Source: a virus | Direction: 5' to 3' (one strand) | Virus record (IMG/VR): IMGVR_UViG_3300023284_000226 | Location: 1 to 34,357 of that record | Length of the DNA: 34,357 nucleotides | In this document: positions 1-34,357 of the stretch, piece by piece | Numbering within the stretch: position 1 is the first letter of the stretch | Layout of the letters: each line of letters starts with the position of its first letter | The notes under the pieces: model-generated | Seen by the model: the letters and a program-made list of their open reading frames with translations, nothing else | What the model was told of the DNA's origin: nothing | Database searches by the model: none | Position numbers and translations under genes: made by a program

Positions 1-164
1 CATAAAATAGTATGTTATGGGTTGTTTGAGAAACTGGGGGGCGCGGAATGGTGCCGAAGCGACACGCGGAATGTCGTCTATATAGAATATATAGAGGCAT
101 GGAGCCCGAATTGTGTAGTATTGGATTGTCGGAGCGAAGCGGAGGATCTTCAAAGGGGGAGCAG
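1..164. other. Left-end leader without a supported gene
   Basis: I see no convincing gene here. An open frame begins at 48, but the first start with a good ribosome site is at 165. The stretch holds an AT-rich run at 77-95 (TCTATATAGAATATATAGA) made of two CTATATAG-like blocks, which could be promoter or operator DNA. I could not pair it with a convincing -35 box. Confidence 0.4.
153..160 (+). promoter_or_regulatory. Shine-Dalgarno site fixing the start at 165
   Basis: AAGGGGGA lies four bases before the ATG at 165. No comparable site precedes the ATG at 48 in the same frame, so the shorter gene is preferred. Confidence 0.6.
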
Positions 165-668
165 ATGGTAAAAGACGAAACTATATGGGGAACGGAGCAG
201 ATTCGAAGCGAAGTGGAGCAGATTAAACGAGATCAGTTTGAAAGACTCAGGAATATTGCCCATGAAACGATGAAGGCGATAATGAGACAGCTTAAAGGTA
301 GGACAACCGGCATGGGACAGCCGAATACCGACTCAGTGCCAGATTTCATCGGAGCCACGAGTATCAGGCTTACCTCCTTGGAATATCTCGCTTTGGGTGG
401 AGTATCCAGGAAGAGGTTCGATGAACTCGCCCAACAGATCACTACTGGCATCCCGGTCAACGTGAGGATCGCGGGTGGGTTGAAAATGGAAGTGCCGGGT
501 ACGATGCAAGGTATCGGTGTGAAGGACCCGGCCTCGAAACTGTACCTCCGCACAATCGAGACCTACAATATACGTAAGGATGCGTACACGGTGCGGTTCA
601 TGATGAAGTTGTTTTATGAGCCGCCGAAACCCCCGGAAACGGAGCCAAGTGAGCCTCCAGATGCCTAA
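165..668 (+). CDS. Hypothetical protein, 167 aa
   Basis: I do not recognise this protein. The first 50 or so residues are charged and helical (a run rich in Glu, Gln, Lys and Arg that could form a short coiled coil). The middle looks like a mixed alpha/beta domain, and the tail is proline- and glutamate-rich (PPKPPETEPSEPP) and probably disordered. The start at 165 is chosen because of the strong Shine-Dalgarno site at 153-160; an in-frame ATG at 48 would add 39 residues of low-complexity translation. The gene overlaps the next by eight bases, which suggests a shared transcript. It sits at the accessory left edge of the virion cluster, so its role (structural or early) cannot be told. Confidence 0.65.
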   Translation: MVKDETIWGTEQIRSEVEQIKRDQFERLRNIAHETMKAIMRQLKGRTTGMGQPNTDSVPDFIGATSIRLTSLEYLALGGVSRKRFDELAQQITTGIPVNVRIAGGLKMEVPGTMQGIGVKDPASKLYLRTIETYNIRKDAYTVRFMMKLFYEPPKPPETEPSEPPDA

Positions 669-903
669 ACCACTGGTCTGCGCGTGCGGGCACGATAGTG
701 ACGAGCATTCCATGCTGCCATTGGTCGCATCCAAAGATGGGATACGTTTTGAGAAGATCTTAGGGCCATTCAGTGGGTATGTGGATGTTTACTGCCACGG
801 GGAGGACTGGGAGGACGGAGAACTCTGCGAATGTAGAGTCTACAAGGGAGACAAACTGATAACGGCGATCATCAACGGGTTAGATAGGAGGGATGACAGA
901 TGA
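661..903 (+). CDS. Small Cys/His-rich, probably zinc-binding protein, 80 aa
   Basis: The protein opens with CACGHDSDEH and later carries CHGEDWEDGELCEC, giving two Cys/His clusters of the sort that hold one zinc ion. Small proteins of this layout (C-x-C-G-H ... C-x-C) are common in tailed phages from metagenomes, but no function is known to me. The start at 661 overlaps the stop of the gene before it. An upstream in-frame ATG at 616 lies deep inside that gene and is less likely. The end of the gene contains one copy of the dispersed palindrome (832-844), read as CRVYK. Zinc binding is inferred from residue spacing only. Confidence 0.65.
   Translation: MPKPLVCACGHDSDEHSMLPLVASKDGIRFEKILGPFSGYVDVYCHGEDWEDGELCECRVYKGDKLITAIINGLDRRDDR
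832..844. repeat. Dispersed palindrome copy 1, TGTAGAGTCTACA
   Basis: Perfect arms TGTAGA / TCTACA around one central G. It lies inside the 661-903 gene, read in the frame TGT AGA GTC TAC. See the finding on the dispersed palindrome. Confidence 0.8.
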
Positions 904-1328
904 CGGACAAGAACATAGATAGGTTGGTTACGGGAGGGGCCTGCTTATACGTAGTACTGCTCATGGTCTACCTAGTGATAGTGTTGGCGAAAGGCATGGT
1001 ATTGTTGGCTGCGGAGCAGGAATCCATCCACATAGACGATCCTTTCCCGGTAACAGTCTACTATGACTCCGAAAACGAGCCCTACCTCTTAATAGAGACG
1101 GATTGGGCACAAATTGGGGTCCGAGAACTCATCATCTTCAATGACACCGATAACCAGGCATGGCAGCTCAAGGAAGTGCCCATGTCGTCCTCCCCTATAG
1201 AGCCACGCCGCCTCTTCTCTATAGATGATGGCGGGCAGCGCATATTCCGTATCCTGATCCGCGCAGAGGCAGGAACCGCCGAAATTAGAGGTATCTCCCT
1301 TATATATAAGGACGTGGCCCATGAATGA
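900..1328 (+). CDS. Single-pass membrane protein with an external beta-rich domain, 142 aa
   Basis: Residues about 11-38 form one strongly hydrophobic segment (CLYVVLLMVYLVIVLAKGMVLL), preceded by the charged MTDKNIDRL. This fits a signal anchor with the short N-terminus inside the cell. The remaining ~100 residues alternate polar and hydrophobic residues like a small beta-sandwich and would then be periplasmic. The start at 900 has an excellent AGGAGGG at 886-892 and overlaps the previous stop as ATGA, indicating translational coupling. I do not recognise the family. A role in lysis or in superinfection exclusion is possible from topology alone, without direct support. Confidence 0.65.
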   Translation: MTDKNIDRLVTGGACLYVVLLMVYLVIVLAKGMVLLAAEQESIHIDDPFPVTVYYDSENEPYLLIETDWAQIGVRELIIFNDTDNQAWQLKEVPMSSSPIEPRRLFSIDDGGQRIFRILIRAEAGTAEIRGISLIYKDVAHE

Positions 1329-1488
1329 CGGTGAAGATGAGACTGAGTGTGGGCAACCATGTGACCCAAATAACGCATGTGATGGGTGCTCGGAGTATTG
1401 GCAACGAATGGAGCGCGAGGACTATTGGAATAGAGCCCTACACCGCTGGACCGATAAGGGCTGGGCTCAAATAACACGGTCATGGTGA
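1321..1488 (+). CDS. Small Cys-rich protein, 55 aa
   Basis: ATG at 1321 overlaps the previous gene by eight bases and opens a frame of 55 codons ending in TGA at 1486-1488. The protein has a tight Cys cluster C-x3-C-x5-C-x2-C (CGQPCDPNNACDGC) at residues 10-23, followed by an aromatic, charged helix (EYWQRMEREDYWNRALHRW). The cysteine spacing suggests a metal-binding knuckle; the rest may be one amphipathic helix. No family is recognised. The in-register overlap, the Cys pattern and the lack of any competing frame support a real gene, although it is short. Confidence 0.55.
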   Translation: MNDGEDETECGQPCDPNNACDGCSEYWQRMEREDYWNRALHRWTDKGWAQITRSW

Positions 1489-1517
1489 ACCTCCTGACTG
1501 GCAAGGAAGCGACCTAA

Positions 1518-1811
1518 ATGAATCTTATTTTCTCGGCCCTCTTACTCACTTTGCAAGCCCCATCCGGCCAAATACGCGACATAAATGAACTCCGGTACGA
1601 GATCGCGCTCGAAGAGGCGGTTGAAGCCAAGATTGAAGCCGCAGAGGCCCTGGAGGCCGCAATAGCAGCCCAGGAGACGGCTGACGACGCCCAGGAGTTC
1701 ATAAATTCCGCCCGTACCATCATCTCTCTTATAGGCTATTTTGGTGGCCCCGGTGTGATCCTAACCGGGTTTTTGAGCTACCTCGGGTACAAGAGGTTCC
1801 ACACTAAGTAG
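1518..1811 (+). CDS. Small membrane/coiled-coil protein, 97 aa
   Basis: Residues 1-14 (MNLIFSALLLTLQA) are hydrophobic like a short signal sequence. Residues 20-65 are an Ala/Glu-rich helix with heptad character (EEAVEAKIEAAEALEAAIAAQ). Residues 68-90 form a glycine-containing hydrophobic segment (IISLIGYFGGPGVILTGFLSYLGY) ending in KRFHTK. This export signal, coiled coil and membrane segment could belong to a holin- or spanin-like lysis factor, but no endolysin lies nearby, so that is only a suggestion. GGAAG precedes the ATG. Coding is likely because the frame keeps a sensible hydrophobic pattern at both ends. Confidence 0.6.
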   Translation: MNLIFSALLLTLQAPSGQIRDINELRYEIALEEAVEAKIEAAEALEAAIAAQETADDAQEFINSARTIISLIGYFGGPGVILTGFLSYLGYKRFHTK

Positions 1812-2008
1812 TTGACAGCCCCACATCTTGTACCCCATGCTTTGAGCCGTGGAGGGTCTTCACCCGGCCCTCTGTCTCCTTGATGAGCTGGGGGGTGGGT
1901 CTACAGCCTTCGTTGGCCCACCCTCCTGTCCGTGGGATCGGATCTGCCGGTCGGAATACTGACTGGCCCGTGGCAATCCACGTACTATATAGGAATCTTA
2001 GCCTCAAA
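1812..2008. other. Structured non-coding stretch
   Basis: No gene is convincing here. Several inverted repeats are present: GAGGG/CCCTC (1852-1856 with 1868-1872) and GGGTGGG/CCCACCC (1893-1899 with 1917-1923). A TTGACA box lies at 1812-1817 without a well-placed -10 partner, and TACTATATAGG is at 1983-1993. It could be a promoter/leader region or a small structured RNA. None of the stems is followed by a U-run, so terminator function is unlikely. Confidence 0.4.
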
Positions 2009-2173
2009 ATGGAATCAGAAATAAAAGTCACTCATCTAGAGGACCCAGTTCTGGTTGATGGACACTACAAGCAAAACTGTGAGTTTGAGTTTATTCCTTC
2101 AGATAGCAGTGAGCCATTTAAGTGGGATGGGATAATGGAATGGGGATATCCTTCGACCGGCGATCATTCATAA
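2009..2173 (+). CDS. Small acidic protein, 54 aa
   Basis: The frame opens at ATG 2009 and encodes a short acidic protein (MESEIKVTHLEDPVLVDGHY...) with no membrane segment or known motif. An in-frame start at 1880/1883 would give 97 residues, but the extra sequence is Pro/Gly/Arg-rich and does not look like a protein, so the short form is preferred. The ribosome site is weak (AGGAA at 1991-1995, rather far away). It overlaps the start of the next gene. Existence is uncertain. Confidence 0.4.
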   Translation: MESEIKVTHLEDPVLVDGHYKQNCEFEFIPSDSSEPFKWDGIMEWGYPSTGDHS

Positions 2174-2469
2174 CCGCCCTTGCAGCCGCCGTCCCTGGCT
2201 TGATACTGGACCCTGAGAGACTCCTATGGGTGCCGGGTCAGAAGACCTTCTTTATACCACCGGAACTGAAGCCGCCCGTGGGTCTAGCGTTCCGTAAGAA
2301 TGCGTTTCAGCTCTCGATGAGTGGACCCTTCGAAGTAGGTGATATCTTCACTATTAGTGGGGAGAAGGGTGAGTTCCGAGTGAAGGAAGTAAACGGTGCG
2401 AATATGCTGATGCTGGATAGGATTCCACCCAGAGTAGACCTGCCGTTCACCTTAGACGGTGCGAGATAG
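2140..2469 (+). CDS. Tat-like leader protein with DPERLLWVPG motif, 109 aa
   Basis: The N-terminus MGISFDRRSFITALAAAV has a twin arginine followed by a hydrophobic stretch, as in Tat export signals. It runs straight into LDPERLLWVPGQKTFFIPP, a block I associate with many uncultured podovirus proteins. The C-terminal ~60 residues (FEVGDIFTISGEKGEFRVKEVNG...) look like a small beta-barrel. The protein shares its first ~35 residues with the product of 2520-2927, so the two are paralogous in that module. ATG 2140 is preferred over GTG 2122 because it places the RR motif close to the start. Whether the leader is really exported, or is a virion-assembly motif that mimics it, is not known. Confidence 0.65.
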   Translation: MGISFDRRSFITALAAAVPGLILDPERLLWVPGQKTFFIPPELKPPVGLAFRKNAFQLSMSGPFEVGDIFTISGEKGEFRVKEVNGANMLMLDRIPPRVDLPFTLDGAR

Positions 2470-2519
2470 GCTCGTGATGAGTGGAAGAGGTGGTCCCGTA
2501 AGAACTACGAGGCTGGCCC

Positions 2520-2927
2520 ATGGAGCGTAGATCATTCTTCACAGCCCTCACGGCTCTGACCGCTACAGCCCTCGCTGACCCCGAAGCCCTCCTGTGGACC
2601 CCGGATCAGAGGACTATATTCATCCCCAAGGTGGTACCAGTATCGGAACTGCCCTATATGATGACAGAGACGATCTCGAAGGCCGAGTGTGTGAGACGGT
2701 ATCCAAACTCCTTGCTGACCACTGACATGATTACCAGAAAATCTTTAAAGATCCTTGAGGATACTATGAAGCTTGCCGCTATGCTGGAACGAGACCATGA
2801 CTTCTATGTTGGAGATACGTGGAACGTCCGTAAACCTGAAAGGCTAGATAATCTCTTGATGGTAGAAGGCGAGACGGTTGTTATTCACGGACCCGCCAAC
2901 GAACCTGCCATCTATAAATTTGCGTAA
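2520..2927 (+). CDS. Tat-like leader fused to a coat-protein-like N-terminal segment, 135 aa
   Basis: Residues 1-37 repeat the RR-SFxTAL ... DPExLLWxPDQRTIFIP module of the neighbouring gene. Residues ~62-115 (LLTTDMITRKSLKILEDTMKLA ... TWNVRKPER) align by eye with the beginning of the coat protein encoded at 10166 (LLTISMITREALRVLENNLKF ... SLNIRKPPR), including the MITR, LE-N/D and NxRKP positions. The gene thus looks like a leader module joined to a truncated coat N-arm. It could be a minor capsid or assembly protein, or a remnant of duplication. GAGG precedes the start. The stop overlaps the probable start of the next gene. Confidence 0.65.
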   Translation: MERRSFFTALTALTATALADPEALLWTPDQRTIFIPKVVPVSELPYMMTETISKAECVRRYPNSLLTTDMITRKSLKILEDTMKLAAMLERDHDFYVGDTWNVRKPERLDNLLMVEGETVVIHGPANEPAIYKFA

Positions 2928-3234
2928 GAAACAACGTCAGAACACCATCCTCATTTTAAATCCTGAACCCGGTGGAAACACCCGAACCTCCGTCAAGGCC
3001 GCACGCATTCTCGAACGACGCGGACACTTAGAGTTCACTGACACCAAATGCACCCGCGCCAAGATAACAGACCTCGGAATCCAAGCCCGATACGGTAATA
3101 ACGTCCCAGACGGGTATCACCCGATAGATCTGATAAAGAACCACTTCAAGTGGCGTGGCAAGCCATCTGGCGGTTATCAGACCATGCAGGCTCAAAAACA
3201 GGGAGTTCGAAGAGAAGGAGTTGCATCAAAATGA
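2920..3234 (+). CDS. Small basic, winged-helix-like protein, 104 aa
   Basis: The likely start is TTG 2920, overlapping the previous stop; there is no early ATG in the frame, so the start is uncertain. The protein is basic. Residues ~24-55 (KAARILERRGHLEFTDTKCTRAKITDLG) resemble the recognition-helix/wing part of a winged-helix DNA-binding domain. The stop at 3232-3234 overlaps the ATG of the small-terminase candidate as ATGA, which supports a real, coupled gene. It may cooperate in packaging or in transcription control; the sequence does not decide. Confidence 0.5.
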   Translation: MRKKQRQNTILILNPEPGGNTRTSVKAARILERRGHLEFTDTKCTRAKITDLGIQARYGNNVPDGYHPIDLIKNHFKWRGKPSGGYQTMQAQKQGVRREGVASK

Positions 3235-3866
3235 GCAAATCAGAGGAAGCCCGAGCGTATTGCAACGGCATATCGTCAACGGCCAAGGGGCACTGTATCC
3301 CTATGGCCGACTTCATCACCGAGAACCCGGATCTAGACCTGGAAGATCTCGCACGACTGTATGGAGGGGAAACCTTGGCCTCGGCCCGTTCTCTCACCAA
3401 CCGGCTCATTGCCTGTGGATGGATCAGAGTAACCCTTCAAGGCAGGTTCAAAGCCATAAATCCCCGTCCCGACACGATGCCAGAATACGGGTGTCATCGG
3501 TATCCACGTATGGGGTACACAGTCTGTAACAATCATGGTGGCCTGTTCCCATCGGTCATCAAGAGTGCCGAATCTAATCTCCTCCACCTCGTAGAACCTG
3601 CCGTTGAACGCATCGGTGACACGATCAAGTACTCGGGCCATACCCCATCGGCCTTGAAAGCCTCCGAGGGACTGCTTGACCGGGTAGGAGTTAAAAAAAT
3701 AGAGGAGATTAAGGTCACTCATGGCATTGACAACAAGATGCTCAGTAATCTAGATGATGAAGAACTACGAACACTCTTATCGCTCCACCAGAAGCTCAAG
3801 CCCAGAGAAGATGCCACGGCAGAAGTCGGAGAGAAGCTCGGTATCGACATCCCCAAAGACTTCTGA
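3231..3866 (+). CDS. Terminase small subunit candidate, 211 aa
   Basis: Small terminases bind the packaging site and load the large subunit. The N-terminal ~75 residues look like a winged-helix domain (FITENPDLDLEDLARLYG ... LTNRLIACGWIRVTLQGRFKA). Residues 88-104 hold C-x10-C-N-N-H-GG, a C..C..HGG pattern seen in phage small-terminase-like proteins. Residues ~138-155 (TPSALKASEGLLDRVGVKK) match the A-x-E-x-LLDRxG helix found in many small terminases. The start at 3231 has AAGGAG upstream and ATGA coupling; the in-frame ATG at 3150 would add 27 residues read from the preceding gene. Position directly before the large subunit supports the call. A regulatory DNA-binding protein is the alternative. 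Confidence 0.65.
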   Translation: MSKSEEARAYCNGISSTAKGHCIPMADFITENPDLDLEDLARLYGGETLASARSLTNRLIACGWIRVTLQGRFKAINPRPDTMPEYGCHRYPRMGYTVCNNHGGLFPSVIKSAESNLLHLVEPAVERIGDTIKYSGHTPSALKASEGLLDRVGVKKIEEIKVTHGIDNKMLSNLDDEELRTLLSLHQKLKPREDATAEVGEKLGIDIPKDF

Positions 3867-4653
3867 TCTCCAATCTGATATCAGGATACTCAAACAGATT
3901 GTAGAGTCTACAGATCCGCACTCCGAGCCCTACTCCGTAGACGATCTGAAGAACGCGGGTGAGGATGATATACGCCGTGAACTCGACCGTCGAGCACGCC
4001 ATAAATACTTTGGGTGGTTCCCCGGATCGGGCAAGTACGCCCGTTCGGAGTATCTCAAGCACATGGAGTTCCTTGCCTCCGGGGATACCCACATTGAACG
4101 CCTCTTCTGTGCGGCTAACAAGGTAGGCAAAACCGAGACGGGCTCCTTTGAATGCACCGCGCACGCTACAGGCATATACCCGAAGTGGTGGCAAGGCAAA
4201 CGATTCGACCGCAATATCAACATCTGGGTCTGTAATAAGTCCTCGAAGGATGTAAAGGAAGTCAATCAGTTCTCGATGATGGGTGAGCCCGGTTCCGAGG
4301 GCACCGGCATGGTCCCCGGTCAACTCATCGTCAATACCACGAAGAAGCCCAACGTCCCCGAGGGCATTGACGTGGCCTACGTGAAATCGGCCTTCGGGAG
4401 CTTCTCTCGCGTAACCTACAAATCCTACGATCAGGGCCGTGAAGGGTTCCAGGGTCGTAATATTGACGTGATCTGGTGCGATGAAGAAGTTCCCGACGAC
4501 ATCTATACAGAGTGCCTCATGCGGATCATGACCACCGGGGGCATCATCCTCTGCACCTATACCCCGGTCATGGGGCTAACAGATGTGACCCTGAAGTTCC
4601 TCCCAGGTGGGAAGCTGCCCGATAAGCAAATCCCTATAGAGTTCACCGTATAA
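3811..4653 (+). CDS. Terminase large subunit, ATPase part (split gene), 280 aa
   Basis: This is the packaging motor ATPase. Seen: Walker A at about residues 101-111 (AANKVGKTETG), Walker B at 218-226 (IDVIWCDEE) and a coupling motif CTYTP at 248-252. The protein then stops after FLPGGKLPDKQIPIEFTV, just where full-length phage terminases enter the linker to the nuclease domain. The nuclease half is encoded separately at 6016-6741, and the two together give about 520 residues, a normal length for one large subunit. The start is uncertain: ATG 3811 (weak AGAG) or ATG 3754, both inside the small-terminase gene. One copy of the dispersed palindrome lies at 3900-3912. Confidence 0.85.
   Translation: MPRQKSERSSVSTSPKTSDLQSDIRILKQIVESTDPHSEPYSVDDLKNAGEDDIRRELDRRARHKYFGWFPGSGKYARSEYLKHMEFLASGDTHIERLFCAANKVGKTETGSFECTAHATGIYPKWWQGKRFDRNINIWVCNKSSKDVKEVNQFSMMGEPGSEGTGMVPGQLIVNTTKKPNVPEGIDVAYVKSAFGSFSRVTYKSYDQGREGFQGRNIDVIWCDEEVPDDIYTECLMRIMTTGGIILCTYTPVMGLTDVTLKFLPGGKLPDKQIPIEFTV
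3900..3912. repeat. Dispersed palindrome copy 2, TGTAGAGTCTACA
   Basis: Perfect copy inside the terminase ATPase gene, read in the frame GTA GAG TCT ACA, a different frame from copy 1. Confidence 0.8.
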
Positions 4654-4663
4654 GGAGAATGTG

Positions 4664-4978
4664 ATGGAAGTTTATTCAAACCCCGATGGTTCTACGACCA
4701 TGAAGATGGAGAAGGAACCCAACGAAAGGACTCTGGAATCCGTGAGCGTCAATGTCAAAGAGAACGGATTCGTAGTGTCCAAGCATTACACCTACGGGGG
4801 TGGGGACTACGGATACGAACCCCCGAAGGAGTACGTCACCAAGTCAGGCTATGAAGCCGCAATGTACGTGGCCCAGTGTCTCGGAGTATCCGCAGAGGAT
4901 ATGAAGATGATGATGGATGGTTCCCACGGCAGTTCTCACGATGGGGACTCCCACGCGAAGAACATGGGCAATTACTGA
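4664..4978 (+). CDS. Hypothetical protein within the terminase split, 104 aa
   Basis: First of five small genes between the terminase halves. AAGGAG lies directly on the preceding stop codon, giving a close ribosome site for ATG 4664 (a GTG at 4661 is also in frame). The first ~75 residues alternate as in a beta-rich fold (LESVSVNVKENGFVVSKHYTYGG, then YEPPKEYVTKSGYEAAMYVAQCLG). The C-terminus is rich in Met, His, Asp and Gly (MKMMMDGSHGSSHDGDSH) and could bind metal. I do not recognise it. The stop overlaps the next ATG (TGATG), indicating an operon. Confidence 0.65.
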   Translation: MEVYSNPDGSTTMKMEKEPNERTLESVSVNVKENGFVVSKHYTYGGGDYGYEPPKEYVTKSGYEAAMYVAQCLGVSAEDMKMMMDGSHGSSHDGDSHAKNMGNY

Positions 4979-5112
4979 TGCCCTACACAGCAAAGCAACG
5001 CCGAATGCTGGGTGCTGCCGCATCCGGTAAGAAGACCAAATCGGGCATCTCTAAGGCTACTGCGAAGAAGATGCTCAAACACAAAGGAGCCAAAAATGCC
5101 ATCCGAAAATAA
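4978..5112 (+). CDS. Very small basic protein, 44 aa
   Basis: The protein MPYTAKQRRMLGAAASGKKT... is short and strongly basic. It carries the KQRR-x-x-GA-x-x-SGK...G-x-S-x-x-x-AKKML layout of small phage proteins of unknown function, resembling by memory the DUF3008-type family. Basic charge suggests DNA or RNA contact. It starts on the stop of the preceding gene (TGATG), and its last codons overlap the next start. It is too short to rely on statistics, but the overlaps and the recognisable opening motif support it. Confidence 0.6.
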   Translation: MPYTAKQRRMLGAAASGKKTKSGISKATAKKMLKHKGAKNAIRK

Positions 5113-5332
5113 GAACGATAAAGCCACTGATCCTGCAACCAAGGGCGAGACCCACGGGATGCCCTCTAACGCCGAGACCGCATCCGACCGTGAAGGCCCC
5201 CTCACCATCGGTTCAGCCGTCAACACCCCGTCCACTACCTCCAATGACGTGTCCACCCTCATGGGTAAGGGCCAGGGACGGTTCAAGATCACCCCGTCCC
5301 AAGACAGCCTCGGTCGCCCAAAGGGGTTCTAA
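5096..5332 (+). CDS. Low-complexity hydrophilic protein, 78 aa
   Basis: ATG 5096 follows AAAGGAG at 5083-5089 at good distance. The protein is rich in Ser, Thr, Asn, Gly and Asp, has no Cys and no hydrophobic core, and ends in GRFKITPSQDSLGRPKGF. It is probably disordered. No family is recognised. The stop is directly followed by the next ATG at 5333, so it is part of the same small operon inserted between the terminase halves. Confidence 0.55.
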   Translation: MPSENKNDKATDPATKGETHGMPSNAETASDREGPLTIGSAVNTPSTTSNDVSTLMGKGQGRFKITPSQDSLGRPKGF

Positions 5333-5725
5333 ATGCCCCGAGAGGCACCATTCGGCATCTTCGTCCTCAACACCCGTGAGGATAGGAAGTTCTGGACGAA
5401 GATTGCGAAGCAGTCCGATAGATGCTGTCTGAGATGGCCGTCTTTCAGCGCCACCAGGAACAAGCACTCGGGCGAGTGGACTCTTCATGGCCCACGACCG
5501 GCCATCGAGAAGTTCACCGAAATAGCGGTCGCTGCCTCAGAGCGTTTAGGAGCTGTAGGACCATCGGAGTACAAGGTTCAGCGGTTCCTGAACGCTCTAC
5601 ATGATTTCCGCAATCCACCGGATAATCCCATACACAAGATGTTCGATGAGCCAGATGTGTCACGGTTCAAGGTCGTCACCACGGGGGATCGACTCATCAA
5701 GTCCGGTAGTGATGCCAACCTATAA
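5333..5725 (+). CDS. Hypothetical protein within the terminase split, 130 aa
   Basis: The ATG directly follows the previous stop. The protein looks like a compact alpha/beta fold: an N-terminal strand (GIFVLNTREDRKFWTKIA), a middle Trp/Arg-rich part with CC (SDRCCLRWPSFSATRNKHSGEW), an amphipathic helix (IEKFTEIAVAASERLG) and a C-terminal strand region. It has no homing-endonuclease motif (no HNH, GIY-YIG or LAGLIDADG), which matters because it lies in an interruption of the terminase gene. Function unknown. Confidence 0.6.
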   Translation: MPREAPFGIFVLNTREDRKFWTKIAKQSDRCCLRWPSFSATRNKHSGEWTLHGPRPAIEKFTEIAVAASERLGAVGPSEYKVQRFLNALHDFRNPPDNPIHKMFDEPDVSRFKVVTTGDRLIKSGSDANL

Positions 5726-5743
5726 GCAAAGGAGATAGTAAGC

Positions 5744-6016
5744 ATGAAGTCGATTCGATTAGAAACAGTGGATACGATGATAGACATCCTAAAACACGGG
5801 GATATTGATGAAATCGTATTGAGCAAGACCGCACACGAGTCATTTGTGGAGATCATGAAGGGGCTATTTGAACCTCAAAGTGAACCACCGTTATTCCTAC
5901 TAGGTGCATCCACAGATGTCCGAACATGTATAGGTAGAGAATGGAAACTCACGGATGACGGGGGTTCGATTGGTACAAGCCTGCGTGAGGAATTGTTTCA
6001 GACGCAAGAAGCGTAA
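5744..6016 (+). CDS. Hypothetical protein within the terminase split, 90 aa
   Basis: AAAGGAG at 5728-5734 precedes ATG 5744. The protein has an N-terminal helical half (MKSIRLETVDTMIDILKHGDIDEIVLSKTAHESFVEI shape) and a C-terminal half with a possible strand/turn layout. The gene looks more AT-rich in its third codon positions than its neighbours, hinting at a separate origin. Its stop overlaps the ATG of the terminase nuclease gene (TAATG), so nuclease expression may depend on translation of this gene. No family is recognised. Confidence 0.6.
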   Translation: MKSIRLETVDTMIDILKHGDIDEIVLSKTAHESFVEIMKGLFEPQSEPPLFLLGASTDVRTCIGREWKLTDDGGSIGTSLREELFQTQEA

Positions 6017-6741
6017 TGAGCCGATACGCCGTAATAGCCGGTTGGAACGACGTACCCCATCTCACCGAGTCGATGAAGGAGAAGTTCCTCGAAGCTGTCC
6101 CTCCATCCCATCGTGCTGTTCGTACTGAAGGCCAACCCCATCTCGGCTCGGGCCAAATATGGCCAGTCCCCGAGGAAGATATAGCCTGTGCGCCCATCAG
6201 TATCCCGAAGGAGTGGCCACGAGGGTACTCGCTCGATACCGGCTGGAAGAATACAGCCGTTGTCCATGCAGCTCATGACTTGGAGTCCGATGTAGTTTAC
6301 ATCTACTCCGTCTACAAGCGTGGTCTCGTGGAACACCCCGTCCATGCCGCCGCAGTACTCGCTAAAGGAGCTTGGATTCCAGGAGTAGGTGACGCCGCAG
6401 CCCGGTCCAACATGGACGGCATTCAATTCATAGATATGTATAAGCAGCTCGGACTCAACATCGAGCTACCCGACAAGTCCGTCGAGACCGGCATTGCCGA
6501 AGTGTGGACACGACTCTCCACGGGCCGTCTCCGCGTATTCGAGAATTGCTCGATCTGGTTCGATGAGCACCGAACCTACATACGCAACGAGAAAGGTCAG
6601 ATCGTCAAGCGCGATGACCACCTTATGGATGCCACGCGCTACCTCGTTATGTCAGGTATCCAACGCATGAAGGTGAAGCCTTCTAACGCGAGGAACCTGT
6701 CCTACAACTTCCCAACTGCCAATAGCTGGATGACAGCATAG
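6016..6741 (+). CDS. Terminase large subunit, nuclease part (split gene), 241 aa
   Basis: This is the RNase-H-like nuclease that cuts the concatemer during packaging. It begins SRYAVIAGWNDVPHLTE, the point where complete podovirus terminases continue after the ATPase domain, and carries the familiar GSGQIWPVPEEDI block. Likely catalytic acids are D74 (SLDTGW), D126 (PGVGDAAAR) and D201/D205 (DDHLMDATRYLVMSG). All motifs are intact, so the split protein is probably active as two chains. It starts with TAATG coupling to the gene before it. The ATPase half ends 1.36 kb upstream. Confidence 0.85.
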   Translation: MSRYAVIAGWNDVPHLTESMKEKFLEAVPPSHRAVRTEGQPHLGSGQIWPVPEEDIACAPISIPKEWPRGYSLDTGWKNTAVVHAAHDLESDVVYIYSVYKRGLVEHPVHAAAVLAKGAWIPGVGDAAARSNMDGIQFIDMYKQLGLNIELPDKSVETGIAEVWTRLSTGRLRVFENCSIWFDEHRTYIRNEKGQIVKRDDHLMDATRYLVMSGIQRMKVKPSNARNLSYNFPTANSWMTA

Positions 6742-6755
6742 GGCTGCGCCCTATG
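6737..6755 (+). other. Perfect hairpin over the terminase stop codon
   Basis: CATAGGGC-TGC-GCCCTATG forms an 8-bp stem with a 3-base loop and includes the TAG stop. No U-run follows, so it is probably an mRNA-stability or processing element rather than a terminator. It lies in the 55-base gap before the portal gene. Confidence 0.6.
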
Positions 6756-6796
6756 AATGACAGCGTGAATCTACCGCTTCACAGGATATCCGTATA

Positions 6797-8950
6797 ATGT
6801 CGAAAGAACAGATAACACCGGGAATCCAAACCAGCAAAGTAGTAGACCGCGAGGCAGAGATAGAAGCTACGGGCCTTCCTGCCGAGCAGCAGTACCTTGC
6901 CATCGCCCGCACCCGTCTAAAACTAGCTGAGGAAGCCGAGGGCACGATTCGTAACTTCGCCGTCGAAGATCTCAAATTCTCCAACGGTGACCAGTGGCCC
7001 GACGAGATCCAGAACCAACGCTCCCAGGACCATCGTCCCGTCCTAGTAATAAACAAGCTCGGCCAGATGGTCAAGCAAGTCACCAACGATCAGCGCCAAA
7101 ACCGCCCCGCGATGAAGGTCTCCCCCGTGGATTCCGTAGCGGACCCCGAAGTGGCCGAGGTGCTCCAGGGAATATTCCGTCATATAGAAGTCCACTCGAA
7201 CGCCGATGTAGCCTATGACATCGCAACCGACTTCCAAGTCCGCCAAGGCTGGGGTTATTACCGAATCCTCACCCAATACGAGTCCCCCACGTCCTTTGAC
7301 CAAGACATCCTCATAAAACCCATCAAGAACCCCTACTCGATCTACTTCGACCCTTCGGCTCAAGAAATCGACTATTCAGACGCCCGTTGGTGCTTCGTGA
7401 CCGACTTCATACCCATATCCGAGTTCAAGGACCTGTATCCGAACTCTGAACTCGTAGATACCGAGATCTTCTCCACCATGGGGAACCAAGCTCCCGGATG
7501 GGCCACGAAGGATGCGATTCGAATAGCCGAGTACTTCTGGAAGGAGATGGTTCCTAGAGATCTCGTTAAGCTGGCATCAGGGGTCATCATGTTCGCGGAG
7601 CAGATCCCGGATACACACCGGCTTCTGCCTGAGTTCCAAGTCGTACAGACACGTAAGACCCACGTCCCCCAGGTCCATTGGGACAAGATCAATGGCGTCG
7701 AGCGCCTTGAGGAAACCATGTGGCCGGTACCTCACATCCCAGTCATCCCGGTCCTCGGTGAAGAGGTCTGGATCGATGGTGAGCGCACCCTCAAGGGCCT
7801 AGTACGTGATGCCAAGGACCCACAGCGGATGCTCAACTACTGGCGTACCGCGACCACTGAGATGATCGCCTTGGCCCCCAAAGCCCCATGGGTGGCCGCA
7901 GAAGGCCAGCTTGAAGGCCATGAAGAGGAATGGAAACAGGCTAACGTCCGCAATCTCGCCGTCCTACAGTACAAGCCCATCTCCGTCTCCGGTCAGCCCG
8001 TACCCCCTCCACAGCGCAATGTTGCCGAGCAACCAATCCAAGCCATGGTTATGGCCTCCCAACTGGCCGACTCCGACATGAAGGCCGTCACCTCTATATA
8101 TGACGCCTCCCTTGGTGCCAAGTCCAACGAAACATCTGGCCGTGCCATCGTGGCCCGTCAGCAACGTGGTGAACTCGCAAACTTCAACTTCATAGACAAC
8201 CTATCCCGCTCTATCAGATACGCTGGCACCATCCTGCTCGAACTCGTTCCCATCATCTACTCCCCCAAACGAGTAGCACGCATCATTGGTGAAGATGAGA
8301 AGCCAGATGAAGTGTCGATCACTACCGATTCCGCACAGCCTGCTGTGCAGGAAAAGGCAGACTCCAGCGGTAAGATCCAAAAGATCTACAACCTTGGAGT
8401 CGGCAAATACGATGTCGTAATCTCCATCGGCCCATCCTACCTAACTAAGCGCCAGGAAGCCTTCGACCAGCTCACAGCCTTCGTGAACGCATACCCGGCA
8501 CTGATGCAGGTTGCTGGAGATCTCATCTTCGAGAATGCCGATACCCCAGGCGCGGCTCAGATCGCCAAGCGTCTGAAGAACTCCCTCCCACCGGGTATTG
8601 ACGATGACGAACCTCAGCTCCCACCCGAGGTTGTCGAGCAGCTCCAGCAGTTACAGACTGCCCTACAGCAAGTCCAGGGCGAACTCGACAAGAAGACCCG
8701 GATCATCGAGGGCAAGGTTGTAGAGTCTACGAACGCGCACGATATGAAGATGGCCGAAATTGCTTCCGAGGAGAGATTGGCTGGTATCCGTGCTCTGACA
8801 GAGTTGGTGAAAGTCAAGTCCAAGGAAGGACAAGTAATTTACGCATCAGCAGCCGAGGCGCTTCTGGCTGATCTAGAAGCCCTACGGCGACCCGGACCTG
8901 TAGAGGGGGCACCTAAGACGCCCGTCTCAGCAGGGACGAATGGCACATAG
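6797..8950 (+). CDS. Portal protein, P22 gp1-like, 717 aa
   Basis: Portal proteins form the dodecameric ring through which DNA enters and leaves the head. Length (717; P22 gp1 is 725) and the N-terminal block fit the P22-type portal family (WPDEIQNQRSQDHRPVLVINKLGQMVKQVTNDQRQNRPAMKV, split here over residues ~68-111). The middle includes NPYSIYFDPSAQEIDYSDARWCF. The end (~residues 610-690) is a Gln/Glu-rich coiled coil (VVEQLQQLQTALQQVQGELDKK), matching the helical barrel of P22 portals. The start at 6797 lacks a strong Shine-Dalgarno site but fits the family. It stands between terminase and scaffold, as expected. Dispersed palindrome copy 3 is at 8719-8731. Confidence 0.92.
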   Translation: MSKEQITPGIQTSKVVDREAEIEATGLPAEQQYLAIARTRLKLAEEAEGTIRNFAVEDLKFSNGDQWPDEIQNQRSQDHRPVLVINKLGQMVKQVTNDQRQNRPAMKVSPVDSVADPEVAEVLQGIFRHIEVHSNADVAYDIATDFQVRQGWGYYRILTQYESPTSFDQDILIKPIKNPYSIYFDPSAQEIDYSDARWCFVTDFIPISEFKDLYPNSELVDTEIFSTMGNQAPGWATKDAIRIAEYFWKEMVPRDLVKLASGVIMFAEQIPDTHRLLPEFQVVQTRKTHVPQVHWDKINGVERLEETMWPVPHIPVIPVLGEEVWIDGERTLKGLVRDAKDPQRMLNYWRTATTEMIALAPKAPWVAAEGQLEGHEEEWKQANVRNLAVLQYKPISVSGQPVPPPQRNVAEQPIQAMVMASQLADSDMKAVTSIYDASLGAKSNETSGRAIVARQQRGELANFNFIDNLSRSIRYAGTILLELVPIIYSPKRVARIIGEDEKPDEVSITTDSAQPAVQEKADSSGKIQKIYNLGVGKYDVVISIGPSYLTKRQEAFDQLTAFVNAYPALMQVAGDLIFENADTPGAAQIAKRLKNSLPPGIDDDEPQLPPEVVEQLQQLQTALQQVQGELDKKTRIIEGKVVESTNAHDMKMAEIASEERLAGIRALTELVKVKSKEGQVIYASAAEALLADLEALRRPGPVEGAPKTPVSAGTNGT
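8719..8731. repeat. Dispersed palindrome copy 3, TGTAGAGTCTACG
   Basis: The 11-base core GTAGAGTCTAC is perfect; the last outer base differs (G for A). It lies inside the portal gene in the frame GTA GAG TCT ACG. Confidence 0.75.
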
Positions 8951-8998
8951 CCTACCTATCGGCTTTATAGATGGGGTCCAATTCATAGGAGAAATCCC

Positions 8999-10138
8999 AT
9001 GTCAGATAAAGATATTGTCATTGTGTCCACCTCCGATAGCCTCGATGAGATGAAAGCCGCTCTTGGGGCTGAAGCGGGGAAGATTGCCCAGGATAAAGAT
9101 CCAAACGTCCTACCTGAACTAACAGAGACCGGCGGGGATGCTACCCCTCCTACCCCTGAAGGTTCGGGTGAAGGCACTCCTCCACCGACACCGGCTACGC
9201 CTGAGACGCCTCCCACACCCCCAGAGTCGGGTGAAGGGGAAGATACTGGGGAATCAGGCACCCCTACACCAAAAGAACCGGCACAACCACCGACGACGCC
9301 GAAAAAGAAGTCTGGTTCGTTTCAAGAACGGATTAGTGAGATCAATCGTGAGAAGAAGGACGCCGAAGTAAGGGCCGATGCAGCAGAACGAGAGGTTGAA
9401 GCCTCCAAGCGGGAGATAGACGCTCTCAAGTTAGCTGTCACGGGTAGACCACCGGAGGTAACTCCACCAACACCCGAGACCCCACCAGCTACACCACCAC
9501 CCCCCGCTGCTGCCGAGCCCCCGGCAACTTTTGATAAGCCCAAACCGGAAGAGAACTCTTTCTCCTCCCAGTTCGAGTATCAGGAAGTCCTGACCGACTG
9601 GAAGATCGAGAAGAACTCGTTCAATCTTGAGGCCAAGTACCAGAAAGATCTCGCTGCCCAGGAGAAACGACACCAGGATGAAGAGGCAGCACGCCAATTG
9701 GAATCTGCCAAAGCGAAGGAGAGAGAAGACTGGAAGTCCGCTGAGGTTGGCGTTCGTGCCAAGTACGCGGACTATGACGAAGTTATCAAATCCAAACTCA
9801 TGGTTTCGGATCTGGTATCCAAGATCGTCGCGTCTTCCGATAACACTCCCGAACTTGTGTACTATCTTGCTAAGAATCCTGAAGAAGCCGCGAGACTCTC
9901 AGTACTGTCCAATCCGACGACGGTTGCGATGGAGCTGGGCGTAGGCGTCAGGACACTCAAGCCATCGGCACCGTCAGGGGAGGAGCCACCACCAAAAACA
10001 CCGAGCACGCCTCCCGGTACACCTCCAGCCCCACCTCCACTTGCACCCGTAGGTACGCAACCCACGCGCACCACCTACGACATCGATAACATGAGCCAAG
10101 CGGAGTACAACAAGCTACGCGATGAGGGCAAACTGTAA
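8999..10138 (+). CDS. Scaffolding protein, 379 aa
   Basis: The position between portal and coat genes and the composition both indicate the internal scaffold that guides coat assembly (P22 gp8 role). Residues ~45-105 and ~150-185 are long Pro/Thr/Gly/Glu-rich stretches. Residues ~105-150 and ~205-245 are highly charged helices likely to form coiled coils (EINREKKDAEVRADAAEREVEASKREI shape). Residues ~315-365 are again Pro-rich, and the end (TYDIDNMSQAEYNKLRDEGKL) is a short charged helix that could bind coat, as the C-terminus does in P22. ATAGGAG lies upstream of ATG 8999. There is no sequence identity that I can cite; the call rests on place and build. Confidence 0.8.
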   Translation: MSDKDIVIVSTSDSLDEMKAALGAEAGKIAQDKDPNVLPELTETGGDATPPTPEGSGEGTPPPTPATPETPPTPPESGEGEDTGESGTPTPKEPAQPPTTPKKKSGSFQERISEINREKKDAEVRADAAEREVEASKREIDALKLAVTGRPPEVTPPTPETPPATPPPPAAAEPPATFDKPKPEENSFSSQFEYQEVLTDWKIEKNSFNLEAKYQKDLAAQEKRHQDEEAARQLESAKAKEREDWKSAEVGVRAKYADYDEVIKSKLMVSDLVSKIVASSDNTPELVYYLAKNPEEAARLSVLSNPTTVAMELGVGVRTLKPSAPSGEEPPPKTPSTPPGTPPAPPPLAPVGTQPTRTTYDIDNMSQAEYNKLRDEGKL

Positions 10139-10165
10139 GGCTGCTCCTGAACTGGAGACAGAACA

Positions 10166-11371
10166 TTGGCGAATACTTTACTGACAATCTCCATGATCAC
10201 GCGGGAAGCCCTACGTGTTCTGGAGAACAACCTGAAGTTCACGAGATACGTTCGACGTGACTACGATAACCGTTTCGGTATCGAAGGTGCGAAGATCGGA
10301 ACCTCGCTCAACATCAGGAAGCCTCCGCGCTACGTCGGTACGACTGGTCCCGCTCTCTCAGTAGAAAATGCAACTGAAACCCAGGTGGTCCTCACTCTGG
10401 GTACTCAGTTCCATGTGGATATCGAGTTCACCTCAGTCGAGCTGGCCCTATCAATCGACGACTTCTCGGATCGCTTCCTCAAGCCCGCTATCGCTGCGAT
10501 CTCTAACAAGATCGACTTCGACGGCCTCAACGAGTACCTCCAGGTCTATAACACCGTAGGTACTCCTGGAACCATCCCCAGCACCCTTCTGGTCTACCTC
10601 GAAGCAGGACAGAAGCTAGATGAGGAAGCCACACCTATGGACGGAATGAGATCCATAGTCATCAACCCTGCTATGCAGGTCAAGATCGTGGATGCCCTCA
10701 AGGGCTTGTTCCAGGCCGCGTCCGCAATCGCCGGTCAGTACCGCTCCGGTCGGATGGGAACTGCTATTGGTTTCGAGTGGACTATGGACCAAAACGTCCG
10801 TACCCACACCGTCGGAACTCATGGTGGAACCCCTCTAACCATGGGTGCGGCCCAGACGGGCAATACACTCGTCACAGACGGATGGACGGTATCCACCTTG
10901 GTCCTCAAGCAAGGTGATGTGTTCACCATCGCGCTCATCAACGCAGTCAATCCGCAGAACCGCCAGGACACTCAAGCCCTACGGCAGTTCGTCGTTACTG
11001 CTGATGGAACCTCAGATGGTCTGGGAGTCCTGTCCATCGCGATCTCCCCGGCGATGACACCCACGGGTCAGTTCCAGACCATCGCTTCGGCCATCCTGGA
11101 TGGAGCGGCAATCGTGGTACTGGGCGCGGCAGATACAGTAACCCCGCAGGGCCTCGCATTCCATCGGGATGCGTTCGTCCTCGGAACCGCCGATCTCCCC
11201 GTCCCTCGTGGCGTGGATATGGCGGCTCGCGTGTCCGATCCCCAACTCGGAATTTCACTCCGAATGGTTCGGGCCTACGACATCGACAACGACAACTTCC
11301 CGGTCAGGATAGACGTACTCTACGGGTGGAAGACCCTGTACGCCGAACTGGCTGCTCGGATCGCGTCGTAA
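10166..11371 (+). CDS. Major coat protein, P22 gp5-like, 401 aa
   Basis: The N-terminus (M)ANTLLTISMITREALRVLENNLKF, followed by DYDNRFGIEGAKIGTSLNIRKPPRY, is the recognisable start of the P22-type coat family found in many uncultured podoviruses. Length 401 is close to P22 gp5 (430). The start is TTG at 10166, with GGAG at 10153-10156; it is chosen because the conserved family N-terminus begins exactly there. Residues ~220-345 include repeated beta-type segments (TVSTLVLKQGDVFTIALINAVNPQNRQ), in the place where coat proteins carry an inserted beta domain. The gene ends with a strong terminator at 11390-11420, as expected for the most highly expressed virion gene. Confidence 0.9.
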   Translation: MANTLLTISMITREALRVLENNLKFTRYVRRDYDNRFGIEGAKIGTSLNIRKPPRYVGTTGPALSVENATETQVVLTLGTQFHVDIEFTSVELALSIDDFSDRFLKPAIAAISNKIDFDGLNEYLQVYNTVGTPGTIPSTLLVYLEAGQKLDEEATPMDGMRSIVINPAMQVKIVDALKGLFQAASAIAGQYRSGRMGTAIGFEWTMDQNVRTHTVGTHGGTPLTMGAAQTGNTLVTDGWTVSTLVLKQGDVFTIALINAVNPQNRQDTQALRQFVVTADGTSDGLGVLSIAISPAMTPTGQFQTIASAILDGAAIVVLGAADTVTPQGLAFHRDAFVLGTADLPVPRGVDMAARVSDPQLGISLRMVRAYDIDNDNFPVRIDVLYGWKTLYAELAARIAS

Positions 11372-11389
11372 ACTCCAACAACACAACTC

Positions 11390-11420
11390 GGGTGGGGGCT
11401 GATGCCCCACCCTTCTTTTT
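11390..11420 (+). terminator. Rho-independent terminator after the coat gene
   Basis: GGGTGGGG (11390-11397) pairs with CCCCACCC (11405-11412) around a 7-base loop, followed directly by TTCTTTTT. It is a classic intrinsic terminator. It lies 19 bases after the coat stop codon. Confidence 0.9.
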
Positions 11421-11435
11421 CATGAGGGACCACCT

Positions 11436-12287
11436 ATGAAGATTCTTTTAAGATCTGTAGCGGTCGCATTGCTGGCAGCAGTCATGGGGGTCTCTGGATT
11501 TACCCAGACCAACACCCTGACTGAGACCACGCTCTCAGCGGCCATCACCGATCAACAGACACGTCTTGCTGTAGCCAGCGCAACGGACTTCGCTGTCAAC
11601 AGCATTATGTTTGTCGATAAAGAGGCAATGACAATATCGGCAGTGTCCGGTACAAACATAACGGTCCAACGTGGGCAACCGGCAACTGGCTCAACTGCAC
11701 ACGCCAGCGGCACACTTGTATACGTCGGAACCCCGGATCTCTTTGGTTCGGCCCCACCGGCAGGATCATGTACCGTAGGGGGTGAGTTTGTTCTTCCTCT
11801 TATCGCTCTCGATGATAGCTCTGTCTGGACGTGCAATGGAACGAACTGGCAGACCATTTCGGGAGAGGCAGGAGGTATCGCATCAGTCCCCACCGTAACG
11901 TCTGGCGCGTTCACGATGGGCGACATCACAGCCACATACAAACAAGGCCCAGCGTTCGCGGATGCGGTCTCAACGATCTTCTTTATTGCTGACCGCGCCT
12001 ATACCGTCACCGACATCGATGCTGTATGGGGTACTGCCGAGGTCACTGGCGCTATGGCCATTCAGGTACAGCGTCTTCAGGGCACCGAGGCCATCGCAGC
12101 AGGAGACGATCTCCTCAACGCGACTATCGACGCCACTGGGACTGCTAACACAGTAGCCAATGGAACACTGACGACAACAGCAGCATTCCTCGCTTTGGCT
12201 GCGGGTGACAGATTAGCCGTCGAGTTGACAATAACACCGAACGAGGTCACCGACATGGTGGTCACGGTAGCTCTCGAAGTTAACTGA
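11436..12287 (+). CDS. Signal-peptide-bearing virion-region protein, 283 aa
   Basis: Residues 1-24 are a typical Sec signal (MKILLRS, hydrophobic core VAVALLAAVMGVSG, then FTQ), so the product is probably exported. The mature part is Thr/Ala/Val-rich and beta-like. Residues ~25-100 (TTLSAAITDQQTRLAVASATDFAVNSIMFVDKEAMTISAVSGTNITVQRGQ style) resemble a small beta domain seen in phage structural proteins, and a Cys pair (C110, C132) could form a disulfide after export. The gene is flanked by terminators on both sides (11390-11420; 12315-12355 and 12356-12381). It may be a decoration, fibre-like or host-surface protein; function unknown. Confidence 0.75.
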   Translation: MKILLRSVAVALLAAVMGVSGFTQTNTLTETTLSAAITDQQTRLAVASATDFAVNSIMFVDKEAMTISAVSGTNITVQRGQPATGSTAHASGTLVYVGTPDLFGSAPPAGSCTVGGEFVLPLIALDDSSVWTCNGTNWQTISGEAGGIASVPTVTSGAFTMGDITATYKQGPAFADAVSTIFFIADRAYTVTDIDAVWGTAEVTGAMAIQVQRLQGTEAIAAGDDLLNATIDATGTANTVANGTLTTTAAFLALAAGDRLAVELTITPNEVTDMVVTVALEVN

Positions 12288-12314
12288 TACCTGTACTCGA
12301 TGACAGGTACTAAC

Positions 12315-12355
12315 GGGGGGATCTGGGGTTCCTTCTGCCCAGCCCCCCCAATTTT
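12315..12355 (+). terminator. Intrinsic terminator, first of a tandem pair
   Basis: GGGGGG (12315-12320) and CTGGG (12323-12327) pair with CCCAG (12338-12342) and CCCCCC (12343-12348), with an AT bulge and a 10-base loop. AATTTT follows. Confidence 0.75.
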
Positions 12356-12381
12356 GATAACGCTCCGCGTTATCCTATTTT
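12356..12381 (+). terminator. Second terminator-like hairpin of the tandem pair
   Basis: GATAACGC-TCC-GCGTTATC is a perfect 8-bp stem with a 3-base loop, followed by CTATTTTC. It follows the first terminator without a gap. Confidence 0.65.
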
Positions 12382-12403
12382 CACTTACATATAGGAGACC
12401 AAC

Positions 12404-12607
12404 ATGGCAGGAGTTCCAGGACCCAAACCCTACATTCCCGAAGATCATCCGTATCCCACATGGCGATATCACAAGACCGAAGACCCTGTTCGCTGTCAGG
12501 ACGCTGAGGCTGTAAAAGCTTTGGGGCCTGGGTGGACAGATATACCAGGGGGAAAATCAGCACCAAAGAAGAAGCCGGAGGAAAAGGAGCCGGAACCTAA
12601 GAAATAG
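12404..12607 (+). CDS. Small phage protein with WRYHKTEDPVRCQD motif, 67 aa
   Basis: ATAGGAG at 12391-12397 precedes ATG 12404. The protein has the layout YPTWRYHKTEDPVRCQDAEAVKALGPGWTDIPG followed by a Lys/Glu/Pro-rich tail. Short proteins of the form P-x-W-x-YH...V-x-x-x-E-E/A...LG-x-GW are frequent in tailed phages next to head genes. Their function is unknown to me. It is likely cotranscribed with the gp4-like gene 13 bases downstream. Confidence 0.65.
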   Translation: MAGVPGPKPYIPEDHPYPTWRYHKTEDPVRCQDAEAVKALGPGWTDIPGGKSAPKKKPEEKEPEPKK

Positions 12608-12619
12608 GAGTAACCCCTC

Positions 12620-13336
12620 ATGGCCATTAGTACCACTAAGGATCTCATCAAGTCCGCTCTCAAACTGATCGGTGCGTTGGACCCCCACGAGGAGCCCACA
12701 GCCGAGGAAGCGAGTGACGGGCTTGATGTGCTCAACGAGATGATTGCGACGTGGAATATAGAACGTCTAACGATCTATACCATCACCCGTTCCCAACAGA
12801 ACATCGTTGCAGGAAAACAAACCTACACCATAGGCACAGGTGGCATATTCAACATCGCTCGTCCAGACCGTATCGAACATGCCTCGATCATCACCTCCAA
12901 CGGCTCACTGGAGTTGATGATTAACATCAAAACGGTCACCCAATGGCAGGAGATCCCCACCAAAGGTACTACCTCGACCCTCCCTAACCGGCTCTACTAC
13001 GAACCGACGTTCCCCCTCGGGATCATTAACCTGTGGCCCGTACCACAAGAATCTATCCCAATAATCCTACATCTGTGGCAGCGGCACACCCGCTTCGTGG
13101 ATCTTACTACGTCTCTCTCCTTCCCTGACGGATACATCCGTGCCCTTCGATACAACCTCGCTATCGAGCTTGAACCCGAATACGGGATGGAGGCTTCGCA
13201 GCGGGTTCAGGATCTCGCGCTCGAATCCAAAGGCAGGATTAAATCCATCAATATCGGTCCTCTGGATGCCCAGATAGACGAAGCTCTCATTGGTCGTGGA
13301 CCGTACTTTGACTGGAGAACTGGAGACCCAAGATAA
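12620..13336 (+). CDS. Head-to-tail adaptor, P22 gp4-like, 238 aa
   Basis: P22 gp4 binds the portal ring after packaging and starts tail assembly. The N-terminus (TTKDLIKSALKLIGALDPHEEPTAEEASDGLDVLNEMIATWN) is the characteristic helical start of the gp4-like family. It is followed by a beta-rich centre including the block RLYYEPTFPLGIINLWPVPQE and the helices FPDGYIRALRYNLAIELEPEYG. It is longer than P22 gp4 (166) but of usual size for relatives in uncultured phages. It lies after coat and before the gp10-like gene as in P22, and its stop overlaps the next start. Confidence 0.88.
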   Translation: MAISTTKDLIKSALKLIGALDPHEEPTAEEASDGLDVLNEMIATWNIERLTIYTITRSQQNIVAGKQTYTIGTGGIFNIARPDRIEHASIITSNGSLELMINIKTVTQWQEIPTKGTTSTLPNRLYYEPTFPLGIINLWPVPQESIPIILHLWQRHTRFVDLTTSLSFPDGYIRALRYNLAIELEPEYGMEASQRVQDLALESKGRIKSINIGPLDAQIDEALIGRGPYFDWRTGDPR

Positions 13337-13536
13337 TGGATAGTAATGCCCTACAAATACTCGATCTCTTTTTAACCAGCGGCGTACTGATAATCCTCGT
13401 TGGTGTCGGGGTGAAGTATGGTCGTCTGATTCAGAAGGTGGAAGGGATATGTAAAGATCAGGTGGCTCTTTGGACATCCCATAGGGAACTAGATAGGAAG
13501 GTCTTTGATCACATCATTAAGGGTGAGAAGGATTAG
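13336..13536 (+). CDS. Small single-helix membrane protein, 66 aa
   Basis: Residues 7-25 (ILDLFLTSGVLIILVGVGV) form one membrane-spanning segment. The rest is charged and helical (KYGRLIQKVEGICKDQVALWTSHRELDRKVFDHIIKGEKD). It begins and ends on overlaps with its neighbours, so it belongs to the same transcript. Proteins of this build can be holins or anchors of virion assembly, and the position inside the head-tail joining genes does not favour either. No family recognised. Confidence 0.65.
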   Translation: MDSNALQILDLFLTSGVLIILVGVGVKYGRLIQKVEGICKDQVALWTSHRELDRKVFDHIIKGEKD

Positions 13537-16500
13537 TGCGATTCGGATTCGTAGGACCCACCTATACGCCAGACTCTCCCAGTGCCGACCTTCAGCGAAC
13601 GGTCAATTACTATCCCGAGATAGTGGAGTCCCGAGCAGGTAAGGGTCCTATCTCCATGCTCCCGACACCGGGCCTCAAGGCCCTGTGGGATCTCCCCGAG
13701 GGTCCGATCCGTGGAATGCACTCTGAGGCCGCAGCAAAGCTTGTCAACGACCGGGTATTCGCTGCTGCTGGTACGCGCTTCTACGAGATCTTCAACACTC
13801 TAGACCCCGTAACCGGATTCAATACCTTCACCGACCATGGATTCATCGGTAATATCGAGGGTGACAAACGTGTCCACATAGTCTCGAACCGTTTTGAACT
13901 TTTCATAGTCTCCGATGCCTGCGGGTACATCTTCGACCTCCGCGATAACACACTCTCCTTCGTCACGCAAATCGAAAAACCGGACAGTGCTCAGTTCCTA
14001 GACGGGCACTTCGTCGCGCATCAGCGTGGAACCCAGCTCTTTTTCATCTCCGCTCTATTCGATGGCAAGAAATGGAACGCTCTGGACTTCGGTTCCGCAG
14101 AAGCCGCTCCCGATGACATTGTTCAGATCGTCTCGGATCATGACGAACTCTGGATCATGGGCTCACTCTCGATCCAGGTCTATGCCAATACCGGTAACTT
14201 CCAATTCCCCTTTGAGCGCATCCCCGGTGCCCGGTTCGAGCAGGGTATCTGGGCCAAAGAGACCGCATCCCAGCTCGACAACGGTGTGTTCTGGCTTGGA
14301 GGGGACGACCGGGGCAAAGACGTATTCTGGCGTGCAGACGGATACCGTGCCCAGCGTATCTCCGACCACTCCATCGAGTCCGCGATGTCGAAGATGCCTA
14401 CTACACAGGATGCCATCGCGTGGCCGCAGCTTGAGAAGGGGCATCCCTTCTACTGGGCATACTTCCCGCTGGCCGATCAGACTTGGGTCTATGACGTGTC
14501 CATCAATATGTGGCACGAGCGGGGTTGCTGGAATACTGACGAAGCCATCTATCAGGCCCACCATGCACGCAACCACACCTTCGGGTTCGGTATGCACTTG
14601 GTTGGGGACCGTGGTGGTGACTGTTGTACTGGAGCAGGTTCCGGCGTGATCACACCTCCCGATCCTGAAGATTTACAGTTGGGCATCTCTGCACTGGTCC
14701 CCCTACGGACCCACGTTGCCAACATATTCCTCCTGGACGATTTCAACTCCGTATACACCAACCAGCCAATGGTCTTCGACCCTGCCATCTACAATGGCGT
14801 CGTCGGGATCGATTTCCACATCACGGCTGAATACCAGTCGGGGGCACTAGCCGGTCAGTACCAGATCGTAGACTCTACAGGTAAGGTCTGGGCCGAGGCC
14901 ACATACGATCCTGACGATAACATTGGCAATCCCATAATCCGCACGGTGCCCTTCTCAGAGATCCCAACCGTCCGAACCCCACTCTTCGTGAAAACTACCC
15001 GTCCAACGGGGTCCACTGCCTTTATGAACTCCTACGATCTCCAGATCGTATTGCACCTGGAGGACTGCACCAAGTTCCAGATCGAGTGGCCTTTAGTCTC
15101 CGGTGACCAGTCCACGGGCGGTGGTGTCTCCGACAACGAACGCTTTAGCTACTGTGAAGACTTCCAAGGTGGTGGGCACTCCGGTGCCTTCGAGCACTAC
15201 AACGATGGCACCAAAAGGGCGTATCACTCCACCCGATACCTCCTAGAAAGAGACAAGCTAGGCAACATCCCCGCGAACGGATGGACTCTGGAGATCTCTA
15301 TCCAACTCAACGACTCCGAGCGTGCTTCTGGAGACCCCCTGGCCCCAGGTATAGACCCCACGACCGACTTCTTCATGGAGGCCGTCTTATGGGACGTGGA
15401 CGCCAACACCGAGGTCACCGGCACCAAGATACGAGTCGATTATGCAGACGCAGCAGATGCGGCCATCATGCGTGCCAACTATGTCTTAGGTACGGACCCC
15501 TCCGATACCAACGGAGACATCATCAAGTCCGTCTCTTGGTCTGATGGCCTCCTCGGGTTCACCCCTGGCAACCAATACGAAATACGGTGGAAACCATCTC
15601 TTGCTACTGACGCCCGAAGCAATAGAGCATTCTGCAAGATCTTTTACGCCACCCTAAAATACAAGATAGACGCCAGTGCAGAAGGTTCATCCTCGGCGGC
15701 TCAGATCCCTCTCCGTGTTGGCAACGAAATTAAGGGCAACCACTCGGGTGCAGGCGGTCCTGGCTCCACCCTCTGGAACGACGACGTTCGCTGGTTTCAC
15801 CGACCCGCCCTGTTCCTGGATGACACCAAGTTCTATATGGAAGGCATCGGCATGGAGACGGGTGGCACCGCAGAGCAGCGGCTCAACACCCATGGCCTCA
15901 GCGACCAGGGCACCTCGACCGTGGGTGGGCACCCATCCGCCAACGCTATCATCACTGGAACTGAGTACGATCCCGACGTGCCCACGCCTAAGCAGCTATC
16001 CGGTGAGTGGGTTCGGCCCGAGAACATAGAAGACGGTCCTATCGCTGGTGCTGAACCGGGTGTGTCCGTACAGATGCTCGAAGAAGGTGTAGACAACCAC
16101 ATATTGGAAGGGAAGAACTTCAGGCAGTGGATAGACGGGCAGAATGAGAACATCCCCTTCAATGAAGCACTCCTCCCTATAGTGGAGCCCATCAACACCG
16201 TGGAGATCGGACTGACCTTTGCGATCACCGTACCCAGGACGCCCATCTTGACAGAAGCCTACTTCCCAGGAACCTCGGTCGGTGAGATCGTCACCCTCCA
16301 GGTCGGTACAGCCAGTGTGCTCCTGGCGGCAGGCAATACCGAAGTATCCATCTACCCGCGTCTTGCCGGTACGGACCACCCATCACCTCTAATCATCACC
16401 TCCCAACCCGGACAAACCCTCGTCGGTCTACTGCCGAACCAGTTCATTATCATATACTCCGGGTTCTCCGCGAACTTCACACGGCCCGGTGGTGGATCGT

Positions 16501-16799
16501 GGGTTCCGGCAGACTTCACCGATGCGGATTTCTCTATACGTATCAAGGTCGATCAGATCCTCACCACACCCGTGGAGGTGCGTATCGAGCACTGTGTAGT
16601 GACCATAGGATACGGTGTGGATGTTCCCAATGCCGCTCTGAACTACTCCATCGCCGCAATCGAGCGGCAGCGTACAGCAGATCTCTCCCTAGATCTAGTA
16701 CCCCTCCATCGCGTGCATGTGCGGTATTCGACTGCCGTAGGGAATGAGATCAGAGATCACGGAACAGTCAACCTTATAGCGGAGGTCCCAGACTCATAG
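13536..16799 (+). CDS. gp10-like DNA stabilization/tail-hub protein N-part with a large fused insertion, 1087 aa
   Basis: Residues 1 to ~362 are the N-terminal part of a P22 gp10-like head-closure protein: GFVGPTYTPDSPSADLQRTVNYYPE, TPGLKALWDLP, IVSDHDELWIMGSLSIQVY, and NMWHERGCW...HTFGFGMHLVGDRGG. In related proteins this last block continues directly into a GKIY... segment. Here the reading frame runs instead into ~725 foreign residues, beta-rich with several Cys (DCC at the junction) and no domain I recognise. The missing C-terminal segment is the next gene (16799-17182). The start is GTG overlapping the previous stop. The inserted part may be a surface-exposed fibre or plug domain. Palindrome copy 4 (14867-14879) lies inside it. 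Confidence 0.8.
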   Translation: MRFGFVGPTYTPDSPSADLQRTVNYYPEIVESRAGKGPISMLPTPGLKALWDLPEGPIRGMHSEAAAKLVNDRVFAAAGTRFYEIFNTLDPVTGFNTFTDHGFIGNIEGDKRVHIVSNRFELFIVSDACGYIFDLRDNTLSFVTQIEKPDSAQFLDGHFVAHQRGTQLFFISALFDGKKWNALDFGSAEAAPDDIVQIVSDHDELWIMGSLSIQVYANTGNFQFPFERIPGARFEQGIWAKETASQLDNGVFWLGGDDRGKDVFWRADGYRAQRISDHSIESAMSKMPTTQDAIAWPQLEKGHPFYWAYFPLADQTWVYDVSINMWHERGCWNTDEAIYQAHHARNHTFGFGMHLVGDRGGDCCTGAGSGVITPPDPEDLQLGISALVPLRTHVANIFLLDDFNSVYTNQPMVFDPAIYNGVVGIDFHITAEYQSGALAGQYQIVDSTGKVWAEATYDPDDNIGNPIIRTVPFSEIPTVRTPLFVKTTRPTGSTAFMNSYDLQIVLHLEDCTKFQIEWPLVSGDQSTGGGVSDNERFSYCEDFQGGGHSGAFEHYNDGTKRAYHSTRYLLERDKLGNIPANGWTLEISIQLNDSERASGDPLAPGIDPTTDFFMEAVLWDVDANTEVTGTKIRVDYADAADAAIMRANYVLGTDPSDTNGDIIKSVSWSDGLLGFTPGNQYEIRWKPSLATDARSNRAFCKIFYATLKYKIDASAEGSSSAAQIPLRVGNEIKGNHSGAGGPGSTLWNDDVRWFHRPALFLDDTKFYMEGIGMETGGTAEQRLNTHGLSDQGTSTVGGHPSANAIITGTEYDPDVPTPKQLSGEWVRPENIEDGPIAGAEPGVSVQMLEEGVDNHILEGKNFRQWIDGQNENIPFNEALLPIVEPINTVEIGLTFAITVPRTPILTEAYFPGTSVGEIVTLQVGTASVLLAAGNTEVSIYPRLAGTDHPSPLIITSQPGQTLVGLLPNQFIIIYSGFSANFTRPGGGSWVPADFTDADFSIRIKVDQILTTPVEVRIEHCVVTIGYGVDVPNAALNYSIAAIERQRTADLSLDLVPLHRVHVRYSTAVGNEIRDHGTVNLIAEVPDS
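14867..14879. repeat. Dispersed palindrome copy 4, CGTAGACTCTACA
   Basis: Core GTAGACTCTAC with the central base C rather than G, i.e. the same site read on the other strand; the first outer base differs. It lies in the inserted part of the gp10-like gene in the frame GTA GAC TCT ACA. Confidence 0.75.
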
Positions 16800-17182
16800 T
16801 GGCTGGTAAGATCTATCACATCTCTCACGAACACTTGGATGATGGACCCGGCTGTCCTATACGTCGCTTGCGTCGTGCTCCACATATATCCAACGAGCAG
16901 CAGCGGGTCACATACCACTACCTCCAGGTCGATATGGATGTTGGCATAGGAGCCAGTGACGGTTCCGATCCTCAGCTCATCATGCGGTACTCAAACGATG
17001 GTGGGAATACCTGGAGCAGTGACCGGATGGGCTCAGTGGGTACATTGGGCGAGTTCAAAAAACGTGTACGCTTCCGTCGATTGGGTCAGGGACGTGATCG
17101 TGTATTCGAGATTGTCACCACGGACCCGGTTCCCTATCGCATCATCGATGCCTATATCGGTGTAACAGGTGGCACGGACTGA
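16799..17182 (+). CDS. C-terminal part of the gp10-like protein as a separate gene, 127 aa
   Basis: The product begins (GTG) AGKIYHISHEHLDDGPGCPIRRLRRAPHIS and continues through DPQLIMRYSNDGGNTWS to GQGRDRVFEIVTTDPVPYRIIDAYI. In related gp10-like/tail-hub proteins this is the C-terminal segment that directly follows the HLVGDRG block, found here at residue ~360 of the gene before. N-part plus this piece is about 490 residues, near the P22 gp10 length (472). The GTG overlaps the preceding stop (TAGTG), so re-initiation is likely. Both chains probably assemble into one fold. A sequencing frameshift is unlikely because the fused insertion keeps an open frame over 2 kb. Confidence 0.8.
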   Translation: MAGKIYHISHEHLDDGPGCPIRRLRRAPHISNEQQRVTYHYLQVDMDVGIGASDGSDPQLIMRYSNDGGNTWSSDRMGSVGTLGEFKKRVRFRRLGQGRDRVFEIVTTDPVPYRIIDAYIGVTGGTD

Positions 17183-17376
17183 TGGCAGTCAAGCGTGACT
17201 GGACTGACGAGAAAGATGGGAAGTGGTTCGATACGGGATACCCGGTCCATTACATTCGGTGCTGCGATTGTGATTTGGTACACCGGATAGAGTTTCGAGT
17301 CCGTGGAGGCTATCTACAGATGAAGGCTAGACGGGATCACCGTTCGACCGCGCAGTTTAGAAGGCACAGAGCTTAA
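17182..17376 (+). CDS. Small CCDC-motif protein, 64 aa
   Basis: The protein has the pattern HYIRCCDCDLVHRIEFRV...RRDHRSTAQFRR. I know this layout (CCDCGLVH, then R-x-R-RD-x-R-x-T) from small proteins in many uncultured tailed phages. The two close Cys pairs and His point to metal binding, and the strongly basic C-terminus to nucleic acid contact. Function unknown. It overlaps its neighbours on both sides. Confidence 0.7.
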   Translation: MAVKRDWTDEKDGKWFDTGYPVHYIRCCDCDLVHRIEFRVRGGYLQMKARRDHRSTAQFRRHRA

Positions 17377-18059
17377 TGGCTGTCATTGATCCACCGAAGG
17401 AAACACCCTTCTTCAGTGATGCCATTGCAGTCAATCGTGGTGTGGGACGAGAACTAAACGTCGAGGGAGGTCAGTACGTGTCCCGAGTATGGATACGCTG
17501 GTTCCTCTCCTTGGCCCGTGCGGAAGCCCAGCTCCGTACACCCTCGGTGGTTGCGCTCCCCAGTGACTTCGGACTGGGCCAAGCCGGTCAGGAGTACTTC
17601 ATTGCGGACTATCACCACGGTCTCCTCTGGGATGGAGCCAAGTGGGTCTGGGGTCCGAATGAGATCGGTAGTGGCTGGTATGCGCTGTTCGAGACAGACC
17701 CCGAGGGGTTTGGGGAAAAGGCTTGGGCAGAGTGCAATGGACAGGCGACGGACCATCTGTTGTCCGATGGAACGATAGCATCCATCACTCTGCCCAATCT
17801 CACAACCCCGGTATACGTCAAGGCAGGACGGGAGACTCTGCCTGTATCTGGCCCGTCAGGTTCTATCGATTCCGTAGGTGTCACCGTAAACCCAAAGAGC
17901 ATCAGCCCGTCAGAAATACAGATCACTCCCGTTGCCTCTGGTACAGGAGTGATCCAGAACATCTCGGACCCGCATGATCACAGCAGTGATCCTCACACTC
18001 ACGGTGTCGGAGACTTGGAGTTACGAAACCGTCAATTCAAGATGTGGTTTAGAAGATGA
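17376..18059 (+). CDS. Tail fibre/collar-domain protein, 227 aa
   Basis: Residues ~105-150 (EKAWAECNGQATDHLLSDGTIASITLPNLTTPVYVKAG) fit the phage tail collar type of domain, which has a W-x-x-C-(N/D)G start followed by a LPNL segment. The end NISDPHDHSSDPHTHGVGDLELRNRQFKMWFRR is His-rich like fibre tips that bind metal in trimeric fibres. N-terminal residues ~1-60 may attach to the particle. It stands where P22 has the gp26 tail needle, so it might serve as needle or short fibre; sequence similarity to gp26 is not evident. The stop overlaps the next gene. Confidence 0.7.
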   Translation: MAVIDPPKETPFFSDAIAVNRGVGRELNVEGGQYVSRVWIRWFLSLARAEAQLRTPSVVALPSDFGLGQAGQEYFIADYHHGLLWDGAKWVWGPNEIGSGWYALFETDPEGFGEKAWAECNGQATDHLLSDGTIASITLPNLTTPVYVKAGRETLPVSGPSGSIDSVGVTVNPKSISPSEIQITPVASGTGVIQNISDPHDHSSDPHTHGVGDLELRNRQFKMWFRR

Positions 18060-18577
18060 GCTTCATAATATGCGACGAGGAACTGGTAACTGTAGAGCCT
18101 ACAAACAACCTAAAACTCGTGAAGTTGACCATGACCGATGAAACTCTGTACGATCTCATCACTGATGACTTCTCTCCTACGGTGGAGGAGTTCGAGCCTT
18201 CAGCGCACCCTGACGTTGTATACCTGCTATGCCGTGATTGGGATAAGAATCCATTCGGACTCTTTATGTTGGTGCCTCGTAATGGCATAGAGCTACAGGT
18301 ACACAACTATTTGCTCCCATCATCTCGGGGTCCTAAAGCTCAAGAAGCTGCACGTCAGGCCCTAAAGTGGATATGGACCTACACTTGCTACCTTAGAATC
18401 ATCGGTGTCACGCCTTCATACAACCGTCGAGCATTGAAGTTTGCCACCGACGTAGGCATGAAGCAATTCGGAGTGGATAAACGCAGTCTCATGAAGAACG
18501 GAAAGCTGTACGATCAGATCTATACAGGGATAAGTAAACCAGTCGATATCGAAGAAGGAGAATTTCATGGGAATTGA
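18056..18577 (+). CDS. gp14-like GNAT-fold protein, 173 aa
   Basis: Order and build match P22 gp14, a non-virion assembly protein of the DUF2824/acetyltransferase-like group that acts before the injection proteins. The middle strand VYLLCRDWDKNPFGLFMLVP, the following ELQVHNYLLPSSRG and the C-terminal PSYNRRALKFATDVGMKQFGVDKRSLMKNGKLYDQIY resemble the beta4, beta5 and N-x-x-A-x-x-F-A...G-F layout of GNAT domains. The acetyl-CoA P-loop (Q/R-x-x-G-x-G/A) is not clear, so enzyme activity is doubtful. Overlaps of four and eleven bases with its neighbours suggest coupling. A degenerate palindrome copy is at 18091-18103. Confidence 0.7.
   Translation: MSFIICDEELVTVEPTNNLKLVKLTMTDETLYDLITDDFSPTVEEFEPSAHPDVVYLLCRDWDKNPFGLFMLVPRNGIELQVHNYLLPSSRGPKAQEAARQALKWIWTYTCYLRIIGVTPSYNRRALKFATDVGMKQFGVDKRSLMKNGKLYDQIYTGISKPVDIEEGEFHGN
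18091..18103. repeat. Dispersed palindrome variant, TGTAGAGCCTACA
   Basis: One base differs from the consensus; the TGTAG/CTACA arms are complete. It lies almost exactly midway between copies 4 and 5. Frame GTA GAG CCT ACA within the gp14-like gene. Confidence 0.6.
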
Positions 18578-19286
18578 AACTGCCATAATAGCCTCACTTA
18601 TCGGAGCTGCCGGGTCTTTAGGGGGCTCAGCCATTGCTTCCCGTGGAGCAAGGGGCGCAGCCGATACACAGGCCGCAGCAGGCAGGGAGGCACTCGACTT
18701 ACAGCGTGAAATATTCGCCACCCAACGTGCGGACCTTGCCCCGTGGCGTGCCGGTGGAGAGGTCGCTCTGGACGAACTCCTACGGATGTCAGGCTTAGGT
18801 GAGAGCCCAGCCGGTAGTGGGGCTCCCACATCATCCTCGAATACCAGACTCCTCGATGGCAGTCTGGGTTCGGATGGCGTCTACCAGTTCAAACCCACGG
18901 ACCCATCCTACAACTTCCGGTTCGATGAAGGGCACCGTGCAGTCCAGCGTGGAGCGGGTGCCCGTGGTGATGTTCTAGGTGGTCGTGCAGCCAAGGAACT
19001 CCTCCTCTACGGACAGGGAGCCGCGTCCCAGGAGTTCGGTGCTCAGTTCAATCGTCTCGCGTCCATCGCCGGTATTGGTCAGACCGCCACGTCTCAAGGC
19101 GTACAGGCAGCAGGCCGGTCTGGTGACGTGCAATCCGATCTGCTCACTTCCATTGGTGCAGCAAGTGGTGCCGGTCAAGCTGCTTCCGGTCAGATATGGG
19201 GACAGGGCCTCGCAACCACAGCCGGGAACATCGGGCAAATGATCCTTCTGGCCGACCTATTAAAATCAGCGAACCCTACTCCATAG
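18567..19286 (+). CDS. Injection (ejection) protein, P22 gp7-like, 239 aa
   Basis: The N-terminus is a Gly/Ala-rich hydrophobic helix (IIASLIGAAGSLGGSAIASRGARGAADTQAAAGREALDLQ), and the rest is Ala/Gly/Ser/Gln-rich with the block DPSYNFRFDEGHRAVQRGAGARGDVLGGRAAKELLLYGQGAAS. This block (SYxFRxxEGxxAxxRxxAARG-x-x-xG-x-x-x-K-x-L-x-x-Y-x-Q) is common to gp7-like proteins of podoviruses. They are ejected with DNA and help form the channel across the cell envelope. It is placed between gp14 and gp20 equivalents as in P22. GAAGGAG lies upstream of ATG 18567. Confidence 0.82.
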   Translation: MGIETAIIASLIGAAGSLGGSAIASRGARGAADTQAAAGREALDLQREIFATQRADLAPWRAGGEVALDELLRMSGLGESPAGSGAPTSSSNTRLLDGSLGSDGVYQFKPTDPSYNFRFDEGHRAVQRGAGARGDVLGGRAAKELLLYGQGAASQEFGAQFNRLASIAGIGQTATSQGVQAAGRSGDVQSDLLTSIGAASGAGQAASGQIWGQGLATTAGNIGQMILLADLLKSANPTP

Positions 19287-19296
19287 GAGGGCCATT

Positions 19297-20697
19297 ATGT
19301 CCAGACTCGATCCAAGAATATCCCTAAGCGTTACGGGTCCACGACAGGACCCATCCCACACCCCTCTCGGGATGGGCATCCAAGGTCAGACCCTAGCCAG
19401 CCTTATCACTGAAGGCCGTAAGGGGAAGATCGAGCTGGAACAGATAGAGCTTGCACGTCAGGACAATGCAACTCTGGCCAAGATCACCCGAGCCGATCTC
19501 ACCGACGATGAGCGAGATGAACGTATACGCACCGAGGTTCCCCGTCTCTACGACGCATGGCGTTCCGATCAGATCACTATCGATAAGAGTGTCCTCGAAC
19601 TTGAGGATGCGGAACTCGAACAGTACAAGCTCCAGCTCGAACAGATTCATGATCGTATCTCCGGTCTGCGCTCAATAGACCCTGATCTCCGTCTTGACGC
19701 ATACAACAACCTTCGGAATATGATGCGCTCCCAACCTGGATATGATCCCGATACGATGGACGAGTGGGTTCCCGAGATCACGAACATAGGCGACCTGGAC
19801 GACTACATAAACTACGCTGAGGGTCAGAACCTCACCGCAGCCCAGCGGGTAGAAAAGCGTCTCAAAGAACGTGAGCTGATCCGTCAGGAGGCACAAGATA
19901 AACGACTCCAGGCTGAGGAGAAGAGGAGGCAGGAGATACACGAGGCCAAGGCCGAATCAGGATTCCTTAACGAGACGGGCCGTATACCGAACAACCCGTA
20001 CTCGATGGCCTATGCCATGACCGATCCCAACCTGCCCTATGAGCAGCGGGTCGAGCAAGCCGCAGCCATACTCCCGAAACTTCAGACCACCAATCGTGCT
20101 CCTGTTCGTATCACCACCACCAACGAGAAGGGAGAGCGGGTGAGCAGATTCGTGAACCCCGTCGCTGGCGATGAGTACCCCTACGTAGCGCCTCCGTCCG
20201 TAGCAGCCGATATGGATTTACAACGGATACAGGCAGGAGAGATGACGATCCGTCGTAGAACCGATGATGCCTTGGCTCGATCTTCCCAGATGTTCGCCAA
20301 TGCGTTACGCGATGCCTTCATCCAGCCTAACCCGCAGGCATACATCGATCAGATCGGTGCAGCCCTAGCTGCCAGAGATCAGGAGATATACCGTGTTGAG
20401 GGTGTGGATCTAGATAAACTTTATGGCCGTACCACGCCATTGACCCCGACCCCAGAAGAGGAATCCACCCGTCTCCAGGGTGTGGCAGATGATGCCCGAG
20501 TGGGTCAGGCTCTTGCGGGTGCTGTTTCCGGTGGGGCCGTTGATATCGAAGCCGCCCGTGGATTACAGGAACGCTACAATAGCGGGACTCTAACAGCCGA
20601 TCAGTTGATTGACGTGATCAATGCTACGCCACCAGAAGCACCCGGCATCATTGAACGCCTATTCGGGAGAGGGGATAGAGACCCTGACGATCATTAG
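19297..20697 (+). CDS. Coiled-coil internal virion protein at the gp20 position, 466 aa
   Basis: AGGAGGG at 19287-19292 precedes the ATG. Residues ~40-125 and ~175-225 are long charged helices with heptad patterns (KRLKERELIRQEAQDKRLQAEEKRRQ type). Residues ~225-300 are more globular, with TTNRAPVRITTTNEKGERVSRF, and the last part is again helical with an Ala/Gly-rich stretch. The gene takes the place of P22 gene 20, whose product is an ejection protein, and the helical build agrees. I see no clear sequence match, so the identification rests on position and composition. Confidence 0.65.
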   Translation: MSRLDPRISLSVTGPRQDPSHTPLGMGIQGQTLASLITEGRKGKIELEQIELARQDNATLAKITRADLTDDERDERIRTEVPRLYDAWRSDQITIDKSVLELEDAELEQYKLQLEQIHDRISGLRSIDPDLRLDAYNNLRNMMRSQPGYDPDTMDEWVPEITNIGDLDDYINYAEGQNLTAAQRVEKRLKERELIRQEAQDKRLQAEEKRRQEIHEAKAESGFLNETGRIPNNPYSMAYAMTDPNLPYEQRVEQAAAILPKLQTTNRAPVRITTTNEKGERVSRFVNPVAGDEYPYVAPPSVAADMDLQRIQAGEMTIRRRTDDALARSSQMFANALRDAFIQPNPQAYIDQIGAALAARDQEIYRVEGVDLDKLYGRTTPLTPTPEEESTRLQGVADDARVGQALAGAVSGGAVDIEAARGLQERYNSGTLTADQLIDVINATPPEAPGIIERLFGRGDRDPDDH

Positions 20698-20708
20698 GTT
20701 ATAACCTA
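20695..20708. promoter_or_regulatory. 14-bp palindrome at the start of the giant internal protein gene
   Basis: TAGGTTATAACCTA is perfectly self-complementary and covers the stop codon of the preceding gene, the spacer and the first base of the next ATG, where a Shine-Dalgarno site would be expected. It may affect translation or bind a dimeric protein. Palindromes of this length are expected about twice by chance in a window of this size. Confidence 0.35.
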
Positions 20709-23700
20709 TGGCACAAGTAAACTTCGAGGAACTACTCCCCACACAAAACGAGTTGGAGAACCAGGACACTCCACCTGCTCCCGGAGCTGAATTCTCGCAG
20801 TTCCTTGCCCCCGGCTCCGAGACCACTGATACCCGCGAGGAACTCGAAAAGGGTTTGCTGATGACCGTCTTGGGTGGCCTCGACTATGTAGGAGGTAAGA
20901 ACCGAGGACTCATTCGGGGTATGTTCGGTGGAGACTTTTCAGATACGGCTCCCTTTTCCAGAGATACTACCGACCCAGGCCATGCCCTCGGGTTCCTAGC
21001 GCCCGGTGGCGGGATCATCCCAGAGGCACGTCCAACGGCCCCTACGATACCGGGTATTCCGGCCTTCCAGCCGATTACGGAGTTCATAAAACATGTCCCG
21101 TCCACCACCCTCGGTATAGCTCTTGACATCTTTACCGATCCACTGACCTTCATTACTGGAGGAGCAGGCAAGGGCATCCAGTACGGTCTCGGAGGTGTTA
21201 AAGCCACTATCATCTCCGCACGTCAGCTTGCTCGTGCCCGTCGTGTGGCTGAAACCATAGCAGGCCCGGTGACCCAGACCCGTGCCGCACAGGCCATTGC
21301 CTCTGGTGCTCGTAGAGTCTACAACGCAGCAGACGAGCTTGTGATATCCAAAACTACCCGAACCGACGACCTTGGAGCTATAGCCAGGAAGCAGAGAGAT
21401 CTGGATTTTCGAAAGAGTGCTATGGCCAAAGAGGTTTACCAGTCCCATATGGCGGTCCTCCGGTCGCAGGAGAATCTGATCTCAAAGTTTGGAGATGAAG
21501 CCACCTCCGGGGACATCATGTCTATCCTCACAGATGCTATGGAGAAGAAGCCTACCGGGCCTGTGACGTTCAATCATCCTAAACGTGCCGACATTCTGGC
21601 CGACACCGATGCCCGAGCGATAATCGACGAACTGGGTCCTGGATATCGGGAGCTGCGTGAGTTTGAGCTGGCTAACGACATCGCTTCCCCCGACTTCGGT
21701 ATGGCCCGTGAATATAAAATAGGTGATCTCTCGGATAAGATTGATGAGATGAAGTCCCGTCGTGAAGGCGACATAATGACGTACTTTCAGCGTATAGAGA
21801 AGGAGTCCCTTCGAACTATGAGGTACGCCGATAAGGAGATCAAACGTCTATCCGGCCCAGCCTTCCGTGACCTCCCCGAGACTAACGGTGCCATCACTCA
21901 GATGAATAAGATGAAGTTCGAGGCCAGAGATCGTATGGATGATATCCGTATCCGTGTGGGTGAGCGCATACAGAACACCCCATCCTACATGCAGCGCGTT
22001 GAAGATCGTATCTTCCAACAGCGGGAACTTCAAAAGATCGATCCGAATTATGTCCCGCACTCCTTCACCCCGGAGGCGAAGACGGCATACTATAAGCTTA
22101 ACCGCAGAGCATTTGGTGGATTCATACGTCGCCGTACCTTCTCCGAGTCCCACACGTCCCAGCTTAATCGTCAACTCCTCGATGATGGGAAGAAGTACCC
22201 CACCGCAGCCGAGTTTAATAAGGCCGGTCACGAGGGTAAGGTTTCGGCCTTTGGTAATAAAAAGCTCGACTTCAATATCTTCGAGACTGATCCTATCCGT
22301 CTCTCTATTGACCGTCAGCTTCGTGGCCTTCGAACTATAGAGAACACCCGCTTCTTGAAGGATGTGGCTCGCAACTATGGCGATACCATCGACGATATCG
22401 TGGAGAAGACGGGTGCAAACATTGATGATGTCCGTACCGCAATCCGAGAAGGTGAGAAGTATGGGCGGATGACCTTGAAAGACGGCACGATGTACAAACA
22501 GGGCAAAGCCGCATCCCTTGGCGAAAAATGGTTTGACCCGGAGATAGCGGACCATCTGGATTACTACAATAAGGTATCTACCAACCCGTCCGATATGAAT
22601 CGCTGGTTAAGTGTCTTTGATGGCGTGACCAACTACTGGAAGGGCAAGACCCTTATGCTGTTCCCGGCCTACCACTCACGCAACGTGGCTGGCAATGTTT
22701 GGAACAACTTCCTCGCGGGTGTCGCTCATCCCAAATGGTACTCCAAGGCCGACGAAATCCAGCGTGGTGCAGCAGGTAACGTGGGGGACTACTCCTACGA
22801 TCAGATCCGGGAGATGATTCGCACCAACGGTGTCGAGAACCAGGGCTGGTACAGTGCTGACATTGAGCGGTCCATTCATACTTCTATAGCCGATACGCAG
22901 TCTGTCTGGGATACGATCTCGGATGCCAAGCTAAAAGACTGGAATCCCTTCAAGCTCGATCATACCGATGTGTGGTCTACCACGGGCCGCAAGGCTGGCA
23001 CCTATTTGGAGAACAACGCACGGATAGCCAACTTCGCCCATGGTCTCCAGAATGGTCTCGATCCCGATGCTGCCGCACAGCGGGTTTTCAAGTACGTGTT
23101 CGACTATGGAGATGTCACCAAGTTCGAGAAGGATGTATTGCTCCGTATCATGCCATTCTACCGATGGACACGATTCAACATCCCTCTTCAGGCCGAGCAG
23201 CTCATCAAGCAGCCCGGTAAGTTCATGGCCATCTACCATGCCAAGGAGGGTATCGAAGCCCGTCAAGGTAACGAACCTGTAGAGGAAGCCCTGGTCTCCG
23301 AATATATCAGTGAGAACATCGGCATACAGTGGCGTCGATACAGTGACGAAGAAGGCCGTGATCGTGCGTCCTTCTTCCTCCTCGGGAACTGGCTCCCCGC
23401 AGCAGACCTGGACAATCTCTCGGGCCTGTCTCGTTTCACTGAAGAAGCCGTGGCCATGGTAAACCCGCTCCTCAAGACCCCCATGGAGCTGCTCGCCAAC
23501 TACGATACGTTCCGCAAGCGGCCCATCGAGCGTATTGTCGATCCACGGCGGGACACCGCGTCGTTCTTCAACCCGACCGGCGGGGAGATGGGAGAGTTCC
23601 TCGGCATCCCCATGCGTCAGAAGTGGGAGCACACGATCCGAAACGTCCGTATCCTATACGAGATAGATCGCTCGAACCCGTACAACGTCAACAATGCAGT

Positions 23701-24037
23701 CCCGTGGGTGAGAGAGCATGTCTTCGGTGCAGACCTGGGTAATCGTCCGGCCATCCCCGAGAACCAACGAGGCGCGTGGGAGAGGTGGTTCCGGTTCCTT
23801 AGTGGTGTCCGTCTAGCAGACATGGACGTGGGCACCGCCCGCGCCATCGAGAGAAGCATGTCAGATAACGCAATGACCGGATACCGTGGTCTCCTCCGAG
23901 ACAATATACGTGACGGTAATAAAGCCGAGGAGAACAGGCTCCGTAAAGTGATAGAGGAGCTGAATGAAAAGCGTAGATCCATAGGCGGTACAGCCTTACC
24001 TGAAGAGGACGAGTTCACACCTGGAGGAGTACAATAA
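20708..24037 (+). CDS. Giant internal virion/DNA-ejection protein at the gp16 position, 1109 aa
   Basis: This is the longest gene of the window. Residues ~130-165 form a Gly-rich hydrophobic region ([32 protein letters not shown]). Residues ~170-420 are helical. A conserved-looking block at ~640-690 ([36 protein letters not shown]) and another at ~790-840 ([43 protein letters not shown]) occur in large internal or ejection proteins of uncultured podoviruses. It lies at the P22 gene 16 position and is nearly twice as long as P22 gp16 (609). Expected role: membrane-channel component for DNA entry. No lysozyme motif is visible. Palindrome copy 5 is at 21311-21323. Confidence 0.75.
   Translation: [1109 protein letters not shown]
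21311..21323. repeat. Dispersed palindrome copy 5, CGTAGAGTCTACA
   Basis: Perfect 11-base core, first outer base C instead of T. Frame AGA GTC TAC in the giant internal protein gene. Confidence 0.75.
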
Positions 24038-24600
24038 TGCCGCAGTCTTTTACCCTGTCCCCGGTCCCACGTCAGCAGTTCCTAGATGCCAACGGCGCAC
24101 CCTTGTCCGGTGGGAAGATCACCACCTATCTAGCAGGCACCGTGAACAAACAGGCCACCTATGCAGATTCACTCGGGGTAGAGAACGCGAACCCTATAAT
24201 CCTCGACTCTGCCGGTCGGGCCACCATCTTCCTCGGTGCATTCGCGTACCGCTTCGAGGTCGCGGACTCTACCGGAGCGGCAGTCTACACCCAGGACAAC
24301 ATCTTTGACGCGCACCTCGTAGATGCCACGACGTTCATATCTCGTATCAAGGGATCGGCCACTCTGAACTTCCCATCGACCGCTACCCAAACCAGCGCCG
24401 ATCTTACAATGGTGGTCACGGGAGCGGTGTTGGGAGACTACGTAATCGTGGCTCCTCCTCTGGGCTCGTTCATTACAGACACCCTGTATACCGCCCATGT
24501 CTCCTTAGCCGATCAGGTCACCGTCCGGTTCCATAACTATTCAACCGCTGCACAGAACCCGGCATCGGGTATCTTCAAGGTCTCGGTGATCGCACAGTAA
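24037..24600 (+). CDS. Tailspike/fibre head-binding-type protein, 187 aa
   Basis: The first ~90 residues show the pattern of phage head-binding domains: RQQFLDANGAPLSGGKITTYLAGTVNKQATYAD, NPIILDSAGRATIFLGAFAYRFEVADSTGAAVYTQDN. Such domains dock tailspikes or fibres on the particle (NG-x-PL-x-GG, Y-x-AGT, TY-x-D, NP-x-LD-x-xGRA). The C-terminal ~90 residues are beta-rich (STATQTSADLTMVVTGAVLGDYVIVAPP) and resemble small tip domains. No enzymatic beta-helix is present in this protein, so it may be an adaptor on which longer receptor proteins are carried. The ATG overlaps the preceding stop (TAATG). Confidence 0.75.
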   Translation: MPQSFTLSPVPRQQFLDANGAPLSGGKITTYLAGTVNKQATYADSLGVENANPIILDSAGRATIFLGAFAYRFEVADSTGAAVYTQDNIFDAHLVDATTFISRIKGSATLNFPSTATQTSADLTMVVTGAVLGDYVIVAPPLGSFITDTLYTAHVSLADQVTVRFHNYSTAAQNPASGIFKVSVIAQ

Positions 24601-24628
24601 ATAGAGTCCTCTCAAAAGGAGAACCGTA

Positions 24629-25006
24629 ATGTCATGGCTTAAAAGGGTTGGTCTGATCGCGCTCCAAGTGACGGGTATACTAGCGGTGTTCCAGCCCATC
24701 ATTGCAGCCCAGAGTGAGGGAGCAGGTAAGGCTGTATCAACGAGTCTCAACTTCGCAGAGAAGATCATCTCGATCATCATGCAGGTTGAGATCATCGGTG
24801 CGGCAATGAGCCTGACGGGTTCCAAGAAGCTGGCAGCAGCAGCACCCGCAGTCACGCAGGTAGTCTTATCGGATATTATTGCTGGCAAGAAGCTCCGAAA
24901 CAAGCCCTTGATGGTGGAGGGCGCTGTGGAATTGGCCTCGGCATTCGCCAAGATCCTGTCATCTATTGACGAGTCCGAGGTTACTGAGGAAGACATCAAA
25001 ACGTAG
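24629..25006 (+). CDS. Small hydrophobic/helical protein, 125 aa
   Basis: AAAAGGAG at 24615-24622 precedes the ATG. Residues ~8-28 (LIALQVTGILAVFQPIIAAQ) and ~45-65 (IISIIMQVEIIGAAMSLTG) are hydrophobic and could insert in the membrane. Residues ~68-125 are helical and end acidic (SSIDESEVTEEDIKT). It could be a holin-like or minor structural protein. No family is recognised. The next gene begins 10 bases later with a perfect ribosome site. Confidence 0.6.
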   Translation: MSWLKRVGLIALQVTGILAVFQPIIAAQSEGAGKAVSTSLNFAEKIISIIMQVEIIGAAMSLTGSKKLAAAAPAVTQVVLSDIIAGKKLRNKPLMVEGAVELASAFAKILSSIDESEVTEEDIKT

Positions 25007-25010
25007 GAGG
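25005..25010 (+). promoter_or_regulatory. Perfect Shine-Dalgarno site selecting a TTG start at 25017
   Basis: AGGAGG, within TAGGAGGTGA, lies six bases before TTG 25017 and overlaps the stop codon of the previous gene. No ATG in the frame is equally well placed, so TTG is taken as the start. Confidence 0.75.
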
Positions 25011-25016
25011 TGATTC

Positions 25017-25241
25017 TTGGATATTCTCACTAATGGGATTCCGTTATGGGCAGTTGCCGGTTACTTCTTCTTCATGGCACTGGTAGGTGCTATGCCCAAG
25101 CCGCCGGATGGTGGTTCGATGTGGTATCAGTTTGTCTACTCTTTCCTTCATATCCTGTCAGCAAACATCAAGCACGCCACGGATACGATTATTAAGAAGG
25201 ATAAGATTAAGAAGCCCAACGGCACTGGAGACGGCAAGTAG
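25017..25241 (+). CDS. Small membrane protein, holin candidate, 74 aa
   Basis: Start TTG with a perfect upstream AGGAGGTGA. Residues ~8-26 (PLWAVAGYFFFMALVGAM) form a membrane segment, followed by KPPDGGSMWYQFVYSFLHILSANI, which may form a second, weaker segment, and a basic tail (KKDKIKKPNGTGDGK). Two helices and a positively charged C-terminus fit class II or III holins, and a P-PDGGS-xW-Y-xF-x-Y-x-FLH pattern is one I associate with short phage membrane proteins near fibre genes. No endolysin is next to it, so the holin call is tentative. Confidence 0.6.
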   Translation: MDILTNGIPLWAVAGYFFFMALVGAMPKPPDGGSMWYQFVYSFLHILSANIKHATDTIIKKDKIKKPNGTGDGK

Positions 25242-25703
25242 ATGGCCAGTGGTATGACCAATCGTGGCAGGTTCCGTATGGAGGAAGGTTACTTCCAGCG
25301 ACAGAGCCTACCCCTGTCATTCCACATCGCTCTGGTCACTAACCTCAACGTCCCTGATGACGATACCAACCTGCTATCCGATCTCGATGAGATCGCCGCA
25401 GGCAATGGGTACATTGCAGGCGGTGAGATACTCACCCCTGGAACCGTAGACTTCCCCACGGCGACCGAGGATGACGTGAATGACAGAGCCGTACTGACCA
25501 TCAGAGACATAATATGGACAGCCACTCTAGGCCCCATACCCTTCTCGGGATTGGGTGCGAGCTACTCTGTCCTTCTTGACGACAACGCAGTGGTTGGAAG
25601 TCGAGACGTGTTGGCATGGTTCGATCTATCCGGTCCAAGGTCTGTACTCGAAGGTGCCCCATTGACAGTCTCAGGGATGGCCTTGAGACTCAAGAAGTTA
25701 TAG
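25242..25703 (+). CDS. Predicted virion protein, beta-rich, 153 aa
   Basis: ATG 25242 directly follows the preceding stop. The protein opens with a basic segment (MASGMTNRGRFRMEEGYFQ), then LPLSFHIALVTNLNVPDDDTNLLSDLDEI, and later alternating strands (DDVNDRAVLTIRDIIWTATLGPIPFSG; SYSVLLDDNAVVGSRDVLAWFDLSG). The pattern, with RG-x-F-R/K-x-L-x-G-x-F near the start and a final LEGAPLTVSGMALRL, matches my memory of small structural proteins of uncultured podoviruses. Its exact place in the particle is unknown. It is the last gene before a 117-base gap that holds a palindrome copy and two hairpins. Confidence 0.65.
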   Translation: MASGMTNRGRFRMEEGYFQRQSLPLSFHIALVTNLNVPDDDTNLLSDLDEIAAGNGYIAGGEILTPGTVDFPTATEDDVNDRAVLTIRDIIWTATLGPIPFSGLGASYSVLLDDNAVVGSRDVLAWFDLSGPRSVLEGAPLTVSGMALRLKKL

Positions 25704-25708
25704 GAATC

Positions 25709-25721
25709 TGTAGAGTCTACA
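25709..25721. repeat. Dispersed palindrome copy 6, TGTAGAGTCTACA, between genes
   Basis: A perfect copy and the only one outside a gene, five bases after the stop at 25703 and about 100 bases before the next gene. This placement would suit an operator or other protein-binding site. Confidence 0.8.
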
Positions 25722-25746
25722 AGTTCTCCCTCTTTCTAGGGGGATA

Positions 25747-25769
25747 CGATATAGCGGAGTGCTGTATCG
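25747..25769 (+). other. Intergenic hairpin
   Basis: CGATATAGC (25747-25755) pairs with GCTGTATCG (25761-25769), nine pairs including one G-U, around a GGAGT loop. No U-run follows. It may be an attenuator or part of a leader structure. Confidence 0.5.
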
Positions 25770-25782
25770 AGTTACTCACAAC

Positions 25783-25800
25783 GGGGGCTTCGGTCCTCTT
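25783..25800 (+). terminator. UUCG-loop hairpin, weak terminator candidate
   Basis: GGGGGC-TTCG-GTCCTC forms a six-pair stem with two G-U pairs closed by a stable C(UUCG)G loop, followed by only TT. It lies 20 bases before the next gene. Confidence 0.45.
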
Positions 25801-25820
25801 AACGTAAAGGAGAACAACTA

Positions 25821-26276
25821 ATGCCGAAGTATGCAGCAGACGGACAAGCAGCGAACACCGCATCTACCTCCATCATGGGAGTGGATGCAGGTGCCACTGC
25901 TCGACGTGTAAAGGTCTATGACCTGATCGTCGGTTCGGATGCCACCCCGGCTGACAACGCAGCAGAGTACAACTTGCAGCGTTATACTGTCGATGGCACT
26001 CCGGGCACCGCAGTCGTTCCTAAGCCTCTGGACTTTGCAGATCCAGCAGCTCTAGCCGATGCGGGTGAGGGGGTCTACACCATTGAACCCACCTACACTG
26101 CTGATGAGATCATGCTCAACTGGTCTCAGAACCAGCGTGCGACATTCCGCTGGGTAGCAGCCCCAGGTGGCGAGATCGTGTGTCCCGCAACCGCCGACTC
26201 CGGTGTGGGCGTCCAGTCCATCACCGTGGCCGGTGCCGCAGTTAACACTACCTCTCAAATTCACTTCGAGGAGTGA
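25821..26276 (+). CDS. Predicted virion decoration-like protein, 151 aa
   Basis: AAAGGAG at 25807-25813 precedes the ATG. The protein (YAADGQAANTASTSIMGVDAGATARRVKVYDLIVGSDATPADNAAEYNLQRYTVDGTPGTAVVPKPLD) has the composition of a small beta-sandwich. The motif (R)V-K-V-Y-D-L-I-x-G-S-x-A-T-P-A-D-N-A-x-x-Y/x-x-x-R-x-T are positions I recall from abundant structural proteins of uncultured tailed phages. The closing block QRATFRWVAAPGGEIVCPATADSGVGVQ supports the same group. It is probably an external particle protein. The next gene follows after 12 bases. Confidence 0.65.
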   Translation: MPKYAADGQAANTASTSIMGVDAGATARRVKVYDLIVGSDATPADNAAEYNLQRYTVDGTPGTAVVPKPLDFADPAALADAGEGVYTIEPTYTADEIMLNWSQNQRATFRWVAAPGGEIVCPATADSGVGVQSITVAGAAVNTTSQIHFEE

Positions 26277-26288
26277 GGGAGGTTTTTA

Positions 26289-26603
26289 GTGGCCCTGGAG
26301 CAAGTCCCTTCCTATGAACGGACGGGTTGCCCAGCGTGTGCCAAGTTCCCCGAACCTATCACAACAGATAAGGGGAACTTGGTTGCACGCTGTACTAACT
26401 GTGAGGAGCAGATGACTAAACCTGCTCCTGCCAGTGGCTTCCAATCTCCGATCATCCATCACCACCACTTCCGTATGACAGAAGGCAGGCAGTCGATGAC
26501 GGTCGTGTGCCCTGCTGTCTGTGCGAAGTGTTACCTCGAACAATTCCTATTGAAGTACCCGGATGCTAAACCACCGGATTTCGAGAAACAGCAAGAATAC
26601 TAA
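26289..26603 (+). CDS. Zinc-ribbon-like small protein, 104 aa
   Basis: Start GTG 26289 with GGGAGG upstream at 26277-26282. Four Cys knuckles can be seen: CPAC (residues 14-17), CTNC (35-38) and, near the C-terminus, CPAVCAKC plus the HHHH run at about 56-59. The first two pairs form a classic zinc ribbon. The position next to another Cys/His-rich gene (26603-26935) suggests related roles. Function unknown; virion location is possible but unproven. Confidence 0.6.
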   Translation: MALEQVPSYERTGCPACAKFPEPITTDKGNLVARCTNCEEQMTKPAPASGFQSPIIHHHHFRMTEGRQSMTVVCPAVCAKCYLEQFLLKYPDAKPPDFEKQQEY

Positions 26604-26935
26604 TGCCCGTCCACAAAGAAGGCGTTCAACGTCTTGGCAGACGTAAATCCATAGAGTTCTACTCCGAAGCAAAGTCACCTCTCTCTACCGGGAGCCGCCG
26701 ATCCAACGGCGCGTTCCTGGTGGATGGCGTGCAAGTCGCCGACACGATGCAGTGTGTCCATGGAGGAGAGCACTTCCCTTACGTCAGGGGGAGTGGCACC
26801 GAGCGTAGCTTCTGTCTGAAGTGCAACGGGATCACCTGTGGTCACCCTATGCACTCGGAATGCGTCCCGTTCGAGCAACGTCTTCTAGACGTGGAATCCG
26901 GTAAGCGATCCAACTTCAAAGATCCGGGACACTAA
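26603..26935 (+). CDS. Cys/His-rich zinc-binding protein, 110 aa
   Basis: The middle and end hold CVHGGEHFPYVRGSGTERSFC-LKCNGITCGHPMHSECVPFEQRL. The spacing (C-x-H-GG-x-HF, then RG-SG-x-x-R-x-FC-x-x-C-G/N-G-x-x-CG-x-x-C-x-x-C-x-PFE) is one I recognise from proteins found in many uncultured podoviruses next to fibre genes. It likely binds one or two zinc ions. Function is unknown. The ATG overlaps the previous stop (TAATG). Confidence 0.7.
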   Translation: MPVHKEGVQRLGRRKSIEFYSEAKSPLSTGSRRSNGAFLVDGVQVADTMQCVHGGEHFPYVRGSGTERSFCLKCNGITCGHPMHSECVPFEQRLLDVESGKRSNFKDPGH

Positions 26936-26945
26936 GGGGGTACAC

Positions 26946-27539
26946 ATGCCAGATCCCGCGTGGACGTTCGAATACAACATGAGTCAGTCACCGGCACAGA
27001 ATAACTTTACAGAACGGCTTATCCGCAGTCCCGTTGTCACCTATCAAACTTCCGGCAATCCAGCGAACAGACGTATCGAAGTGGACTCGACAAACGGAGA
27101 CGCGATCTGGCTTTCCTCCACAGTGCCCTCCTTGGATCTATCTCTTGGAACGACAATGGAATGGCTCGCTTCAGTAAATGGTCCTGTGTTCGGTGATATA
27201 GGAGTTGAATTGAGATTCGGTGATCGTGCAGCATCGGTCGTGGCCTATCCCGATGCAATCGATTGGATCATCAATGGTCAGGGACCACAACCCCCAGATG
27301 TGTCACCGATTCCAACACCTAATAATGGAGGCGACGTTCTCTGGAGGCTGCTTTTGAATCCCTCCCCAAACCCTACTATGGAGGTCTACAGAGCTGGCGT
27401 CCAAGTCATTGCACCACTCTCTGTTCCACTGTCTAGTACACACCCGTTTGAACAGATACTATTTTTCTGCGAAGGCGGTGCCACGGGGATCTTTAGAGAG
27501 CTGAAGATTTTCTTGGCCGGAGCCGTTGTACCGGGTTAA
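26946..27539 (+). CDS. Beta-sandwich (lectin-like) protein, 197 aa
   Basis: GGGGG precedes ATG 26946. The protein alternates strands throughout (TFEYNMSQSPAQNNFTERLIRSPVVTYQT; RRIEVDSTNGDAIWLSS; TTMEWLASVNGPVFGDIGVELRFGDRAASVVAY; MEVYRAGVQVI), ending in FEQILFFCEGGATGIFRELKIFLAGA. The order of strands resembles jelly-roll lectin-like modules, which here may bind host glycans. There is no signal peptide. The identity is inferred from pattern only. Confidence 0.55.
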   Translation: MPDPAWTFEYNMSQSPAQNNFTERLIRSPVVTYQTSGNPANRRIEVDSTNGDAIWLSSTVPSLDLSLGTTMEWLASVNGPVFGDIGVELRFGDRAASVVAYPDAIDWIINGQGPQPPDVSPIPTPNNGGDVLWRLLLNPSPNPTMEVYRAGVQVIAPLSVPLSSTHPFEQILFFCEGGATGIFRELKIFLAGAVVPG

Positions 27540-27541
27540 TT

Positions 27542-28696
27542 ATGTCAGTCGTAGCAATAGCAGGATGGGAAGACACGTTTGACCTGGAACATCTGATCGA
27601 TGCGGGCACTCCCGTAATAAGCACTTCCATTACGGCAAATGGCAGCAGGGGATCTATTTTACTCGATTCCGCGAGTGCCATTCATATTCGTGGACGTGGG
27701 GACGATGGGGAAGCAACAAATGTAGTTTTCGATGATGTTGACCAGTATTTCAGTATTTATTTTAGGCTTGCCGGTGCGGTTACCACAAGTGAGATGCAGT
27801 GGGCACAGTCGCGTGATAAGGATGGTGTCAACGCTCTTTTTGATCTGTTTTTCGATACCAGTGAACGACTCTTACTCAAGGATGCAGATGATACGACGAT
27901 TTTTACCTCATCGAATAGCTATAACGATTCTAAGTTTCACTGGTTCAAGCTTAGAGTTGAAGCTGGCGCATCTGGCAACTGGAGTGTCGATATTGACGAT
28001 GGGTTGGATACCGGCAGTGGAACTTCTAATTTTAATTCTGTCAATCATGGGTTTTTGTCACTCTCTGGAAGTGCGAACGGAGAGGTCTATATTGATGATC
28101 TACTAATTGACAATGCAGCCTTTCCAACAAAGCCTTATAGCATCCGGCAAAAACTCGTAGGTGGTGATGGCAATTACACGGATTGGACTGCATCTTCAGG
28201 TACACGTTGGGAGACGAACGATGAGGTCGCTTCTGATGATGAGACGACCCATATAACGGAGTCGGATGACCCAGGTCGTAACAGTTTTACTTTAGAAGAC
28301 GCTGGTGCGGCAGGTTACGTTGAGATTGGCACAGGGCCGCTGTTTGTCTACTGGTGTATGAAGGGACGGAAGTTCACAAATCCTGATACCACGGTCAGAC
28401 CATTCTTGCGGCAAGATAGTTCGGATAGTGATGAAGCTGATGCGAACTTCAACAACAGCGCAACCTATCACCCTCTATGTTATCCGAAACCAAACGACCC
28501 TCAAAGTGGATCACCTTGGACGTGGGCTGAACTCGACTCAGTTGAACTTGGAATCCTACACAATCAGGGGCAGACTCGTGAAGTTCGACTAACTAAGACG
28601 TGTCTCATGGTAGCCTATGAACTTTTCTCTGACCTTAGCTGGAACCCACGGACTAACGAGCCGGTTCAACAGAAGATCGGTGTCGTGTCATATTAG
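27542..28696 (+). CDS. Jelly-roll/concanavalin-like receptor-binding protein candidate, 384 aa
   Basis: Residues ~5-200 look like a concanavalin-like jelly roll: AGWEDTFDLEHLI, YFSIYFRLAGAVTTSEM, ALFDLFFDTSERLLLKDADDTTIF, FHWFKLRVEAGASGNWSVDIDDG, GEVYIDDLLIDNAAF. This is the usual string of strands in such domains (W-F-x-V-R-V ... V-x-V-D ... V-Y-I-D-D-I-x-V). Residues ~205-384 form a second beta-rich domain. Third codon positions are visibly more AT-rich than in the head genes, suggesting that this gene came from elsewhere. It is a plausible adhesin or fibre component. Confidence 0.6.
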   Translation: MSVVAIAGWEDTFDLEHLIDAGTPVISTSITANGSRGSILLDSASAIHIRGRGDDGEATNVVFDDVDQYFSIYFRLAGAVTTSEMQWAQSRDKDGVNALFDLFFDTSERLLLKDADDTTIFTSSNSYNDSKFHWFKLRVEAGASGNWSVDIDDGLDTGSGTSNFNSVNHGFLSLSGSANGEVYIDDLLIDNAAFPTKPYSIRQKLVGGDGNYTDWTASSGTRWETNDEVASDDETTHITESDDPGRNSFTLEDAGAAGYVEIGTGPLFVYWCMKGRKFTNPDTTVRPFLRQDSSDSDEADANFNNSATYHPLCYPKPNDPQSGSPWTWAELDSVELGILHNQGQTREVRLTKTCLMVAYELFSDLSWNPRTNEPVQQKIGVVSY

Positions 28697-28707
28697 GAGA
28701 CCATCCT

Positions 28708-30591
28708 ATGACAATGACTGTGAACAGTCTTATCTTAGTTCTTCTTATCTCTATTCTGACCACGCCCGTATATGCCCAGATGGAGTACTACGTTGACAAG
28801 ACGGCTTCCGGGGCATCGAACTCCAACGACGGTCTATTCATGACGGACATGGGTGGTGGTATGGGACCGTGGCTGACCATTGGCCAGTGCAATGCGGAAC
28901 CAATCATGGCGGGTGACAACTGCAATGTTTTAGACGGTGAGTACGATGAGGCGGTGTCGATCACGATAGACGGGTTGGTGGCGTCTCGGATTCAATATTT
29001 GGCTACAACGGGAGTGGAAGCGCGGGAGTTTTTGCTAACGGGAGATTACGTCACCATCAATAATTTCATCATTACGAACGTTGGCATGACGCCTGATTTT
29101 TCCCGCAGTGTCGATATTACGGTAGCGGCCTTGGTGCCCCACATCACGAACAACACGTTTCAGCACACATCCAGCGCGTGTCTTCGGACGGCAGCAGATG
29201 ACACCATAATTCGGGGAAACACGATGTCGTATTGTGGAGAGCACAACAGCATCTTCGGGACTGACATTACGAGTTTCACCGTGACGGCTGGTGTAGACGA
29301 TCAGGTGACTTACAACGTGGAAGGTGGGATGAATGACACGATTACGTTACCTGCTGGAGCTGTCGGTGCTGCCCAACGTGCTGCTTTTAAAACGACGGTC
29401 GATGCTCTGTTGACCGGCGCAACGATAGAGTTTGGCGGGTTCGGCAATTTTGAGCTGCGGTCGAGCCAAGCAGGTCCGTCGTCTGACATTGAATTGGTTG
29501 CGGTGGCAAACGACGGCTACGCGCACTTCGGGTGGACTGTAGGTGATGGCGTGATGCAGGGTGTCCTTGTTGCTATCCAGAGCGATGGTTCTGGGGTATC
29601 CGGCGTTCTCGTGGAAGACAACACCCTCAGTTTTATCAGCGACTTCTCTCAAAATAGTGGGGGGGATAATCGATGGACGTACAGGAACAATATATGGGGT
29701 CCGAACGAGTCTCAGACCGCAGTCCACAATGATTTCATGCAGGCTGGAAGCAACGTAACTGAATTTTTAGTCGAAGGCAACACGATTACGACTCAGAGCG
29801 GCGGTGATAATCACCTGTCCTTGTGGCAGCAGACTTCAGAAGACCACTTCATCTGGCGCTATAACGAGACGTTTCTGAGCAAGGGGACAGTAGGATGTGA
29901 CCGAAACAATGATACAAACGGCGACCCCGGCTGTTATATGTACAACAACACATACTTCAATTCCGGCGATTTCATGAGTGCCAACGAACGAAATTTGTTC
30001 ACGAACATGGCAGACAACAACTTCGGAGCTAACAATATCTTCTACAATTCCACGGCTTCGGGTGAAAGTCCCTACAGCACGGTCGGGGCCGATGTTGTTA
30101 AAGACTTTGATCTATGGTTTGCGGGTACAGGCGACCCCATAGAAACCAACGACGTGAACGCGGACCCATTGTTTGTGGATGGGCCGAATGGAAACTTCAA
30201 TCTAACACCGAGTTCGCCAGCAATTAACGCGGGAGGTCATTTGACGACGGTAGCTGTGGCGGACACCGGAAGTGGCACATCTCTTATTCTCAATGACGCC
30301 AATATGTTCCAAGACGGGTGGGGTGGAACAACTCCAGACATGATTGCCGTTGGAACTGTTACGAATACAGTGGCGATCATTTCTATAGTTTACGCGACCA
30401 ACACAATCATGATAGCGAGCGGCATTTCACGCTCTGACGGTGAGAACGTATGGTTGAAGGCCAAGTCTGATGGTGAGGTAGTGTTGAATGGGGCCGCGCC
30501 CGACATCGGCGCGTTTGAGTCAGGGGCAGGGCTTACCGCTGTGGCCCCTGGAGTATTTAGCAGCGTACTTTTTGGAGGAGCAGTGAGATGA
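28708..30591 (+). CDS. Secreted right-handed beta-helix protein, 627 aa
   Basis: Residues 1-23 are a signal peptide (hydrophobic SLILVLLISILTT, then PVYAQ). The mature protein starts YYVDKTASGASNSNDGL and has the DG-Y-E/D...I-x-I...Y-x-x-I-x-N-F-x-I rungs of parallel beta-helix proteins (TGDYVTINNFIITN; ITNNTF; IIRGNTMSYC; EGNTIT). It closes with DPLFVDGPNGNFNLTPSSPAINAGGH, typical of pectate-lyase-like folds. Such folds are used by tailspikes to bind or cut polysaccharide. Catalytic residues cannot be assigned. AGGAG lies upstream of ATG 28708. The gene is AT-rich like its neighbour. A signal peptide on a would-be spike is odd. Confidence 0.75.
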   Translation: MTMTVNSLILVLLISILTTPVYAQMEYYVDKTASGASNSNDGLFMTDMGGGMGPWLTIGQCNAEPIMAGDNCNVLDGEYDEAVSITIDGLVASRIQYLATTGVEAREFLLTGDYVTINNFIITNVGMTPDFSRSVDITVAALVPHITNNTFQHTSSACLRTAADDTIIRGNTMSYCGEHNSIFGTDITSFTVTAGVDDQVTYNVEGGMNDTITLPAGAVGAAQRAAFKTTVDALLTGATIEFGGFGNFELRSSQAGPSSDIELVAVANDGYAHFGWTVGDGVMQGVLVAIQSDGSGVSGVLVEDNTLSFISDFSQNSGGDNRWTYRNNIWGPNESQTAVHNDFMQAGSNVTEFLVEGNTITTQSGGDNHLSLWQQTSEDHFIWRYNETFLSKGTVGCDRNNDTNGDPGCYMYNNTYFNSGDFMSANERNLFTNMADNNFGANNIFYNSTASGESPYSTVGADVVKDFDLWFAGTGDPIETNDVNADPLFVDGPNGNFNLTPSSPAINAGGHLTTVAVADTGSGTSLILNDANMFQDGWGGTTPDMIAVGTVTNTVAIISIVYATNTIMIASGISRSDGENVWLKAKSDGEVVLNGAAPDIGAFESGAGLTAVAPGVFSSVLFGGAVR

Positions 30592-31241
30592 CAATAATGA
30601 AACGACTGGCACTTACCGCAACACTGGTTCTGTTCACCCACACCTCTGCCTTTTCCCAGTGCGAGGCTGTGAAGTCCTTGGGGGATTTGTGGACGTTCAC
30701 GGTCAATACGCATAACGTCTCTACCGGCGTGGCGACAGATGCCGACTCCGTGCCCTCCTACCGGATCTATGAGGAGGAGACAACCGCTCCTATACTGACC
30801 GGCACCATGGCCCTGCTGGATAGTGTCAACACGGCTGGCTTCTACAGTGAACAGGTGGCCCTGAGCACGGGTAACGGCTTCGAGATGCTGAAGTCTTACA
30901 GTGTCTACATCTCAGCTACGGTATCTACTATCACCGGCACCAAGTCCTGTGGTGTGAGTCTAAGCGCGTTCCGTACAGCACCTAGAGGAGTGGCCTACAA
31001 CAACTTCCAGTTCGCCGGGTTCAGTACGGCCACTGGGTCCCCCCAGACCGGACTGACATTTGCATGTAGAGTCTACAAAGACGGTACGGGTGCCAACTGC
31101 GCCAATCCCGTTGCCGAACTTGCGGAGGGACTCTACGACGTAGATCTAACGGCAACCGAGTTTGATGGGGAGTCCATATCATTAATACTCACGGCACCTG
31201 GGGCCACAGATGTCATCCAGCACTTCCGAACCCAGCAGTAA
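30588..31241 (+). CDS. Secreted two-domain beta protein, 217 aa
   Basis: Residues ~4-23 form a signal peptide (MKRL, hydrophobic LTATLVLFTHTSAFS, then Q). The mature part has two beta modules: residues ~30-125 (WTFTVNTHNVSTGVATDADSVPSYRIYEEE...ILTGTMALLDSVNTAGFYSEQVALSTGNGFE) and ~130-217. The first resembles Ig- or BppU-like modules of phage adsorption proteins (N-x-STG-x-x-x-DADS-x-P-x-Y-x-I-YE). Start 30588 overlaps the previous stop as ATGA with GGAGGAG upstream; an in-frame ATG at 30597 would trim three residues. Palindrome copy 7 lies at 31065-31077. Confidence 0.7.
   Translation: MTIMKRLALTATLVLFTHTSAFSQCEAVKSLGDLWTFTVNTHNVSTGVATDADSVPSYRIYEEETTAPILTGTMALLDSVNTAGFYSEQVALSTGNGFEMLKSYSVYISATVSTITGTKSCGVSLSAFRTAPRGVAYNNFQFAGFSTATGSPQTGLTFACRVYKDGTGANCANPVAELAEGLYDVDLTATEFDGESISLILTAPGATDVIQHFRTQQ
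31065..31077. repeat. Dispersed palindrome copy 7, TGTAGAGTCTACA
   Basis: Perfect copy inside the gene of the secreted two-domain protein, read TGT AGA GTC TAC (CRVYK), the same reading as copy 1. Confidence 0.8.
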
Positions 31242-31244
31242 CCT

Positions 31245-32099
31245 ATGAGCTTCGTTAGCCCACAGAAACCGGGTCAACAGAGCTTCAGCGGTCCCGGCTT
31301 TACCCAGCAGGGGGTCTCTGTCGCCGGGTGCCACTTCCTGAGTCTGAACGGGTTAAACCAGTACCTCAACATCGCATCCCCTAGCTCCGTACTCGCCTTC
31401 GGGGATCAGGACTTCTGGTGGAATGTCTGGTTTCGTTTTAACGGAGGTGATTCAGACCAATTTCAGGCCATCGTCGGCAAGGCCCAGCTCTCCGGAGATC
31501 AGCGCGAGTGGGGCACCCAGATGGATGATGTCACAGGTAGGCTCTGGACCCGTGTCAGTACAGACGGCACAGACGCAGGATGGAAGACAGCAGTCGGCCC
31601 TCCCATCACGAACGCATGGACGTGTCTCTTAGGGTTCTACGACTCGGTAGCTAACGAAGTCGGCACGATCATCAACAATGGCACCCCGATCACTACAGCA
31701 GCCGCCACTGTATTCTTAGGTACAGGCGGGTTCTCCATCGGAGCATTCAATAGCGGTGCCAATCCTTTCCGTGGCGACATCGCCTCCCTCACCTGCGGCT
31801 CTACCGCAGATGGACTGACCGATACGTTCCCGCAGGTCGCGGACTTCTTCTACCAGAACGACCGGCGCTTACGGTACACGCAATTAACCCCCGAGAGACG
31901 CACGAAGATAGGCATCACCGAGATGTGGGACTTCTGTGGTAACACCCCTCTGGTCGGTCAGCACGGTGCGACTGTGCTCACCAACAACAACAGTGCCCTG
32001 TTCGTTCTGGATGATGAGGACACCGCAATCATCCCAGCAGTTCCCCCAGGTCACGTCATGCACGGCCAGCGTGTCCCGGCCCGGTTTGTGGGGTTCTAA
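31245..32099 (+). CDS. LamG/concanavalin-like lectin-domain protein, 284 aa
   Basis: The first ~210 residues fit a LamG-type jelly roll: LSLNGLNQYLNIASPSSVLAFGDQDFWWNVWFRFNG, then QAIVGKAQLSGDQREWGTQMDD, AWTCLLGFYDSVANEVGTIINNGTPITTAA and FSIGAFNSGANPFRGDIASLTC. The pattern G-x-x-xYL ... F-x-x-x-W-F ... G-x-x-x-x-G-x-I-A-x-x-x-x is characteristic. The C-terminal ~70 residues include LTPERRTKIGITEMWDFCGNTPLVGQHGATVLTNNN, which commonly follows LamG modules in phage proteins and may be an attachment region. The gene likely codes for a glycan-binding virion protein. Confidence 0.75.
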   Translation: MSFVSPQKPGQQSFSGPGFTQQGVSVAGCHFLSLNGLNQYLNIASPSSVLAFGDQDFWWNVWFRFNGGDSDQFQAIVGKAQLSGDQREWGTQMDDVTGRLWTRVSTDGTDAGWKTAVGPPITNAWTCLLGFYDSVANEVGTIINNGTPITTAAATVFLGTGGFSIGAFNSGANPFRGDIASLTCGSTADGLTDTFPQVADFFYQNDRRLRYTQLTPERRTKIGITEMWDFCGNTPLVGQHGATVLTNNNSALFVLDDEDTAIIPAVPPGHVMHGQRVPARFVGF

Positions 32100-32115
32100 A
32101 GCACTCTAATCACCG

Positions 32116-34311
32116 ATGTACGATCATCCTAAGTTTCAATACGACTCAGTAGTCGAGCCTGTTCTCACTGAAGCTGCGGCCCCGGTGCCGGATCAGTACT
32201 ATCAGGTCACTCATGAAGGTCCAGGTGTCTGGCCTAAGCGTGTCCTCTCAAGCGCGATCATGGCCGGGTGCTGCTTCATGTCCCCTGATCCGATCCCCGA
32301 CGCCGAAGCCACCGACCGGCCCGACAAGTGGCACGCCGAATACCCGGATCAAATACTCCCACAGCACCAGACCCGTACTGGCACCTATACGGTTACTGAT
32401 CCGATCATCCTTGACATCCCCATCGACCGCTGGGAACCCCAGTTCCCCGACATACTATTACCGCGCCATCTAGCACGTCCTGGGATATTCATCATCGATC
32501 CAGACCAGTTCGCCTCGGAAGAGGCGGTTTCTATAGACCGATACGAACCTCAATTCCCAGACATATTACTTCCCCAGCATCAGACCCGTCCGGGTCTATT
32601 CACCATAGACGCTGACCAACTCACCCAGCCAGAGACTTCATCTATAGACAAGTGGGCACCCGAGTATCCTGACCTTCTATTACCCAGTCATCAGACCGGC
32701 ACGGGGATATTCGTCACTGATCCTACGATCCTGGTTATCCCACTGGATCGCTACGAGCCCTTATACCCCGACATCCTCCTCCCACGTCATTTGACTCGTG
32801 TTGGACTGAAGGTTGTAGATCCTACAGTTCTCACACAGATTGAGGTCACCACTGTTGACCGCTGGGAACCCCAGTTCCCCGATCTCCTTCTGCCACGTCA
32901 CCAGACGGGCACGGGATGGCAAACCATCGATGCCTCCCACCTCTTGGATGCTGAGGATGCCACTGTCCTCTCGAAGTGGGAGCCTCAGCTTGAGATGCCG
33001 ATATGGCCTGCCAAGAGACTGGTCCCCGGTCAGACGGATTTAGATCCATTCCCGCGCCCAGCAGGCGTGTTTGTCTTCTCAGACTGGCACACGGAGTACC
33101 CGGATCAGTTACTACCCCGGCATCAGGTCCGTCCAGGCATCAACATAGTCGATGCAGACCAACTGATCCAGCCCGAGGCTGTCAGCTTCGATCGATGGTC
33201 ACCTCAGTACCCTGATCTTCTCCTCCCGCGTCATCAGACCCGTACCGGATGGTCCGTTGTTGACCCTGACCAGCTCACACAGACAGAAGTCACGACCGTA
33301 GACAGGTGGGAACCCCAGATACCCGATATCCTCCTCCCACGTCATCAGGTTGTTGAAGGCTTCACCATTGATGCGAACTTCGCGGGCGAGATCGTTGAAG
33401 CGATCCGACTCGATAAGTTTGAGCCTCGCCTCTTCATGCCGGTATGGCCACGGCATCAAACCCAGACAGGACTATGGATCACAGACCCCTCGCACCTCCT
33501 TGATGATCAGCGGCCTATAGAGCTGGACAAGTGGAAGCCACACCTCCCCGACTTCGCACGGACCCGTGAGCCTATCGTCCACGGCGAGACGTTCGTAGAT
33601 CCCGAGTCCCTCTCTACAGTCGAGGAAGTCACTATTGATCGGTTCGAGCCTCAGATACCCGACCTGTTGCTCCCGCGTCATCAGGTCAGGCCGGGTATCT
33701 GGATTGTCGATGCGGATCAACTGACTCAAGGTGAGTCCATCACCATAGACAAGTGGGAGCCTAACTTCTCAGACATCGTGTGGGCTCGTCCACACCTCTC
33801 ACGAATCGGCCTGAAGGTCATTGATCCTGATTCCTTCCTAGAAGTCGAGGTTACTACACTCGACCGTTGGGAGCCTCGCGGCTTCATGCCAGTATGGCCA
33901 CTCCATCAGGTCCGTCCTGGTCTGAGTGTGATCGACGCCGTGATACTCACCCAGCCCGAGGTCACCTTCCTATCCAAATGGGAGCCTCACCTCGAAGTCC
34001 CAATGCTTCCACCCCATCAGGTACAGCCGGGAATTAGTGCATTCGACCCAGAGCCGATCCTCGTACTGGAATCACTTCTAGACGGATGGGAGCCTCGTGG
34101 ATTCGTACCTGTCCTACGTCGGCACCAGACGATACAGGGTGGACAGCAGACATTCGACTTTGAGCCTGTACCTCCAGTATTTGGGTGGAACCTCACCACC
34201 AGTGGCATCGTCGGCAGTAAGGGATTCTTACTGGCCGGTACGGTTATCGCATCGGGTCTGATGGAGAGGCCACATAGGCATGAAGAGATGGGGCTCCCAC
34301 TTCGACAGTAG
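32116..34311 (+). CDS. Fibrous protein with about 17 WEP-PD-LLPRHQ repeats; 3' end unreliable, 731 aa as read
   Basis: After an N-terminal ~70 residues without a repeat, the protein consists of ~17 units of 33-38 residues. The consensus is D-R/K-W-E-P-Q-x-P-D-L/I-LLPRHQ-x-R-x-G, then a strand-like I-D-P/A-D-Q-L, then Q-x-E-V-T-T-V. Some units are degenerate (for example FMPVWPRHQ and FARTREP). No coiled coil or signal is seen. Such a solenoid or beads-on-string protein could be a fibre shaft or a surface adhesin; I know of no function. The stop at 34309-34311 and the last ~17 residues lie in an inverted fold-back (see 34233-34357), so the real gene probably continues beyond 34260 with more repeats. 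Confidence 0.75.
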   Translation: MYDHPKFQYDSVVEPVLTEAAAPVPDQYYQVTHEGPGVWPKRVLSSAIMAGCCFMSPDPIPDAEATDRPDKWHAEYPDQILPQHQTRTGTYTVTDPIILDIPIDRWEPQFPDILLPRHLARPGIFIIDPDQFASEEAVSIDRYEPQFPDILLPQHQTRPGLFTIDADQLTQPETSSIDKWAPEYPDLLLPSHQTGTGIFVTDPTILVIPLDRYEPLYPDILLPRHLTRVGLKVVDPTVLTQIEVTTVDRWEPQFPDLLLPRHQTGTGWQTIDASHLLDAEDATVLSKWEPQLEMPIWPAKRLVPGQTDLDPFPRPAGVFVFSDWHTEYPDQLLPRHQVRPGINIVDADQLIQPEAVSFDRWSPQYPDLLLPRHQTRTGWSVVDPDQLTQTEVTTVDRWEPQIPDILLPRHQVVEGFTIDANFAGEIVEAIRLDKFEPRLFMPVWPRHQTQTGLWITDPSHLLDDQRPIELDKWKPHLPDFARTREPIVHGETFVDPESLSTVEEVTIDRFEPQIPDLLLPRHQVRPGIWIVDADQLTQGESITIDKWEPNFSDIVWARPHLSRIGLKVIDPDSFLEVEVTTLDRWEPRGFMPVWPLHQVRPGLSVIDAVILTQPEVTFLSKWEPHLEVPMLPPHQVQPGISAFDPEPILVLESLLDGWEPRGFVPVLRRHQTIQGGQQTFDFEPVPPVFGWNLTTSGIVGSKGFLLAGTVIASGLMERPHRHEEMGLPLRQ
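32323..34190 (+). repeat. Tandem coding repeats, about 100-115 bases per unit
   Basis: About 17 units in a row. The most conserved DNA lies over the codons for WEP, PD and LLPRHQ (for example CTCCTCCCACGTCATCAG-like stretches). The units diverge enough to show they are old and under protein-level selection rather than a recent array. Confidence 0.8.
32814..32826. repeat. Dispersed palindrome variant, TGTAGATCCTACA
   Basis: Two central bases differ from the consensus, but the TGTAG/CTACA arms are complete. Frame GTA GAT CCT ACA. It may be a chance product of the repeat codons V-D-P-T, so it is less certain than the other copies. Confidence 0.45.
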
Positions 34312-34357
34312 GATCGTCTCACCTGGGTTCAGACCTGATGCGATAACCGTACCGGCC
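34233..34357. repeat. Inverted fold-back at the window end
   Basis: Bases 34330-34357 are the reverse complement of 34233-34260 with one mismatch. Between them, the minus strand of 34308-34261 reads LSKWEPHLFMPMWPLH, a bona fide repeat unit of the gene on the plus strand. The tail end is therefore an inverted copy of sequence that should continue the gene. It looks like a chimeric fold-back joined at the short shared run GGTCTG (34255-34260). Confidence 0.8.

Follow-up and report, generated by a model that had tools for sequence, protein, structure and literature searches.

A 13-bp palindrome dispersed over a P22-like virus fragment as a candidate landing site for a KorB-like orphan ParB

Gene content of the window and its nine palindromic sites

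The stretch of DNA analysed here, called the window, corresponds to a full IMG/VR record (34,357 bases, no end repeats according to its classification). It carries the genes of a P22-like podovirus, namely a terminase in two parts and the portal, scaffold, coat, head-closure and DNA ejection genes, followed by genes of no known function. No gene for replication, integration, lysogeny or regulation was recognised in the 34,357 bases, parB and HTH genes being likewise absent among those called, and tRNA and Rfam searches of the window gave no match. Since an integrase and repressors are encoded by relatives of 34–40 kb, Xanthomonas phage PBR31 among them, whereas the window has no gene of these kinds, we regard it as a fragment, and a reader of the sites described below, if phage-encoded, must therefore lie outside it.

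The large terminase (3754–6741) is found in two pieces, an ATPase half at 3754–4653 (PF03237) and a nuclease half at 6016–6741 (phrog_5653), set about 1.36 kb apart by small ORFs that had no Rfam match and, for those searched, no Pfam match. In PBR31 and other relatives the terminase is single and intact, unlike that of the window, where the interruption is possibly an intron, an insertion or a genuine split.

A preliminary description, made from the sequence alone, had reported seven GTAGASTCTAC cores and two variants spread over the whole virion cluster. Every one of them was recovered: exact cores at 833, 3901, 8720, 14868, 21312, 25710 and 31066, and two copies one base off that keep the arms only, TGTAGAGCCTACA at 18091 and TGTAGATCCTACA at 32814. 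The spread over the cluster was also right, with the proviso that the nine sites are counted over a 34-kb fragment of virion and neighbouring genes and not over a whole phage. As 13-mers, which have no strand, the sites are as follows.

832..844, no strand: site TGTAGAGTCTACA, exact, within ORF 616-903, CRVY frame
3900..3912, no strand: site TGTAGAGTCTACA, exact, within the terminase N-terminal-half ORF 3754-4653, VEST frame
8719..8731, no strand: site TGTAGAGTCTACG, 1 mismatch, within the portal gene 6797-8950, VEST frame
14867..14879, no strand: site CGTAGACTCTACA, 1 mismatch, within the head-closure gene 13536-16799, VDST frame
18091..18103, no strand: variant TGTAGAGCCTACA, within ORF 18056-18577, VEPT
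21311..21323, no strand: site CGTAGAGTCTACA, 1 mismatch, within ORF 20708-24037, RRVY frame
25709..25721, no strand: site TGTAGAGTCTACA, exact, intergenic, between ORFs 25242-25703 and 25821-26276
31065..31077, no strand: site TGTAGAGTCTACA, exact, within ORF 30588-31241, CRVY frame
32814..32826, no strand: variant TGTAGATCCTACA, within ORF 32116-34311, VDPT

Compared with TGTAGA-N-TCTACA, and ignoring the central base, each of the nine differs at no more than 1 of 12 arm positions, and the window holds no further site with exactly two arm differences. This palindrome is the top over-represented inverted repeat of the window. Permuted half-sites used as a control gave a mean of 0.18 sites at ≤1 mismatch, and dinucleotide shuffles of the window predicted 0.00 copies of the 12-mer GTAGASTCTACA. 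The excess over chance also withstood the codon-preserving shuffle that had been proposed as a check, 300 runs yielding 1–3 cores against the 7 observed, one core in every run being the intergenic copy, which was left untouched. An even spacing, previously suspected, was confirmed (more even than random, p 0.001–0.003). The argument that the use of two reading frames sets protein conservation aside stood in part: the peptides specified by the coding copies are indeed of two kinds, V[ED]ST and RVY, but exactly two frames are used because the third puts a TAG stop in frame. On the sense strand the central base was G in 7 of the 8 G/C cases (7 G:1 C). The dispersed 13-mer palindrome running through the particle genes is confirmed as real, beyond what dinucleotide content, encoded protein and codon usage provide.

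Relatives of the window, identified through the portal and terminase at up to 50% identity, were drawn from viral and genome collections. The core was absent from the whole records of 8 and of 37 relatives, and 28 more relative records held no exact copy. At the portal site (8719), six aligned relatives lacked both the peptide and the site. Because the relatives lack the core and encode other portal peptides, the site is, on sequence grounds, most likely an acquisition of the window's lineage.

No convincing palindromes of their own, analogous to that of the window, were found in the P22-like relatives. Hits in three contigs (L018, L101 and L119) look like intergenic or host repeats, the hit in G004 is a tandem array, and near-sites in L157 lost significance once the number of records was allowed for. 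In G004, the closest portal relative, a degenerate 12-base tandem repeat, GATCCCNGACCT, lies at both contig ends (L054 1-400; L055 near its end), which suggests a circular genome cut within the repeat array. Contig L018 contains many GGGCTTTAGCCC and GGCACG-N8-CGTGCC palindromes, probably repetitive intergenic elements of the host.

The same site in a second group of viruses and its association with ParB

When the viral collection was scanned for exact 14-mers, most matches were single and due to chance, and five records stood out by their whole-record counts, given here for the pattern scan.

G511, 61,217 bases: 24 sites at ≤1 mismatch
G520, 61,963 bases: 21 sites at ≤1 mismatch
G546, 63,318 bases: 7 sites at ≤1 mismatch
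G555, 58,628 bases: 12 sites at ≤1 mismatch
G562, 63,561 bases: 8 sites at ≤1 mismatch

These viruses of about 60 kb contain 5–20 dispersed exact copies of the 13-mer per record and constitute one family, with 17–35 proteins in common at roughly 40–55% identity. No protein homology was detected between the window and G511 at an E-value of 1e-2, nor between the window and all five at 1e-3. Their genes suggest a temperate lifestyle and replication functions of their own, G511 encoding a family A polymerase, a helicase, a terminase and tyrosine integrases, several of which have homologues across the family. G511 also encodes, in its virion region (L338 12381-15596), a 1071-amino-acid protein whose C-terminus resembles phage ADP-ribosyltransferase families (phrog_3895, 2e-12).

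A homologous, divergent orphan ParB is encoded by 5/5 of the viruses found by the motif. As these belong to one family, they are not independent evidence for a link with ParB, and the test lies in records selected by ParB. A scan of the viral collection with the ParB alignment only recovered the five and three new records, which carry 11, 4 and 2 sites at ≤1 mismatch against 0 for the reversed control. In a de novo palindrome count, the top over-represented palindrome contained TGTAG...CTACA or its core in all eight viruses. The window variant TGTAGAGCCTACA is the commonest 1-mismatch variant in the ParB viruses (6 copies), and TGTAGATCCTACA occurs once. In G566, the third of the new records and among the more divergent members, TGTAG-N3-CTACA is present ten times with varied centres and GANTC is absent from most sites. 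The earlier suggestion of a CcrM-type GANTC methylation site is disfavoured, this centre being lost from the window copies at 18091 and 32814 while G566 retains the arms around other centres.

Genes of the ParB viruses were called by a simple script, and with these crude calls about 72% of the sites lie fully within genes; 25/89 do not, as compared with 10% non-coding sequence, which corresponds to an enrichment outside genes. Spacing was again more even than random (combined p 3e-5 over the eight viruses). The polarity hinted at by the window and by a first look at G511 was rejected, the central base on the sense strand being G in 46 and C in 38 of 84 sites (p 0.45).

The window having no close relative, the conservation of synonymous positions that the preliminary description had proposed to examine was assessed in the ParB viruses. 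In gapless comparisons at orthologous codons, a site at ≤1 mismatch was kept in 48 of 164 cases (29%), as against 2.6% for random 13-mers taken from the same genes. When all four amino acids were identical, 30/44 sites were kept, compared with 19% of the controls. Conservation was bimodal, a site being either kept or gone. Intragenic sites in these viruses are maintained at orthologous codons beyond protein constraint.

The ParB family belongs to PF02195, and its PDB profile matches include Spo0J (3e-23) and KorB (9e-10). An AF2 model (pLDDT 72.8) resembles ParB, Noc and KorB chains, the best target-normalised TM among the full ParB chains listed being 0.73, for KorB in the KorB-KorA complex; the Foldseek superpositions have a large rmsd, leaving the domain arrangement uncertain. 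The GxRR box is present in 7/8 proteins and reads GGGR in G555. In the ENxxR motif, Glu is replaced by Ala in 4/8 (G546, G562, G565 and G566), and CTP handling may therefore differ in these four.

Directly before parB, a small HTH gene (PF01381) was found in 8/8 viruses. It is as conserved as ParB in presence and operon position, though its sequence is weakly conserved between members. In 5/8, the HTH start is preceded at 50–152 bases by a 13-mer, where chance predicts 0.38 cases (P about 5e-6 with a 200-base window picked after seeing the data); such a promoter placement is what autoregulation of the HTH-parB operon would predict. Next to this operon, 7/8 viruses share a conserved gene (L462 14973-16160 and orthologues) whose product is a P-loop protein in several of them and is not ParA-like; the G520 version has a C-terminal ArsR-like HTH match. 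This neighbour may belong to the module as its third component.

A proposed clamp landing site and the alternatives

Taken together, the even dispersal of the palindrome, its co-occurrence with ParB in eight viruses, its codon-level conservation and its promoter placement in 5/8 argue, at the level of sequence, for 13-mers that are the binding or loading sites of a phage KorB-like orphan ParB produced from an autoregulated HTH-parB operon. We give this reading a probability of roughly 0.6. As the same palindrome is scattered in an unrelated phage family whose members all carry a KorB-like ParB, the 13-mer most probably serves as the point at which a phage DNA-binding clamp lands, one that silences or organises the viral genome as a whole. 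A ParB dimer would load at each 13-mer, close as a CTP-dependent clamp and slide outward. Given a site every 2–6 kb, sliding clamps could reach and cover the greater part of the genome, and it is from this even spacing that silencing or organisation is proposed. Together with the HTH partner, the clamps would repress transcription, compact the genome, or both.

The site of a dimeric protein, possibly a small HTH or ParB-like one with sites in its own promoter, had been suggested from the window; such proteins do fit in the other viruses, and the window itself has no such gene. Its phage would encode the HTH-parB operon in the part outside the fragment. This ParB was found in none of the P22-like relatives examined, and with no parB or HTH gene in the fragment either, the link between window and ParB rests on the identity of the site. 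The wider picture, in which a P22-like podovirus and a family of about 60 kb with integrases share one 13-bp site, ParB-CTP clamps loaded every few kilobases coat the prophage so as to silence it or package its chromatin, and selection keeps the sites at synonymous positions, is put forward tentatively, at slightly less than even odds.

ParB rather than the HTH protein is taken as the presumed reader. The sites might instead be operators of the XRE-type HTH protein, acting as a conventional dimeric repressor similar to CIR of phiC31 or MrpR of SPbeta, with ParB working elsewhere or as a co-repressor. The gene before parB in all eight viruses and the site at its promoter in five are what this proposal would predict, but about 72% of the sites are intragenic whereas MrpR sites lie in promoter regions (PMC10516654), the site is constant whereas the HTH sequence varies between members, and a 13-bp odd palindrome with a central S is of the KorB operator type and not of the even KorA type (PMC2680271). 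We consider this explanation rather unlikely.

It appears less probable still that a nucleoid, segregation or modification protein of a shared host reads the palindrome in both virus groups. The occurrence of one site in two groups with no detectable homology would be accounted for in this way, and a comparable 13-mer with the core AGASTCT, likewise dispersed and mostly within genes, is recognised by the archaeal protein SegB (PMC12284271). However, ParB alone predicts the site, and the P22-like relatives are devoid of it. In 396 genomes of Acidobacteriota, a phylum to which one of the best provirus-like matches belongs and which may not be that of the window's host, the 13-mer had 4 matches in total against about 16 for the reversed control, so that a host-wide chromosomal motif is rejected for Acidobacteriota only; the core was absent from 12 genomes in which relatives of the window's portal occur. 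The ParB family had no member in the 396 Acidobacteriota genomes (best match 94 bits, an ordinary ParB), nor in 392 genomes from another phylum, to which a Planctomycetaceae MAG belongs.

Two further possibilities raised in the preliminary description appear very unlikely. Stoperators of the L5 type, asymmetric repressor sites that halt elongating RNA polymerase in a direction-dependent manner, would agree with many 13-mers over late genes and with the G bias of the window, but L5 sites lie at promoters or in short intergenic gaps and lose function on reversal (PMC9283540), whereas those described here are palindromic, mostly intragenic and unbiased at the centre over 84 sites. A genome-spread partition centromere for an extrachromosomal prophage, resembling the dispersed parS of N15, would account for a ParB family protein with many sites; nevertheless, classical partition is unsupported because neither the deviant Walker motif of ParA (KGGxGK[ST]) nor a ParA-binding motif ([LFI]G[KR]G[LFI]) was found among the proteins called in the eight viruses, and most of these viruses carry tyrosine integrase genes, which points to chromosomal integration.

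Comparison with known systems

Phages and prophages often encode orphan ParB proteins, for most of which neither targets nor function are known (PMC12704722). One such family would now gain a defined candidate DNA target with codon-level conservation. Long-range silencing by a sliding clamp, demonstrated until now for KorB on RK2, becomes testable as a mechanism acting on a whole prophage, and a specificity common to unrelated phages would lead one to expect cross-immunity or regulatory cross-talk where they share a host.

No description of the exact 13-mer was found in the literature, the nearest lead being SegB. Its sites in the Sulfolobales SegAB system, TCTAGASTCTAGA, are dispersed 13-bp palindromes, over 80% of them intragenic and others in the operon promoter, and SegB bridges DNA (PMC12284271). 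The two kinds of site have TAGASTCTA in common; SegB, however, has a ribbon-helix-helix fold and belongs to archaeal chromosomes, whereas the viruses encode a ParB-fold protein and no SegB-type gene came up among the proteins scanned; the likeness is probably a convergence.

Chromosomal parS sites are of 16 bp and lie near the origin, and Noc sites are on chromosomes. The phage system resembles them in the ParB/Noc fold and in its dispersed sites, which in the case of Noc organise DNA, and differs by a 13-bp, phage-borne site and the lack of ParA. The stoperators of L5, asymmetric, bound by a monomer, oriented with transcription and placed at promoters or in short intergenic regions (PMC9283540), are comparable as numerous 13-mers across a phage genome, late genes included, and in the idea of silencing. 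SPbeta likewise has dispersed repressor sites on a prophage, the 15-bp SPBRE sites of MrpR, a recombinase-fold repressor, which are located in promoter regions (PMC10516654).

The closest parallel is the KorA-KorB system of the IncP-1 plasmid RK2. The KorB operator O_B, TTTAGCSGCTAAA, is a 13-bp palindrome with a central S, TTTAGC(c/g)GCTAAA (PMC2680271), and KorB acts as a CTP clamp able to reach promoters as far as 1.5 kb away by sliding, where KorA locks it (PMC11790492). Both systems combine a palindrome of this length and centre, a ParB-fold protein (the putative reader in the phages), a small HTH partner, an operon that is autoregulated in RK2 and apparently so in the phages, and dispersed operators. 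In contrast to O_B, the phage half-site is TGTAGA instead of TTTAGC (4/6 bases in common), the sites lie mostly inside structural genes and evenly over the genome, the HTH partner is of the XRE type (HTH_3, Pfam), no IncC/ParA was found and the identity between ParB and KorB is low. By analogy, the phage system would work like KorB, and we do not file it as RK2 KorB.
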